Origin: a virus
Strand: one strand, 5' to 3'
IMG/VR virus record: IMGVR_UViG_3300025028_000002
Coordinates: 1-50,537 of that record
Length of the DNA stretch: 50,537 bases
The notes under the pieces are model-generated. The model ran no database searches and was not told where the DNA came from. It saw only the letters and a list, made by a program, of their open reading frames with translations. Position numbers and translations under genes: made by a program. Numbering within the stretch: position 1 is the stretch's first letter; every line of letters starts with the position of its first letter. Positions 1 through 50,537 of the stretch are shown here, one piece after another.

Positions 1-62
1 GCTATCTTCTTGACAGCTTCAGCTTTAAATTCGTTACTGTAGGTTCTTAATTTCTTGGTCAT
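1..62 (-). CDS. IS3-type transposase OrfA, N-terminal part (runs off the window)
   Basis: Read on the minus strand, the first 62 bases start with ATG at 62 and encode MTKKLRTYSNEFKAEAVKKI, the typical opening of IS3/IS911-type OrfA helix-turn-helix proteins that bind the element ends. An AGGAG ribosome-binding site lies 7 bases upstream, which supports the start. The element lies to the left; its boundary is probably about 80-105, next to a gene that has lost its 5' end. Confidence 0.8.
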   Translation of the reverse strand, partial: MTKKLRTYSNEFKAEAVKKI

Positions 63-101
63 GGTAAACTCCTATAATTGTGCTTAGTTTACCAAGTTTA
101 G

Positions 102-653
102 TTGTACGGTTTCTTCAGCATAGCTCAAAGTTATTATCTTAAGCATCAATCAAACCAAACTTTAATAACAAATTATGGTCCAGTTGTTCTCGGAGAGGTG
201 TTTGCTGAAAAACCTATGATTGATATAGTTCTTATAAATATAGAAGAGGGTACCGAAGAAGTTCTTATTAAAGGTGGTAGTTTTTATGATAAAGCCGAGC
301 CAGTAGATGATGCAATGAAAAATCTCGTTACTAGCTGGCAGAAGCGTTATGGAAGTTTGAAAGATATTCCATACGATGAAATTTCTCCCAATACAAATGA
401 TATTTTTAAAGTTAAAATTAGCACTTATATAACATATAACAGCTCAAACTTTAATAACTTACCTTACACTCTTAATATTAAAGAGGAAAGCTTTCCTTTG
501 TTTAAAGGTGAATCTATAAAATCAAAAATTGAATCGAAAGTTTCTTGGAACTTTGAATATAATCGAGAGAATGTTGCAAGGAATTTGTTCATAACTAATC
601 TTGAGGCTTATGACTTAATTGGTGATACTTCTAACTCTAAAGTTGAAGATTGA
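102..653 (+). pseudogene. 5'-truncated hypothetical gene beside the insertion sequence
   Basis: An open frame of about 183 codons begins at a TTG with a stop codon immediately before it and no clear ribosome-binding site. It lies directly beside the end of the IS3-type element. The translated part is soluble, rich in Asn, Lys and Ile, with no signal peptide, membrane segment or motif I recognise. The most likely reading is the 3' part of a chromosomal gene whose start was removed by the insertion. Its function is unknown. It could instead be a short intact gene using TTG. Confidence 0.5.
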
Positions 654-1163
654 TAGCCTAGTTGCTCTCCTTTATATACCTCTACCTTAATTCGTAAGAG
701 TTACCAGTTTTCAGTGCAATATCTTTTTAAAACAACATTACTTAAGGATAGGATTCATAAATAACTATTGTAAATATACTTGAGTATAGAACCTTCAAAG
801 TATTCAATATTTTCATTTAGGGAAATCTCAGTTTCTTCAAAGCATACATCTCAATTTTCAATATCATTATAAGAGATTCCGATCAATTATAAGTTTATCT
901 TAATCTATGCAAAATGGTACGACAGCAAAGCTATAAATCTTGATCTAAATTAAAACAGGTGAGGGCTTTTTCAAAATTAACACTTTTAATAATAATTGCT
1001 CATAAAGAGTTAATTAGATAAATGAAGGCTTATCCGACTCTGTTTAGCTAAGTTAGGTTTAATATTTATAAAATCATTAAAACGAAAAGTGTATTTTATT
1101 AATATGAGCTTAGCAGATAGTAGGAATAACTTTTTCGAGCGAATTTATTAGCAGTCATTTAGG
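654..1163. other. AT-rich stretch without a recognised gene
   Basis: About 500 bases between the truncated gene and the tRNA terminator carry frequent stops in all frames. I see no ribosome-binding site with a worthwhile frame, no RNA gene and no clear repeat. It is probably chromosomal spacer. Confidence 0.5.
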
Positions 1164-1203
1164 CATAAAAAAAACCCCTACAACGAATACGCTGTAAGGG
1201 TTT
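1164..1203 (-). terminator. Terminator downstream of the tRNA sequence
   Basis: On the minus strand CCCTTACA pairs with TGTAGGGG (one G-U) and is followed by eight T. It lies just past the 3' end of the tRNA sequence and would end its transcript. It belongs to the chromosomal side of the junction. Confidence 0.8.
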
Positions 1204-1208
1204 AAATT

Positions 1209-1256
1209 TGGTGGGCCCAGTAGGACTTGAACCTACGACCAAAGGATTATGAGTCC
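1209..1256 (-). tRNA. tRNA 3' fragment with CAT anticodon; prophage attachment junction
   Basis: Read on the minus strand, this has an anticodon stem and loop (AGGA-CTCATAA-TCCT), a variable loop, a T-arm (GTAGG-TTCAAGT-CCTAC), the 3' acceptor strand TGGGCCC, A and CCA. The anticodon CAT fits tRNA-Ile2 (lysidine type) or tRNA-Met. The bases 5' of the anticodon arm do not form a D-arm or the matching GGGCCCA strand, so the gene is incomplete. This is the expected product of phage integration into a tRNA 3' half: phage DNA replaces the 5' half here, and the intact tRNA should be at the far end of the prophage, beyond the window. Confidence 0.85.
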
Positions 1257-1268
1257 TGTTAAGCGAGT

Positions 1269-1438
1269 CAACAACGAGCGATGACGAGCAATAACGAGCG
1301 ACAATTATTACCCTGAAAGCCTTTATGTAATTGGCTTACAGATGACACTAGCAAGTATAAAACAACAATGAGCAACATGTAACAACAAATTTCGAGTACA
1401 TAAAAAGTATATAAAACCCAAAACAACAATGAGCAACA
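1269..1438. repeat. Short repeats next to the attachment core (candidate integrase arm sites)
   Basis: An 18-bp direct repeat, AAACAACAATGAGCAACA, occurs at 1360-1377 and 1421-1438. A looser set of ACGAGC-containing repeats of about 10-12 bp fills 1271-1304, and AACAACAAATTTCGAG lies at 1381-1396. The cluster lies immediately on the phage side of the tRNA junction, where tyrosine recombinases usually have arm-type binding sites and excisionase sites. The role is inferred from position and repetition. Confidence 0.5.
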
Positions 1439-1518
1439 AGGTAAAATTGGCATAAAAACGGTCTGAATTAATGCAGTCCGGCTTATAATCATAAGGGATA
1501 ATCCATTCAATTCGAGTA

Positions 1519-1551
1519 AAAAAAAAGCCAGCGTGCTGCTGGCTTTTTTTT
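1519..1551. terminator. Bidirectional terminator at the end of the leftward early operon
   Basis: AGCCAGC (1526-1532) pairs with GCTGGCT (1538-1544) around a 5-base loop. An A-run precedes it and a T-run follows it, so it can work on both strands. It lies directly after the last leftward gene and separates the operon from the attachment region. Confidence 0.85.
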
Positions 1552-1810
1552 ATGCGGTTATTCGTGTAGATATTGCTAGGTATTCGTCCAAATGCTTTTT
1601 AATATAACGCACATGACCGCCAATCTTACTGTATTTAATATCATTAGGTCGGTGCGATCGCATATACTGCAAAGTGCTAGACGATTTACCCAAGTACGCC
1701 GCCGCGTATTCCGGCGTAAATGGCGTTTCAGGTGGTGCGTACATTACAGCAATTCGCATTTGCTCAATTTCCTGGGGTGTATATTTTACCCATGGTTTGC
1801 GCTCAATCAT
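1550..1810 (-). CDS. AlpA/excisionase-like DNA-binding protein
   Basis: A protein of 86 residues with a winged-helix pattern: TPEYAAAYLGKSSSTLQYMR (about residues 32-51) resembles the helix-turn-helix of MerR/excisionase-type small proteins, followed by a stretch (SKIGGHVRYIKKHLDEYL) typical of their wing and last helix. Such proteins assist site-specific excision or regulate integrase genes. It is the last gene of the leftward operon and the one nearest the attachment site, which fits an excision role. The stop codon overlaps the terminator. Excisionase versus plain regulator cannot be decided from sequence. Confidence 0.6.
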   Translation of the reverse strand: MIERKPWVKYTPQEIEQMRIAVMYAPPETPFTPEYAAAYLGKSSSTLQYMRSHRPNDIKYSKIGGHVRYIKKHLDEYLAISTRITA

Positions 1811-1822
1811 TTTTTGTACCTC

Positions 1823-2473
1823 TTAATATTTTTTACCGCCAGCTTTTTTGCGGTTCTCAATCTTATGATCTTCTCGATTATCGTTATAGGCCAGCTTCTC
1901 AACAAATGCCCTTGGAAGTTGTGTGTGTAGGCCACCAGCCATATCAAAAACACGCACTAGAACATCGGCCAGCTCAACGTCAAACATAGGTAAATGGGGT
2001 AGGTGATCATCGTTTAAACCCTTACGATAACCTTCTACGGCCTCGCTCACCTCTGTAACCACCAGCATGCACATTTCAAGTACGTTACGCTCCTTTGGCT
2101 TGCCTGTCTCTAAGTCGGTCCACCAGCCGTTTATTGCAGCTCTTGAGTGACAAGCCTCAACCAGTGTTTGAACACAGTATTCCAGCTTCTCACCCTCCGC
2201 TACATCGTAAAACCAACGGCTCATTTTAAACTCAAAGTTATCTTGAGCCCACTTCTTAGCCGTCTCGATGCTTTCAAATCCCGTAGCTGTTTTGACTGGC
2301 TCAACAATAGTTTCCGCCCCTGGCGACACTTCATTATAGTTTTGGTATCTAACCTCGTAAGCGGTATCGCCGTTTGTTTTCTCAACCTTTACCACTTCGT
2401 ACGTGGTAAAAGGGGAGTGCGCCTTTAAATTATCCCAGGTCAGCTGGATAGGTTTTGAGTTATACATAATCAA
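1823..2473 (-). CDS. MazG-like nucleotide pyrophosphohydrolase with an extra N-terminal domain
   Basis: A protein of 216 residues. The C-terminal half (about 95-205) has the all-alpha NTP pyrophosphatase signatures: TEVSEAVEGYRKG, with the paired metal-binding glutamates, and VELADVLVRVFDMAGG, with the ExxD motif. Members hydrolyse (d)NTPs to monophosphates; phage versions are thought to clean up unusual nucleotides or alter host alarmones. The N-terminal 90 residues look like a small beta-rich domain of unknown role. It lies in the leftward early operon, 12 bases upstream of the AlpA-like gene. Confidence 0.75.
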   Translation of the reverse strand: MIMYNSKPIQLTWDNLKAHSPFTTYEVVKVEKTNGDTAYEVRYQNYNEVSPGAETIVEPVKTATGFESIETAKKWAQDNFEFKMSRWFYDVAEGEKLEYCVQTLVEACHSRAAINGWWTDLETGKPKERNVLEMCMLVVTEVSEAVEGYRKGLNDDHLPHLPMFDVELADVLVRVFDMAGGLHTQLPRAFVEKLAYNDNREDHKIENRKKAGGKKY

Positions 2474-2505
2474 TCTCCTTTAATTAATTGCTAATTCGCA
2501 TTTAT

Positions 2506-2820
2506 TTACAATACACTCTTTCTTGGTCGCTTAGGTAATGGCCGCCAATGGGTTATCGTCGCTGCAAGCTGTCCATCAAAAACAGAATATTTTGCAATGT
2601 ATGGCTTAACATACATATAGCCATAATCATCTAACACTAAGCATCTTTGCCCGTCTCGGGGTTTCTTATCTTTAATGTTGATCCAGTCCCCATCTTCTTC
2701 CTCAACCCCCGCTAAATGCTCTAGCAGTTGCTCTAACCGCTGGCTTGACTGTCTTTCCACTTCTTTCGCTACTAGCGACGTGCTGCTTGGCTTAATGTCG
2801 GCTGGCATTATATAAATCAT
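2506..2820 (-). CDS. DUF551-type phage protein
   Basis: A protein of 104 residues. The second half has the DUF551 pattern: WINIKDKKPRDGQRCLVLDD near residue 46, ending in THWRPLPKRP. The family is common in phage early operons and its role is unknown. The N-terminal 40 residues are Ser- and Gln-rich. Its start directly abuts the stop of the gene upstream (2821), which suggests translational coupling. Confidence 0.65.
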   Translation of the reverse strand: MIYIMPADIKPSSTSLVAKEVERQSSQRLEQLLEHLAGVEEEDGDWINIKDKKPRDGQRCLVLDDYGYMYVKPYIAKYSVFDGQLAATITHWRPLPKRPRKSVL

Positions 2821-3075
2821 CTACACCTCACCATCAATAACTTTAATAAGCTCGGCCAAGCTGTCACAATGCAACGCTGTTATTAGTTTGCCGTCGCTAA
2901 AAGACTCTTTATTCAATATAAGTTGTTTAAGATCCTGGTAAACTTGATCTTGTTCATCGTCAAAATGCAATGCCATAATCAAATTAACCTCTTTCTTTTT
3001 CCTAACAACCGCTTGAGTTTGTATCATAGACTCACGATACAGCGGCATTTTCGCGTTAAAAGTATTTTTATCCAT
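2821..3075 (-). CDS. Hypothetical early protein, 84 aa
   Basis: A small acidic-basic mixed protein with no recognisable motif. It sits tightly between the exonuclease gene (9 bases upstream) and the DUF551 gene, so it is almost certainly part of the leftward operon. An internal Met near residue 34 could be an alternative start. Function unknown. Confidence 0.55.
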   Translation of the reverse strand: MDKNTFNAKMPLYRESMIQTQAVVRKKKEVNLIMALHFDDEQDQVYQDLKQLILNKESFSDGKLITALHCDSLAELIKVIDGEV

Positions 3076-3083
3076 ACATCCAC

Positions 3084-3812
3084 CTAAAAGTTATTTTCGC
3101 CTTCAAACGCTTGTTTAATAGACTTTAGCAAATACGGATCAACGTCATCACGTGTTGCCAGCCAGCCCAAATAAGATCTACCGTCCATTGTGTTTGCCAG
3201 GTCTGATATCTTTTGGCCTTTATACTTACCAAAACTTAGCACCTTGGGCACCCTTGCGATCTCGCTAAAACTGTATAGATCCTCAATGCCAGTTATGGGG
3301 TTCCCATAATCAATCGCTACATCAATAAGACTTTGAAGTACCAGCCTGGTAAAGTAGATATCCGCTTCGGCTGCGTGTGCGTTTCTGGCCTGGGCTCTAG
3401 CGGTTTCTGTGTGGAAGTAATAAAGCAGTGCTGTCAACTTGTGACTATCCAGCTCCGGCAGCAAATGTGTTGCAATAGCCTTAGTGCAAATCAGTTTTGG
3501 CTTGTGCGTAACACCAGCGTTAGCTAGTACCTGCATGTCAAAGTCGATATTGTGACCAATGACATACTCAACGCTGGCTGGTAGCTTAAAATCGGTATGG
3601 GGCGGCTCATTCTCTATATCTTCTTGGCAAATATGAGTCGTGGCCATAGCGCCAAGACTAATAGGCTTTAACGGGTTATAACGCTTTGATCGTGGTTCTT
3701 GCTTTAAAATAACGTTGCCGTCATCTGCTACATCAACAATGCAGTATGCAACCTCTGTTAAATGCGGCTCTACTAACCCCGTGGTTTCAGTATCTAAGAT
3801 ATAAGCAGTCAT
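3084..3812 (-). CDS. DnaQ-like 3'-5' exonuclease with a DUF3820-like tail
   Basis: A protein of 242 residues. The DEDDh exonuclease residues are visible: D7 and E9 in ILDTETTG, HNIDFD at 87-92, and H146 with D151 in NAHAAEADI. A C-terminal segment (about 192-235) contains LSFGKYKGQKISDLA followed by YLGWLAT, the pattern of the small DUF3820 module often fused to phage and bacterial exonucleases. The expected activity is degradation of single-stranded or mismatched 3' ends, perhaps in recombination with the Erf and SSB proteins of the same operon. The start overlaps the upstream stop by 4 bases. Confidence 0.85.
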   Translation of the reverse strand: MTAYILDTETTGLVEPHLTEVAYCIVDVADDGNVILKQEPRSKRYNPLKPISLGAMATTHICQEDIENEPPHTDFKLPASVEYVIGHNIDFDMQVLANAGVTHKPKLICTKAIATHLLPELDSHKLTALLYYFHTETARAQARNAHAAEADIYFTRLVLQSLIDVAIDYGNPITGIEDLYSFSEIARVPKVLSFGKYKGQKISDLANTMDGRSYLGWLATRDDVDPYLLKSIKQAFEGENNF

Positions 3813-4612
3813 TGTTTTTCCACCTCTTCCAGCTTACCAAACAGCGCTTGCTTTAAAATCCAGCCTGCGCGCTTACCTAGTTTGTAATTAATGCAAATCA
3901 CATCGTTTTGCATGCCTGTGTTTTTAAGCGCTAGATCAACCATTCTTAGAATCACCGTCCTAGAGTGTCTGGCCGTGTATTCATCAATTCGCACGTATTG
4001 TCCGTCAATCAAGCGATCTGCAATCTCTTTAACAGTCAAATGATAAACGTCGTGGCTCGACAAACCCTCTTTAACCGGTGCTCGTCTATCCCTTACCGCT
4101 TTTGCGTTCTTTTCAGTCAAAAAGGTATCGTTAAACGAGTTTTCTAACACCCAGCCGTAAACATCCTTGTCCTGGCCTTGCATGAGTACGATCAAAAAAC
4201 CGCTGTCTTTTAAATCCGATACAATCTTGGATATAATTACTCGCATAGTGCTGGGCGCGTACAGCCCTTCGTAATCACCAACTCTTACTACCTCGCCGGC
4301 CAAAAAGCGTGCTTTTAACGTCCTTCTGATATCTATAAATTGTTCGTCTGTCACATCAAATCCGGATCTTGGTTTGATCGGTTTGCCGGAGTATTTAACA
4401 ATAGCTGATTGCAGTTCTTTTTCTTTCCGCTTGTTTCTTAGATGCCTTTTTTGTATATCTTTAGTGCTGATGTTATTAAAATAAACATCACCACCTTTTG
4501 ATCTTTTGTTTTTACCGGCCTTTCTATGGGCGTTTTCTCTAAGCCATTCTTCCACCACCTCGACCGGAGTTCCATTTCTAGCATTAATGGCTGGGTAGTT
4601 TGTTTCGAGCAT
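3809..4612 (-). CDS. Hypothetical protein with two repeated winged-helix-like units
   Basis: A protein of 267 residues. After a basic N-terminal region (about 30-65), two related units occur: LKARFLAGEVVRVGDYEGLY...YGWVLENS (about 98-160) and IADRLIDGQYVRIDEYTARH...AGWILKQA (about 196-257). Each has an initial helix, a short beta element around VR(V/I)D/GDY or DEY, a helix with regularly spaced hydrophobics and a final GWxL strand. This suggests an internal duplication of a small nucleic-acid-binding fold. I do not recognise the family. It follows the terminator at 4645-4670 and probably depends on read-through or its own promoter. Confidence 0.6.
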   Translation of the reverse strand: MLETNYPAINARNGTPVEVVEEWLRENAHRKAGKNKRSKGGDVYFNNISTKDIQKRHLRNKRKEKELQSAIVKYSGKPIKPRSGFDVTDEQFIDIRRTLKARFLAGEVVRVGDYEGLYAPSTMRVIISKIVSDLKDSGFLIVLMQGQDKDVYGWVLENSFNDTFLTEKNAKAVRDRRAPVKEGLSSHDVYHLTVKEIADRLIDGQYVRIDEYTARHSRTVILRMVDLALKNTGMQNDVICINYKLGKRAGWILKQALFGKLEEVEKQ

Positions 4613-4642
4613 TTTAAATACCTCACAAATAAATAATTACCA

Positions 4643-4850
4643 TAAAAAAAGCTAGTGTCTCGTCACTAGCAAACGGCCTCGCCTCAAGCGTCTAAACAGA
4701 CATCCTTGCTTCCTGAAACCAGCAAGGTGGAGTAACTCGATCTTGGCTGCATGCGGTTCTTTAAAGCGAGCGCACCCACTAAAACAATCGCTTTGCGTCA
4801 CCAGTCATGCCTTGACGCACCGTATTCACCCACGGCCAGGCTGCTTCATT
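4643..4850 (-). ncRNA. Candidate structured RNA or structured 3' leader ending in a terminator
   Basis: Downstream of the ssb stop, the minus strand carries a chain of hairpins without a protein frame of note. Perfect 7-bp stems are TGCGTCA/TGACGCA (4794-4800 with 4813-4819), AAAGCGA/TCGCTTT (4763-4769 with 4788-4794) and CCTTGCT/AGCAAGG (4704-4710 with 4721-4727). A 4-bp stem GTCT/AGAC (4690-4701) follows, then the terminator GCTAGTG/CACTAGC (4651-4670) with seven T. The first two stems share one base and may compete. It could be a processed small RNA or a stabilising 3' UTR; I recognise no known family. Confidence 0.5.
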
Positions 4851-5381
4851 TTATGCTGCAAAAAATGGTGCAAACGGGATATCTTCGTCACTTATCCCTG
4901 GTGTCGCTGCTGCTTCCGTCATCTGATTATTAAACTGCTGCTGCGGCTCTGGATTGCGTCTGTATGTCGCTTGCTGCTGGCTAGTTGGCTGCTGCTGAAA
5001 CCCTTGGCCTTGCTGTTGACTGTTATTGGCCGTATTGATTTGGTCGTTTTTATCGCCTAGCATTTGTAGCTCATTGGCTACTATCTCTGTCGTATAGCGA
5101 TCAATATTGTTTTGATCCTGCCATTTTCTAGTTTTAAGCTTTCCTTCAATGTAAACGCTGCTACCTTTACGCAAGTATTGAGCCGCCACCTCTGCCAAGC
5201 GGTTAAAGAAAACCACTCTATGCCATTCGGTTTGCTCTTTTTTCTCACCGGTTTGTTTATCAGTCCATCTTTCAGAAGTGGCTACACTGATATTTGTTAC
5301 CATGCCGCCATTGTTGAACTGGCGTTGCTCTGGGTCCGCGCCCAAGTTGCCAAAAATAATAACCTTGTTAATGCCTTTCAT
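4851..5381 (-). CDS. ssb: Single-stranded DNA-binding protein
   Basis: A protein of 176 residues. The OB-fold occupies residues 1-105, opening [20 protein letters not shown] and including [22 protein letters not shown], the tetramer-type bacterial SSB core. A Gln/Asn-rich linker follows (about 115-160). The acidic tip DEDIPF is present but is followed by APFFAA, so the partner-binding phenylalanine is not at the extreme end as in host SSB. It coats single-stranded DNA during phage replication and recombination and sits downstream of the Erf gene, a common phage pairing. Confidence 0.95.
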
Positions 5382-5436
5382 CTTGTTTACCTCGCCTATT
5401 TAATCTTGCCAGCACCGCTGGCGTTATATCATCTTG

Positions 5437-6210
5437 TTACCCTGCTTGGCTTTGTTCATATAGCCTGTCTAACACCCTCAATTGATCCTGACTAAAGTAA
5501 AATCTATTGGGGTCTTGAAACTTGGATATATGAAACTCACCACTTAATACCGCCTTAGTTAATGCGGTAAATTGGTCACTGTTAAATATACGTCTAGTAC
5601 CTTGTCTATCTGCATACATCCTGCCGTCTTCTGCCACAAACTGAACTTGATCTTTTGGATATGGAAGCTGTGGAAGCGAGTTAACGTCAACTGGTGGTAA
5701 TGCCTTTACAGCGTTTTGGTATGGCAGCGCTTCGTGCACATAGCTGTCAGGATCATTATCTCCTTGAGTTGGTATCGCAAACACTTGGAAGCACATGTAC
5801 TTGTAAGCAATAGACATAGCCTTGTTTATTGATTTATCACCTATATCCGCAGCCTCGCCATAAGTTGAGCAAACATGCCTACTACCATCAACCGCTGAAA
5901 TAAGGGTAAAAGTGCCCTTAATTGTCGTGTAGTACATTGCTTTGCCATTTCCTGATTGGCGAACCTCTGTTGTTTTTTGGCTGTAATCTGGCGTAATCAC
6001 TAGGCCATGCCTTGCCATTATCGGTGACAAGGCGTTATAAACATCATCAATACCCCTGAATTTATAAGTACCCGCACCCTTAGAAGTCCTATCTTTACTA
6101 ATGCCTTGTTTTGCTAATTCTGCTTGTATTGCGTTGATACAAGCGTAAACGTGAGGAATTTTAGTTTCGTTTTTTTCGCACGTGCCGTTATCAATGTTTT
6201 TTGTTGTCAT
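5437..6210 (-). CDS. erf: Erf-family single-strand annealing protein
   Basis: A protein of 257 residues. Residues 15-155 match the ERF superfamily: IPHVYACINAIQAELAKQGI near the start and GEAADIGDKSINKAMSIAYK followed by CFQVFAIP, the most conserved block. Erf proteins anneal complementary strands and circularise or recombine phage DNA independently of RecA. The C-terminal 90 residues are variable and Gln/Tyr-rich. Its start overlaps the upstream 62-residue gene by about 20 bases. Confidence 0.9.
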   Translation of the reverse strand: MTTKNIDNGTCEKNETKIPHVYACINAIQAELAKQGISKDRTSKGAGTYKFRGIDDVYNALSPIMARHGLVITPDYSQKTTEVRQSGNGKAMYYTTIKGTFTLISAVDGSRHVCSTYGEAADIGDKSINKAMSIAYKYMCFQVFAIPTQGDNDPDSYVHEALPYQNAVKALPPVDVNSLPQLPYPKDQVQFVAEDGRMYADRQGTRRIFNSDQFTALTKAVLSGEFHISKFQDPNRFYFSQDQLRVLDRLYEQSQAG

Positions 6211-6379
6211 TGTCGCTACTCCCTACAAATAGCTTATTAAAATCATTGTCAAAACCAGCCAGCACTTGTTGGCTGGCTGGTTCGTCGGTCTCTTCCATTA
6301 AGAGCTGATCAAGTAATTGCTGTTGCCATTCCCAGCCCGCCTCATACTGATTATCCATGATCGCACCCAATACACTCAC
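6191..6379 (-). CDS. Hypothetical early protein, 62 aa
   Basis: A short acidic protein beginning MSVLGAIMDNQYEAGWEWQQ, with no recognised motif. It overlaps the start of the Erf gene by 20 bases, suggesting translational coupling. The internal Met at residue 8 could be the true start. Function unknown. Confidence 0.5.
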   Translation of the reverse strand: MSVLGAIMDNQYEAGWEWQQQLLDQLLMEETDEPASQQVLAGFDNDFNKLFVGSSDNDNKKH

Positions 6380-6423
6380 CGTTAAAGTCTCTATTCATCA
6401 TAATCAACCTTACTTGCCAGCCA

Positions 6424-6906
6424 CTAACGGCTGGCTTGTTTGTTGTTTTTGGCTAAAAATTCATTTGCGTGCTTTTCAGCTGCTTTAAATTCGACTTGAC
6501 GTTGCGTGTTTTTGACCGGCGCTATTGTTGTTGTAGCAATATCTCGATCAGCTTGCTTTAAAACATAAGTGGTACAGCCTGTGACATTACTTATAGTCCC
6601 AAAAGCGATTGCTGCGACAATAACAACCAGGAATTGCGTTGCCATTCTTGCAAGCTTAGTTGTAAGAGGCTCGCTAACATCCTCGCTAAATTGATCCACT
6701 TCGTTTCCAGCGGCTAATTTCGCTGGCGAGTAACCCCAGTCTAATAAGTCGTAACGAGTTAATGAGCGAATAAAGCGGCCTTGCGTATCGCATATCTCGA
6801 TAGTGCCAAGCTGGTCACGGTGAAAGCATAAAGTTTCATTAGCGCCTAATTTATAGATAGTGGGCTTGGTTCTATCGCCTTTTTGGATTAGTTTTAATGT
6901 TTGCAT
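6424..6906 (-). CDS. Hypothetical membrane-anchored early protein, 160 aa
   Basis: The N-terminal 60 residues are soluble. One hydrophobic segment spans about residues 88-108 (ATQFLVVIVAAIAFGTISNV), and the C-terminal 45 residues are charged. No known domain is visible. It follows the upstream 90-residue gene by one base and belongs to the leftward operon. A role at the membrane (exclusion or anchoring) is possible but only inferred. Confidence 0.55.
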   Translation of the reverse strand: MQTLKLIQKGDRTKPTIYKLGANETLCFHRDQLGTIEICDTQGRFIRSLTRYDLLDWGYSPAKLAAGNEVDQFSEDVSEPLTTKLARMATQFLVVIVAAIAFGTISNVTGCTTYVLKQADRDIATTTIAPVKNTQRQVEFKAAEKHANEFLAKNNKQASR

Positions 6907-6907
6907 C

Positions 6908-7180
6908 TTAGGCCACCTCTAATAATCGGTTGTTTAAGTAATTAACAATTGCATCGCTATCAGTATTTACAACTGACAACTGATCATCACCGCTGTAATG
7001 CTGCTCAATGAGCGTGATATCTGTATGAGCCACCTGGCGCTTATTGACATGGCCAACTAGAGTGATGATCGAGCCCTTAGACTCTCTCACAGTGATAATT
7101 ATTTTGCCGTTGATGATGCGCGGCTGGCTTTGTTTTGCCAGCTCAATTAATCTTTTTGCTTTAAAGTAAATTTGTGTCAT
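6908..7180 (-). CDS. Hypothetical early protein, 90 aa
   Basis: A small basic N-terminus (MTQIYFKAKRLIELAKQSQP) is followed by a beta-rich stretch and an acidic C-terminal helix. No motif is recognised. A GGGAG ribosome-binding site lies before the start. A hairpin (7206-7243) separates it from the upstream gene. Function unknown. Confidence 0.55.
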   Translation of the reverse strand: MTQIYFKAKRLIELAKQSQPRIINGKIIITVRESKGSIITLVGHVNKRQVAHTDITLIEQHYSGDDQLSVVNTDSDAIVNYLNNRLLEVA

Positions 7181-7205
7181 AATTGACTAACTCCCTTGTG
7201 AGTAG

Positions 7206-7243
7206 CCGCGTCTCTTGGTTGGTAGCCTTGACGCGGTTTTTTT
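7206..7243 (+). terminator. Plus-strand terminator opposing the leftward operon
   Basis: CCGCGTC (7206-7212) pairs perfectly with GACGCGG (7230-7236), followed by seven T on the plus strand. No rightward gene lies upstream, so it would stop antisense transcription entering the PL region. On the minus strand it forms only a hairpin between two genes. Confidence 0.7.
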
Positions 7244-7247
7244 GTTT

Positions 7248-7445
7248 TTAATTCTCTGCTTTTAGGTGATCATCAATGATGCCGATCATCACCCAATAGC
7301 TAGACTGTCTGCATTTGTCGATATCCTCCTCTTTCCAGTTAGACCTCCTGGCTTGAGTTATAAAGTAGTTCATTATTGCCACTGCATGACTACTGACACC
7401 GGCAAGATCGCCTTTTGTGTACTTCTGCGGTTCAAATAAATTCAT
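7248..7445 (-). CDS. First gene of the leftward early operon, hypothetical 65 aa
   Basis: MNLFEPQKYTKGDLAGVSSH is followed by a helical protein with WKEEDIDKCRQSSYW. It is the first gene after PL, about 120 bases downstream of the promoter. In lambdoid phages this place often holds an antiterminator or host-takeover protein, but nothing in the residues shows this. Function unknown. Confidence 0.55.
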   Translation of the reverse strand: MNLFEPQKYTKGDLAGVSSHAVAIMNYFITQARRSNWKEEDIDKCRQSSYWVMIGIIDDHLKAEN

Positions 7446-7533
7446 AATCCCACTTATAAAATAAGCTAATATTATTCAAGTTTTTAAATAGTTAATGGCA
7501 GTGCATCATCTGCATTACCATAATTTACTTGTA

Positions 7534-7555
7534 AATCTATATAACCATATAGATT
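7534..7555. promoter_or_regulatory. Inverted repeat in the PL leader
   Basis: AATCTATAT (7534-7542), AACC and ATATAGATT (7547-7555) form a perfect 9-bp inverted repeat just downstream of the PL -10. It could be a regulator site or a leader-RNA hairpin. No protein partner is known. Confidence 0.55.
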
Positions 7556-7562
7556 AACTAAT

Positions 7563-7591
7563 AGTTTACTTTGGTTAACTTACTGAGTCAA
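7563..7591 (-). promoter_or_regulatory. PL promoter with overlapping operator
   Basis: On the minus strand -35 TTGACT (plus 7586-7591) is followed by a 17-base spacer and -10 TAAACT (plus 7563-7568). The near-palindrome AGTTTACTTTGGTTAACT (7563-7580) covers the -10 and half the spacer, so a bound repressor would block the promoter. It resembles GTAAACTTTAGTTAAC at 8457-8472 near PR, suggesting the same regulator controls both. Confidence 0.75.
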
Positions 7592-7644
7592 CAACCAGCA
7601 ACAATTTATTTTACTTTTTTCTCAAAAAGGTAAACTCCAGGCAC

Positions 7645-7671
7645 AAAAAAACCGCCTCAAAGGGCGGTTTA
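7645..7671 (-). terminator. Terminator of the repressor gene
   Basis: On the minus strand AACCGCC (plus 7663-7669) pairs with GGCGGTT (plus 7650-7656), followed by seven T. It lies 30 bases past the repressor stop and separates it from PL. Confidence 0.85.
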
Positions 7672-7699
7672 GTTTATTTTTGTTTACTATTTCAGGTTA

Positions 7700-8368
7700 T
7701 CACCATCTCTCCGATACAGACCACTGCCAAACCCAGCCATAAATCTCTATATCGTCCAATTTTTCCGGATCAATAACTTCATCTGGATATCTGCTTGCAT
7801 CATGACTCTTAATGAGCAGCCCGCCATTTGTTAGTCTATAAAGGTAGCGAGTGCGTCTAATTACACCATGCCTAAAGCAATAAATCTTACCATCCCTAAC
7901 TTCCGTCTTGCTGGAATCGGCAACACAAATAGAATTAGCTGCAATACGATCACTCATACCATCATCATCAATAACATAGCTAAAACAGCTGTCAATATCA
8001 GCGCCAGCAGCCTTAGCTATATCTCTATTAATTGATACCATCCTCTCCTCAACTTCTCTATGCACCACATTTAAATCAGGTCTAAACCCAATATCCACGC
8101 TTTCAAAAAAAGGTATTCCTACGTCTGCGAGGGATACCAGACTGCGGGTATCTCCATACAGTAAATAGTCTGTTGTGGTTTTTAAGACGCCAGCCAGCTT
8201 TTCAAGATTAACGCCTGAAGGCTCGCTATCGTTACGCCGCCATTTACCCACTGAAACTTTTGAAACTCCAACTTCGTTGGCGATATAAACATCATTTAAA
8301 TGTAATTCCCTTTGCCGCTTCTCTATGCGACCACCTAGTGTTTCTTTGTAACTATCTTTATTTTCCAC
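7700..8368 (-). CDS. CI-like phage repressor with degenerate S24 domain
   Basis: A protein of 222 residues. The N-terminal XRE helix-turn-helix (about 10-65) contains VYIANEVGVSKVSVGKWRRN. The C-terminal 130-205 follows the LexA/CI S24 fold (GMSDRIAANSICVADSS, then DGKIYCF, then GGLLIKSHDASRYP). The catalytic serine of the usual GDSM motif is replaced: the residues are D135-D136-G137-M138. The catalytic lysine near the following strand is replaced by Thr173/Arg174. No Ala-Gly cleavage site is obvious. It should keep the prophage silent by binding the PL and PR operators, but self-cleavage after DNA damage looks impossible. It is divergent from the Cro-like gene. Confidence 0.85.
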   Translation of the reverse strand: MENKDSYKETLGGRIEKRQRELHLNDVYIANEVGVSKVSVGKWRRNDSEPSGVNLEKLAGVLKTTTDYLLYGDTRSLVSLADVGIPFFESVDIGFRPDLNVVHREVEERMVSINRDIAKAAGADIDSCFSYVIDDDGMSDRIAANSICVADSSKTEVRDGKIYCFRHGVIRRTRYLYRLTNGGLLIKSHDASRYPDEVIDPEKLDDIEIYGWVWQWSVSERW

Positions 8369-8406
8369 TTCCCTTACTCCCTACGAGTGTTTACACGGTG
8401 TAAACC

Positions 8407-8434
8407 ATATTACACCTTTTTTTTGCAAAAACAA
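8407..8434 (-). promoter_or_regulatory. Candidate repressor-maintenance promoter (PRM)
   Basis: On the minus strand a -10 TAATAT (plus 8407-8412) lies 16 bases from a weak -35 TTGTTT (plus 8429-8434). The -10 lies inside the operator pair at 8397-8416, allowing autoregulation. The -35 matches only 3 of 6 consensus bases, typical of an activator-assisted promoter. Confidence 0.45.
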
Positions 8435-8451
8435 CACACAAGTAGTAAACT
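8423..8451 (+). promoter_or_regulatory. PR promoter for the rightward early operon
   Basis: -35 TTGCAA (8423-8428), a 17-base spacer and -10 TAAACT (8446-8451). The same -10 hexamer occurs in PL. Operators follow at 8457-8476, across the expected start of transcription, 30-50 bases before the Cro-like gene. Confidence 0.75.
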
Positions 8452-8498
8452 AAATGGTAAACTTTAGTTAACTAAAATCAACGATTAGGTTTATTTGT

Positions 8499-8726
8499 AT
8501 GACACTTGATGACGTTAAGGAATATTACGGATTTGAGAATGACCGTGATGTAGCAAGAATATTTGGTATTGAGCCGCCAGCAGTTAGCAAATGGCGTAAT
8601 ACAGGAATACCGGACGGTAGGCAGGCGATGCTTGAGCTGGCTAGTAGAGGTGCATTGAAATCTGATGAACATGTGCTAGCTAATCTCAAAACGCTTAGAA
8701 AGGCCAGACGAAAAAAAACCCACTGA
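8499..8726 (+). CDS. Cro-like repressor
   Basis: A protein of 75 residues with a Cro/YdaS-type helix-turn-helix: MTLDDVKEYYGFENDRDVAR then IFGIEPPAVSKWRNTGIPDG, where a recognition helix contacts DNA. The C-terminal tail is basic (LRKARRKKTH). It is the first gene after PR and opposite the CI-like repressor, the classic position for a Cro protein that shuts off the repressor during lytic growth. Its last codons are inside a terminator hairpin on the other strand. Confidence 0.8.
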   Translation: MTLDDVKEYYGFENDRDVARIFGIEPPAVSKWRNTGIPDGRQAMLELASRGALKSDEHVLANLKTLRKARRKKTH

Positions 8727-8737
8727 ACGGCAGTGGG
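8711..8737 (-). terminator. Minus-strand terminator over the end of the Cro-like gene
   Basis: On the minus strand CCCACTG pairs with CAGTGGG (plus 8719-8725 and 8731-8737) and is followed by eight T (plus A-run 8711-8718). It faces opposite to the operon and would stop antisense transcription before it reaches the immunity region. On the plus strand there is no T-run. Confidence 0.7.
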
Positions 8738-8787
8738 TAGTGTTAATCAACAACAACGAATAGCGATGATCAACAAAGGAATAATAC

Positions 8788-9477
8788 ATGTTTTCAAGAG
8801 AAATTACAACAAATAACCAGGCGTCAATGAATAGCCTTGAGATATCCAACCTTGTAGGGTCGCGCCACGACAAGGTTAAACAAAGTATTGAGCGCCTTGT
8901 AAAAAGAGGTGTGATTATCCAACCCCCAATGGTGGACGAACAATCTACCGATGCAATGGGTAGAAGCAGAGCAACCTCGGTTTATATCTTTAGCGGCGAA
9001 AAGGGTAAGCGCGATAGCTTGGTGGTGGTGGCCCAACTATCACCGAAATTTACAGGGGCTATTGTTGAACGCTGGATTGAACTTGAAAAACAAGTCAAAC
9101 AATCGGTAAACGATCCAGTGTATCAGTTACCAGCTACTTACTTGGAAGCGCTAGAACAGTTAGTGGAAAAAGAAAAGCTGCTAATCGCAGCACAGCCAAA
9201 AATCAACCACTACGACACAGTGGTCGAGCGATCAACACTGCTTAATGCCACAGAGGTAGGCAGCAAGATTGGGTTAACAGCTCAAAAGCTAAACAGATTA
9301 CTAGAAACTAAGGGCGTTTATGACACCCGTATCAAACACTCAAGATCGTTTAGACATTGGTTTATTGAAGCTGGGTACGGCCAGACAAAACAAACAGCCA
9401 GCGGATATCCTCAATCGCTTTTTACAACTAAGGGTGAGGCCTGGATTATCAAGACTTTTAGCAAGGGGGTGGCGTAA
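8788..9477 (+). CDS. Rha-type regulator fused to a KilAC antirepressor domain
   Basis: A protein of 229 residues. The N-terminal domain (about 10-105) matches the Rha family: MNSLEISNLVGSRHDKVKQS, then GRSRATSVYIFSGEKGKRDS, with LSPKFTGAIVERW. The C-terminal domain (about 145-228) matches KilAC/ANT antirepressors: LLNATEVGSKIGLTAQKLNR, then GYGQTKQ, then TTKGEAWIIKTF. Antirepressors of this kind bind and inactivate CI-like repressors or regulate lytic genes. This is relevant because the repressor here appears unable to cleave itself. It lies directly after the Cro-like gene and overlaps the replication gene by the TAATG-type junction at 9477. Confidence 0.8.
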   Translation: MFSREITTNNQASMNSLEISNLVGSRHDKVKQSIERLVKRGVIIQPPMVDEQSTDAMGRSRATSVYIFSGEKGKRDSLVVVAQLSPKFTGAIVERWIELEKQVKQSVNDPVYQLPATYLEALEQLVEKEKLLIAAQPKINHYDTVVERSTLLNATEVGSKIGLTAQKLNRLLETKGVYDTRIKHSRSFRHWFIEAGYGQTKQTASGYPQSLFTTKGEAWIIKTFSKGVA

Positions 9478-10394
9478 TGAGTTTTAAATTAACAGTACAG
9501 GCTTTTGAAGCAAGGGTAGGCAGTCCTTTACGCAAGCTTATATTAATCAAACTTGCTGATCAGGCTAATGACGAGGGTCTTTGTTGGCCGTCTTACGAGA
9601 CTATCGCACATCACTGTGAAATAACTAGGCGATCAGTTATAAGTCATATCAAGCAATTAGAGAAAGACGGCTTTTTAAGAATTGAAAGAGCTTATGACGA
9701 GGGCAGGGGCCAAAACAAAAGCAACCGTTATCACCTAACCATTGAACAAGGGAGTATTGAGAAAAGGGGTGGTGAAAATGGTTCACCAGGGGTAGTGAAT
9801 AATATTCACCAGGGTGGTGAAAATGGTTCACCAGGGGTAGTGAATAATATTCACCAGGGTGGTGAAAATGGTTCACCCGAACCTATCAATGAACCTATCA
9901 ATATAGAACCTATCAATGAAACTAATAATAAAGAGACTGAAAACGAAACTAAAAACGGAGCTGAAAATAATCTCAAAAAACAAGCAGAAGGGTTGATTGA
10001 TTTTTGGAATGACAATCACGGTAAACCAAAATCAGCAAACATTAAACCTAGTGTGTGGACAGATACACTGAAAACCAGATTAAAGAAATTTAGCGTAGAA
10101 GAAATACAGATCGCAATGCTAGGGGTAATACAAAGCAATTGGCATAGAGAAAACGGCCAGGTATTGATCAAGAACGCAATTAGCAGTGACAAACGTTGTG
10201 ATGATTCAATATCCAGATACTACCAGCTAAACGAAAAGAACCAAGGAAACAACAATGCAAACAATCAATCAGCTAACCAGTCAGCTAACGAACAGCCAAA
10301 AAAATCAAGCGCAGATCTCTATGCAGAGAAATTGGCAAGAGAATTTGAGCAACGATACGGCCAGCAAAGCACAACCATCAGAGACGTTAATTAG
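9477..10394 (+). CDS. O-like replication initiator with internal origin
   Basis: A protein of 305 residues. The N-terminal winged-helix domain (about 5-95) has LILIKLADQANDEGLCWPSY and CEITRRSVISHIKQLEKDGF, typical of phage replication proteins that bind the origin. Residues about 97-135 are two copies of GGENGSPGVVNNIHQ plus a partial third, encoded by 45-bp DNA repeats. A low-complexity linker rich in Asn, Glu and Thr follows. The C-terminal part (about 165-260) has the helical helicase-loading type pattern seen in lambda O/DnaT-like proteins (IDFWNDNHGK...). The last 140 bases overlap the P-like gene. Confidence 0.75.
   Translation: MSFKLTVQAFEARVGSPLRKLILIKLADQANDEGLCWPSYETIAHHCEITRRSVISHIKQLEKDGFLRIERAYDEGRGQNKSNRYHLTIEQGSIEKRGGENGSPGVVNNIHQGGENGSPGVVNNIHQGGENGSPEPINEPINIEPINETNNKETENETKNGAENNLKKQAEGLIDFWNDNHGKPKSANIKPSVWTDTLKTRLKKFSVEEIQIAMLGVIQSNWHRENGQVLIKNAISSDKRCDDSISRYYQLNEKNQGNNNANNQSANQSANEQPKKSSADLYAEKLAREFEQRYGQQSTTIRDVN
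9768..9917 (+). repeat. Candidate phage replication origin: iterons inside the O-like gene
   Basis: A 45-bp unit begins at 9768 and 9813, and its first 20 bases recur at 9858. Each unit has two inverted repeats, GGTGAA/TTCACC with a 5-base gap and GTGAAT/ATTCAC with a 3-base gap. Three copies of GAACCTATCAAT follow (9879-9890, 9891-9902, 9906-9917), leading into an A-rich stretch. Lambdoid origins have the same plan: iterons and an AT-rich region inside gene O. Confidence 0.75.
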
Positions 10395-10959
10395 CGAAAT
10401 TGCCAAAATGTTTGTTGACTGGAAGCGTTACTTTAGAAACAAGATCAAAGATGAAGATTGGGGCGTGGACGTGGTGCTTGATTGGGCAGAGATACTGACT
10501 GAATTAAGAATCACTAGAGCCGAGTTTGAAACCGCTAAGAACGCAGTGAGACTTGCCGGCGGGTGGCCACCTAATCACCCAGCTGATTTTTTAGAATTGG
10601 CAAGAGCAGGCAAGAAAAGTGAATACCCAGACGTACAAACAGCATTTTATACCGCCTGTAAGGCCGCAGGAATGCGAGGAATGGCCGAAAGGGACTGGGG
10701 GCATGTGGTTGTACTAGAAACAGCAAACAGGCTTGGGTGGGGTAATTTAGAGCGCGCTAGCGAGGGTTATATAAATCACTTCAAAAAGATATACGAGAAA
10801 GTGATTAGCGAACACCAGGCAGGGGCCGACTTTGTGATCAAAAAGGAATACCGAATTGAACCGCCTAAGCCAGTCAAAAAATTAGATCCTAATAGCAAAA
10901 TCGGTAAACAATGGGCGGAGCTATACAGAAGGTTTGGGACGAGAAAGAGCGAGGCGTAA
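10255..10959 (+). CDS. P-like helicase loader
   Basis: A protein of 234 residues resembling phage replication protein P: FVDWKRYFRNKIKDEDWGVD, then GGWPPNHPADFLELAR, then DWGHVVVLETANRLGWGNLE and FKKIYEKVI. Such proteins bring the host DnaB helicase to the initiator at the origin. The ATG at 10255 has an AGGA site 7 bases upstream, so the gene overlaps the O-like gene by 140 bases in another frame. A later start (Met at 10408) would avoid the overlap but lacks a ribosome-binding site. Confidence 0.75.
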   Translation: MQTINQLTSQLTNSQKNQAQISMQRNWQENLSNDTASKAQPSETLISEIAKMFVDWKRYFRNKIKDEDWGVDVVLDWAEILTELRITRAEFETAKNAVRLAGGWPPNHPADFLELARAGKKSEYPDVQTAFYTACKAAGMRGMAERDWGHVVVLETANRLGWGNLERASEGYINHFKKIYEKVISEHQAGADFVIKKEYRIEPPKPVKKLDPNSKIGKQWAELYRRFGTRKSEA

Positions 10960-11001
10960 GGTGAGCAAGTCAAGACAAGCAAAAAGAAGAAAAAAAATAA
11001 G

Positions 11002-11367
11002 ATGAAGGCTGGAAAAAGCTGTGAGCAGGAAAGCTTAAAGCCAGCCTTCAAGGGTTATTTTAAGTTTTTTTTGGGCTTTGAGGGTTATACAGAGATCCTG
11101 GAGCATGTTGTATTTACAGAGGAATGGGAAACAAAAAGAGGTCGAATATTAGGCCGTGGCAAAAAAGATTTTAAGGGCCGTAAGTTCAAGGTGATGCTGT
11201 ATCTGTATAACACGGCAGGCCAGCTAGGGCATGAGGTGGTAACAATGCTTGATAGGGCGTCGCTTGAGCTGTTGGTCGAGTCTATAAAACAAAGAGCATT
11301 GGAGCTGGCAGAAAAATCAGATCACGATATCGACCTGGGAAGAAGTTACGCAGTAGTAAGGGCTTAA
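11002..11367 (+). CDS. Hypothetical early protein, 121 aa
   Basis: Two thirds of the protein is beta-rich (HVVFTEEWETKRGRILGRGK, then FKVMLYLYNTAGQLGHEVVT), followed by a C-terminal helix (LELLVESIKQRALELAEK). No known domain is recognised. It lies 42 bases after the P-like gene and before a run of tightly packed small genes. Confidence 0.6.
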   Translation: MKAGKSCEQESLKPAFKGYFKFFLGFEGYTEILEHVVFTEEWETKRGRILGRGKKDFKGRKFKVMLYLYNTAGQLGHEVVTMLDRASLELLVESIKQRALELAEKSDHDIDLGRSYAVVRA

Positions 11368-11369
11368 TT

Positions 11370-11516
11370 ATGATTACAAAACAAGCAGTATTTAGTTTGG
11401 TGGACTTAATCTTGGCTGGCTGGGTTATCACCAGTTTTTTGGTAGCGTTAACGTACCTGATGTGCATATTAATTGATTACTTGTTGGGTGTGATTTACGG
11501 AAAGTTTGGCTCGTGA
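11370..11516 (+). CDS. Small membrane protein, 48 aa
   Basis: The frame starts with ATG 2 bases after the previous stop and encodes MITKQAVFSLVDLILAGWVI followed by a strongly hydrophobic stretch to about residue 42, enough for one or two membrane segments. The stop overlaps the next start (GTGA). The tight spacing on both sides supports it as a real gene. Function unknown. Confidence 0.6.
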   Translation: MITKQAVFSLVDLILAGWVITSFLVALTYLMCILIDYLLGVIYGKFGS

Positions 11517-11770
11517 GTATAGCGGTAACAACAAAGGGTTATAGCGTTGCCGGCGTGCAGCACGCTCATAACCCAAAGCTTAATCATTGGCTAGAGTACA
11601 GCGGCAGAGTAAGAGTGATCGCAGGCGATCCTTACTACGATGTAATCGTTAGGTGGGATGACCACGGTAACGCTATAAATCACGATTTAGGCGATCTGGT
11701 ACTAGGGAGTAGTACCAACTACTACAAAGTTAAACAAGGCGAAAACATGTTTAGAGATTTAAAGGGGTAA
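11513..11770 (+). CDS. Hypothetical early protein, 85 aa
   Basis: It starts with GTG inside the stop of the small membrane protein gene. The sequence is beta-rich (WLEYSGRVRVIAGDPYYDVI, then VRWDDHGNAINHDLGDLVLG) and contains no recognised motif. Coupled to its neighbours. Function unknown. Confidence 0.55.
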   Translation: MSIAVTTKGYSVAGVQHAHNPKLNHWLEYSGRVRVIAGDPYYDVIVRWDDHGNAINHDLGDLVLGSSTNYYKVKQGENMFRDLKG

Positions 11771-11773
11771 GCA

Positions 11774-12220
11774 GTGACAAAGGGCGTAAAGACATATCTT
11801 ACAGAAGATGAAGTCCAGCAAACAGTTATCAATTGGTCAAAGCGTCAAAGGTATAAGGGCCGGCCATTGTTTGATTATATTCATCATTCACCAAACGGCG
11901 GTAAGAGAGCCGCCAAAGTTGGGTCTAGTGGTAAGCGATATTCACCAGAGGCGGCTAAGTTTAAGCGCATGGGGGTTAAGGCAGGCTACCCCGATTTGAT
12001 TATTGATATTGCCAGGGGTGCTTATCACGGCTTACGCATTGAGATTAAAAAGGACAAAAAAAGCTATGCCACGCCAGCCCAAAAAGAACGCATACAAATG
12101 TTAAATGACGAGGGTTATTTGGCGATCGTCACTAAAGGTTTGGACGAAACATTAAATGCAATCATGGATTATATGAAGCTTGGTAATTTTGAGTTTGAGG
12201 GTGAGGCCAGCAGTGAATAA
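11774..12220 (+). CDS. VRR-NUC domain nuclease
   Basis: A protein of 148 residues. The fold of stand-alone phage VRR-NUC nucleases is visible: EDEVQQTVINWSKRQ near the start, IHHSPNGGKR near 36-45, FKRMGVKAGYPDLIIDIARG with the catalytic D near 75, then GLRIEIKKDKKSYATPAQKE with the E.K pair, and a final GYLAIVTKG strand. These enzymes cut DNA junctions or repair intermediates. It lies next to the replication genes, which fits processing of phage DNA. Confidence 0.85.
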   Translation: MTKGVKTYLTEDEVQQTVINWSKRQRYKGRPLFDYIHHSPNGGKRAAKVGSSGKRYSPEAAKFKRMGVKAGYPDLIIDIARGAYHGLRIEIKKDKKSYATPAQKERIQMLNDEGYLAIVTKGLDETLNAIMDYMKLGNFEFEGEASSE

Positions 12221-12446
12221 TACAACTTGTGAGTTGGACGGGGTGGAGCTGGTTATTACCATGAGCTCAAGAACTGATAATAAGATATCAGGTGAGGTTA
12301 AGTATGGCGGTAAATACTATGCGATCCCAGAGTTTGAGTGCTACCACTCAAGCACAAAAACCGATGAAGCAATGATTGATCGGTTCAAGATCCTACTGGA
12401 TGAAATAGAGCTGGAAAGGCAAATGACGGCGAACCACCAGGCATAA
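12213..12446 (+). CDS. Hypothetical early protein, 77 aa
   Basis: I place the start at GTG 12213 (VNNTTCELDGVELVITMSSR), preceded by a GAGG site and overlapping the VRR-NUC stop by 8 bases. A longer frame from ATG 12180 would have a larger overlap. The protein has a beta-rich first half (KISGEVKYGGKYYAIPEFEC) and a C-terminal helix. No family recognised. Confidence 0.55.
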   Translation: MNNTTCELDGVELVITMSSRTDNKISGEVKYGGKYYAIPEFECYHSSTKTDEAMIDRFKILLDEIELERQMTANHQA

Positions 12447-12475
12447 AAAGCCCTCAAGTTCACACCTTGAGGGCT
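12445..12475 (-). terminator. Minus-strand terminator behind the small early genes
   Basis: AGCCCTCAAG (12449-12458) pairs perfectly with CTTGAGGGCT (12466-12475). The T-run exists only on the minus strand (plus A-run 12445-12449), so it mainly stops leftward transcription. On the plus strand it could act as a weak hairpin. Confidence 0.65.
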
Positions 12476-12564
12476 GACAACCAAACAACAACCTTTCTTT
12501 AGTTTTTTTAGTCGAGTGTCGTATCGAGTATATCTTACGCATAAAATATGGGCAAGCATAGGCG

Positions 12565-13260
12565 GTGGGCGTGGCTAGAAAAAAACTGGGCTTTACAGAT
12601 AAGCAGTTAAAACAAATTAGATTGACTGTTGGGCGAAACCTGGCAGCAGCTAGAAAGAACGCTGGCATGACGCAAGCGGAGGTGATGCAGATTGTTTGGA
12701 ACGTGGATAACAATAGGAACCGTATTAGCGAAATTGAGAACGGTAATAAGGATTTATCGCTTACAGATTTACTGATATTTCAAAATCTTTATAACCAGTC
12801 GCTTGATTATATTTGCGGCCTATCGGTTGAGCCAGAGCTGGATATGCTGGCAAGCACTGTTAATCATGTAGTGAACCAATCAAGATCAATGGTTGAGTAT
12901 CTTACAGAACAGTTTGCAGAAACCATTACCGAACACATGAAGTCGATTTGTGTTAATGATCAAGAAGCACTACTGACTGAGGCGAAACAGTTATGCAGAC
13001 TGCTAAAAGAGCAAGAGGTTCAAAAAGACTCTCAAATCGCTCAAAGCGCTAAAAGTCTTATGTCAACAATACGTAAGATTGAATCTAAGCAAGCCAGGCA
13101 AATTATGGCTGTTGACACGCAAATGATGCAGATTAAGCAGCGACTAGACAAAGAAGATAAGCATATCATGCTATCTGATCTTGATTGCGACTATCAGTAC
13201 AGTCTACCTTTACCGGAACCTGTATATAGCGATGAAGAAATGATTAAAGGGGTTAACTGA
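12565..13260 (+). CDS. XRE-family regulator with a long helical tail
   Basis: A protein of 231 residues starting at GTG 12565 (alternative GTG 12571). Residues 17-88 form an XRE helix-turn-helix: RLTVGRNLAAARKNAGMTQA, then NRISEIENGNKDLSLTDLLI. Residues 95-200 are predicted helical, probably coiled coil. It lies between early and packaging-type genes, where a late-gene regulator may sit, so it is one candidate for the activator of the six GGAACACCCC promoters. The stop overlaps the next start. Confidence 0.7.
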   Translation: MGVARKKLGFTDKQLKQIRLTVGRNLAAARKNAGMTQAEVMQIVWNVDNNRNRISEIENGNKDLSLTDLLIFQNLYNQSLDYICGLSVEPELDMLASTVNHVVNQSRSMVEYLTEQFAETITEHMKSICVNDQEALLTEAKQLCRLLKEQEVQKDSQIAQSAKSLMSTIRKIESKQARQIMAVDTQMMQIKQRLDKEDKHIMLSDLDCDYQYSLPLPEPVYSDEEMIKGVN

Positions 13261-14138
13261 TGGCAAGAGTTAAAGTCCCTGACGAGGTTTGGGAGGCCGC
13301 TCAAGCACTATGGGAAAGTGAGCCAAATATTTCTTATCAAGACGTTGTTGAGCATTTGCAAGAAGTTTACGGGGATAAGGCGCCGTCATCTAAATCCGCT
13401 GTGTACAATAGGGCGAAAAAGTATGATTGGAAGAAATTACCTGTCTTAGACTCTACACCAGAGACTAAAAGCAATAGCAAAAAACACAGAACGAACGAGA
13501 AAAGTAGTGAACGAAACGGCACCCTAAAAAAACAAGAGAACGATAAAAACAATAAAGTCAAAAACGAACCTAAAAATCAGGTTTACAGAACGATAATTAA
13601 TGAAACGCAGAAAACAAAACAGAAAATCGTTCTCTCAACTGAACAGCGTGCCAGCGTCATTATTAAACATAGAAATAGGCTGCACAACTTGGGTGCATTA
13701 GAAGATGCGATCACCATGCTATCACTTGACGTCGCAGAAAACGTACTAAATCCAACACCTATTGAGGTGGACCAAGTTAGTACTGGTGACAATGGTGATT
13801 ATAGGTTCTATGATGAAGAAGAGAACCCTATTGCTAAGAAGTTAGGGGTGATAAAAAGTCTAAGTTTTGTATTGGGTAATTTAACCCAGGCACAAAAGGT
13901 AATTGCTGAACAAGAAATGCCCATGTGTGGTATCAGCGCTGAAGACTTTAAGCAATCAGAACAAGAGCGCCGTTTAGGGGCGCTTGAAGCGCTGGCAGGT
14001 ATTGACGAAGAAGAGCGTGCGGCTCGTGAAAAACTGCATAGGGAGTTGCAAGAGCGGATGCAGTCGCTTACCCAGCTTGAGCATGACCCTGATTTTTTTG
14101 GTAATGATGATGTTGAATTTGATGATTTGGAGGAATGA
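13260..14138 (+). CDS. Putative small terminase subunit or related DNA-binding protein
   Basis: A protein of 292 residues. The N-terminus has a homeodomain-like helix-turn-helix often seen in small terminases (VPDEVWEAAQALWESEPNIS, then SKSAVYNRAKKYDWKK). A basic low-complexity linker spans about 65-120 (Lys, Asn, Glu-rich). The middle is helical, and the C-terminus is very acidic (DPDFFGNDDVEFDDLEE). The assignment rests on the helix-turn-helix and length; the large terminase lies 12 kb away, beyond the cargo. Confidence 0.45.
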   Translation: MARVKVPDEVWEAAQALWESEPNISYQDVVEHLQEVYGDKAPSSKSAVYNRAKKYDWKKLPVLDSTPETKSNSKKHRTNEKSSERNGTLKKQENDKNNKVKNEPKNQVYRTIINETQKTKQKIVLSTEQRASVIIKHRNRLHNLGALEDAITMLSLDVAENVLNPTPIEVDQVSTGDNGDYRFYDEEENPIAKKLGVIKSLSFVLGNLTQAQKVIAEQEMPMCGISAEDFKQSEQERRLGALEALAGIDEEERAAREKLHRELQERMQSLTQLEHDPDFFGNDDVEFDDLEE

Positions 14139-14368
14139 ATATGAAGTACGCAGTCTTTACAGATGGAATATTACCAGGTCTTAACAGCTTAGAGACTGAG
14201 CCGTTATCGTTTTTGAAGTGCAATCAAAAGGTTTATAACCAGTTTATGGAGCACGCAGACGACGAAGATATTGTTTACAGCGAACAACTTAAGGTTTTGG
14301 CTGTCTTAGACCGGCTGGTCAAAGTTGATAATAGTTTGGTTGATAATTCGCAAAGAAGATATAATTGA
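14135..14368 (+). CDS. Hypothetical protein at the cargo boundary, possibly truncated
   Basis: A protein of 77 residues (MNMKYAVFTDGILPGLNSLE...). It overlaps the previous stop by 4 bases, so it belongs to the same operon. It ends 30 bases before a palindromic element, and its last residues (DNSQRRYN) look unlike a natural end, so an insertion may have cut it. Function unknown. Confidence 0.5.
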   Translation: MNMKYAVFTDGILPGLNSLETEPLSFLKCNQKVYNQFMEHADDEDIVYSEQLKVLAVLDRLVKVDNSLVDNSQRRYN

Positions 14369-14397
14369 TCGAACATTTTATAATGCCGATGATTTAT

Positions 14398-14479
14398 AAC
14401 GAGACTTTCCTGAACTTTGTGTAACTGCTTATGGCCTGTTAAAAAATAGCAGTTACACAAAGTTTAGGAAAACCTCGTT
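14398..14479. mobile_element. Palindromic MITE-like or IS-end element
   Basis: Two 32-bp arms (14398-14429 and 14448-14479) are inverted repeats with three mismatches, around an 18-base centre. The arms contain CTGAACTTTGTGTAACTGCT and its near complement. A further partial copy, CTGCAGTTACACAGAATTC, follows at about 14486-14504. The motif resembles IS256-family terminal repeats as I remember them. It marks the left edge of the cargo. Confidence 0.6.
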
Positions 14480-14503
14480 GGCAGACTGCAGTTACACAGA
14501 ATT

Positions 14504-14525
14504 CGGTATATTCGAGAATATACCG
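14504..14525 (-). terminator. Perfect hairpin downstream of the Slam gene
   Basis: CGGTATATTC (14504-14513) and GAATATACCG (14516-14525) form a 10-bp stem with a 2-base loop. It follows the Slam stop on the minus strand. There is no strong T-run, so it may be a 3' stabilising hairpin rather than an efficient terminator. Confidence 0.45.
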
Positions 14526-14554
14526 TATCCACTTTCTGTCTCTTAACTTAGATT

Positions 14555-15958
14555 TTAAAAGCTTTTATTAATTTCAATGAACACCTTACTATCGTTTCTT
14601 TCATAAAGAGGTAAGTTGCTATCTATCTTTTTAAATTCATAATTAATCTTGGGAGAAAATCCATTCCAAACTAAGCCTTTATGGCCTATTGACGTGCTTA
14701 ATTGATACTCATCATCCCTTCTTTTCGTATTATACAAATAGTTGTTATCTAAAAAGTCCCTTTCAGAGTAGCGAAGGTTTGTCCTTACAATAAATTTATC
14801 TCCTGAAAATACGGCACCTGCTCGAAAACCTTTTTTATCTGAAGATTCAGACTTATCCTCAAGCCTGTCATAAACTGCATCTGCCCCCACATAAAGCAAC
14901 CATTTTAATTTAGGTTGATAAAAGAGAAGCAAAGAAGCGGCATTTAGGTGTCCATCGTAATTTTTAGCTAAATCATCTTCAGTATAGCTCTTTTGGATAT
15001 GTGAATAGTTACCTGAAGCTTGAAGTTTATTAGATAACTTTCGATTATACGAAAGCACACCACCATAATTTGTGCTGTAATCTTCTCCACCTAAAAAGTT
15101 CTTATCAACAAGTGCTGTAATTCCTAACGTCTGTTTAATATCTTTAAAGCGATAACCTAGGCTCGCGTTTGGAGTGATCTCACTATAATCTGAATTATCC
15201 CAATAATGAATACCTGCTAGTTCTGCATTAGCCAGTACGTAGTGATTGCCAAGTATATTTTTATCCTTACTACTATTTAGACTGTAGCGGACGCCGTTAG
15301 CCTTTTGTGGTAGAGAATCTTCACTTCTAATAAACACCGCCTCACCAAGAATAAGTTCCTTCAAATCAGAGGCTTGATTGACGTTATCTGTTTTTTCATA
15401 ACTAAGGTTAACATCGTAATTCCACTGCTGTGATTTTTTTATATCTTGTAAAACTTTATTTACAATCATCTGTATCTCAGATGATAAATGTGGTTCAACA
15501 ACCTCTAAGTGACTTTGAGCCTCATTGAACTGCTTATTTTCATATAACATCATTGCTAGATCAAAACGAGGATAATACAAGTTTGGTCGTTGCTGTATTA
15601 TGCTTTCATACAGCTTAATAGCCTCAGCCTGGAGACCGTTATGTCTGTAAAAAGCCCCCAATCCATAATTGTACAAAATAGGATCCATACTTGGTGTGTC
15701 TTTATACTCAGATAATAAATCTGAAAGCTTATTCCAATCTTTGGATACAATTGCAAAGTTTATTTGAGACTCAAGATTCTCAGTTGTAGGCATAGTAGTA
15801 GTAACTTGGATTGACTCAGCTTCTTCTTGACTCAATAATAGATCTGGTTTTATTTGGGGTTCTTCATCAAAGAAAATAGTTTGTGATGAAGGCAATTCCT
15901 GAGCATGCGCCACCGTTGCTACTGCAAAATAGATGATGGCATGATATTTTTTATTCAT
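14555..15958 (-). CDS. slam: Slam-type surface lipoprotein assembly modulator
   Basis: A protein of 467 residues. I start it at ATG 15958 because this gives a clean signal peptide, MNKKYHAIIYFAVATVAHA, with cleavage before QELPS. Residues about 80-180 are tetratricopeptide-like (LYNYGLGAFYRHNGLQAEAI, then YPRFDLAMMLYENKQFNEAQ). From about 190 to the C-terminal phenylalanine (INKSF) the sequence alternates like a 14-strand outer-membrane barrel (DUF560). This two-part plan and the length match Slam proteins, which move lipoproteins to the cell surface. Slams usually sit beside their substrate, and here the adjacent upstream gene is a lipoprotein with a TbpB-like barrel. It is not a phage structural gene and is likely cargo. 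Confidence 0.88.
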   Translation of the reverse strand: MNKKYHAIIYFAVATVAHAQELPSSQTIFFDEEPQIKPDLLLSQEEAESIQVTTTMPTTENLESQINFAIVSKDWNKLSDLLSEYKDTPSMDPILYNYGLGAFYRHNGLQAEAIKLYESIIQQRPNLYYPRFDLAMMLYENKQFNEAQSHLEVVEPHLSSEIQMIVNKVLQDIKKSQQWNYDVNLSYEKTDNVNQASDLKELILGEAVFIRSEDSLPQKANGVRYSLNSSKDKNILGNHYVLANAELAGIHYWDNSDYSEITPNASLGYRFKDIKQTLGITALVDKNFLGGEDYSTNYGGVLSYNRKLSNKLQASGNYSHIQKSYTEDDLAKNYDGHLNAASLLLFYQPKLKWLLYVGADAVYDRLEDKSESSDKKGFRAGAVFSGDKFIVRTNLRYSERDFLDNNYLYNTKRRDDEYQLSTSIGHKGLVWNGFSPKINYEFKKIDSNLPLYERNDSKVFIEINKSF

Positions 15959-15975
15959 AGAGATACCAATATGAC

Positions 15976-16019
15976 AAAAAAGCCGTCTGAAATACATAGC
16001 ATATTTCTAAACGGCTTTT
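15976..16019 (-). terminator. Terminator between lipoprotein and Slam genes, containing a Neisseria-type uptake 10-mer
   Basis: On the minus strand AAAAGCCGT pairs with ACGGCTTTT (plus 16011-16019 and 15978-15986), with an inner GAAAT/ATTTC stem and a run of six T. The plus strand contains GCCGTCTGAA (15982-15991), the core of the neisserial DNA uptake sequence, in the terminator arm. Slam would need read-through or its own promoter. Confidence 0.8.
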
Positions 16020-16044
16020 AAAGTAGTTAGATTAGAGCTAAGGC

Positions 16045-18279
16045 TTACTTAGTGATTTCGCTACGTGTACCACCAAAGCCAATAGCGTCTTTACCATTAA
16101 ACATTACTTTACCTGCAACTTCTTCAGCTTCTTTACCATAGAACCCTAAAGAGTAAGAGCCAGTTTTAAAAGATTGTTGCGCTGATGAAGAAATACTAGA
16201 ACCTGAGATAGTCCCTTTTTGTAAATCAACCACATCACCTAAACCAGTAATTTTTCCTGAACCAGTGCGAGCTTCAAAATCTACATCATATTTCAACTGA
16301 CCTTCTTTTAGCATATTTCCTGTCTCATAGTAGTTTCCATCTCTACTGAAAGCCTTTCCTGAATAGGTTGCTTGACCTAAAGTTGGTATAGAGGCACTTT
16401 CAGTTGCTAATCCTTTAACAGTAATACCCGAAGTTTCACTAAACCAAAGGCCTTCCCATTCACTGGTATAATCTCCAATGACAACGGAATACGGCTGATT
16501 ATAAACTACGTTATGTGAACGAGAATATTTGCAGTAATTATTGTAGCACGCTGAAGCTTCACCGCCTTGCCTTGCAGTTACCTCTCCTATTGAATATATT
16601 GCACTATTATGGTATTTACCTTTTGCTTCAGAAAGTGCAGCATCTAAGGCAATTTTTTCATTTTCAGCAACGATAGCATTTAACTTATTTTGAGCCTCTT
16701 CTCTACTAGCTTCTTTATTAGCTTCAGCATAAGCTACTGCCTGTTCTTCAGATAAACCTGCTTTTTTCGCTTTTGCAACTAATGCTACACGGTTTGCTTC
16801 AACCTTCTCTAAACGTTGCGCTTCTGCAATGTCAGCTAAAATCTTGTTTAGAGCACTTTCAGCATCTTTGGCACTGGCTTCTTTGTTAGCTTGAGCATAA
16901 GCGTTCGCTTGAGCCTCTGTTAAACCTGCTTTTTTCGCTTTCGCTACTAACGCTACACGGTTCGCTTCAATCTTCTCTAAACGTTGCGCTTCTGCAATGT
17001 CAGCTAAAATCTTGTTTAGAGCACTTTCAGCATCTTTGGCACTGGCTTCTTTGTTAGCTTGAGCATAAGCGTTCGCTTGAGCCTCTGTTAAACCTGCTTT
17101 TTTCGCTTTCGCTACTAACGCTACACGGTTCGCTTCAACACTCTTTAAACGCTCTGCTTCAATATCAGCTAAAATCTTGTTTAAAGCGCTTTCAGCATCT
17201 TTTGTACTAACTTCTTTGTTAGCTTGAGCGTAAGCATTTGCTTGAGCATCTGTTAAGCCTGCTTTTTTCGCTTTTGCTACTAACGCTACACGGTTTGCTT
17301 CAATCTTCTCTAAACGTTGCGCTTCTGCAATGTCAGCTAAAATTTTGTTTAGAGCACTTTCAGCATCTTTTGTACTAACTTCTTTGTTAGCTTGAGCGTA
17401 AGCATTTGCTTGAGCATCTGTTAAGCCTGCTTTTTTCGCTTTTGCAACTAATGCTACACGGTTTGCTTCAATCTTCTCTAAACGTTGCGCCTCTGCAATG
17501 TCAGCTAAAATTTTGTTTAGAGCACTTTCAGCATCTTTTGTACTAACTTCTTTGTTAGCTTGAGCGTAAGCATTTGCTTGAGCATCTGTTAAGCCTGCTT
17601 TTTTCGCTTTTGCAACTAATGCTACACGGTTTGCTTCAATCTTCTCTAAACGTTGCGCCTCTGCAATGTCAGCTAAAATTTTGTTTAGAGCACTTTCAGC
17701 ATCTTTTGTACTAACTTCTTTGTTAGCTTGAGCGTAAGCATTTGCTTGAGCATCTGTTAAGCCTGCTTTTTTCGCTTTTGCTACTAACGCTACACGGTTT
17801 GCTTCAATCTTCTCTAAACGTTGCGCTTCTGCAATGTCAGCTAAAATTTTGTTTAGAGCACTTTCAGCATCTTTTGTACTAACTTCTTTGTTAGCTTGAG
17901 CGTAAGCATTTGCTTGAGCATCTGTCAAGCCTGCTTTTTTCGCTTTTGCTACTAACGCTACACGGTTTGCTTCAACACTCTTTAAACGCTCTGCCTCAAT
18001 GTCAGCTAAAATTTTGTTTAGAGCACTTTCAGCATCTTTTGTACTAACTTCTTTGTTAGCTTGAGCGTAAGCATTTGCTTGAGCGTCTGTTAAACCTGCT
18101 TTCTTCGCTTTTGCAACTAATGCTACACGGTTTGCTTCAACTTTTTGTGCTTGTTGTTCTGGAGTTATGATTGGAGAGCTACCCCCTAATGATAAGCTTG
18201 ATCCGCCACTGCTGCATGCAACAACACCCAACCCAAATACAATAACGAAACTAAGTTTCGACAAACTTCCCAGTGACAT
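16045..18279 (-). CDS. Repeat-containing surface lipoprotein, probable Slam substrate
   Basis: A protein of 744 residues. The start at 18279 has an AGGAGAGAGG site and gives a lipoprotein signal, MSLGSLSKLSFVIVFGLGVV followed by AC; the lipobox cysteine is C22, trailed by SSGGSS as in TbpB and fHbp. Residues 47 to about 542 are nine helical repeats of 55-56 residues (VEANRVALVAKAKKAGLTDA... to ILADI). The last 190 residues form a TbpB/fHbp-like barrel ending GFYGKEAEEVAGKVMFNGKD, with a Cys pair (CYNNYC). The helical stalk would hold the barrel away from the cell. Its ligand is unknown: iron, haem, a host protein or a phage receptor are possible. It is upstream of and co-directional with Slam. 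Confidence 0.85.
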   Translation of the reverse strand: MSLGSLSKLSFVIVFGLGVVACSSGGSSLSLGGSSPIITPEQQAQKVEANRVALVAKAKKAGLTDAQANAYAQANKEVSTKDAESALNKILADIEAERLKSVEANRVALVAKAKKAGLTDAQANAYAQANKEVSTKDAESALNKILADIAEAQRLEKIEANRVALVAKAKKAGLTDAQANAYAQANKEVSTKDAESALNKILADIAEAQRLEKIEANRVALVAKAKKAGLTDAQANAYAQANKEVSTKDAESALNKILADIAEAQRLEKIEANRVALVAKAKKAGLTDAQANAYAQANKEVSTKDAESALNKILADIAEAQRLEKIEANRVALVAKAKKAGLTDAQANAYAQANKEVSTKDAESALNKILADIEAERLKSVEANRVALVAKAKKAGLTEAQANAYAQANKEASAKDAESALNKILADIAEAQRLEKIEANRVALVAKAKKAGLTEAQANAYAQANKEASAKDAESALNKILADIAEAQRLEKVEANRVALVAKAKKAGLSEEQAVAYAEANKEASREEAQNKLNAIVAENEKIALDAALSEAKGKYHNSAIYSIGEVTARQGGEASACYNNYCKYSRSHNVVYNQPYSVVIGDYTSEWEGLWFSETSGITVKGLATESASIPTLGQATYSGKAFSRDGNYYETGNMLKEGQLKYDVDFEARTGSGKITGLGDVVDLQKGTISGSSISSSAQQSFKTGSYSLGFYGKEAEEVAGKVMFNGKDAIGFGGTRSEITK
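16654..18141 (-). repeat. Nine tandem 165/168-bp repeats inside the lipoprotein gene
   Basis: Nine in-frame units: six with TDAQ, two with TEAQ and one degenerate terminal unit with SEEQ. Unit length is 168 bp, or 165 bp where the linker is IEAERLKS instead of IAEAQRLEK. The DNA of the middle units is nearly identical, favouring unequal recombination and changes in stalk length. Confidence 0.92.
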
Positions 18280-18377
18280 TCCTCTCTCCTCAATAATTAA
18301 AATAGTCTTCATTTTTTGTTAGATTCATTGCTTTTATTTAACAAACTTAATGTTTTTTATTTCAGCTTGTTACTAAA

Positions 18378-18406
18378 ATTTTACAATATTGTTATTATTT
18401 AGACAA
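18378..18406 (-). promoter_or_regulatory. Candidate promoter of the lipoprotein-Slam pair
   Basis: On the minus strand -35 TTGTCT (plus 18401-18406), a 17-base spacer and -10 TAAAAT (plus 18378-18383), about 100 bases before the lipoprotein start. Upstream, ATAATGATAAAATAAT (18441-18456) partly resembles a Fur box, but the match is loose in such AT-rich DNA. The cargo thus appears to have its own promoter, independent of phage control. Confidence 0.5.
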
Positions 18407-18570
18407 TATATTTAGTGATATATTTTTAAAAAAATATTTAATAATGATAAAATAATGGCAGAATTGTATGCCCTAGCAGAACCAGCTAAAAACACCTTAT
18501 AAAGTATTAATAGACCATCCAAAATAGACTATTATAATAAACCCACTTATAACAACTATTTTGGGTGTTT

Positions 18571-18964
18571 ATGTTTATTAAAGCCTACCTTCGTGCCTCA
18601 ACTAAAGAGCAAGACGCTAATCGTGCTAAAGATGAGCTTATTACACTTGCTGCAGAGCATGGTAATAAAATCGCAGCATTCTATACTGAAAACGAATCAG
18701 GAGCGATGCTAGAACGTCTACAACTAATGCAGCTCATTAATGATGCTTCTGAGGGCGATGTCATCTTAGTCGAACAGATAGCACGTTTAAATCAAATTGA
18801 CTTGGGATACCTTAATACCTTAAAAAGAAAACTATCCGCAAAACGTCTTTCTATGGTATCTAAAGAATTATATGGCATTACAACAAGATAATAGCTCTGA
18901 GTTTATGGACGGCGTACTATGCGCCATAAATGACATGTTGGCGGATTTAATTAAAGGTGGATAA
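18571..18964 (+). pseudogene. Decayed serine recombinase (resolvase/invertase) remnant
   Basis: The frame from ATG 18571 gives MFIKAYLRASTKEQDANRAK, the resolvase N-terminus with the catalytic serine in RAST, and later DVILVEQIARLNQID, matching the family's dRLsR region. It stops at 18891. A second frame from about 18872 continues with NSSEFMDGVLCAINDMLADL, the family's next conserved block, before ending at 18964. So a frameshift and a C-terminal loss are visible, and no DNA-binding domain remains. It is probably a relic of the element that brought the cargo. Confidence 0.7.
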
Positions 18965-19166
18965 TAGAATAGTTTGAGTGATTTTTGATTATTAAGTGAA
19001 GTTTTTAATATAATCTGAAGATGCGTCTACTATGAAGGTAGTTAGAAGCTAATCTAGTACCAGCCTTCTATAATGATTTCCCAAAATGTCCTTATTATTT
19101 AGCTAGCCAGCTCGTAAATGTTAAAAGCCTATCTCCATCCTATAAACTTATTTAATTAAAATCACC

Positions 19167-19913
19167 ATGTATCAAAATTTGCCAAATATCTGTTATGAAT
19201 GTGGGATACCACTAAATAAAGAAAACTTAACGAAAGAGCACGTACCGCCTAAATGCTTTTTCTCTAAAAGCGACCGATCTTCTTTGATTACTGTTCCATC
19301 ATGTAAAGAACATAATGGTGGTAAATCTGATGACGATGAACATCTTTTACAGATGATATCTATTCAGATATTAGCTAATGATAAAGGACAAGATATTGGG
19401 GTTAATAAAGCCTTAAGAGGTTTATGTAGAAATAAGAAGAAAATTAAGAGTTTAGCTAGCACTGCAACTTTAGTGTATTTCAAAGAAAAGGAGACAGATA
19501 GTTTTAAACAGACTTTTGCATTTAAATTTGATGAACAAAAGTTTAACAATGGGATCTTCTCTATCTGCAAAGGCCTTTATTATTATGAGTTTCATAAAGT
19601 CTTTAATGGGGATATTGTAATTTATAATGAATTTCAAATATCACTTGATGATAATTCTATACATAGAAATAAGACTTATGAGAAAAAGAGAGCTTTCATA
19701 AAGAAATATTTTTCTAATATTGAAAGAAAGGGGGAAAATCAAAGTATTTTTTATTATCAGGTGCTGAAAGGTTCACAAGAGTTAAATTTTTCTTATGCTA
19801 TAAGGCTTTGTTTTTATGAAGGCATTGGTATCTTAGCTTTTCTGAAAGAAAAAAAGATTTTTAAACTCAATGCCCTCACTGCTGCTTTAGATAGGCAAGG
19901 AAGATATTTTTAG
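19167..19913 (+). CDS. HNH endonuclease-like cargo protein
   Basis: A protein of 248 residues. A zinc-binding start (C9-x2-C12) is followed by TKEHVPPKCFF (H25, C30) and CKEHNGGKSDDDEH (C46, H49, N50), the layout of HNH nucleases. The rest (about 70-248) is AT-rich in codon use, Lys/Phe/Tyr-rich and not recognised. The low GC compared with the phage genes on both sides suggests recent acquisition. Phage-borne HNH proteins act in packaging, homing or defence against other phages. Its place beside the lipoprotein cargo and away from terminase favours a moron or defence role. Confidence 0.6.
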   Translation: MYQNLPNICYECGIPLNKENLTKEHVPPKCFFSKSDRSSLITVPSCKEHNGGKSDDDEHLLQMISIQILANDKGQDIGVNKALRGLCRNKKKIKSLASTATLVYFKEKETDSFKQTFAFKFDEQKFNNGIFSICKGLYYYEFHKVFNGDIVIYNEFQISLDDNSIHRNKTYEKKRAFIKKYFSNIERKGENQSIFYYQVLKGSQELNFSYAIRLCFYEGIGILAFLKEKKIFKLNALTAALDRQGRYF

Positions 19914-20006
19914 AGTACTTATAAGGCTTATTTCAAATTTTTGTAATTGAAGTCAAATTTGCTTCTTCACCAATTGCAAAATACACGATATGACAATACC
20001 CCTCCA

Positions 20007-20077
20007 GGAACACTCAAAGCCCACAACCCGCCAGCAATGCCATAATCTAAGCCACACGTACAGTATTTATAAGGCTT
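20007..20077 (+). promoter_or_regulatory. Late promoter F with RBS hairpin
   Basis: GGAACACTC (20007-20015) is a one-base variant of the box shared by six late promoters. The -10-like CATAAT lies at 20041-20046, with the standard 24-bp gap. AAGCC (20049-20053) can pair with GGCTT (20073-20077), which contains the AAGG ribosome-binding bases of the next gene. Confidence 0.6.
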
Positions 20078-20081
20078 TATC

Positions 20082-23072
20082 ATGGCAACTTATCTTAACT
20101 ATGATGATCAAGGCTTCATCGTTGGTACCAAGCGGCTAGAAAGCGGCATTAAATCCATTGGTGAAGATACCCAAGAAATCATACAGATACTAAAATCACA
20201 AAATCAGATTAACCAAACGGTATTAAACCGCATAGCTAAATCCAATGAGCGTATAGCCAACAAAAAGTCTATGCGTATTAAGGGCGTGGTGCCTACTTAC
20301 GATCCCACAAGCCCAGGGCGTAACAATGCCAGCCAGCCAAGCATGCAAGGCCAGGCGCAGTCAAAGCAGCAACACAGGCAGCAATTAAGTAGCGCAAGCC
20401 AGCCAGCCCAAAAAGAGGCAAGGGCCGCTGGCAGGAAGAGTAGCGACACGCTTAGTAATGTCACCTCAAGCGCTAAAGTCAAATCAGGTTCAACACCGGC
20501 CAATAGAGCCAACAATCAAAACGATAGCGGCTCAAGCGGTGCCAATAGATCAAGTGCTGGTAGAGGTGGAGCCCAGAGCCCAGAAGCGGCAAATAACGCC
20601 GCCGGTAGCGTACCTAGTGCAACTGGTGCAACACGTAAGACAAACAACTCAACTGGCAAAAATGGGCGTGAGAAGAAGAAAAAAGAAAGCGATCGTGACG
20701 AGCTAGGCCGTTTTACAGCCAAAGAAAAAACGCTATTCGACTCACTATCTAAGATAGCCAAGAGTGGCCGTACAGGTTATGGCAGTTATGGCGGTGCTCA
20801 AAACATTGATCCGTTGATCGCCTCGGTGAACGAGGTAAAAGACATTGCATCGCCTATTTTTAATATGGCCATGAAAACTGGCAAGATGGGCGGCGCAGCT
20901 GGCAAGGCGGCATTAAGGGCCGGCAGGTTCTCATTATCTAAATACAAAAGCTTGAAGCGTAAAGAGCCATTACCAAAGGATCAGGCAAGACACAATAAGC
21001 AGAACGAGGAAACGCTGGGCGAGATCCTAAAGCGTATGCCAGGCAGTGATAATCCCTTATTTAGCAGGCTAGGTCGTGGCTTGGGTCTTTTAGGTAGAGG
21101 TAAAGGTAAAGGCAAAGGCAAAGGCAAAGGCAAGGATAAGGATAAGGACCGCAAAGGCAATAAAAATAAAGGCAAGGGTATTAAGTCTATCTTGGCTGGT
21201 GGAGCTGGCGCGGCTGTTTTAGGCGCCGGTAAGATTGGCGGTGAGGGTGTCAAGAAGGCAGCCAAAGTGGTTGGTAGTGCTAAAGTTTTAGGGCCGTTAG
21301 CGACGGCGGTTGGCATGGGCAACTTGATTGGCCAGTGGAAAGAGCTTGACCACAAAGAGAAATCAGAAGATATAGGTGGCCTGGCAGGCGGTAGTGTCGG
21401 TGCCGTTGCTGGTGGAGCACTTGGTACGGCATTGATACCAATTCCGGTGGTAGGTACCGCCATTGGGGCGGCCGTGGGTGGCTGGCTAGGTAACGAGGGC
21501 GGCGAGGTTTTAGGCCGTACAGCTTCGCCTCATATCATGTCATGGACCGATAGCGTTAAGGCTTACAACTTACCTCAAAAAATGCAAACTAAGTGGGAAA
21601 GTGGATTGGCGCCGGTCTTTTCTAAGCTAAGCGAGGCGGCCGGCGGCATGAAGTCGTGGCTATCCAGAATGGGTGATGGGGTTAGCAGCTTTTTTGGGGG
21701 CGGTGGTGATGGTTCGGGCGGCTGGAAAGTTGATTTTGGTTCAGGGTTAACATCAGCCAAAGACGGCGTTACCTATAAAATGGGTGCTAAAAACTTTAGC
21801 GGCGGTGTTATTGATTGTTCAGGCTGGGTTGATCAATTAAACAAAGATACCGTAAGACAGATTGAAGAGCAGCTAGGGCCAGAGGCGGCTAAACGTGCTC
21901 GTATTAATGCAGGCAATGGTGCAGCCGGTATTATTCAGTCAGAGGAAAAGAAAGGGCACATGGTAGCCACAGCGAACAGCTGGGCTCAACTAGATATCAA
22001 TAAGTTGCAGGCTGGCATGGTTATCGGTGAGTCACGTGGGGAGCATGCAAGAAAAGAAGGCAGATACAAAGACATCGGCCATATTGTGCAGATCATTGAA
22101 GAAAACGGCGTTAAATACGTGTCTGAATCTACATCAGCTAAAGGCAAGGACGGTAAAAGCGGTGTAAGAAAAACAGAGCTTAGCGAGTACATCAAAAACC
22201 TTAATGGCCGTCAATTTGGGGTGACAGTAGTTGACCCTTACAAAGAGCTTAGAGGCCAGTTAAGCGGCGGCGGCGGTACGGTTGATGTTAGCTCAAGCAG
22301 ACTAACTTCACAAAGTGAAAAGACTAGACGTGATCAGGCTATGCAATACTTCATGTCTCAAGGTTGGACTAAGCAGCAAGCCGCTGGTATTGTCGCTAAC
22401 ATCCAAAAAGAAAGTAGGTTCGACCCTAGAGCTCAAGGGGATAAAGATAAAAACGGTGTATATAGGGCACATGGCTTAGCTCAATGGCGAGATAGCAGAC
22501 TTGCAGACTTCCGTAGCACTATGGGTAAGTCAGTACAGCAAGCGTCGTTCGAAGAGCAGTTAGCTTTTATTCAGTATGAGCTAACGAAGGGTAAAGAGAA
22601 GGCGGCTGGTAATAAGCTAAAACAAGCCAAAACAGCAGGCCAGTCCGGGGCTATTGTGTCAGAGCACTACGAGCGACCAGGTGCAGTTGAGGCTGAAAAG
22701 AGAGAGCGTGCGAAAATTGCAGAGGGTATCTATAACAATACAGCGGTTCAGTCGGTTCAACAAAAAACCAAAACAACTAACAGTGTGTTAGGTGTTAATG
22801 TTGGTGGCTTGGCCAATAACTTTGTTGCAGGTAACACGCCAGCCTACCTACCAGCCAGCCAGTCAATAGGCCTCGATTTGGGCGCGTCAATACTGAAAAA
22901 TGTACTTAACATCCCTGAAATGCCTTCGTTTAAATTGCCGCTGGCAGGTGGTGGCCTAGACAAGCCTATCGTTGTTCAATCTAACAATGAGAGCATAGGC
23001 CAAAATGTATCAGACAGGGATTTGGCACATGCAATTACCGGTGGTATCGGTATGAGCAGAGCTTGGGGTTAG
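20082..23072 (+). CDS. Virion protein with NlpC/P60-like and phage tail lysozyme domains
   Basis: A protein of 996 residues. Residues 60-330 are Ser/Ala/Asn/Gly-rich and disordered, with a Gly-Lys repeat near 343-350. Several hydrophobic Gly/Ala-rich segments lie at about 368-465, which could enter or cross membranes. An NlpC/P60-like region has VIDCSGW (C about 578) and GHIVQI (H about 666). Residues about 745-885 match the phage tail lysozyme domain (SQGWTKQQAAGIVANIQKES with the catalytic glutamate, then GLAQWR and ERPG). It probably opens the cell wall and helps DNA passage at infection. The first late gene, with its own promoter. Confidence 0.75.
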   Translation: MATYLNYDDQGFIVGTKRLESGIKSIGEDTQEIIQILKSQNQINQTVLNRIAKSNERIANKKSMRIKGVVPTYDPTSPGRNNASQPSMQGQAQSKQQHRQQLSSASQPAQKEARAAGRKSSDTLSNVTSSAKVKSGSTPANRANNQNDSGSSGANRSSAGRGGAQSPEAANNAAGSVPSATGATRKTNNSTGKNGREKKKKESDRDELGRFTAKEKTLFDSLSKIAKSGRTGYGSYGGAQNIDPLIASVNEVKDIASPIFNMAMKTGKMGGAAGKAALRAGRFSLSKYKSLKRKEPLPKDQARHNKQNEETLGEILKRMPGSDNPLFSRLGRGLGLLGRGKGKGKGKGKGKDKDKDRKGNKNKGKGIKSILAGGAGAAVLGAGKIGGEGVKKAAKVVGSAKVLGPLATAVGMGNLIGQWKELDHKEKSEDIGGLAGGSVGAVAGGALGTALIPIPVVGTAIGAAVGGWLGNEGGEVLGRTASPHIMSWTDSVKAYNLPQKMQTKWESGLAPVFSKLSEAAGGMKSWLSRMGDGVSSFFGGGGDGSGGWKVDFGSGLTSAKDGVTYKMGAKNFSGGVIDCSGWVDQLNKDTVRQIEEQLGPEAAKRARINAGNGAAGIIQSEEKKGHMVATANSWAQLDINKLQAGMVIGESRGEHARKEGRYKDIGHIVQIIEENGVKYVSESTSAKGKDGKSGVRKTELSEYIKNLNGRQFGVTVVDPYKELRGQLSGGGGTVDVSSSRLTSQSEKTRRDQAMQYFMSQGWTKQQAAGIVANIQKESRFDPRAQGDKDKNGVYRAHGLAQWRDSRLADFRSTMGKSVQQASFEEQLAFIQYELTKGKEKAAGNKLKQAKTAGQSGAIVSEHYERPGAVEAEKRERAKIAEGIYNNTAVQSVQQKTKTTNSVLGVNVGGLANNFVAGNTPAYLPASQSIGLDLGASILKNVLNIPEMPSFKLPLAGGGLDKPIVVQSNNESIGQNVSDRDLAHAITGGIGMSRAWG

Positions 23073-23305
23073 TTTTACGCGTAACGCCTTAAAAGCGTTG
23101 AAGTTTTTAGGTTAACCAATATAATGACTCCATCATCAAGGTGATAACTCCCTACTTTGATTCTTGATGTGTTTGCAGTGTATTGAATGGGGGTAGTAGT
23201 GGCATGCCATTGACCATGAACCCCCCCCGTTTTTACGATGACGTGTTATTTCTGTTGATCCTTATATTTTTTTTGGCCGCCCCGTTCCCTGGCGGCCTTT
23301 TTTTT
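23073..23305 (+). terminator. Intergenic stretch with two terminators
   Basis: After the tail lysozyme gene a weak hairpin AACGC/GCGTT (23084-23100) is followed by a T-rich run. A strong terminator, GGCCGCC (23275-23281) with GGCGGCC (23291-23297) and eight T, ends the unit. Between them GGGGG (about 23188) could pair with the C8 tract at 23221-23228 around a TGGCATGCCA palindrome. No gene is seen. Confidence 0.75.
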
Positions 23306-23312
23306 GCTTAAA

Positions 23313-23396
23313 GGAACACCCCAAAGGCAAAACAGCTTAACCCCTTAAACTAAGGCATATATTAAATATTCTATGCCTTTGTTGAGGGGTTTTTTC
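23313..23396 (+). promoter_or_regulatory. Late promoter A with nested RBS hairpin
   Basis: Box GGAACACCCC (23313-23322), -10-like TAAACT (23346-23351, gap 23). AACCCC (23339-23344) pairs with GGGGTT (23386-23391), and inside it AAGGCATA (23352-23359) pairs with TATGCCTT (23372-23379). The ribosome-binding GAGGGG is in the 3' arm, followed by six T and ATG. The layout fixes the gene start at 23397, not at the ATG inside the hairpin (23373). Confidence 0.7.
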
Positions 23397-24329
23397 ATGG
23401 CTAAGAAAACTAAAGTTATTACTTACAACTTGGCGGATCGTGGCCGCAAATACAATGGCCAGGACCGTTCAGATTTAGATATTCGCTCAATGGTTAACAA
23501 GATTAATTCACCAGAGGTTCAAGAGCTTGTTAGCAGTGGTGATTTGTTTGGCTTTAATGGCCATGAGATACGAGCACGTTTTGGTATGTACCCACCAGAC
23601 CAATGGGTTGATGAAAAGACGGGCCGTATTATTAAAATCCAGCCAGCCTTACGCACAATTCGACTTGAAGCCGATGATGATGGAAACGTTGTTACCCAGC
23701 ATGAGTTTTTAGATACAGACGACGGCCAATTTGCAGCACGCTTATACGCGAATAAAGCTGGCGGCTTTAGCAGTGCCATTAACCGCAGACGCAAGCCAGA
23801 CGGGTTCTACGAGGTCACCGGCTTTCATGGCTTTGACTATGTGCGAACACCAAACTATGCCACAAATAAAGGCGATGGTATGTTCGACAGTATCTTGAAT
23901 GGCGCTTATACCGAAGGTGAGGCGTGCTTTGATAGCCTGGTAGAGCTACCACAAGATCAGATTGTCTTAAAAGAGGCCTTAGAACGTATCATCATTGCTC
24001 AATATGACTCAATGCAAACGGCCCTACATTCAGAGTCACTGGTAAGCCATTATCAGCGTGAAGCACTAGCAGCCCAGGATGCTTTAATTAATGCTGAAAT
24101 GCGCCGTCAAAAAGTATTAGAGCGTAAGAAGCAGCGAGAATTAGATATTTACGATAGCCTAATTTGCCCATCTAAGCCGTTTGATGAAATTAAGGCCCAA
24201 TGGGATAGCTTTCATATTGGAAGCACCTCAGACGCAGATTTACGCATAAGCGAGCTAGATAAAGCGGCTGGCAAGTCAGATAGACAAGAAGAGCGTGTCA
24301 GCATTGTTGATAGATTCCGTGGTCTTTAA
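23397..24329 (+). CDS. Putative prohead core protease
   Basis: A protein of 310 residues. Residues 80-130 read ALRTIRLEADDDGNVVTQHE, then FLDTDDGQFAARLYANKAGG and FSSAI. This parallels the T4 gp21-type prohead protease pattern of a beta strand, LDT..G, and a G-x-SS motif that contains the catalytic serine. The C-terminal third is helical and charged. A place near the large terminase and before the capsid gene suits head maturation. The match is by eye and the catalytic triad is not certain; a scaffold or other head protein remains possible. Confidence 0.4.
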   Translation: MAKKTKVITYNLADRGRKYNGQDRSDLDIRSMVNKINSPEVQELVSSGDLFGFNGHEIRARFGMYPPDQWVDEKTGRIIKIQPALRTIRLEADDDGNVVTQHEFLDTDDGQFAARLYANKAGGFSSAINRRRKPDGFYEVTGFHGFDYVRTPNYATNKGDGMFDSILNGAYTEGEACFDSLVELPQDQIVLKEALERIIIAQYDSMQTALHSESLVSHYQREALAAQDALINAEMRRQKVLERKKQRELDIYDSLICPSKPFDEIKAQWDSFHIGSTSDADLRISELDKAAGKSDRQEERVSIVDRFRGL

Positions 24330-24343
24330 TTAAGGATTGAGCA

Positions 24344-25373
24344 ATGAGCAAAACAAAGCGACTACTATCACCGCTTGAGTGCTTGCAGCTGGCATGGGCC
24401 ATGAAACTAAGAGACTTTAGGCAGTGGTGCATGCCAACCACTCAAGGCGTTTATGACTGGAAGCGACGCAAGCTAGAAGCGGCTATTGTTGTGGCCAAAA
24501 CCTCAATGGTTGATGACGTGGAGAGCATGTTAAAGGCTATCCAGGAAAACGATAACGCAAAAAACGCTGGCTATAAAAATAAGTCCGGCTCGTCCGTTTA
24601 CTTACCGGTCCTCATGACGGCCATTAGTCCGATTGAAACGCCGCCTGAATATGACCAGGTAGGCGGCCTACCGTATTGGGTAAACGTGGTGCTACCTCAA
24701 GACCCATTAAAGCGAGTAGTGCAAATGCGATCGGTCCCCGTGGCCTATCGTTGTCAAATTGCCTTTTTTAGCCCCGATCCCCATAGCGCGTCGGATATTG
24801 CCAGGCAGTTTGCCAACTTTTGGAAACACGAAGAGAAAAGAACATTCCCAGTGTCTTATGACGTTGGGGTTCTTGAGGGTAAGGCGATTAAAGATGATTG
24901 GAATTTTAGGGTATTAGAAAACAGCCTTTACCCTGATAACGCATCTATTGACCTTAAAAACCTATTCATCGTAACGGTTGATTGCACGATCGTTGGTGCT
25001 ATTCCTGAATTTGTAGGACTGGGTGGTGATTGGGATGAGGTGACCGATACTGGGGAGCCGTACGAGAGCCTACCGACACGGCCTACCGACACGGCCTAAC
25101 CCTGAATATGATCCAGAGAAGCCAACGATACCGCTTGATCCTGATAATCCTAACGGGCCAGCGATTAACAGCCCAAGAGAGCCAATACCAGGCGAGGGTG
25201 GCAAGCCAATTGAAGGGAGTCGTGATAGCTATGAGAAGCTTAATAGCCTGGTTCTTGAAGCCAATGTTGATGATGAAGATACAGACTATAAAGTCAGAGT
25301 TGCTATTGACCCTGATACGGGTGTAATCACTGAAACCAACGTGGCCAAGAATGGGGCTACCGGCGATGAATGA
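24344..25373 (+). pseudogene. Late structural gene frameshifted by a 13-bp tandem duplication
   Basis: The frame from ATG 24344 encodes 251 residues (MSKTKRLLSPLECLQLAWAM...), with no family I recognise, and stops at 25099. A 13-bp tandem duplication (25073-25098) precedes the stop. With one copy removed, the frame continues through PNPEYDPEKPTIPLDPDNPN, a Pro-rich linker, and an acidic C-terminal segment to TGA at 25371-25373, giving about 338 residues. The extended frame fills the gap up to the next gene with sensible codons, so it is the ancestral form. The copy here makes a protein lacking about 90 residues. It may be a structural or neck protein. Confidence 0.75.
25073..25098 (+). repeat. 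13-bp tandem duplication causing a frameshift
   Basis: CCGACACGGCCTA occurs twice with no gap (25073-25085 and 25086-25098). As 13 is not a multiple of three, it shifts the frame and creates a TAA at 25097-25099. Confidence 0.9.
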
Positions 25374-25890
25374 TCAGGTTAAGCCGGTTGTTATTGACGC
25401 AAGGGCGGCCGCTTATGCTGGCGAGGCTATACGCGTCTTAGGCGTTGTCTTGCCAGCATCAGGCAGGGTTATGCTTAAAAAACAAGCCACGTGGAAAGAG
25501 CAGCCGGTACCAAAAGACAATGCTGTGGTAGTCACTGATACGCCAATGATTTTTGATTACTGGGATATGAGCTTTAACGAGTCCGAGCAAATGGCCGAGG
25601 TTATGGCTGTGTATAACGAAGCCCAGCGATCAGGCTTGGTTGTGATTGAGGATGCGTTAAGACGGTATGAGCCAAAAGACGTTATTCAGATGCGTAAAAT
25701 GGACGAACGAGGAAAAGTATTAGACTTTGACTCAATGGGCATTACCAATGGCCACATGGCCGTTTTATTGGCTATTTGGGCGGCTAGAAAGATACACGGT
25801 GGCTATCTTATGTCAACCGCGCCAATAACGCTTGATGATAGCTCAAACGACAAGGATAGCGACTATGGTTTAATGCCTTTTAGCATTTAA
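25366..25890 (+). CDS. Hypothetical protein preceding the large terminase
   Basis: A protein of 174 residues from ATG 25366 (alternative ATG 25351). The GGGG at 25353-25356 is placed well for the later start. The later ATG overlaps the stop of the restored upstream frame. Residues 40-110 are mixed alpha/beta (MIFDYWDMSFNESEQMAEVM) and there is a helix with GHMAVLLAIWAARK. No motif recognised. Its place before terminase is typical for a small terminase or head protein, but sequence does not decide. Confidence 0.55.
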   Translation: MNDQVKPVVIDARAAAYAGEAIRVLGVVLPASGRVMLKKQATWKEQPVPKDNAVVVTDTPMIFDYWDMSFNESEQMAEVMAVYNEAQRSGLVVIEDALRRYEPKDVIQMRKMDERGKVLDFDSMGITNGHMAVLLAIWAARKIHGGYLMSTAPITLDDSSNDKDSDYGLMPFSI

Positions 25891-25901
25891 TGGGGTAGTT
25901 G

Positions 25902-27464
25902 ATGTTAGATGATTTAATGCTGTTACCTGAATGGCAGGAGGTATGCCAAAGGTATCGCTATGACATTACGCGCTTTGCCGTTGAAGCTTTAGATATGACA
26001 ATACAAGCCGGACAAGCAGTAACCTGGCAGCAAGAGCTATTGTTTAAATCTATTGTTGTACCAGGCAGCCGTACAAGCGTTGCATCTGGCCACGGTACTG
26101 GTAAGAGTAGATCGGCTGGCATTATCGCCTTATGGCACCTTTTATTTTACCCCGAGTCGGTAATGCTATTTACCGCGCCTCAAATCGGACAGCTTAGAAC
26201 CGTTGTTTGGAAAGAGATTAATATCTGTTTGCAGCGCCTACGCAATAACAAGGCGCTAGGCTGGCTTGCTGATTATGTTGTCGTATTAGCAGAAAAGATC
26301 TATATCAAGGGCTTTAAAGATACCTGGTTCGTTTTTGCTAAGACCGCACCGAAGCACCAACCAACTAACATTGCCGGTCAACACGGCGATCACTACATGG
26401 TATGGGCTGATGAAGCTTGTGGTATTGACGACGCAGTAATGGAAGTTGCCATTGGTGCATTGACCCATGAGAACAACAGGGCCGTATTAACCAGCCAGCC
26501 GGCTAAAAACACCGGTTTCTTCTACGACACACACCACAAGCTAAGCCACCATAATGGCGGTAAATGGATTGCCCTTGAGTTCAACGGTGAAATGTCACCG
26601 ATCGTTAGTAAAGAAAAACTGATTGAGGCCTTATATCAGTATGGCAGTCGAAACAGCCCAGGGTATCTAATTCGTATTCGCGGTAAGTTCCCAGAGCTTA
26701 AAGGTGAGTATCTATTAACACGTACTGACTACGAGAATATGAAGGCCCATCCTTGCGTGATTGAAGAGGGTGATAAGTGGGGTATTATCGTAACCGTGGA
26801 CGTGGGCGGCGACGTTGGCCGCGATAGTAGCGTGATATCGGTAATGCAAGTCGTTGATAAGATGATTAAGGGCCGTATTGAGAGACACGTACATTTGCTT
26901 GATATACCGCTGTTTAGTAATAGAGCCAATATCAATACGCTTAAAGCCAAAATCAATGATGTAATGAGCGATTACCCAGGCGCGACCTTGGTGATTGACC
27001 CGCTAGGCGCTGGTATGGGTTTAACGCAGTCGGTAAAAGCTGATGGGGTGTATTTTGATGAAGTGCATTGGGGTTCGCCTTGCTTTAACAACACGCTCAA
27101 ACGCTACTACATGAACAAGCGCAGCCACGCTTATGTAGCAATGGCCAAAGCAGTAGAAAAAGGCTATTTCAGTGTAAGCGATAAGGTTAAAAAAATGTAC
27201 CAGGTAATGACTAACCTGGAAGAACAGATGACACGCTTACCGTATTACTTTGATGAGAAGGCCCGTTGGTGCATGATGAGCAAAAAAGACATGCTCAAAA
27301 AGGGCATTAAGTCACCGGATATTGCAGATACCATAGCGTTTGGTTTTATGGAAAATATAAGCTATGCGCCGGTTGAAAGTTACGAGGATCTAAGCTTGGG
27401 TAGCACTGAAAGCGATGAATTAGACCTATTAAAACAAGCAGCCGATGAATTACTTGGTGAGTAG
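25902..27464 (+). CDS. terL: Terminase large subunit
   Basis: A protein of 520 residues from ATG 25902 (a TTG codon at 25899 is less likely). The ATPase part has Walker A SGHGTGKS (about 62-69) and Walker B MVWADEAC with the catalytic glutamate. An LTSQPAKN coupling motif follows. The nuclease part starts near 295 with VTVDVGGDVGRDSSVISV, the RNase H-like first aspartate, and later VIDPLGAGMG. It drives DNA into the prohead and cuts it. Full length for the family. Confidence 0.95.
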   Translation: MLDDLMLLPEWQEVCQRYRYDITRFAVEALDMTIQAGQAVTWQQELLFKSIVVPGSRTSVASGHGTGKSRSAGIIALWHLLFYPESVMLFTAPQIGQLRTVVWKEINICLQRLRNNKALGWLADYVVVLAEKIYIKGFKDTWFVFAKTAPKHQPTNIAGQHGDHYMVWADEACGIDDAVMEVAIGALTHENNRAVLTSQPAKNTGFFYDTHHKLSHHNGGKWIALEFNGEMSPIVSKEKLIEALYQYGSRNSPGYLIRIRGKFPELKGEYLLTRTDYENMKAHPCVIEEGDKWGIIVTVDVGGDVGRDSSVISVMQVVDKMIKGRIERHVHLLDIPLFSNRANINTLKAKINDVMSDYPGATLVIDPLGAGMGLTQSVKADGVYFDEVHWGSPCFNNTLKRYYMNKRSHAYVAMAKAVEKGYFSVSDKVKKMYQVMTNLEEQMTRLPYYFDEKARWCMMSKKDMLKKGIKSPDIADTIAFGFMENISYAPVESYEDLSLGSTESDELDLLKQAADELLGE

Positions 27465-27500
27465 GCTGGCAGGTGGAACATATAGCAGGCTTGCCAGCCT
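27463..27500 (+). promoter_or_regulatory. Intercistronic hairpin after terL
   Basis: AGGCTGGCA (27463-27471) pairs perfectly with TGCCAGCCT (27492-27500). There is no T-run, so it is more likely an RNA-processing or stability element than a terminator. Confidence 0.5.
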
Positions 27501-27548
27501 AAATGGTTAAACTTAGACGATACCGAAATTTTAAGGATTGCGTTAGTT

Positions 27549-28934
27549 ATGGCGAATAAACCGAACCCAATTATATTTAGAATTACCGAAGAAGGGCGTT
27601 TAGCAGTGCTAGACGCTCAAAAGCAAGGCATAAGCTTGTCTTTAAAAACGCTTGTCGCTGGCACGTCAAAATACGTGCCAAATGGCAGAGAAACACGCAT
27701 TAGAGCAGAGGCCATGCGATCCGATATCGTAACCAGCGGTATTGAGAAAGAAAGCAAGTCTTTACGCTTTAGTGTTAGCTTAAACAGTGTTACTTCAAAA
27801 GATATCTACGAGATTGGATTGCTAACCAGCGACAACAAGCTTTTTGCGATCGCAGCTAGTACCAGTCCGTTGTTTACCGTATATGCAAACGTGACATTTG
27901 TTGGTAGTTTTGGCTTATCGTTAGGCGAACTTGATGTTGAGAACATAACGATTGAAACCGATCCCAACAGCCCTATCGCTGTCAAGATGATGGAGGATCA
28001 TTTATCAGCGGCCGACCCTCATCCTCAATATATCAAGCTTGAGAAGCTTACGCAGCTTGATAAGAAGGTGGATAAGCTTGGCCAAAACATCAACGGTGCG
28101 GCTGGCGACTTATCAGGGCACTTGGCACACGCAAACCCACACCCTCAATACGCACTCAAAAAAGATAACGATCAGAAAACTAGCCAGCTTGAGGCGGCAA
28201 ACCAGGCACTACAAAAAGAGCTTGAAGCTCAAAAAGGCACGTTATCCCAGCAGGGTGGTAATTTAACGCAGCAAGGCAAAGATATTACCAAGGTTACAGA
28301 CGACCTTGCTAACCATATCAAGGCGGCCGACCCTCATACGCAATATGCCAAGAAAACAGACTTATCAGCCCATACAAGTGCGTCTGATCCGCATACGCAA
28401 TATGCTAAAAAGACCGACTTGTCAGCCCATACCAGCGCAACACACCCTCACACCCAGTATCTAAGAGAGTCTGACCTGGCTGGCATGAAACAACAAATTC
28501 AACAATTGCAGCAGCAGTTAGTAGCAGCCCAAAACAAGGTTACTGAATTACCGATTGGTTCAGTGCATGTGACAACAAACGACTATAAGAGCAGTGCAGA
28601 AGTTAAAGCAGCTTTAGGTTATGGCGCGTGGGCCAGGTTCGCAGAAGGTAAAACGCTCGTTGGTATGTCAACCAAAGCGGCCGACCCTGAATGGACTAAA
28701 AAACTAAAAACAGAGTTTGGTGAATATGACCACAAGCTTACCATTGCTGAAATACCTAGCCACACTCACGACTTAGACTTTGTAGTGAGTAATATTAGAG
28801 GTAACACAAGGCCTGCAACGCAAAGTACAAGTGCGTCGCCTTCAAACTTAGTAGCCTCAAATGCTGGGGGTGATAAACCCCATAACAACGTGCAGCCTTC
28901 AATCGTTGTGGCTTACTGGTTGAGAACAGCTTAG
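27549..28934 (+). CDS. Tail fibre/collar protein
   Basis: A protein of 461 residues. Residues 1-140 match the DUF3751-type phage tail-collar N-terminus (KPNPIIFRITEEGRLAVLDA, then IYEIGLLTSDNKLFAIAA). The middle contains five copies of a H-x4-P-H-x-Q-Y motif (ADPHPQY, ANPHPQY, ADPHTQY and so on), known in trimeric fibres to bind metal, with a Gln-rich coiled coil between. The C-terminus (about 345-461) has YGAWARFAEGKTLVGMS, EIPSHTHDLDF and the terminal PSIVVAYWLRTA of fibre tips. A receptor contact role is likely. Confidence 0.85.
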   Translation: MANKPNPIIFRITEEGRLAVLDAQKQGISLSLKTLVAGTSKYVPNGRETRIRAEAMRSDIVTSGIEKESKSLRFSVSLNSVTSKDIYEIGLLTSDNKLFAIAASTSPLFTVYANVTFVGSFGLSLGELDVENITIETDPNSPIAVKMMEDHLSAADPHPQYIKLEKLTQLDKKVDKLGQNINGAAGDLSGHLAHANPHPQYALKKDNDQKTSQLEAANQALQKELEAQKGTLSQQGGNLTQQGKDITKVTDDLANHIKAADPHTQYAKKTDLSAHTSASDPHTQYAKKTDLSAHTSATHPHTQYLRESDLAGMKQQIQQLQQQLVAAQNKVTELPIGSVHVTTNDYKSSAEVKAALGYGAWARFAEGKTLVGMSTKAADPEWTKKLKTEFGEYDHKLTIAEIPSHTHDLDFVVSNIRGNTRPATQSTSASPSNLVASNAGGDKPHNNVQPSIVVAYWLRTA

Positions 28935-28936
28935 TT

Positions 28937-29227
28937 ATGATTGAGAACATAATAAATATTTATCACAATGCGATACGTGACCACGTTGATTTACTTTATC
29001 GACGTGGCCGTACCGATAGGCTAATAACCTGGAAAGTGGGTGATGATGAAGCTCACGACCCCACGTTAATTGCGTTTAGAGCGTACAGGGATCGCAATTA
29101 TGCAGACGTTGTTATGGTATGCGCTGGCACGAATAGGATTGGCCAGCCATTGCCAAAAGACATTATCTTTTTGCCAGTCGCTAGAGACTTGATCGCAATT
29201 AAACGCAAGTATTTAAAAGAGTCTTAA
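28937..29227 (+). CDS. Hypothetical late protein, 96 aa
   Basis: MIENIINIYHNAIRDHVDLL opens a compact alpha/beta protein, with FRAYRDRNYADVVMVCAGTN in the middle. It lies 2 bases after the fibre gene and abuts the next gene. No family recognised. Possibly a fibre chaperone or small virion protein, inferred from position only. Confidence 0.55.
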   Translation: MIENIINIYHNAIRDHVDLLYRRGRTDRLITWKVGDDEAHDPTLIAFRAYRDRNYADVVMVCAGTNRIGQPLPKDIIFLPVARDLIAIKRKYLKES

Positions 29228-30430
29228 ATGGATAACTTAGATACTGATTGGTTTAACAATAACAGCCCACAAAATCAGGATAACCCAGTAAGCCGGCAGG
29301 ATAGGCTCGTAAACAATATGAGCCTTGAAGAGCTTAGGCGTTGGCGTATTGATACGGCCAAGCAAGCCAGCGAGCAGGGTAAATTTGCCAGCCGTCATAA
29401 TCAGTATCTAAAAGAGACGATTAGAGACATTAAAGGCGGTGAAAGGCTAACTAGCCAGCAATTACAATCCCTGGTAGCCAGTGCTAAAAGCTTAGCCGGC
29501 ATATCAGCAAGTGAGCTATTGGAATTTACGCTAGGCAATACTAAGCGTAACCAAGGCTTAATGCAGGCATTAGACGCAAGCGTATTAGACGCATACCTAG
29601 CAAACGTTAAGAAGGCGGCTAAAAAGTTTGCTGGAGGTATAACCCCTCAAGACGTGATCAACAACTCAAGGCCCGTAGATATCCAGCGCGCTAACAAGCA
29701 AATTTACATGGCCATGGTTTATAAACGTCAAGGCAATACGCTGTTTTTCTTAACCAATTCAGGGCCGGAAAGCAAGGTGGCCAACCACAAGGTAACAGTA
29801 CAGCTGACCAACTATCCCGAATTGCTGCTAAGAACTAAGCCGCCTAGTTTGACAGAGGTAAGAAACAGCGTGCTACACGGCAAAGTAAGGTTTGATTGCG
29901 ATTGTGGCCGTCATAGATACTGGTACCGCTATATTGCCACCGTTGGTAAGTATAACTATGGCAGTGATGAAAACAGATACCCGTCAACACGTAACCCTAA
30001 TTTAACAGGGGTAGCTTGTAAGCACGCCTTGCGAGTAATGAAGCACTTAACAAGCGGCATGATGCTAAGCCAGGTAAGAGACTATGCCAAGGCCGATATT
30101 GCCATGGCTGAAAACCAGATCAAGCCGCATAGACGCACAAGCCAGCAAGTTAAACGAGAGGCTGGCAAGCAGACACAAGCGCTTAACAACTGGAATGGCC
30201 GTTTGCATTGGTCGAAGGTGATTAAGCAAGCTGTTAAACAGGCCGAGCAAAAAGTACGCACTGAACAAAAACGGCAAGCTAAAGCACGCCCACATGAGCC
30301 AACAAAGGCTGAATTAAGTAGTTATAAGTACGCACAAAGCCAGTTACAGCAAAAAGGCATACCTGATAGATATAAGCAGCTATACAAAGCAGATATTCAA
30401 GATTTTGAGAAGAAATGGGGTAAACGATGA
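29228..30430 (+). CDS. Late protein with a SWIM-like zinc finger
   Basis: A protein of 400 residues. Around 221-265 it has a C-x-C...C-x-H arrangement (FDCDCGRHRYWYRY, then TGVACKHALRVMKHL), the SWIM zinc-finger pattern. The flanks are helical and strongly basic (AKQASEQGKFASRHNQYLKE, then EQKVRTEQKRQAKARPHEPT), so DNA binding is plausible. I recognise no structural family. It overlaps the next gene by 4 bases. Possible roles are a packaged DNA-binding or injected protein. Confidence 0.6.
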   Translation: MDNLDTDWFNNNSPQNQDNPVSRQDRLVNNMSLEELRRWRIDTAKQASEQGKFASRHNQYLKETIRDIKGGERLTSQQLQSLVASAKSLAGISASELLEFTLGNTKRNQGLMQALDASVLDAYLANVKKAAKKFAGGITPQDVINNSRPVDIQRANKQIYMAMVYKRQGNTLFFLTNSGPESKVANHKVTVQLTNYPELLLRTKPPSLTEVRNSVLHGKVRFDCDCGRHRYWYRYIATVGKYNYGSDENRYPSTRNPNLTGVACKHALRVMKHLTSGMMLSQVRDYAKADIAMAENQIKPHRRTSQQVKREAGKQTQALNNWNGRLHWSKVIKQAVKQAEQKVRTEQKRQAKARPHEPTKAELSSYKYAQSQLQQKGIPDRYKQLYKADIQDFEKKWGKR

Positions 30431-30999
30431 CGCTTAAAATTGAAAATAAGCTAGTCACAGACGGCCAGGCACTAAGTACGCGCATTATCACACTACGCAA
30501 TCAATCAACGATCCCAACATTTGTGTTTAGACGCAAAGTGCTAACAGTCAGTGATGATGATTATGAGCGTTCAGACTTGTCATGGGCTGGCCTGGGTGCG
30601 GTAAGTGACAGTGAAAACGACGAACACTCAATAGACTATGAGCCATTAGGGCACGCTATGGTAGTGCTGCTAGATAGCTTAGGCGGCCCTATGCACGATA
30701 GCGGCATGTTTATCACCCCAGAGCAGTTTAGCTCAATGGTATTGATCGAGCCTTACGATATTGATTTGGAAGGTGATGATCGTATAAGAATGAGACCAGA
30801 CTGGAACCCCAAAAAAGGCGACTTGTTTTGCTTCTTATTAAACAACCATAAGGAATACCATGAGTGCGTGGGCGTGGTCGGTAATTCATTGTTGGTGAGT
30901 CATGGCCATAGGTACCTATTAAACCAAAGATTTGACCTGGAATATTTAGATGCGTTCGATGAAAGCGAAATTGAGGATGTGGAAGTACCGTACAAGTAA
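30427..30999 (+). CDS. Hypothetical late protein, 190 aa
   Basis: An acidic protein (MTLKIENKLVTDGQALSTRI..., later MHDSGMFITPEQFSSMVLIE and PDWNPKKGDLFCFLLNN). It is the last gene before a strong terminator, and overlaps the SWIM-type gene. The second half (KGDLF..., VVGNSLLVSHGHRYLLNQRF) resembles head-tail connector proteins in style only. Function uncertain. Confidence 0.5.
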   Translation: MTLKIENKLVTDGQALSTRIITLRNQSTIPTFVFRRKVLTVSDDDYERSDLSWAGLGAVSDSENDEHSIDYEPLGHAMVVLLDSLGGPMHDSGMFITPEQFSSMVLIEPYDIDLEGDDRIRMRPDWNPKKGDLFCFLLNNHKEYHECVGVVGNSLLVSHGHRYLLNQRFDLEYLDAFDESEIEDVEVPYK

Positions 31000-31075
31000 G
31001 GTTTTAGACACAATCAACCTTGCACTGGTGTTTTTTTTAACCTTTCTGATGTAAACCTGCCAGCAATGCCAGTCA

Positions 31076-31097
31076 ACCGCCTTAAATGGCGGTTTTT
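31076..31097 (+). terminator. Terminator before the capsid operon
   Basis: AACCGCC pairs with GGCGGTT around a short loop, followed by six T. It ends the terminase-to-30999 unit just before late promoter B. Confidence 0.8.
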
Positions 31098-31104
31098 TGC
31101 TATT

Positions 31105-31185
31105 GGAACACCCCTAAAAAGGGTGTCTAGGCGAGTCTTAATATAACCCTATCGGATATGTTCAATTTTTTTCAATGACGATAGG
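31105..31185 (+). promoter_or_regulatory. Late promoter B of the capsid operon
   Basis: Box GGAACACCCC (31105-31114), 24-bp gap, -10-like TAATAT (31139-31144). CCTATCG (31148-31154) pairs with CGATAGG (31179-31185), and the latter supplies the ATAGGA ribosome-binding site of the capsid gene. Here the box is also half of an inverted repeat, ACACCC with GGGTGT. Confidence 0.7.
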
Positions 31186-31194
31186 AATATTCTT

Positions 31195-33003
31195 ATGAAT
31201 AAAGACCAAGCCAAACAACATTTATCCGTTGTTTCTAATGAGCTTACAAAAACACGCCAGTTTATGCGTGAATTTGCTAAGTTTGATGCCAAACAATCTG
31301 ACGTTGCACAATTTGACTCAATGATCGCTGCCAACTCGCATGATCGTGAAATGGGATTACAGGCCATTCCTGAGTCATTGCAAAAACTGTTAGAGGCTCA
31401 AAACATTTCAGCTGCCCCAGCTGGCAAGCAAGCGGTATTTGACGGCTTACGTGATGGTATTGCCGAATATCAACGTCGTAACGGCGGCGATATGCCACCA
31501 GTAGAAGTTGTGCAATCAGCTTTATCAGCTGCTACCGCATTTACTGAAAACGCACATCGCGGTGATGATAATGATCCAGCGTTCGACAGCCTATCATTTA
31601 GCCACCATGAGGCCTTATCAGTAGTACCAGCTGCCGTACAAGTTGTTATTACTATGGGTATCGCAAACAGCCTACCATTAATCTCAATGCTACCTAACCC
31701 AACTGGCTCAAACGAAGTACCAATCGTTGCCGGTGAAGGTACCGCTGGCATGGATATGGGCGTTATGCGCCGTGGTGAATTAATCGACGGTGAAAAAGCA
31801 GGCTTACCATACTTCGATAACCGTCACTTATTGGTTATGGAAGATGCAGGCGAAGGCAAATTTACCCTTGAGTCTCACGTTGCGTACACCAAAGAAATTC
31901 GTGACAACAAAACTACCAAGTTTGTTGTAGATAAAGACTCTATCAAAGCCCCATTCTTAGGCGGGCGTGTAAGCATTAAAGTTCGCGGCGTTGAAGTTGC
32001 TAACGATAACCATCGCAGCCACCCAACTTTTGGCGGTAAGAGCACGTTACAGCCGCTTGAGCCGGTTACTTTAGGCGCTGATACCTTTATCGTTAAGTCA
32101 GCAGTTGCAGACCTTGACAACCATACGGTTGAAGTTGCGTTCGATACTACCGACGGTGCCACTCCTAAAGCAGACGAAGTAGAAGTTGAGCTAATCTTTG
32201 ACTATGAGCGTAAAGACGAAAAAGGCGACTACATTTTACGTGCCCCAAGCCACGATATGCAGTTTAGCTACTATGGCGTTTACGCTTACCCAAGCCGTGC
32301 CCGTTCTACCGCTACTATCGACGCGATCACCCAGCTACAAAATGAGCTAGGTATTAACTGGTACGCAGCGGCTCAAATGTTATTTATCAACAAATACAAC
32401 TTTGAGCAAAACGGCCGCTTATTACGTGGTGCAGTTAACCAGTGTTTAGCCAACCAAGAGCAGCACGTCAAAGTATTCGACGCTGATATCGCTGGCTTGA
32501 CTCATATCCACTTAACGGATCTTTACTCAAATGTCCGTGTAGTATTAGGTAAAGCACGTACTTCACTATCAACCATCACTAACACAGCTATTGGTCAGTA
32601 TGACTTATACGTGTCAGACCGTGGTGCAGCGTTCTTTGAAGCTATGGGCCGTGATGACTACACCCCAACCGGCGAACAGTACGGCGATCAATACTCAATC
32701 TACCGTATTGGCCAGTTAAACACCGGTGCAAACGTTTATTACGTGCCAGCCTCTATGGGCGTGTTTAACGAAGATGAATTAACCCAAGGCGGCTATGCGT
32801 TAATGGTGCCACGTTCATCCACACCAGCTAAAGCACCATTCGTAGGTACTGTGGCAGTTCCAACTATGGTTCTAGCATCATCTGCTAATGCGTTTGAAAA
32901 AGACGTAGCGGTTTATAACCGTATGGCAGCTGAGCCAAACCCAATCCCACGTTATCGCAATCAGTGCATGTTAATTGAATTACGCAATTTACCATCACTT
33001 TAA
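31195..33003 (+). CDS. Major capsid protein
   Basis: A protein of 602 residues. The first 130 residues are helical and may be removed on maturation (NKDQAKQHLSVVSNELTKTR...). The centre and C-terminus are mixed alpha/beta with long extended strands, e.g. DNRHLLVMEDAGEGKFTLES and FSYYGVYAYPSRARSTATID. Codons in this gene are more uniform (CGT, GGC/GGT, AAC) than in its neighbours, as expected for the most expressed protein. It has its own late promoter and RBS. The identity is inferred from size, context and expression signs, not from a clear motif. Confidence 0.65.
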   Translation: MNKDQAKQHLSVVSNELTKTRQFMREFAKFDAKQSDVAQFDSMIAANSHDREMGLQAIPESLQKLLEAQNISAAPAGKQAVFDGLRDGIAEYQRRNGGDMPPVEVVQSALSAATAFTENAHRGDDNDPAFDSLSFSHHEALSVVPAAVQVVITMGIANSLPLISMLPNPTGSNEVPIVAGEGTAGMDMGVMRRGELIDGEKAGLPYFDNRHLLVMEDAGEGKFTLESHVAYTKEIRDNKTTKFVVDKDSIKAPFLGGRVSIKVRGVEVANDNHRSHPTFGGKSTLQPLEPVTLGADTFIVKSAVADLDNHTVEVAFDTTDGATPKADEVEVELIFDYERKDEKGDYILRAPSHDMQFSYYGVYAYPSRARSTATIDAITQLQNELGINWYAAAQMLFINKYNFEQNGRLLRGAVNQCLANQEQHVKVFDADIAGLTHIHLTDLYSNVRVVLGKARTSLSTITNTAIGQYDLYVSDRGAAFFEAMGRDDYTPTGEQYGDQYSIYRIGQLNTGANVYYVPASMGVFNEDELTQGGYALMVPRSSTPAKAPFVGTVAVPTMVLASSANAFEKDVAVYNRMAAEPNPIPRYRNQCMLIELRNLPSL

Positions 33004-33047
33004 CTCGATGACTTAGCCATGTAACCGCCACGTTGTATGGCTGAATT

Positions 33048-33081
33048 GGCCTTGTTGTCTGTGGCAGCAAGGCCTTTATTT
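33048..33081 (+). terminator. Partial terminator after the capsid gene
   Basis: GGCCTTG (33048-33054) pairs with CAAGGCC (33068-33074), followed by TTTATTTT. It would reduce, not abolish, transcription into the downstream genes and help keep capsid mRNA in excess. Confidence 0.6.
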
Positions 33082-33103
33082 TGACAAAAACATGAGGCCG
33101 ATT

Positions 33104-33565
33104 ATGACAGAACCAAAACAAGTACCAGGCAATTTAGCAGATTTTGTTATCAACCCTGAATACGCGGAAGTTGATGAAACTTATACAGTTAAAGAGCTGC
33201 AAGCAGAGCTCAAAGGCCTGGGCGTTGCTTATCGCTCAAGCGATAGTAAAGACGCTTTAGTATGGCGATTTCTTGACGCTCAACAGGGCGACCTTGAGCC
33301 AGTAGAAGCGGAAGAGGAAGAGGAAGTGCAAGTAGAAGAAGAAGCAGAGGCAGAAGCAGAAGCAGAAGCAGAAGCAGAAGAGTTTGAGAAAATCACGGTT
33401 TATAACGATGGTGCATATAACCTTTATGAGCCACATAGCCGCACTTTGTTTTACGCTCGTGAAGAAGCGGTAATTGAACTCAAGCCAAGCGTTACTAAAA
33501 AGCGAGTGTTACGCAATATCGAACAGATCAACGCAACACGTGGAAAAGTTTTAGTAATTCGTTAA
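33104..33565 (+). CDS. Small head-associated protein with a SAP/HeH-like motif and Glu-Ala repeat
   Basis: A protein of 153 residues from ATG 33104, preceded by GAGG at 33094-33097. Residues 25-60 (YTVKELQAELKGLGVAYRSS, then DSKDALVWRFLDA) resemble a SAP/HeH DNA-binding helix pair. A Glu/Ala repeat (about 70-95) is coded by tandem GCAGAA units. The C-terminal part is beta-rich (YNLYEPHSRTLFYAREEAVI). It follows the capsid gene, as small head-completion proteins often do. Function inferred. Confidence 0.55.
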   Translation: MTEPKQVPGNLADFVINPEYAEVDETYTVKELQAELKGLGVAYRSSDSKDALVWRFLDAQQGDLEPVEAEEEEEVQVEEEAEAEAEAEAEAEEFEKITVYNDGAYNLYEPHSRTLFYAREEAVIELKPSVTKKRVLRNIEQINATRGKVLVIR

Positions 33566-33621
33566 ACCCCATAGGCTGTGGTGCTTTGCGTCGCAGCCGT
33601 CTTTTGGCTAAGGGCGGCTAA

Positions 33622-34875
33622 ATGTTAAACAGCAAGACTTTAGGACGTGCAGTAGGCATCAGCCAAGATGAAGTGTCTGGCAACACTGGCCCGAATGTGC
33701 CGTCAATCAATCCCAATGGCGTTATTGTGGGCCGTTTTAAACGCGGCCGTACCGATAAGCCATTCAAAGTTAACTCAATAAACTATAAAGCCTTATTAGG
33801 CGAAGATAGAACCAATCCAAGCTACACAATCGTTCAAGATGCTTTTATCGCTGGAGCCACTGAATTGTGGATCTTGCGTATAGGCGATCCAATCCTAAAG
33901 CTTAGCAATGGAACCGAAGTTACCGACGGTAAAACGTTTGAGCAGATAGCGTTTGAGAGTAATTTATATCCAGTGCCAGTAGTGAAGGAAGATATTTATA
34001 AGCCGTTGATTGAGTTGCTGGATGCTCAATTGCGATCGCTTGTCAAAAAAATAGGTGATGTTAGTGAGGCGTATTTACCTGATATTAATCATCTAAATAT
34101 CGAGAAAACAACTTTCGGTAAGGCGTTTACTATCAAAGAAGGCTACAAGTCTAAAATTGAGCTGCTACACAGCCATTTGGGGTCAGTGGTTAAACAGCCG
34201 GTACCAATTATAGACAGCTACAAGCCTGGTATTGAGGTGCTACCAGTATCGTTACGCTATGGCTTTAAATCATTTGAATATGAATACGGTTACCATGCCT
34301 CGGCCAAGCAGTTAAACATTGAGCGCATATCGAAAATTAAAGAAAAAGATATCAGCTCAAAATACACGCCTCAAGCTGAAATACTAGATGCTCGATTATC
34401 ACAAGCATTACAGACTCATAGCTTAAACATAGGAACAGGCTCCTATACGCAAACTTACACCTTGCTAGACTTAACCATATCTAGCGGCCTAGTTGAGACG
34501 GCCATTAATACCGAAGGCTACCAGGCACAAATTGAACAGTTATCACTGGTATTACAACAAGCATTAAGCGTTGTTGATATCAAGGTTAATAGCGGTTACT
34601 TGCCAGCCATTGAGGCGTTAAGTGCTCACTTATCGGATAAAGGCCAATACGCAACATTAAACGATGGTTACTTTGTTGGCATAGAGCCTATGAGTATCGA
34701 ATATGTTAGCTACCTTGCTGGCGAGTATGAGGCAAATAGCGGTTATTCGGTTGGAATTGAGGCCCTAGACGCAGCCAAAGTTAATTTTGAGCAAGTAGAT
34801 ATAGAAGTTTCCCAGGACGGCTACACACCAATTATTGAGCCACTAAACGTCTTTACAACACAGAGGATTAAATAA
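33622..34875 (+). CDS. Tail-sheath-like N-terminal domain fused to GY-x3-IE-x-L repeats
   Basis: A protein of 417 residues. Residues 1-95 read like a sheath N-terminus (NGVIVGRFKRGRTDKPFKVN, then ALLGEDRTNP, DAFIAGATELWILRIGDP). The remainder contains about nine repeats of 30-40 residues built on GY-x3-IE-x-L, e.g. GYKSKIELLHSHLG, SYKPGIEVLPVSLR, GYLPAIEALSAHLS and GYTPIIEPLNVF. A related short protein lies at 36442. It does not contain the rest of a contractile sheath, and a true sheath gene lies at 41720, so this may be a fibre or a decoration protein using the same fold. Confidence 0.6.
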   Translation: MLNSKTLGRAVGISQDEVSGNTGPNVPSINPNGVIVGRFKRGRTDKPFKVNSINYKALLGEDRTNPSYTIVQDAFIAGATELWILRIGDPILKLSNGTEVTDGKTFEQIAFESNLYPVPVVKEDIYKPLIELLDAQLRSLVKKIGDVSEAYLPDINHLNIEKTTFGKAFTIKEGYKSKIELLHSHLGSVVKQPVPIIDSYKPGIEVLPVSLRYGFKSFEYEYGYHASAKQLNIERISKIKEKDISSKYTPQAEILDARLSQALQTHSLNIGTGSYTQTYTLLDLTISSGLVETAINTEGYQAQIEQLSLVLQQALSVVDIKVNSGYLPAIEALSAHLSDKGQYATLNDGYFVGIEPMSIEYVSYLAGEYEANSGYSVGIEALDAAKVNFEQVDIEVSQDGYTPIIEPLNVFTTQRIK

Positions 34876-35852
34876 TGAAAACAGGTTTTGCAGGCGAATT
34901 GCGTTGCATTGTCAAAAAGAAGGACGGCTCAACCGTCCAAGATACTGGCTACCAAAAGAACATGTTTCTTGACACGGGCTTAGATTTTTTTGGTGGTGGC
35001 CATGGTGATGATATTTTTGCTAACTGCTTAGTTGGTAGCGGTGACACGGCACCAGAAGCCACTCAAACCAAGCTGATCAGCTTTGTAGCTAAGCATAACT
35101 CAATTGAGGCCACTGGCAGCGGATCAGAGCCATATCTAAGCGGTGATCAGGATTTTAAAGCCTGGCGTTCTAGTACATATCGTTTTGAGGGTATCAGCGG
35201 CAATACTATTTCAGAGGTAGGGCTGGCTAGCGAGTTTGTCAGTCAAAGCAACTACCATCTTTGCACGAGAGCTTTAATTAAAAATGCCGAAGGCGTGCCA
35301 ATTTCTATCACTTTGAAAGATGACGAAGTGTTAGAGATCACCTACCGCATCTGGCAAATCTTTGACCTAGAAGATAAAGAGTTTTCTATCAAAATCACTG
35401 ACGATATCGGAGGCGAGAAGCTGTATAAGGCTAAATGCCGCTTGTCTGGTATTGGTGATGAAGGGGCTTACTATGAATCTAAAGTAGGTATGGTGTTTGC
35501 AGAAGATACGGAGTACGCATCCGAGACGTTTAGTGAGTTTTACTCATACGCCGGCGATATTGGTGAAGTTGCAGGCGTGCCTAATATTAATATGGGTGCA
35601 GCCGCCAGTGTAACGCTTAGTGACTATGAAGAAGGCACATACACACGTGATATGAGTATCTTTTTCGGCCTTGATGATGCACGTTTCCCAGTGAGAAGCG
35701 TGTTAGTGCCTACTACTATGGGCAACTATCAAATTCAGTATGGCTCAAAAGACGGTGACGACCCAATTCCTAAATCCAAAAACGACACCTTGACTGTGCC
35801 AATTCGCTTTACTTGGGCGCGCTATGAGGGCGAGCTGAATGTTACCGAATAA
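34875..35852 (+). CDS. Phage structural protein, 325 aa
   Basis: MKTGFAGELRCIVKKKDGST opens a beta-rich protein with a segment GVPISITLKDDEVLEITYRI typical of phage fibre or fibre-attachment proteins, following a DTGLDFFGGG stretch and an EVGLASEF motif. It starts on the last base of the previous gene and ends over the start of the next. Probably a tail appendage component. Confidence 0.5.
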   Translation: MKTGFAGELRCIVKKKDGSTVQDTGYQKNMFLDTGLDFFGGGHGDDIFANCLVGSGDTAPEATQTKLISFVAKHNSIEATGSGSEPYLSGDQDFKAWRSSTYRFEGISGNTISEVGLASEFVSQSNYHLCTRALIKNAEGVPISITLKDDEVLEITYRIWQIFDLEDKEFSIKITDDIGGEKLYKAKCRLSGIGDEGAYYESKVGMVFAEDTEYASETFSEFYSYAGDIGEVAGVPNINMGAAASVTLSDYEEGTYTRDMSIFFGLDDARFPVRSVLVPTTMGNYQIQYGSKDGDDPIPKSKNDTLTVPIRFTWARYEGELNVTE

Positions 35853-36432
35853 CAAAATTAAGCGTGTTAGAAAATGGCTTGACGATCTTAATGAGCCCAG
35901 GGATAGAAAGCATCCTAATACACGCTCGTTTTGTTTGGGTGGCGCTGATATAGGCGATACCACTCAAGGTATAACGGATTTTGTCTGGCAGGCCTGGACG
36001 GACGGTGCAGCTATCTTTGTGCAGCGCACCGATTTATCGAACCCCGATAGGGTGCTAACCGATAAAGGCATAACATCAGTTTCGATTGCCTTTACTCGCG
36101 ATATGAACCTGGTAATAGCTTACCAGGCTGGCTTGGAGTCGAAGCTATGGGTTGGCCAAAATGGCTCGCTGTCTGGAACCATTGCAACCTCAATTAGAGG
36201 CGGTCAAGATCCTATGGTGGCCTTAGATGACAATAGATATGCAACTGATTTCACGTCGGACGTGATCTTTGCTTACATCAAGGACTCAATGCTTTGTTGC
36301 CGGTACCAGCGCGAAGGGTATAGAGCAGAGCATAAGTTACAGGTGTTAGAAAGCGGTACAAACCTGTATCGCATGGGTATGGGTAGGGATAATCGTTTTT
36401 TATTCCTACTTCAAAAAGAGGTTAAAAACTAA
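35839..36432 (+). CDS. Hypothetical tail-appendage protein, 197 aa
   Basis: It overlaps the previous gene by 14 bases. The sequence has repeating beta-strand stretches (FVWQAWTDGAAIFVQRTDLS, VSIAFTRDMNLVIAYQAGLE, VIFAYIKDSMLCCRYQREGY) like a small beta-propeller or fibre-head domain. No family recognised. Confidence 0.5.
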   Translation: MLPNNKIKRVRKWLDDLNEPRDRKHPNTRSFCLGGADIGDTTQGITDFVWQAWTDGAAIFVQRTDLSNPDRVLTDKGITSVSIAFTRDMNLVIAYQAGLESKLWVGQNGSLSGTIATSIRGGQDPMVALDDNRYATDFTSDVIFAYIKDSMLCCRYQREGYRAEHKLQVLESGTNLYRMGMGRDNRFLFLLQKEVKN

Positions 36433-36441
36433 GGCGGATTT

Positions 36442-36834
36442 ATGATCACAACTAAGATTTTAAAAACCGCTGTTGGCGTACAGCGTGGTGATGTTATTGA
36501 TAAGACAGAATCCATGAAACTTCAAAACGTTACGAACGGTATCATCGTTGGACGGTTCAAACGTGGCGTTATGGGTACACCATTTAAGGTCAATGAAGGC
36601 AATTTTTCAGCCATTCTAGGCCGTGATGTGGCAAACCCTAGTTTCCTAGCTATTGAGGACGCTTTAAACAGTGGATTGAGTGAAGTTTGGGTTATGCGAG
36701 TGGGAAGCAGCTATAAGCGTGCTGACGTGAGTAGCTTAACTGATTGCTTAAACAAAGTTATCAAAGACAGTGATATGGGTATCGGTGACAATGGTTATAT
36801 TCCTGATTATCAACAAGGCCAAAATGAGCAATAG
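36442..36834 (+). CDS. Short paralogue of the sheath-like domain
   Basis: A protein of 130 residues. It is clearly related to the first 95 residues of the protein at 33622: NGIIVGRFKRGVMGTPFKVN, AILGRDVANPSFLAIEDALN and SEVWVMRVG. It ends in GYIPDYQQGQNEQ, which echoes the GY repeats of the longer paralogue and the end of the next gene. It seems to be a duplicated, single-repeat version. Confidence 0.6.
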   Translation: MITTKILKTAVGVQRGDVIDKTESMKLQNVTNGIIVGRFKRGVMGTPFKVNEGNFSAILGRDVANPSFLAIEDALNSGLSEVWVMRVGSSYKRADVSSLTDCLNKVIKDSDMGIGDNGYIPDYQQGQNEQ

Positions 36835-36844
36835 GAGTTAATTT

Positions 36845-36988
36845 ATGGCGTATGTTCTAGTAGAGGAGAGCAAGTTGCAAGAGTTTGAAGAAATTTGCCA
36901 ACAAGCTTTAAAGGTTGACGATATTAAATTAGGTAGCAGCTACATTGCTGATTATGAGCAATCAGGCGAAAGTAAAGAGGAAGATTAA
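36845..36988 (+). CDS. Small acidic protein, 47 aa
   Basis: The frame from ATG 36845 gives MAYVLVEESKLQEFEEICQQ to SYIADYEQSGESKEED. The last 25 residues resemble the end of the preceding protein (GYIPDYQQG). It fits tightly between two late genes. Function unknown; perhaps an adaptor or a relic of the same duplication. Confidence 0.55.
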   Translation: MAYVLVEESKLQEFEEICQQALKVDDIKLGSSYIADYEQSGESKEED

Positions 36989-36990
36989 TT

Positions 36991-39900
36991 ATGAGCATCA
37001 AAGGCGTTGTTCTTAGTAAGGACACAGACGTAAGAGAACTTGCATCCCGTATCGGTAAAGATATTGGTAGTGTTGATAATCTTACAACTGGCGATAAAAA
37101 GAGCATTGTAAGTGCTATTAACGAGGTTAAGGCAGCAACCGTTGAAGCTGGCAAGATTTACGCCACTAAAGAAGAGGCTGCTAAGCTTGCCAGCAAGGTT
37201 GAGCTGAAAAAAGCGATTGACGATCTTGTCAATGATGCTGACGATGACAGCGACACGCTAAAAGAGCTTTCTGATCAAATTGATACTTTGGTAGAGAAAG
37301 ATAAAACCCTAGTAAGTGCTACGGAAGTCCAAGCATTTAAAGAGGCTAACAAAGAGATTGCCCGTAATAACATCGACGCAGTTTCAACGGCCAACTTTAA
37401 CAAGGCGGTAAATACGCTTACCCAGGATAAAGCCACCCGTGTAGAGCTTAACCAGGCTAAATCTGAATTAAACGGTACTATCGAAACAAACAAGGCTGAA
37501 TTGCAAGGTTCTATCAAGGCAGAGGAAAATGCTCGCAAAGCGGAAGGCACGGCCATTCGCAGTGAATTTACTAAAGCTGATCAGGACCTAAAGAAAGCCG
37601 TTGACGCAGCAGATGCGTCTATTCGTGGTGAATTTGCACAAGCTGATAAAAACCTTCGAGACGCTGTTGACGCAGCAGACGCAGCTATTCGCAGTGAATT
37701 TACTAAAGCTGATCAAGCACTAAGACAAGCCGTTGATACAGCAGATACGGCCATTCGTAGTGAGTTTGCACAAGCTGACAAAGTATTGAAAGCGGCAGCA
37801 GATAAAGAGACAGCGGATCGCAGAGAAGAAGATGCAGCCATTCGTAACGAACTTGCTGAATCCAACAAACAGACTGGGTTGGCTATCGAGAAAGAAGAAA
37901 CCGATCGCAAGGCCGCAGACACGGCTATTCGCAATGAGTTTGCCTTGGCTGACCAAGAGCTACAAAAAGCGATTGATTCAGAGGCAGCGACCCGTAAAGC
38001 ACAAGACACTGATATTCGCAATAAGTATGCAACTAAAGTTGAGCTTACCCAGGCTATCACTGACTTAATTAACGGTGCTGACATTGATTCTGACTCTTTA
38101 AAAGAGCTTGCCGATAAGATCACAGCCTTAGCTCAAGCTGACAAGGGCTTAGTGAGTGCAACAGAAGTACAGTCTTTCAAAGAAGCCAACAAAGAAGTTG
38201 CCCGCAAGAATATTGACGCAGTATCTAAAGCCGTGTTTGATGCAGCGGTAGCTTCAATTAACGACGCTAAAGCAACTCGCGGTGAGCTTGCAGATACCAA
38301 GACAGAATTATCCGAATCTATCAAGGCTAAAGGCGTTGAGCTACAAAAAGTTATCGACGCAGAAGAGACTAGCCGCAAAGAGCAAGATACCGCTATTCGT
38401 ACCGCATTTGCTCATGCAGATACTATGGCTAAAGAGGCCCTTACAGCGTTTGTTAACACTAAAGAAACGTCCATGCGTAGCGAGTTTACCAAGTACAACG
38501 AGCTATTGCAGAAAACCATTGATGCAGAAGAAGTGGTGCGCAAGGTAGAGGATGCTTCTATTCGCAGTGAGTTTGCCCTGGCAGACCAAAAGCTTAAAGA
38601 AAACATTAGAGAAACCATCAATGTTCGTGAAGCCACTATTCGCAATGACTTTACCGACGCTGATCGACAGCTACAAACAGCCGTTAGAACAGAAGAATGG
38701 GCCCGTAAGTCAGAAGATGCGGCCATTCGTAGCGAGCTGGCTAGAGCCGATCAACAGGTTCAAGCGATAGTTGAGGCAGAAGTAAGAGATCGTAAAGCAA
38801 CAGATGCGATTATCCGAAACGAGTTTGCACAAGCTGACCAACTACTTCAACAAGCTATCAATGCAGAAGGTGAAGCACGTAAGGCGGCAGATACAGTTAT
38901 TCGTAACGAGTTTGCTACTAAAAACGAACTTACCCAAGCTATTAATGACTTGATTAACGGTGCTGACATTGATTCAGATACGTTGAAAGAGCTGGCCGAC
39001 AAAATTACCGCCCTGGCACAAGCCGATAAAGGCCTAGTTAGTGCTACCAGTGCTCAAGCATTTAAAGAAGCCAATAAAGAAATTGCACGTAAGAATATCG
39101 ACGCAGTATCTAAGGCTGACTTCAATGAAGCGGTAACAACAATCAAGAGCGACAAGGCCGATCGTGAAGAGCTTGAAAAAGCCCAAGACACGCTGGCAGG
39201 TGCTATTAGTGCAAAAGGCGTTGAACTTCAAAACGCTATCAATGCAGAGAAGTCTGAACGCAAAGCACAAGACGTACTTATTCGTAGCGAATTTGCACAA
39301 GCCGATAAGAGCCTAAAAGAAGCAGTTGACGCAGTTGATGCGGCTATCCGTAGCGAGCTTACCCAGTCTAGCCAGCAACTTCAAGAAGCGATTAGTGCAG
39401 AAGAGGGTGCAAGACTAGCAGAAGGCGCTGTTATTCGTAGCGAGTTTGCGCAAGCTGACCAAAAGCTAAAAGAAGCCGTTGACGCAGAAGATGCAGCGAT
39501 CCGTGGTGCGTTTGCTAAGGCTGACCAGCAACTACAAGCAGCTATCAATGCAGAACAAAAAGCACGTCAAGACGCTGATACTGCTATCAATAAGCAGATT
39601 GCTACTAAAGCTAATAAAGCCCCAGAAGGCGAGGAATACGCTTTAGTTTCAGCGCTTCCTGATTTGGCCCCATACGCCACTAAGGACGAGCTAACACAGG
39701 CCATTGTGGACCTGATTAATGGCGCTGATGCCGATTCTGATACGCTAAAAGAGCTCGCGGACAAGATCACAGCTTTAGCCCAGGCTGATAAAGGCTTAGT
39801 AAGTGCAGCTAACAAGCAAAGCTTTAAAGTAGCTGAAAAAGAAACGGCCCGTAAGAACATTGATGCAGTGTCAACAGCCGAACTTAACACAGCGGTAGAA

Positions 39901-40779
39901 AAACTAGGCAACACCCATGCCAAACGTAGCGAACTTACGCAAGCTAAAACTGAATTGACTGATTCTATTGAAGCTAATGCAAGCCAGCTGTTAGAAGCTA
40001 TTGGTGCAGAAGAGGAAGCCCGTAAAGCAGAAGATGAAGCGATCCGTGGTGAACTTGCTAAGACTGGCGAGAAAATCCAAGAAGCTATCGACGCTATCCC
40101 AGAGATCGACTTAACCCCATTTGCTACTAAGGTTGAGTTAACAAAAGCTGTAACGGACCTTATCAATGGTGCTGATGCTGATTCAGATACACTAAAAGAG
40201 TTAGCAGATAAGATTACCGCTTTAGCTCAAACAGATAAGGGCCTGGTTAACGTAACAGTTGAACAGAAATTTACCCTAGAGGAAAAAGCCCAAGGACGCA
40301 GCAATATCGGTGCAGCCTCAATTGATGACCTTAAAGCACAAAAAGAGGGCATATTAGGTGGGATCGCAACTGCTATTGAGCCACTGGCAACTAAAGAAGA
40401 GTTGAAAGCTAAGGCTGACAAGGCACCAGAAGGCGAAGAATACGCCCTTGTTTCATCGTTACCTGGGTTAGTAGCACCTTATGCTACCAAGGACGAATTA
40501 ACGCAAGCTGTTACCGACTTGATCAACGGTGCCGATGCTGATTCAGATACTTTGAAAGAATTGGCGGATAAGATTACCGCATTGGCCCAGGCTGATAACG
40601 GTATTGTTAGTGCAGCAAAAGCTCAATCTTTTGATACAGATCAGCAGAAGCAGGCACGCACCAATATTGCCGCTTTAGCAGAAGAGGATTTAGAGTTTGG
40701 CGAAGGTTATTTTGAAGTGTTTATGCAGGCATTTGAAGAAGCAATGACCCCTGAAGTTGAAGATGGGTCCTGGGCATAA
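36991..40779 (+). CDS. Long tail fibre with repeated coiled-coil modules
   Basis: A protein of 1262 residues. Two repeat types alternate: a 20-30 residue helical heptad-like unit (AIRSEFAQADQKLKEAVDAE and many variants), and a module of about 90 residues containing LINGADIDSDTLKELADKIT with ALAQADKGLVSATEVQSFKE and ARKNIDAVSKA. The latter occurs six times at roughly 60-135, 350-425, 650-725, 915-985, 1050-1100 and 1170-1235. The LKELADKI element is common in long phage fibres. The very acidic C-terminus probably joins a tip protein, perhaps the BspA-type protein downstream. Confidence 0.85.
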   Translation: MSIKGVVLSKDTDVRELASRIGKDIGSVDNLTTGDKKSIVSAINEVKAATVEAGKIYATKEEAAKLASKVELKKAIDDLVNDADDDSDTLKELSDQIDTLVEKDKTLVSATEVQAFKEANKEIARNNIDAVSTANFNKAVNTLTQDKATRVELNQAKSELNGTIETNKAELQGSIKAEENARKAEGTAIRSEFTKADQDLKKAVDAADASIRGEFAQADKNLRDAVDAADAAIRSEFTKADQALRQAVDTADTAIRSEFAQADKVLKAAADKETADRREEDAAIRNELAESNKQTGLAIEKEETDRKAADTAIRNEFALADQELQKAIDSEAATRKAQDTDIRNKYATKVELTQAITDLINGADIDSDSLKELADKITALAQADKGLVSATEVQSFKEANKEVARKNIDAVSKAVFDAAVASINDAKATRGELADTKTELSESIKAKGVELQKVIDAEETSRKEQDTAIRTAFAHADTMAKEALTAFVNTKETSMRSEFTKYNELLQKTIDAEEVVRKVEDASIRSEFALADQKLKENIRETINVREATIRNDFTDADRQLQTAVRTEEWARKSEDAAIRSELARADQQVQAIVEAEVRDRKATDAIIRNEFAQADQLLQQAINAEGEARKAADTVIRNEFATKNELTQAINDLINGADIDSDTLKELADKITALAQADKGLVSATSAQAFKEANKEIARKNIDAVSKADFNEAVTTIKSDKADREELEKAQDTLAGAISAKGVELQNAINAEKSERKAQDVLIRSEFAQADKSLKEAVDAVDAAIRSELTQSSQQLQEAISAEEGARLAEGAVIRSEFAQADQKLKEAVDAEDAAIRGAFAKADQQLQAAINAEQKARQDADTAINKQIATKANKAPEGEEYALVSALPDLAPYATKDELTQAIVDLINGADADSDTLKELADKITALAQADKGLVSAANKQSFKVAEKETARKNIDAVSTAELNTAVEKLGNTHAKRSELTQAKTELTDSIEANASQLLEAIGAEEEARKAEDEAIRGELAKTGEKIQEAIDAIPEIDLTPFATKVELTKAVTDLINGADADSDTLKELADKITALAQTDKGLVNVTVEQKFTLEEKAQGRSNIGAASIDDLKAQKEGILGGIATAIEPLATKEELKAKADKAPEGEEYALVSSLPGLVAPYATKDELTQAVTDLINGADADSDTLKELADKITALAQADNGIVSAAKAQSFDTDQQKQARTNIAALAEEDLEFGEGYFEVFMQAFEEAMTPEVEDGSWA

Positions 40780-40788
40780 GAGGTTAAT

Positions 40789-41649
40789 ATGAAAAAATTA
40801 GTATCACATGATGAAATGGTTAAATTTGTAGAGGGCTTTGCGGGTATTTTTGGCCAGGGCATGAAAGAAATGCTTGGTCAACTTGAGCAAATCAGAGCCA
40901 AATTAAGAGACTTGGAAGATAAGGTCGAAATCCTTATGAACATGCCAGACGTTGAGGTTCAGCCACCCGCTATGAACGACGTAGGCCTAGATAAAGACTA
41001 TCCAGGCCATGGTTGGTATAAAGCCACTGATACCGGTATTATCTACAACAAGGGCGTACCAGAGGGTGAGACTCATGTATTCTCGGACGGCGATCCAATA
41101 GCGTATTTGAGCGTTTACACTAAAGAGGACGCAGTAGATAATCTTTATATTGCGGCCACGTCAAACGTAACTGATTTAAGCTCCGCTTTTTTCGATGAAG
41201 AAGAGTACAAATCGACTTATATTGGCCAAAACCTATCTCACTGGGACGTGTCAAACGTAACTAACTTTGAGAAAACGTTTTTCTATGCTCAAGTCGAAGA
41301 TATTGTAGGTATTGGAAACTGGAAAACAAGTTCAGCAATTAACATGGATAGCATGTTTGCTATTGCTGCTAAATTCAATACAGATATTAGCGGCTGGGAC
41401 GTATCAAACGTAACCAACATGAAAAGTATGTTTACTCAGGCAAGATCCTTTAACCAAGATATCAGCGGTTGGGATGTGTCAAATGTTGAGAACATGAATA
41501 ACACGTTCAACTTTACCGATAAGTTCAATCAAGATCTATCTGAATGGTGTGTGGCTAAAATCCCAACTCGACCCGAAGGTTGGGAAGGCTATGAGAATAT
41601 CGTACCTCCAGTTTGGGGAACCTGCCCGCGCGGTGAGGATCAAGCATAG
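40789..41649 (+). CDS. Receptor-binding protein with BspA-type (DUF285) repeats
   Basis: A protein of 286 residues. An N-terminal coiled coil (about 20-60, GMKEMLGQLEQIRAKLRDLE) would trimerise or attach it. Residues 125-265 have repeats of about 25 residues with the DUF285/BspA leucine-rich pattern, such as SGWDVSNVTNMKSMFTQARS and FNQDISGWDVSNVENMNNTF. These repeats are used by bacteria for adhesion and by some phages at fibre tips. Its place after the long fibre suggests a tip or receptor-binding module. Confidence 0.8.
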   Translation: MKKLVSHDEMVKFVEGFAGIFGQGMKEMLGQLEQIRAKLRDLEDKVEILMNMPDVEVQPPAMNDVGLDKDYPGHGWYKATDTGIIYNKGVPEGETHVFSDGDPIAYLSVYTKEDAVDNLYIAATSNVTDLSSAFFDEEEYKSTYIGQNLSHWDVSNVTNFEKTFFYAQVEDIVGIGNWKTSSAINMDSMFAIAAKFNTDISGWDVSNVTNMKSMFTQARSFNQDISGWDVSNVENMNNTFNFTDKFNQDLSEWCVAKIPTRPEGWEGYENIVPPVWGTCPRGEDQA

Positions 41650-41713
41650 GAACACCCCTAAACAATACTGTTAGCCCAACTCTATACTATGCCTATATTC
41701 ACCAATATAGGCA
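41649..41713 (+). promoter_or_regulatory. Late promoter C of the sheath operon
   Basis: Box GGAACACCCC (41649-41658), 24-bp gap, -10-like TATACT (41683-41688). TGCCTATATT (41690-41699) pairs perfectly with AATATAGGCA (41704-41713), followed by six T and the ATG of the sheath gene. The 10-bp hairpin with T-run also reads as a terminator for transcription arriving from the fibre operon. Confidence 0.75.
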
Positions 41714-41719
41714 TTTTTT

Positions 41720-43093
41720 ATGGCAACTCAACTGTTTATTAATATCCTGCCTACTTCCGTTACTATCACCAATAGCAAGGAAAGTAAGGCATTAGCAACT
41801 ATCGAGCTTGTTACTGAATACGGCTTTGACCACAACGTCGTGGCCAAGATTCAAGTAGTTGATGATAAGACACCAGCTAAAGCAAATGACCCGTTAAATA
41901 ACCTGTTATTTGACATTACATTTGCTGATAAAGTTGATGATAGTATGATCACCTCACTGCAAGGCCGTTTATACACTGGCGGCGGTGCAGACGAGCTTGA
42001 AAACAACTATCCAAACGACTTCTCATACATCACGCAAAAGCTTGATTTTCATGGCGCACTAGATAGCAGCAATGATTTCTTTGAGCAAGTCGAAACCACT
42101 TACTCTAAAGCCAATGCAACTCAGGTTGTAGATGCGTTAAAAGCTGTTAAGGCCCTAAAAGACCACGGTACCTACCGCAAGGCTGAAATTGTCATTGACG
42201 TGCCAGCCAGCAAGGTTGTAGAGCCAACACCCGAGCAGATCACACGCACTTTAATTGATATGCGTGAACGCCCACGTTACATTGTTGTTTGTTCAACCGA
42301 TGACATGCCTGTCATTGAGGCCACAACAAAGGTAATGGATAAGCTTAACTGTCACGTATTGCTAGACCTAGGTAAGATCAACGACTGGGTAGCAGCAGCG
42401 GCCCTTGCTGAATCTATTAACATCAAAGACCACCGTTTTTGGGTTTTTTGGAACCCGAACGTATCACGCCCTTCAAACAGCGCAAGCGTACTATCACGTA
42501 AAAAATGGCGCCCTTGTGTCGGTGACTACCTAGGCCAATTACTTGTGCGTAACGCTATCACCAACGCTTCTGGCATCCCACCTGTTAACCGCCCTGTTGC
42601 TGGTTATGACTTCCCTGTTAGCTTCCGTGATATGGAAACTATGCCAAGTGTTAGCCTTGATGAAGAGGCCCAAAACGCCCTGGCGTCAGCTGGCGTGAAC
42701 GTGGTATTGAATGAACGCTTTGATGCAGGCGATCGCTGGATTTATGGTGACGCTATTACTCAATACGATAGTAAAACAAGCGCTTTACGCTTAATCAACG
42801 CATCTGAAATCACCACTTACGTTGATAACGCAGTAGTTAGCATTGCTAAAAAGCACTTACTTAAAGGTATGACTAGCTACATCAATGACGCAGACGCAGA
42901 GATCCGTCGCTTCTTGAACGCTTGTAGTTCAGCTGGCTTGTTACAGCCGGTGGCAGAGCTATCAGGCAAGCTATACGGCCTAGAGGTAGCACCAAGAGCA
43001 GATAACCCATTTGAAAAGGTTGATATTAGACTTGTCAAACGCCCAGAGGGTTGTGCTCGACAAGTTTACTTTGAAACCACAATCACCAAGTAA
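41720..43093 (+). CDS. Contractile tail sheath protein
   Basis: A protein of 457 residues. The C-terminal half has the sheath pattern: WVFWNPNVSRPSN, VGDYLGQLLVRNAITNASGI, an NVVLNERFDAGDRWIYGDAI strand region, then ALRLINASEITTYVDNAVVS and YINDADAEIRRFLNACSSAG. The N-terminal half has the insertion domains. This makes the phage a myovirus. It starts a separate late unit. Confidence 0.85.
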   Translation: MATQLFINILPTSVTITNSKESKALATIELVTEYGFDHNVVAKIQVVDDKTPAKANDPLNNLLFDITFADKVDDSMITSLQGRLYTGGGADELENNYPNDFSYITQKLDFHGALDSSNDFFEQVETTYSKANATQVVDALKAVKALKDHGTYRKAEIVIDVPASKVVEPTPEQITRTLIDMRERPRYIVVCSTDDMPVIEATTKVMDKLNCHVLLDLGKINDWVAAAALAESINIKDHRFWVFWNPNVSRPSNSASVLSRKKWRPCVGDYLGQLLVRNAITNASGIPPVNRPVAGYDFPVSFRDMETMPSVSLDEEAQNALASAGVNVVLNERFDAGDRWIYGDAITQYDSKTSALRLINASEITTYVDNAVVSIAKKHLLKGMTSYINDADAEIRRFLNACSSAGLLQPVAELSGKLYGLEVAPRADNPFEKVDIRLVKRPEGCARQVYFETTITK

Positions 43094-43125
43094 TACAGTT
43101 TATTATCAGTAAAGGAAAATAAATA

Positions 43126-44022
43126 ATGTTAGTATCAAGCCATATTATCGAGCGTAACCAAGATCGCATGTTAGAACGTCAAGAAGCGCAATTTGACGCA
43201 ACTAACAGCGCTAAGCAAGCGGCAGAATCTATTGAGGTTGATCCAATTGATGAGCGTATCGCCGCACACGCGACCACTCAAATGCGTTTAGCAGCACTGC
43301 AAGTAGCGTTTATGCTGGCAGGCATCATGTCAGAGGTTGATTTTGAGGACCAAGAACTACTACCAAGTGAGTTGTTGGACAGCCTAATCCTTGAGTCATT
43401 TGTTGAAGATCCAGAAGATGACGACGACGAAATCGACTCAACTGTAAAAACAATCTTGTCAGCCCATATCGCAGACGCTATGAGCACTCTAGGCGTTGAT
43501 GAAGATTTGATTAATGATGTGTTTGATAGTGATGTTGATATTGCAGACGCAGCGATCGAAACAGTATCAGAAATCATCTTAGAGAACATGCCAGCCGATG
43601 ACGAGCTAGACGACTTTATTTCAATCTTTGCATACGGTGACGAAGCCACTTATGACGCAATGATGAAGGAAGAAGAAGAAGATACATACGACGCAGCCAA
43701 AAAACCTTTAACAGTTGGCCGTAAAACACGCCGCAAAGTAGGCGGTAAAACCGTTACCTACAAAGCAGTTAAAGCGGTGCGCGATGGTAAAATTAAAGTT
43801 GTTAACAAGCGTATTGCTGGCAACGTCCGCTTGAGTGCAGCCCAAAAAGCAGCCCTTAAAAAAGCTCGCAAAAAATCAACCACGAGTTCAGCGGTTCGTA
43901 AGCGTATGATGTCATTTGCTAAAGGCTTACAGCGCAATATCTATAACATTGACCCACAAAAAGCACGCAATATGCGTCGCGGCCTAAAAGCAAGCCACTA
44001 CCGCCGCAGTGTTGGCATGTAA
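43126..44022 (+). CDS. Charge-split virion protein
   Basis: A protein of 298 residues. Residues 1-190 are strongly acidic and helical (EDPEDDDDEIDSTVK, then DDELDDFISIFAYGDE and KEEEEDTYDA). Residues 195-298 are strongly basic (VGRKTRRKVGGKTVTYKAVK, KAALKKARKKSTTSSAVRKR). It could be a scaffold-like or DNA-organising protein, or a tail-tube-associated protein, since it follows the sheath. No family recognised. Confidence 0.5.
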   Translation: MLVSSHIIERNQDRMLERQEAQFDATNSAKQAAESIEVDPIDERIAAHATTQMRLAALQVAFMLAGIMSEVDFEDQELLPSELLDSLILESFVEDPEDDDDEIDSTVKTILSAHIADAMSTLGVDEDLINDVFDSDVDIADAAIETVSEIILENMPADDELDDFISIFAYGDEATYDAMMKEEEEDTYDAAKKPLTVGRKTRRKVGGKTVTYKAVKAVRDGKIKVVNKRIAGNVRLSAAQKAALKKARKKSTTSSAVRKRMMSFAKGLQRNIYNIDPQKARNMRRGLKASHYRRSVGM

Positions 44023-44028
44023 TTTGTT

Positions 44029-44100
44029 GGAACACCCCAACTAATCAAAGCTAACAGCGAGCGATAATAACCCCAATCATTCAATTTGTTTGGGGTTATT
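44029..44100 (+). promoter_or_regulatory. Late promoter D
   Basis: Box GGAACACCCC (44029-44038), 24-bp gap, -10-like GATAAT (44063-44068). AATAACCCCAA (44066-44076) pairs perfectly with TTGGGGTTATT (44090-44100), followed by T5 and ATG 44106. The 5' arm begins inside the -10, so a transcript from this promoter would contain little or none of it. Confidence 0.75.
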
Positions 44101-44105
44101 TTTTT

Positions 44106-44645
44106 ATGAAACTGTCAGAAATCACAGAAAAAACATCGCTTGTCAGTGACTTTGTTAAGCGCTTAGCTAAAACTGCTAGGCAGCAAGTTGTTGTTGTTGA
44201 TGTTTTAAGAGTATCGAGGGTATCTGGTGCCAGTGCCAGGCCTGTTCATATCGCTTTAGACGGCGGCCAGGTTGTAAAGCTTTATATTCGTGAAGCCCCT
44301 GAATCAGATCAGCCGGATGGGCTGGATATTTTCCGTATTGATATTAACAGCAAAACACAGCCGACTACCGGTGACTTTGATAACTCTTACAAGCCGTCAT
44401 TCAACGCATCAGTTGACGAGATCGCAAAACTTGTTAGCCAGGGCCAAAAGGCATTTAGTGCCCGACGAGCTCGCGCCCAGGTAACAAGAACTAAGCGCAA
44501 TAGAGCACCAGCCAACAAAGCGCAAACGTTAAAATCACTGCTAGAAGAGTCGGTAGAACTAGATAAAGTAATTACCGTTAAGACCAAAGAAAAACAAGAT
44601 CTTGAGGCTCAATTAGAGAAAGTAAAACAGCAAAACGCAGCATAA
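44106..44645 (+). CDS. Hypothetical tail protein, 179 aa
   Basis: An alpha/beta N-terminal part (residues 1-80) leads to a helical, basic segment (RRARAQVTRTKRNRAPANKA) and a C-terminal coiled coil (ESVELDKVITVKTKEKQDLE). No family is recognised. It is the first gene of unit D, which carries baseplate genes; it could be a tail assembly or tape-measure chaperone-like protein. Confidence 0.45.
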   Translation: MKLSEITEKTSLVSDFVKRLAKTARQQVVVVDVLRVSRVSGASARPVHIALDGGQVVKLYIREAPESDQPDGLDIFRIDINSKTQPTTGDFDNSYKPSFNASVDEIAKLVSQGQKAFSARRARAQVTRTKRNRAPANKAQTLKSLLEESVELDKVITVKTKEKQDLEAQLEKVKQQNAA

Positions 44646-44654
44646 GGTGATGAC

Positions 44655-45095
44655 ATGCAAAACGCCTATATAGTGGACTTTTTTTTAAGCGGTATGTTAA
44701 TGATTATGATGTTTTACTTGTATGTAGATATACTTAGCAGGTTAAAGCTACTCAACAAAGTTATTGACAGCAATACATTGGCCGTGGCTATCGGTCAAAC
44801 CTTGCGTCAATCTGTATTGTTGAGCGTGCCGCTTTTAATATTGCTTATGTTCTTATTATGGCGTTTTTATGCCGTGATGGTTATAACGCAGTCATGGGGG
44901 ATTGGTGGTGCTGGCTTGCTTGTTATTATGGCCATTCTAGGATCGTTTTTTGTATGGCTTGATATGCTGTTAGTTTGCATCAGGAACTCAAGATTTGTTG
45001 ATGCGTCTAAGCTTATAACCCAGGCCAAAAAGACAAGATCTAAGATAAGACTACCAGACCCCAACACCCCATTATCCGAGGTGCGTATTAGATGA
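44655..45095 (+). CDS. Phage membrane protein, holin-like in outline
   Basis: A protein of 146 residues with three hydrophobic segments (about 8-25, 53-72 and 80-105), and a short basic C-terminus (AKKTRSKIRLPDPNTPLSEV). No family match. A small protein with three membrane segments in a late operon could be a holin, but no endolysin is adjacent. It overlaps the next start by 4 bases. Confidence 0.5.
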   Translation: MQNAYIVDFFLSGMLMIMMFYLYVDILSRLKLLNKVIDSNTLAVAIGQTLRQSVLLSVPLLILLMFLLWRFYAVMVITQSWGIGGAGLLVIMAILGSFFVWLDMLLVCIRNSRFVDASKLITQAKKTRSKIRLPDPNTPLSEVRIR

Positions 45096-45421
45096 TTACC
45101 GCCGAACACATTAGGCAGATGGTTATTCATTGGTTGGACACGCCGCCTAACGGCTATTTTGCTCAAGGCTATGGCGCAGATGCCAAGGCCATGCTGCTAA
45201 AAGAGTTGTCCGCTGATATAGCAGACGAGTTTTTGAGCAAGCTTAGGGCCGATATACCGATAATAAACACACTAGATGAAGATCAATTAAGTATATCCAT
45301 TGAAACAGTGGGATTTGATACGATTAACGTCGTCTTATCTATTGGCAGTATTGATATTCAGCTAAATGAAAACCCAATAACCGATATTGATCAGGATTAC
45401 TATAATGTCAGTGCCCAGTAA
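45092..45421 (+). CDS. Baseplate-associated protein, 109 aa
   Basis: MITAEHIRQMVIHWLDTPPN, then YGADAKAMLLKELSADIADE, and a beta-rich end. The opening (short helix, W-L..PP-G-Y, G-YG) resembles small baseplate wedge proteins found directly before the J-like protein in phages of this type. It overlaps the next gene by 17 bases. Confidence 0.5.
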   Translation: MITAEHIRQMVIHWLDTPPNGYFAQGYGADAKAMLLKELSADIADEFLSKLRADIPIINTLDEDQLSISIETVGFDTINVVLSIGSIDIQLNENPITDIDQDYYNVSAQ

Positions 45422-46877
45422 CCAGCTAAGAAAAAAGATACTATCAAGTATAGACAGTCATTTAAACGACTATCCAGAAGTTGCAGAACGCTGGCGAGCT
45501 GGCGACCCCACAGTAAGAGCCATGATGACTTCGGTAGTGGAAACTGTCTTATGGCTATCGCGTGATAACCAGGTAAATATTACAGAGCCGTTTATCAAGT
45601 CTAAGCAAAGCACGATCATTGCAGATGCTATCAACAAGGGTATATTGCCAGTTGCCACGCCTTGCCAGTACATGCTAACTATTGAGAACAATGGGAATAG
45701 CAAGGTTAGTTTGAGCCAGGGCCGTTTAGTTGAGGACGGTACGGGCAGACAATGGCGTCTTATGTCATCAGCAACGCTAAACGGCCATGAAACCAAAAAG
45801 GTTCTAGCAGAGCAAAGCACTGTTAATCATATTGAGGTTAACATACCTGTTAGTGAGTCTTTTTATCGCCTAGACGTATCAACAACCGACGGCGCCTATC
45901 TATCGAGTTTGTCAGTTTATAACGCAACTTTGGGTATGAATTTTCAGTACACGCCCAAGTTTATGAACGCCGGTTTGGGCCAGGCGGCTTATACACTACA
46001 AAGCCATAACCTTGAAGATATAACAATTGTTTTTGGCGACTCCGAACGTGCCGGCGTGACAGTACAAGCCGGTGATACCTACGAGATCGCAATCACTCAA
46101 AGCTATGGGTATGTTGACCAATCAAGCCTAAGCAGCGCGGCCTTGAGTGAGATTTACGAGTCAGAGGAAAGCAAGTTAAACCTATATTTCAAAGCCGGTG
46201 ATCTTGTTCGAGCCGGCGCAGATCCGTTAAGCGTGGCTCAAATGCGACTACTTGCCAGCTACCCTTCAATGTATGACCATAACGCCGTTTTCATGGGTAA
46301 CTTTGACTTTTTAGTACGCAAGCACTTTATGCAGCGTTTTGACTACATGGCCATTTGGAATGAGACGATCAATGAGAAGCACTACGGGGCCTCATTGGAC
46401 GCAATCAACCATCTATTTTTAACTGTGGTAGCTAAAAACAAGATTGAGCAAAAGGCGCTGGTAGAGGATATTAAAAAGCTGGTAGCTAATGCTGACTCGC
46501 TATTGGATGGAAAGGTTAATGTTAAAGAGGTTAAGGAAAGACCTTATAAGATTACCATTGCTGGCCGCTTAGCATCGGTGCATGATATGGATTCAGTAAA
46601 GACTCAAATCAAAGAGTTGCTGCTAGAAAACTTTGGTAAAGGCTCGCTATCATCAAGCTACCACAGCCCAGACGGTTTTAATAAGCAAGAAATTGCCATT
46701 AAGATTAGAAGTGATATTACAGCCTTCCAGGACCGTATTAGTGACTTTTCAGTCTTAACAGAAGATACCGCTAAAAACCCCATTAAACCGCATGAATGGG
46801 CTTATATCACAGAGGATAGTATTACTATCGACATGACAAGAACGGCCGACACTGGCACAGCTATTTGGACTTTGTAA
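45405..46877 (+). CDS. Baseplate wedge protein (J-like)
   Basis: A protein of 490 residues from ATG 45405, with AGGA 9 bases upstream. Residues 25-140 resemble the N-terminal baseplate J domain (ERWRAGDPTVRAMMTSVVET then LPVATPCQYMLTIENNGNSK), and the C-terminal 130 residues have the alpha/beta repeat with ERPYKITIAGRLASVHDMDS. Size and neighbours (small wedge protein before it, tail-tip protein after it) support a baseplate role. Confidence 0.65.
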   Translation: MSVPSNQLRKKILSSIDSHLNDYPEVAERWRAGDPTVRAMMTSVVETVLWLSRDNQVNITEPFIKSKQSTIIADAINKGILPVATPCQYMLTIENNGNSKVSLSQGRLVEDGTGRQWRLMSSATLNGHETKKVLAEQSTVNHIEVNIPVSESFYRLDVSTTDGAYLSSLSVYNATLGMNFQYTPKFMNAGLGQAAYTLQSHNLEDITIVFGDSERAGVTVQAGDTYEIAITQSYGYVDQSSLSSAALSEIYESEESKLNLYFKAGDLVRAGADPLSVAQMRLLASYPSMYDHNAVFMGNFDFLVRKHFMQRFDYMAIWNETINEKHYGASLDAINHLFLTVVAKNKIEQKALVEDIKKLVANADSLLDGKVNVKEVKERPYKITIAGRLASVHDMDSVKTQIKELLLENFGKGSLSSSYHSPDGFNKQEIAIKIRSDITAFQDRISDFSVLTEDTAKNPIKPHEWAYITEDSITIDMTRTADTGTAIWTL

Positions 46878-46878
46878 A

Positions 46879-47514
46879 ATGGGTAGAACAAGCAAATTAC
46901 AGGCTGCCGACTTTACTAGAACGGTACAAGAGAGCCATAAGGCAAACGAGCTTGATGAAGCCATTGCAGGTGTTTTTACTAAGCTGATTGAGGAATACGA
47001 GCTTGAAGGCTTGGTTGATATGAATAGCTATGGTGCGCCATGGCTTGAAAGCAGCCCAGTTGTTATTGAGCGATTTAGTAAGCTTAACGGACTGGTGATC
47101 TTGAGACAAGATACAGAAGGGCTATCAACTGATATTATGGCTATGATCTTATCTGCCTGGCAGGGTATGGCCAGCGGCCGTGGCCTAGACTTTTTGCAGT
47201 TCGTACTAAACATGCTGTTTCCTGGAAATAACAGGGTATTGAGGCTTTGGCACTCAAAAGAGCTGGCAAATGCTTACCCAGTAGCAGTAAGCGAAAAGCA
47301 AATGCCAGGCTCGTTTTTAACTAGCCGTGTGCGTATTGCATTAACGCTTAATGATAACAATAGTGATATTTCAGATATTGCCCCCGTCTTAGAAAAGCTG
47401 GTTCCCTGGAATATCGTACCTGAAATTGCTGTCTCTGTTGATTTCAGCCAAGTGGATGTAGCTGTTGCTGCTGGCGGCTATCGCTATCATGTGGCTTATC
47501 TATCTCCATATTAA
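46879..47514 (+). CDS. Baseplate or tail-tip protein, 211 aa
   Basis: The ATG follows the previous stop by one base. The protein contains SAWQGMASGRGLDFLQFVLN and NRVLRLWHSKELANAYPVAV, with SFLTSRVRIALTLND, a pattern like the I-type proteins that follow J in baseplate operons. It is the last gene before the reversed transporter gene. Confidence 0.5.
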   Translation: MGRTSKLQAADFTRTVQESHKANELDEAIAGVFTKLIEEYELEGLVDMNSYGAPWLESSPVVIERFSKLNGLVILRQDTEGLSTDIMAMILSAWQGMASGRGLDFLQFVLNMLFPGNNRVLRLWHSKELANAYPVAVSEKQMPGSFLTSRVRIALTLNDNNSDISDIAPVLEKLVPWNIVPEIAVSVDFSQVDVAVAAGGYRYHVAYLSPY

Positions 47515-47525
47515 TGCGTTTTCAA

Positions 47526-48350
47526 TTACTGATGGTTAGCATGTGAGTGATCATGGTTATGATGCTCTTCAGTATTAGAACCGTGCATATCTTGAGAGTG
47601 GTCGTGCGTAGTAGAAATCATCGCTGAATCATCATGCATTTGATGTGCGCCATGCGAGCCGTGATCGCCGTGTCCACCCATGCTATGCATGGCTATAGGC
47701 AGGGCAATTACTGCCAGTCCTGACAAAATCATTACGACGCCATTTAATTGACGTAATTTATAGCGGCCAATTTGTTTGTGTAGCCAGCCCACAGTCTCTT
47801 GGGTAGCGACCAACATGGGAACCGTGCCTAAGCCAAAGACAAACATTAATAAAGCCCCAGTTGCGATGTTATTGCCGACAACGGCCATCAGTAGAGCGCC
47901 ATAGACCAAGCCACAAGGTAAAAAGCCCCATAATAAACCCGCTGCTAAAGCCCTTGGGAAGGTAGTTATTGGGAAAACTTTTTGACGTAAAGGGGAGAGT
48001 TTTTTCCAAACGCCCATGCCCACTTTTTCAAGCTTATTTAAAAAAGGCATGCCCAGCATAGATAGGCCAATGAATACCAATACCAGACCCAGTAAAATAC
48101 GCGGGGTTGAGTTACCCATTAATAGTGGGGCTAAGACCGTGGTGCCCACAATACCTGCAATAACCCCTAGAATTGAGTAACTAACCAGGCGACCAAAGTG
48201 ATAAGTAGCAATAAGCCCTCTTTTCTTTAGTGGGCTTACTTCGTGCATAGATAGGCCAAAAGCGGTAACCAAGCCACCACACATACCCAAACAATGTGGT
48301 GAACCAAAAAAGCCCATAGCAAATGCTGCTAATAATAAAGGAGTTGTCAA
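47526..48350 (-). CDS. TauE/SafE-like (UreH/DsbD-type) metal transporter with a histidine-rich tail
   Basis: A protein of 274 residues from TTG 48350, with AAGGA six bases upstream. The N-terminal motif FFGSPHCLGMCGGLVTAFGL (HCxGMC), six or so membrane segments to about 222, and a second LPCGLVYGAL motif match the bacterial DsbD_2/TauE-like membrane proteins often found with cbb3 oxidase or copper genes. The last 50 residues are His-rich (GGHGDHGSHGAHQMHDD, HHNHDHSHANH) and probably bind metal. It is reversed between the tail-tip and tail-tube genes. This is a bacterial-type gene, so most likely cargo, with a role in copper, nickel or zinc handling. Confidence 0.75.
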   Translation of the reverse strand: MTTPLLLAAFAMGFFGSPHCLGMCGGLVTAFGLSMHEVSPLKKRGLIATYHFGRLVSYSILGVIAGIVGTTVLAPLLMGNSTPRILLGLVLVFIGLSMLGMPFLNKLEKVGMGVWKKLSPLRQKVFPITTFPRALAAGLLWGFLPCGLVYGALLMAVVGNNIATGALLMFVFGLGTVPMLVATQETVGWLHKQIGRYKLRQLNGVVMILSGLAVIALPIAMHSMGGHGDHGSHGAHQMHDDSAMISTTHDHSQDMHGSNTEEHHNHDHSHANHQ

Positions 48351-48507
48351 TTTTAATCCTTGTAGTCAATTTGACCCATAATATTTGATTTTTTAATCAC
48401 TCACAGTATTAGTATCGATATCGTATTCTAAAGTGAGGAGGAAGAAATCAAGGATTATATCATTAAATTGTTTTGATTCTTGAACCAGAGGCACTAAAAA
48501 ATTTTCA

Positions 48508-48578
48508 GGAACACCCCTAAAAGCTCAATACCTTTATACCCCAAAATATCCCTATCACTTATTATTGATTAGGGTTAT
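48508..48578 (+). promoter_or_regulatory. Late promoter E of the tail tube gene
   Basis: Box GGAACACCCC (48508-48517), 24-bp gap, -10-like CAAAAT (48542-48547). CCCTA (48550-48554) pairs with TAGGG (48570-48574), extending with one mismatch to AAT/ATT outside. AGGG in the 3' arm is the ribosome-binding site of the tail tube gene at ATG 48583. It also re-starts late transcription after the reversed transporter gene. Confidence 0.65.
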
Positions 48579-48582
48579 TTCT

Positions 48583-49203
48583 ATGAAAAGTTCTTCACCT
48601 ACCTTGCAAGCCTATTCTCAAATGCACGAGCTGGCCAAGTCTTTGGGCTCAGCTATGCTTGCTTGTAACGCAATTTGTAAGCCAGAAGGTTACGAAAACC
48701 TTTATATCCTTATTCAAAACTTCCAGCGCCCAATGATAACCAACCACGAGCCAGCCGACGCAGATTATGCTTACGGCTTCCAGGCCCACGTTACAGCGCC
48801 GCCTAAAACAAACTTTGAAGGCCAGTGGACCATGATTGAGACTGAATCAGGCACCATTGCCAAGTTTGCAGAAGATATCGTTATTAAACACAATGGCGAG
48901 ATCCCACTGGTGCGTGTTTATGATGGGTTCGCTACCGATGGTAATGAGATTAAAGGTAAGACTGAATACTTGCTTAAAGACTGTGCTATCACCTTCCCTG
49001 ACGGTGGTGGTGAGATTGATTCAGCAAGCCGCAGCCAGATCTTACAGGTTCAAGTAACTTGCCGTTATAACTACTTTGGCCAAACTGGTGATATTGGCGC
49101 CGGTACTGCTAACAAACTGGCTGGCTTGTTAACCAACGCGCTAAACGCTTTTGGTGGCTATAAACCAGTTTCTACCATTGGTGGTACCACTACATTTGGT
49201 TAG
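48583..49203 (+). CDS. Tail tube protein
   Basis: A protein of 206 residues from ATG 48583. It has the profile of a myovirus tube subunit: an N-terminal loop then beta strands (ADYAYGFQAHVTAPPKTNFE, then IPLVRVYDGFATDGNEIKGK) and an LQVQVTCRYNYFGQTGD strand. A sheath gene upstream and its own late promoter support a highly expressed tail component. The family match is by appearance. Confidence 0.6.
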   Translation: MKSSSPTLQAYSQMHELAKSLGSAMLACNAICKPEGYENLYILIQNFQRPMITNHEPADADYAYGFQAHVTAPPKTNFEGQWTMIETESGTIAKFAEDIVIKHNGEIPLVRVYDGFATDGNEIKGKTEYLLKDCAITFPDGGGEIDSASRSQILQVQVTCRYNYFGQTGDIGAGTANKLAGLLTNALNAFGGYKPVSTIGGTTTFG

Positions 49204-49214
49204 GGTAAGCCTGT

Positions 49215-49736
49215 ATGTTTACTAGCAGACAAGACAGTTACATCGAGGGCGATATTAAGAGTGTCGCCACTCGATTTTATGAAGAGCTATATACGACCGG
49301 CTACTCACTTCTTGAAAGTGATGTAGAGCGTATTATTACTGATGTTTGCCGCGATTACCTGGCATGGGGCGGTGCGTTACGTGCGTATGATCTTGATGAT
49401 CAAGATGATACTTATACGTTACTTCTTGATAGCGCAACAAATATCTACAACGACGAATGGAGCATTATTAGGCCTGTTGTTGTGGCTAGATGCGACCTTA
49501 TGCAAGCTAAACGCATGGAAGGCGCTCAAAACTTAGGGGTTCAGCCGGCTGGCATGGGCTCAAGTGAGGCCTACCAAAACCACAGAGAAGCTATGCTAGA
49601 AATGAAGAGGGAGGCGTTTAATACACACCCCTTTAGCGTTGATAGTACGGCCGATCTTGAGGGTAAAAACCAAACTAACAATACGATTGATCTTTTTCAA
49701 AGCATTCAGATTAATTACAACGGTTGGTGGAATTGA
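49215..49736 (+). CDS. Late protein at the IS200/IS605 insertion, probably truncated
   Basis: A protein of 173 residues (MFTSRQDSYIEGDIKSVATR..., ending INYNGWWN). The stop TGA (49734-49736) lies exactly at the junction with the insertion sequence right end, so the natural C-terminus may be missing and the stop borrowed from the element. It is 11 bases after the tail tube gene. No family recognised; probably structural. Confidence 0.5.
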   Translation: MFTSRQDSYIEGDIKSVATRFYEELYTTGYSLLESDVERIITDVCRDYLAWGGALRAYDLDDQDDTYTLLLDSATNIYNDEWSIIRPVVVARCDLMQAKRMEGAQNLGVQPAGMGSSEAYQNHREAMLEMKREAFNTHPFSVDSTADLEGKNQTNNTIDLFQSIQINYNGWWN

Positions 49737-49800
49737 CTTCCTCCCCTCCCTAAAGTGAGGGGATTCCCGATATTGCTACCGAGAACTTCCTAATTCAATG
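49737..49800 (-). mobile_element. Right end of an IS200/IS605-type element
   Basis: On the minus strand, downstream of tnpB, TCCCCTC and GAGGGGA (plus 49742-49748 and 49757-49763) form the subterminal hairpin typical of IS200/IS605 right ends, followed by GGAGGAAGTCAA, near the usual TCAA-type end. In known relatives the guide-like omega RNA covers the end of tnpB and this region. Confidence 0.75.
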
Positions 49801-49821
49801 AGAACAGCTTATGCAGACTAA

Positions 49822-50537
49822 CTACACAAGACTGACATTCTCTCCAAAGGCTAACCCCGCAAGCCCTGCGGTTAAAATGTTTTTGGCAGCATTGATATCA
49901 CGATCATGGGTGGTTTTGCACTCAGGGCAATCCCAGTGGCGTGTATCAAGCGCCAAGAAATTCAAGGTATATCCACAGTTGGAACAGCGTTTAGAGCTTG
50001 GGAAAAATTGGTCTATCTTAGAGATAGTCCGACCAGCCCAGTCCGCTTTGTATTCCAACTGGTTAACAAAGTTACCCCAACTGGCGTCAGCGATATGCTT
50101 GGCCAGCTTAGGATTTTTAATCATGTTTTTTATTCGAAGCGATTCAACACAAATAACTTGGTTTTCGTTTATTAATTTGCGGGACAACTTGTGCAAGTTA
50201 TCCAATCGACAATCGGAGATTTTGGCGTGAATACGAGCAACTCTCATCTTAGCCTTAGCGCGATTAGCCGAGCCGAGTTTTTTTCGACTCAAGGCGCGCT
50301 GGGCTTTGGTGAGTTTAGTGGCGTATTTAGCAGTCAGGCGAGGATTGTCGATTTTAATACCGCTATCGGTAACAAACAGGTGCTTAATGCCAACATCAAT
50401 ACCGATATTACTATCAGACTTTGGCAAGACCTGATTTTCAAACTCGCACAGGCACGATACAAAGTAACGTCCTGCACAATCTTTGGAAATGGTAATGGTG
50501 CTTGGTGCGCTTGGCAGTTGCCTAGACCAACGTATAT
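49822..50537 (-). CDS. tnpB: TnpB-type RNA-guided nuclease, C-terminal part (runs off the window)
   Basis: At least 238 codons are visible. RuvC-like residues are intact: NIGIDVGIKHLF (first Asp), VICVESLRIKNM (Glu) and DRDINAAKNI (last Asp), with the zinc finger CSNCG...CPEC. The frame continues upstream of the Met near 50427 (ITISKDCAGRYFVSCLCEFE), so the protein is the normal long form starting outside. TnpB is an RNA-guided DNA nuclease that preserves the element's copies at the donor site. No tnpA is seen in the window. Confidence 0.9.
   Translation of the reverse strand, partial: IRWSRQLPSAPSTITISKDCAGRYFVSCLCEFENQVLPKSDSNIGIDVGIKHLFVTDSGIKIDNPRLTAKYATKLTKAQRALSRKKLGSANRAKAKMRVARIHAKISDCRLDNLHKLSRKLINENQVICVESLRIKNMIKNPKLAKHIADASWGNFVNQLEYKADWAGRTISKIDQFFPSSKRCSNCGYTLNFLALDTRHWDCPECKTTHDRDINAAKNILTAGLAGLAFGENVSLV

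Follow-up and report, generated by a model that had tools for sequence, protein, structure and literature searches.

Substrates of Slam translocators are major surface proteins and vaccine antigens, and little is known of how they spread. Described Slam or type 11 secretion systems (T11SS) combine an outer-membrane protein, consisting of a TPR N-terminal domain and a 14-strand barrel, with an adjacent surface lipoprotein (Hooda 2017 PMC5449769; PMC9090332). In the Pls/TepS system of H. parahaemolyticus the substrate has a helical-repeat stalk and was surface-exposed in E. coli only with the Slam homologue (PMC12282271). The window analyzed here, the whole 50,537-nucleotide IMG/VR virus record IMGVR_UViG_3300025028_000002, encodes a protein with a predicted TPR domain and 14-strand barrel beside a lipoprotein with a predicted TbpB-like C-terminal barrel (Table 1), but the pair is carried by a phage, whereas Slam/T11SS are found on the bacterial chromosome. 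Slam–lipoprotein units have been described on chromosomes and plasmids. The open literature searched yielded no report of a Slam or T11SS carried by a phage, and as far as we found the occurrence of such a unit in a virus is apparently new. We propose, with a probability of roughly 0.7, that a temperate Moraxellaceae phage carries an autonomous surface-display operon as a moron, which would change the surface of the lysogen as adhesins or biofilm proteins do.

Table 1. Features of the surface-display operon and its borders (positions in the window)
Feature	Positions	Strand	Basis or remark
Degenerate insertion-sequence-like ends, inverted copies of GAACTTTGTGTAACTGC, border on the Slam side	14398..14515	.	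Inverted repeat 14398-14429/14448-14479
Terminator-like hairpin after Slam, 9-pair stem	14504..14525	-	Signal prediction; site partly conserved in chromosomal kin L061
Slam (surface lipoprotein assembly modulator, T11SS outer-membrane protein)	14555..15997	-	Pfam SlipAM and TPR_Slam
Probable attenuator in the intergenic region, a terminator-like hairpin with T-run	15978..16019	-	Folds, covariation
Stalked Slam-dependent surface lipoprotein, 755 codons	16045..18312	-	NCBIfam slam_lipo, FHBP_C, TbpB_B_D
Conserved C-terminal barrel (fHbp/TbpB type), putative Slam-recognition part	16048..16290	-	Structure and sequence comparison
Variable half of head, residues 545-674	16291..16680	-	Other type than in chromosomal kin
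Stalk, nine 55/56-aa helical "EANR" repeats	16633..18138	-	Repeat analysis and AF2
Predicted promoter TTGTCT-17-TAAAAT	18378..18406	-	Signal prediction; homology to L061 continues upstream to 18456
Remnant of a plasmid serine resolvase (truncated, frameshifted) plus its upstream region	18466..18946	+	Nucleotide similarity, broken frame
HNH-like gene, separate cargo	19167..19913	+	Weak PF14279 match, E 0.005

The first-pass annotation of this DNA had described a Slam-type translocator downstream of a lipoprotein with a CSSGG start, a nine-repeat helical stalk and a TbpB/fHbp-like barrel, and each of these elements is upheld by profile searches, repeat counts and structure prediction. One of the two proteins is a genuine Slam translocator with a predicted TPR domain and 14-strand barrel. 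It matches PF04575 SlipAM (DUF560) over its full length (E 4e-57) and PF24575 TPR_Slam at its N-terminus (E 6e-20), and translation likely starts at 15958 (MNKKY). AF2 predicts, with moderate confidence (mean pLDDT 65.9), a fold of seven TPR-like helices and a barrel of 14 strands; in Foldseek the nearest solved structures were PelB and BcsC, both TPR plus barrel, and TPR folds were among the matches. Both genes lie opposite to the flanking phage genes and adjoin on the same strand, lipoprotein first and Slam second after a further 47-86 nt, an order also present in the kin operons used.

The lipoprotein scores above the NCBI cut-off for the NCBIfam model "Slam-dependent surface lipoprotein" (slam_lipo) and matches FHBP_C (E 8e-20) and TbpB_B_D (E 1e-8). 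The second ATG (18279), which carries a GAGGAG ribosome site, is the preferable start, and a lipobox with a CSSGG-type N-terminus (...GLGVVAC-SSGGSS) can be read directly from the translation. The stalk repeats have a DNA period of 168 bp, and their number could be off, since the assembly crosses a 1.5 kb tandem repeat and the second contig of this virus stops within the array. An AF2 model of four repeats and the head gave one 36-37-aa helix and one 10-aa helix per repeat at a pLDDT of 80-90; two stalk repeats had no match among PDB sequences. As in Pls-like T11SS cargo, a long alpha-helical repeat region precedes the handle and C-terminal barrel, but the repeats, 55/56-aa two-helix units, appear by eye to differ from the EEARKA-type motif of such cargo, a repeat related to that of staphylococcal Pls. 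The head is predicted to be a C-terminal 8-strand TbpB/fHbp barrel. Its best Foldseek matches were fHbp (E 4e-9), HphA, HpuA and TbpB, and chain 4ayn_A was aligned over 110 residues (Z 17.2, rmsd 2.1) in a comparison that barely covers the stalk; AF2 confidence was low in the first half of the head.

Comparison with chromosomal kin divides the head in two. The C-terminal half retains an amino acid identity of 0.73-0.83, whereas the variable half has a nucleotide identity of 0.42-0.64, with dS mostly >1 or saturated; against the closest relative, G287, residues 565-674 have a nucleotide identity of 0.42-0.54 over most of the stretch. The outer half appears to have been swapped among alleles, with stalk, C-terminal barrel and Slam staying alike, which fits what is expected of a surface-facing ligand or antigen part. 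Such a conserved export part joined to an exchanged outer part would also fit an outer face that meets a changing partner, whether a surface ligand, immune-type pressure or phages. The variability of the head is compatible with an adhesin-like role and with superinfection exclusion alike.

Judged by its sequence, the phage is temperate: it encodes a CI-like repressor, and two related prophages sit within chromosomal contigs of 3.1-3.3 Mb. Its host family is Moraxellaceae, because the prophage-bearing genomes were chosen from the family to which an Acinetobacter lwoffii genome belongs, and the host genus is likely Psychrobacter. Homology between the window and related IMG/VR phages ends at 14116-14139 and resumes at 19996-20001 (L010, L011, L013) or at 18930 (L012). 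Four related phages and two prophages hold other cargo at the same site: type I restriction genes with LrgAB-type genes (L017), LysR, LrgAB and SDR (L018), type I restriction with an HNH-like gene (L019), RosmerTA (L020), RosmerTA-like genes with DpnII restriction–modification genes (L074) and a HicB-like antitoxin (L075). In three more distant prophages (L076-L078) the flanking genes are only 72-127 nt apart. The breakpoints, varied occupants and near-touching flanks show that the block occupies a cargo site of this temperate phage group, in line with the earlier description of the pair as carried inside one phage.

The pair can be regarded as a phage moron by its predicted promoter and terminator and by its absence at the same site from all relatives examined. 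Like prophage morons and the contents of cargo hotspots, it forms a transcription unit of its own at a position that varies among related phages, but its product is a surface-display system where morons are toxin, defense or immunity genes. In the chief rival explanation, the displayed rod and head would crowd or mask a surface receptor against other phages and the pair would be defense cargo. Most other occupants of the site are anti-phage or toxin–antitoxin genes (type I restriction–modification, RosmerTA, DpnII restriction–modification and the HicB-like antitoxin), and there is a precedent in Ltp, a surface lipoprotein of Streptococcus thermophilus prophages that excludes phages (PMC3952083). 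The site also takes nondefense genes (LrgAB, SDR), however, and the kin of the pair are ordinary chromosomal or plasmid genes with no anti-phage neighbors recognized. Receptor masking is possible, but superinfection exclusion as the role of the pair, favored only by the company kept at the cargo site, seems unlikely to us, and its specific form, a rod-mounted head displayed by Slam as an exclusion shield exported by a dedicated phage-encoded translocon, slightly less likely again.

The pair-carrying virus is a single one, represented by two contigs that are 100% identical over 10.4 kb, so that selection for carriage within phage is not demonstrable from several phages. The left junction is also present in the second contig, whereas a single contig supplies both the right junction and the connection through the repeat array; misassembly is made less likely by the conserved breakpoints and the intact genes. 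We rejected the notion that block and phage are separate records, raised beforehand as a chromosomal block that divides two elements, because homology to phages continues to either side of it and the second contig carries the left junction. Searches of IMG/VR viral contigs with Slam or head queries and of INPHARED by tblastn found a phage Slam in this virus only, although these scans need short peptide matches and may miss distant Slams. Two records named "Acinetobacter phage MD-2021a" were discarded as carriers: their Slam is 23% identical and lies among chromosomal genes, and therefore is no phage cargo.

In a survey of 348 Moraxellaceae genomes, a Slam of this group was present at E 1e-60 or better in 17. 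The pair was seen in no other prophage of the family, its kin lying on chromosomes or plasmids. The closest copy is chromosomal, in G287 (L061), with a Slam 85% and a lipoprotein 70% identical; in the tree its Slam groups with that of the window at full support (100/100). DNA homology with this locus extends from 14516 to 18456, interrupted in the head, and includes the promoter region; the G287 pair has eight repeats and a head outer half of a different type, and its neighbors are ordinary chromosomal genes and an IS3-like gene. G287 also has a related prophage, the cargo site of which holds other genes and not the Slam pair. Kin at a greater distance (47-55%) lie on chromosomes, on a small contig (L064) whose MobA/MobL-like gene was recognized from the start of its sequence, or on Acinetobacter plasmids.

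The plasmid-borne pairs in Acinetobacter, for example those of pAVAci94 (A. lwoffii) and pAS903-1-4 (A. soli), share with the window the gene order, a GFGGTRGEITK-type C-terminus and the intergenic hairpin. The repeat IEANRxxLxxKAKxAGLxxxQA is common to the window and pAVAci94, where the window-type unit is mixed with the AAAEK repeats that characterize the stalked Acinetobacter lipoproteins of these plasmid kin, and pAS903-1-4 has one copy. The plasmid pairs differ in a partly or wholly (AAAEK)n stalk, a Slam 48-50% identical to that of the window, and their position with BrnTA between pdif sites; around the window pair, no pdif site was found within 5 mismatches.

The borders of the window copy also point outside the phage. 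Near-identical IS-like ends are scattered in Moraxellaceae genomes, mostly shortly before an ATG, and the resolvase remnant, its frame broken and its C-terminal part missing, is 84% identical in nucleotides to resolvases from plasmids of Psychrobacter, Moraxella and Acinetobacter; pAVAci94 has a resolvase on the same side. Because IS-like ends and a broken plasmid resolvase border the pair, capture from a plasmid, a chromosome or a plasmid-like chromosomal island is probably its simplest history. The first-pass annotation had treated 14398-19913 as one block, of which the Slam operon stands but spans only about 14504-18456, the rest being the IS-like ends, the resolvase remnant and the unrelated HNH-like gene. 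The latter is carried by phage L012/L019 without a Slam pair, and 18930-20200 is 95% identical in L019. These borders, and the occurrence of the pair in one virus only, would also suit a passive hitchhiker, a plasmid or chromosome fragment brought in by IS or resolvase activity without benefit to phage or lysogen. We consider this doubtful, and more so than superinfection exclusion: both genes are intact, a promoter, a ribosome site and a terminator are predicted for them, and dN/dS is low between window and G287 (0.21 for Slam, 0.08 for the last three stalk repeats), though this divergence includes time outside the phage.

Lone promoter-like or terminator-like matches are no commoner in the region than expected by chance. 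The predicted promoter and terminator of the operon gain weight because homology with L061 reaches 18456 upstream and begins at 14516 at the other end; they support the earlier assertion that the block has its own promoter. A hairpin followed by a T-run lies between the two genes in all 14 aligned operons (Acinetobacter and Psychrobacter-like). In this alignment 95.6% of cells are paired and four pairs have double changes, a signal abolished by sliding the partners; an Rfam search of the window gave no match. The intergenic hairpin is probably a partial terminator that would hold Slam below its substrate. Its Neisseria-like core, CCGTCTGAA, was considered as a genome-wide uptake motif and discarded, since it is rarer than the control in Psychrobacter-like genomes and therefore no general motif there.

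The head fold would be in keeping with nutrient capture, the protein acting on iron or haem carriers as a receptor similar to TbpB, haemophilin or HpuA. A role in iron, haem or complement binding had been suggested, but no result speaks specifically for iron, haem or factor H, and we consider such nutrient capture highly improbable, given that no TonB-dependent receptor or haem genes were recognized beside the window pair or examined kin (a distant A. baumannii Slam locus does have heme oxygenase and TonB genes), that no Fur-box-like site occurs within 6 mismatches (the best has 7 of 19), and that the architecture is of the long-helix-stalk type and not that of TbpB, haemophilin or fHbp.

The pair is established by sequence, predicted folds, gene order and cargo site, and from these we infer display, regulation and role. 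Because the outer head is exchanged, TonB and Fur support is lacking and the architectural relative in H. parahaemolyticus is Slam-dependent, we regard surface display by lysogens as very likely and favor adhesin-like conversion as the most likely role. A temperate Moraxellaceae phage would have acquired the autonomous operon as cargo, and in the lysogen its own promoter would drive transcription in the direction opposite to the phage genes. After synthesis and lipidation, the lipoprotein would be delivered to the outer membrane, from where the Slam translocon would carry it to the cell surface, as judged from characterized Slams, while the intergenic hairpin would pass only part of transcription on to Slam. 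The nine-repeat helical rod would keep the fHbp/TbpB-fold head distant from the cell, and the displayed head may alter what the lysogen surface binds, like an adhesin or biofilm protein.

Conservation of the hairpin between the two genes suggests that a general rule governs how much substrate is made per translocon. Lysogenic conversion through a dedicated outer-membrane translocon becomes testable, and a phage that carries an intact Slam pair, close relatives of which are found on plasmids and chromosomes, offers a concrete route by which a surface trait may move between Moraxellaceae.

The lipoprotein and Slam genes of the window are separated by a terminator-like hairpin, and a covarying hairpin of this kind is kept at the equivalent intergenic position in the kin lipoprotein–Slam operons of Acinetobacter and Psychrobacter-like bacteria (L003, L004, L005, L008, L022, and L061-L068). 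The 3' arm is TTCAGACGGC both in the window and in L061, the chromosomal pair most closely related to it. Its complement is the Neisseria uptake-sequence core, even though this motif occurs rarely in the Psychrobacter-like genomes.

Features of the window discussed here
Feature	Position	Strand	Remarks
tRNA-Met-like gene, 3' half	1213-1260	-	CCA end; adjoins first phage genes
Phage cargo site	14139-19996		contents compared with related phages and prophages L017, L018, L019, L020, L074, L075
Terminator-like hairpin, lipoprotein/Slam intergenic	15978-16019	-	conserved, covarying
Repeat-rich phage protein	36991-40779		1262 aa; numerous diverged repeats, in units of 66 and 153 bp
Transposase-like ORF	49822-50427	-	44% identity to transposase-like protein in L074

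The Acinetobacter plasmid lipoproteins in L003, L004, and L005 are annotated as "histone H1-like". This name is misleading, since the proteins are in fact surface lipoproteins whose (AAAEK)n stalks are very long. The GenBank "phage" contig L006 (records named Acinetobacter phage MD-2021a) encodes a heme oxygenase, a FecA-like protein, and Slam together with numerous chromosomal genes, and its Slam stretch looks like bacterial chromosome rather than phage.

ARAGORN found no whole tRNA; the 3' half of the tRNA-Met-like gene is probably the attachment site, and the initial 1.2 kb of the window may therefore be host DNA. The transposase-like ORF lies at the record's right end, so an insertion sequence may mark the end of the contig. 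The repeat-rich protein is possibly a tail fibre.

Close phage relatives exchange type I RM, RosmerTA, DpnII RM, a HicB-like antitoxin, LrgAB, and the Slam pair at the cargo site.

Follow-up and report, generated by a model that had tools for sequence, protein, structure and literature searches.

Introduction

In bacteriophage T4, genes e, soc, 49 and I-TevI have their ribosome-binding site (RBS) hidden in structured RNA when they are carried on long early transcripts; transcripts of gene e from the late promoters immediately upstream lack the 5' strand of this structure and are translated well, and the structure cuts lysozyme synthesis 100-fold (PMC3014915). Phage P1 has 11 late promoters, which Lpa switches on through an inverted repeat of 9 bp (PMC10695390). 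The P1 record puts this inverted repeat at -22. In phage lambda, cI acts at PRM as a helix-turn-helix (HTH) activator that is bound near -42 and contacts region 4 of sigma.

Here we describe what we take to be a late promoter class of P1-like Moraxellaceae phages, in which an activator box is combined with a promoter that lies inside an RBS-gating hairpin. We assign this reading, taken as a whole, a probability of about 0.82. A search of the openly available literature returned no description of the box, and neither the record of Acinetobacter phage vB_AbaM_ABMM1 (ABMM1 hereafter) nor the ABMM1 paper describes late promoters.

The phage and its relatives

The window, that is the whole stretch of DNA analysed, spans an entire IMG/VR virus record of 50,537 bases and is possibly an incomplete contig. 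Its large terminase (25899..27464, plus strand) is of the PacB type, with 31% identity to P1 PacB over 95% of the query and 54% identity to ABMM1 (both by tblastn), and the phage is therefore P1-like. Several viral contigs encode a terminase 98% identical to that of the window. The closest named genomes belong to Psychrobacter and Moraxella, and the host is probably Psychrobacter. Because megablast of the window against phage records returned no match, relatives were collected through protein comparison. Outside the late region, a CI-type S24 repressor gene (7700-8368, minus strand) diverges from an Ant/KilAC-type antirepressor gene (8788-9477, plus strand), a pair that is likely the lysis-lysogeny switch.

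Seven sites share a box and a register

The sequence-only reading had proposed six late promoters built around one ten-base box. Indeed, GGAACACCCC occurs on the plus strand at 23313, 31105, 41649, 44029 and 48508 (5 seen against 0.09 expected) and its variant GGAACACTC at 20007. A search of both strands for GGAACAC returns exactly six matches, all on the plus, late strand. The -10 hexamers named for these sites are present, 24 bp past the ten-base box in five cases and 23 bp past it at 23313, so that the hexamer begins 33-34 nt from the box start at all six. The statement that there is no other copy is correct for the exact word and fails for the site, since a degenerate seventh box, GGAACAT, lies at 27475. 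When GGAA(C/T) is sought in an open scan together with a start codon and a -10 at 33-34 nt, seven sites and no more come out, each of them on the plus strand of the late region:

20007..20082 (+), late promoter 1: box GGAACACTC at 20007; -10 CATAAT at 20041-20046; predicted +1 at 20053; hairpin arms 20049-20053 / 20073-20077, 5 pairs; ATG at 20082 of a tape-measure-like gene
23313..23397 (+), late promoter 2: box GGAACACCCC; -10 TAAACT at 23346-23351, within the 5' arm; predicted +1 at 23358; two-part hairpin, arms 23339-23361 / 23370-23391, 20 pairs; T run; ATG at 23397
27475..27549 (+), late promoter 3: degenerate box GGAACAT; -10 TAAACT at 27508-27513; ATG at 27549
31105..31195 (+), late promoter 4: box GGAACACCCC; -10 TAATAT at 31139-31144; predicted +1 at 31151; hairpin arms 31148-31154 / 31179-31185, 7 pairs, 24-nt loop; ATG at 31195
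41649..41720 (+), late promoter 5: box GGAACACCCC; -10 TATACT at 41683-41688; predicted +1 at 41695; hairpin arms 41689-41699 / 41704-41714, 11 pairs; T run; ATG at 41720
44029..44106 (+), late promoter 6: box GGAACACCCC; -10 GATAAT at 44063-44068; predicted +1 at 44075; hairpin arms 44066-44079 / 44087-44100, 13 pairs; T run; ATG at 44106
48508..48583 (+), late promoter 7: box GGAACACCCC; -10 CAAAAT at 48542-48547; predicted +1 at 48554; hairpin arms 48544-48557 / 48566-48580, 13 pairs; ATG at 48583

The start codon of the 23313 unit is the one at 23397, not the longer-ORF start at 23373, and that of the 48508 unit is at 48583, not the TTG at 48565. The genes behind the boxes include the tape-measure-like gene and tail genes. 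In all six leaders noted at the outset, a hairpin is predicted whose 3' arm carries or overlaps the RBS. Its length, given as 5-11 bp, is right at the lower end and too short at the upper, with 13 pairs at 44029 and 48508 and 20 at 23313. At 27475, the hairpin has decayed in the window and is intact in the relatives G004, G008 and G002.

The box and its register recur in relatives

Scattered copies had been named as the outcome that would speak against the idea. In related phages the box instead reappears in front of late genes, with its distance to a -10 unchanged. The pattern of box, spacing and -10 is found in relatives on almost one strand alone (per-strand counts of 0/10, 0/13, 0/17 and 11/1) and is beyond chance, with 0-5 matches in the viral contigs to the reversed pattern that served as control; these counts refer to phage contigs, the whole-genome counts for host chromosomes (G017-G020) being swamped by chance matches and left out.

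We also scanned blindly, ranking all 5-mers at distances of 8-59 nt upstream of candidate -10s. GGAAC at 33 or 34 nt ranks first in the window, G014, G020, G009, G018 and ABMM1, and GGAAT at 34 nt ranks first in the Acinetobacter-like contigs G015 and G016, so that the top word, GGAAC or GGAAT, is common to the Psychrobacter, Moraxella and Acinetobacter relatives. ABMM1 has 15 matches at a distance of 34 nt and at most 4 at any other distance. On these two grounds we take GGAA(C/T) as the core and CACCCC as a lineage-specific extension; the ten-base box therefore does not stand as the conserved unit, its invariant part being GGAA(C/T) and the CAC(CCC) a Psychrobacter elaboration. The predicted +1 base is an A in 76% of the sites with spacing 34. 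Within the Psychrobacter set, the spacer holds no conserved second half-site or -35, and no element comparable to that of P1 is found near -22, the conserved element being GGAA(C/T) near -46. P1 itself has no GGAA box in the blind scan. A sigma-70 scan of the late region of the window gives fewer matches than shuffled sequences do.

Many ECF sigma factors recognize a -35 with GGAAC at its core, and the box could on that account be read as the -35-like element of an alternative, ECF-like sigma factor instead of an activator site. In ECF-sigma promoters, about 16-17 bp separate the GGAAC element from the -10. The 33-34 nt from box start to -10 start seen here exceed by about 11 nt what a single sigma factor can span, the -10 is of the sigma-70 type, and the conserved regulator described below has an XRE-type HTH, all of which makes such an alternative sigma factor at this box very improbable.

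Farther afield, Rb1 and G023 have GGAAA at 35 nt (4 seen against 0.04-0.09 expected), with weak hairpins in Rb1; these two are suggestive only as further cases of the system. G022 and G024, which have homologues of the HTH protein and a weak box or no visible one, were likewise considered and set aside. In G022, a P1-like phage of Paraburkholderia, GTGACAACAT stands directly before the -10 four times upstream of start codons (contig coordinates 28194, 28586, 46874 and 57867; GTGACA expected 0.02), which is a different promoter class. In two other relatives, successive genes each have a box, a -10 and a near-perfect hairpin (contig coordinates 60335, 61584 and 62479 in G007; 36283, 33743, 32421 and 31260 in G011), as if promoter, hairpin and gene had been duplicated together as cassettes.

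Read-through RNA is predicted to hide the RBS

The leader set comprised 145 distinct leaders, with 103 representatives at a 75% identity cut. For each we predicted the opening cost, that is the free energy needed to open positions -16 to -3 before the ATG, in read-through RNA and in RNA beginning six bases after the -10. The predicted median cost for box leaders is 9.05 kcal/mol in read-through RNA and 3.40 kcal/mol from the predicted +1; for 229 boxless genes of the same phages it is 4.39 kcal/mol in read-through and 3.71 kcal/mol in shortened RNA. The two costs lie more than 3 kcal/mol apart in 66% of box leaders versus 9% of controls (p 4e-23, an optimistic value, as are all p values given here, because related contigs are non-independent samples). 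Strong structure (8 or more kcal/mol) is predicted in 60/103 box leaders compared with 16% of 434 controls. When started at +1, 75% of the strong box leaders drop below 5 kcal/mol, against 15% of strong controls cut at a comparable length (29 nt). The hairpin had seemed to be the rule for the whole late regulon; this is borne out for most late promoters and not for all, as 43 of the 103 representatives lack a strong one.

We then shortened 54 strong leaders from the 5' end, one base at a time. Half-release precedes the predicted +1 in 54/54, and it is at the predicted +1 that the mean release curve bottoms out; in G015, 10/10 sites are released at +1. In line with the original proposal, the 5' arm thus lies upstream of or across the start, for starts as predicted, and release of the RBS is complete at that point. 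The release point keeps a constant distance to the -10 regardless of leader length, while its distance to the ATG rises with leader length (rho 0.68, p 1e-8). Because the release point tracks the -10 and not the ATG, this argues, as far as prediction goes, that the 5' arm is positioned relative to the promoter. Part of the overlap between hairpin and -10 arises because short leaders force any hairpin near the -10. At 31105 and 41649, moreover, several pairs persist in RNA starting at the predicted +1, which we count against the explanation.

Pairing is kept while arm sequences diverge

The arms differ in sequence between genes (CCCCTTAAACT, TGCCTATACTGAG, AACCCTATC and others) and their pairing is kept. 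In a covariation set of 18 AACCCTA-type leaders from phages of Psychrobacter, Moraxella and Acinetobacter, pairing holds in 90.7% of cells, 4/6 pairs show changes on both sides, and the covariation score is reached by 0/500 shuffles. At the orthologous gene of a Moraxella boevrei phage (G009), a GGAACAT box is accompanied by a hairpin of 12 bp.

Near-perfect inverted repeats span the -10 at several sites, a geometry that would also suit a DNA operator, with a repressor or other protein binding across -10/+1 and RNA folding incidental. A shared operator would conserve sequence rather than pairing, whereas here the arms vary by gene with compensatory changes that keep them paired, and they are tied to the RBS and to the -10 even with loops of 24-35 nt. 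We regard an operator as highly unlikely, and favor pairing in the RNA.

Some hairpins may also terminate

Three of the hairpins had been suggested to terminate the preceding unit as well. Such a role is predicted for about a third of the leaders and for read-through RNA only: 34/91 are terminator-like as read-through RNA and 1/91 from the predicted +1; the rest are not. One could go further and see the hairpins as mainly intrinsic terminators of the preceding late operon, with the promoter placed inside the previous unit's terminator and the RBS falling into the 3' arm just because leaders are short. The 34 terminator-like leaders are in keeping with this, as are the T-rich spacers between RBS and ATG (3.6 versus 1.8 T in 8) and the boxes at 41649 and 44029, which begin at or just past the previous stop codon. 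However, 57/91 leaders are not terminator-like, many of them with RBS-hiding structure (31105, 20007 and the G015 sites), and 37/91 have a separate terminator of their own just upstream of the box, although the two tend only weakly to exclude each other (odds ratio 0.46, p 0.12). Termination as the main role is thus doubtful. Rather, because a third of the leaders are terminator-like as read-through RNA, one is so from +1, and 37/91 have a separate terminator, termination and RBS hiding can, on these predictions, coexist in one hairpin.

A candidate activator

Among contigs of the Psychrobacter and Moraxella set that cover the region, the non-virion, non-packaging genes kept throughout are two neighbors:

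12565..13260 (+), candidate late activator: 231 aa, HTH_3 / XRE type, phrog_7396; homologues accompany the box; role proposed here
13260..14138 (+), partner gene: 292 aa, phrog_7533; kept in the Psychrobacter and Moraxella set

Relatives of the HTH protein are encoded by ABMM1, G015 and G016, and more distant ones by G022, G023, G024 and Rb1; for the partner, ABMM1 is the exception. The HTH protein matches PF01381 at 25.1 bits (cut-off 23). The N-terminal helices of its AlphaFold model, which is usable for the N-terminal HTH only (pLDDT 69, pTM 0.38), resemble XRE domains (best PDB E 6e-3), and a PDB search with the model also returns the lambda cI-sigma4 complex (1rio, E 0.08). The N-terminal domain is accordingly predicted to have an XRE/lambda-cI-type fold.

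The HTH protein is most likely the late activator: wherever coverage of a box phage suffices, ABMM1, G015 and G016 among them, its gene is present, and no other regulator-like gene is shared by all of these phages. The promoter class could also be as described and yet be served by the product of 13260-14138, a host factor or a gene off the contig: most relatives have the 292-aa partner alongside the HTH gene, the contig is possibly incomplete, and some phages with an HTH homologue show a weak box or no visible one (G022, G024). Given the conservation of the HTH gene with the box, we judge another activator rather unlikely.

In G012, G018 and G020, the operon of the HTH gene abuts the first boxed late gene; its read-through would therefore run straight into the late genes. 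Blocking this read-through would plausibly give the hairpins a T4-like purpose. In the window, the stretch from the HTH operon to late promoter 1 holds a surface-lipoprotein cargo cassette carried by the phage (14555-18312, minus strand). It consists of a Slam-type surface lipoprotein assembly protein adjoining a protein of 755 aa, which matches the TbpB barrel and whose C-terminal domain resembles factor-H-binding protein.

Proposed mechanism and comparison with known systems

We propose that a phage activator, most likely the HTH protein, binds GGAA(C/T) at about -46 to -37 and would bring the host's RNA polymerase to a -10 lacking a -35. This -10, or else the bases that directly follow it, would form the 5' arm of a hairpin with the RBS in its 3' arm. 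Transcripts initiated at the promoter would begin within or past the 5' arm and leave the RBS free; read-through RNA would have both arms, fold and hide the RBS, presumably lowering translation, and at about a third of the sites would probably end at the U run too. Late proteins would then come mainly from properly started late transcripts. The start sites in this scheme are inferred from the -10; what can be read from the sequences is the box and its register, their conservation, the predicted hairpins, and where these lie with respect to the -10. Most of the promoters come after other late operons, which makes the gain from blocking read-through late in infection less obvious.

A fuller version, to which we lean with distinctly less confidence than to the promoter class itself, is a lineage-wide late system in which a phrog_7396 XRE-type activator acts at GGAA near -46 to -37, most late promoters lie in the 5' arm of an RBS-hiding, partly terminating hairpin, and the choice of promoter would gate translation and termination regulon-wide. 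The hairpins would turn a T4 trick known from few genes into the rule for a whole late regulon, upheld by compensated pairs as the arms drift apart in sequence. For P1-like prophages of Psychrobacter, Moraxella and Acinetobacter, both a promoter box and a candidate for its activator can now be named; prophages of the ABMM1 type are present in dozens of IMG/VR records. The start sites are predicted to the base, and the arrangement would be a compact natural design that insulates genes from read-through.

The comparison with T4 that had been drawn from the start is apt (PMC3014915). As in T4, the read-through RNA is predicted to hide the RBS and the predicted promoter transcript lacks the 5' strand. 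T4 uses this at a handful of genes with gp55-dependent late promoters; here, by contrast, the box is of the activator type, most late promoters of a P1-like lineage are involved, and the -10 is often within the arm.

With P1, the phage shares the PacB-type terminase and scattered late promoters with a -10, those of P1 being activator-dependent. The boxes differ: P1 has AACAAGTGACTT-like boxes near -22 and Lpa (PF25716), the window's lineage GGAA(C/T) near -46, and no Lpa homologue (PF25716 / phrog_1704) was matched among the window proteins scanned, which were part of the ORFs of a possibly incomplete contig. Four of the 11 annotated late promoters of P1 (LPsit, LPdar, LP23 and LPpac) are predicted to free the RBS by more than 3 kcal/mol when RNA starts at the promoter, a count taken on the P1 promoters by themselves. 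At these four, the RBS region pairs with an arm that lies at the -10 or close to it, as in TAGAATC / GATTCTA at LPsit. Because P1 keeps the hairpin at some Lpa promoters, the hairpin design may predate the box.

The position of the site and the HTH fold of the candidate are like those of lambda cI at PRM, a resemblance only; unlike for cI, no second half-site is visible in the box, and activation is proposed for the candidate. As judged from sequence, the system is real and conserved, a known trick in a version that extends over a regulon and comes with a new box and a candidate for its activator: T4-like by mechanism, P1-like by phage kinship, and neither by its box.
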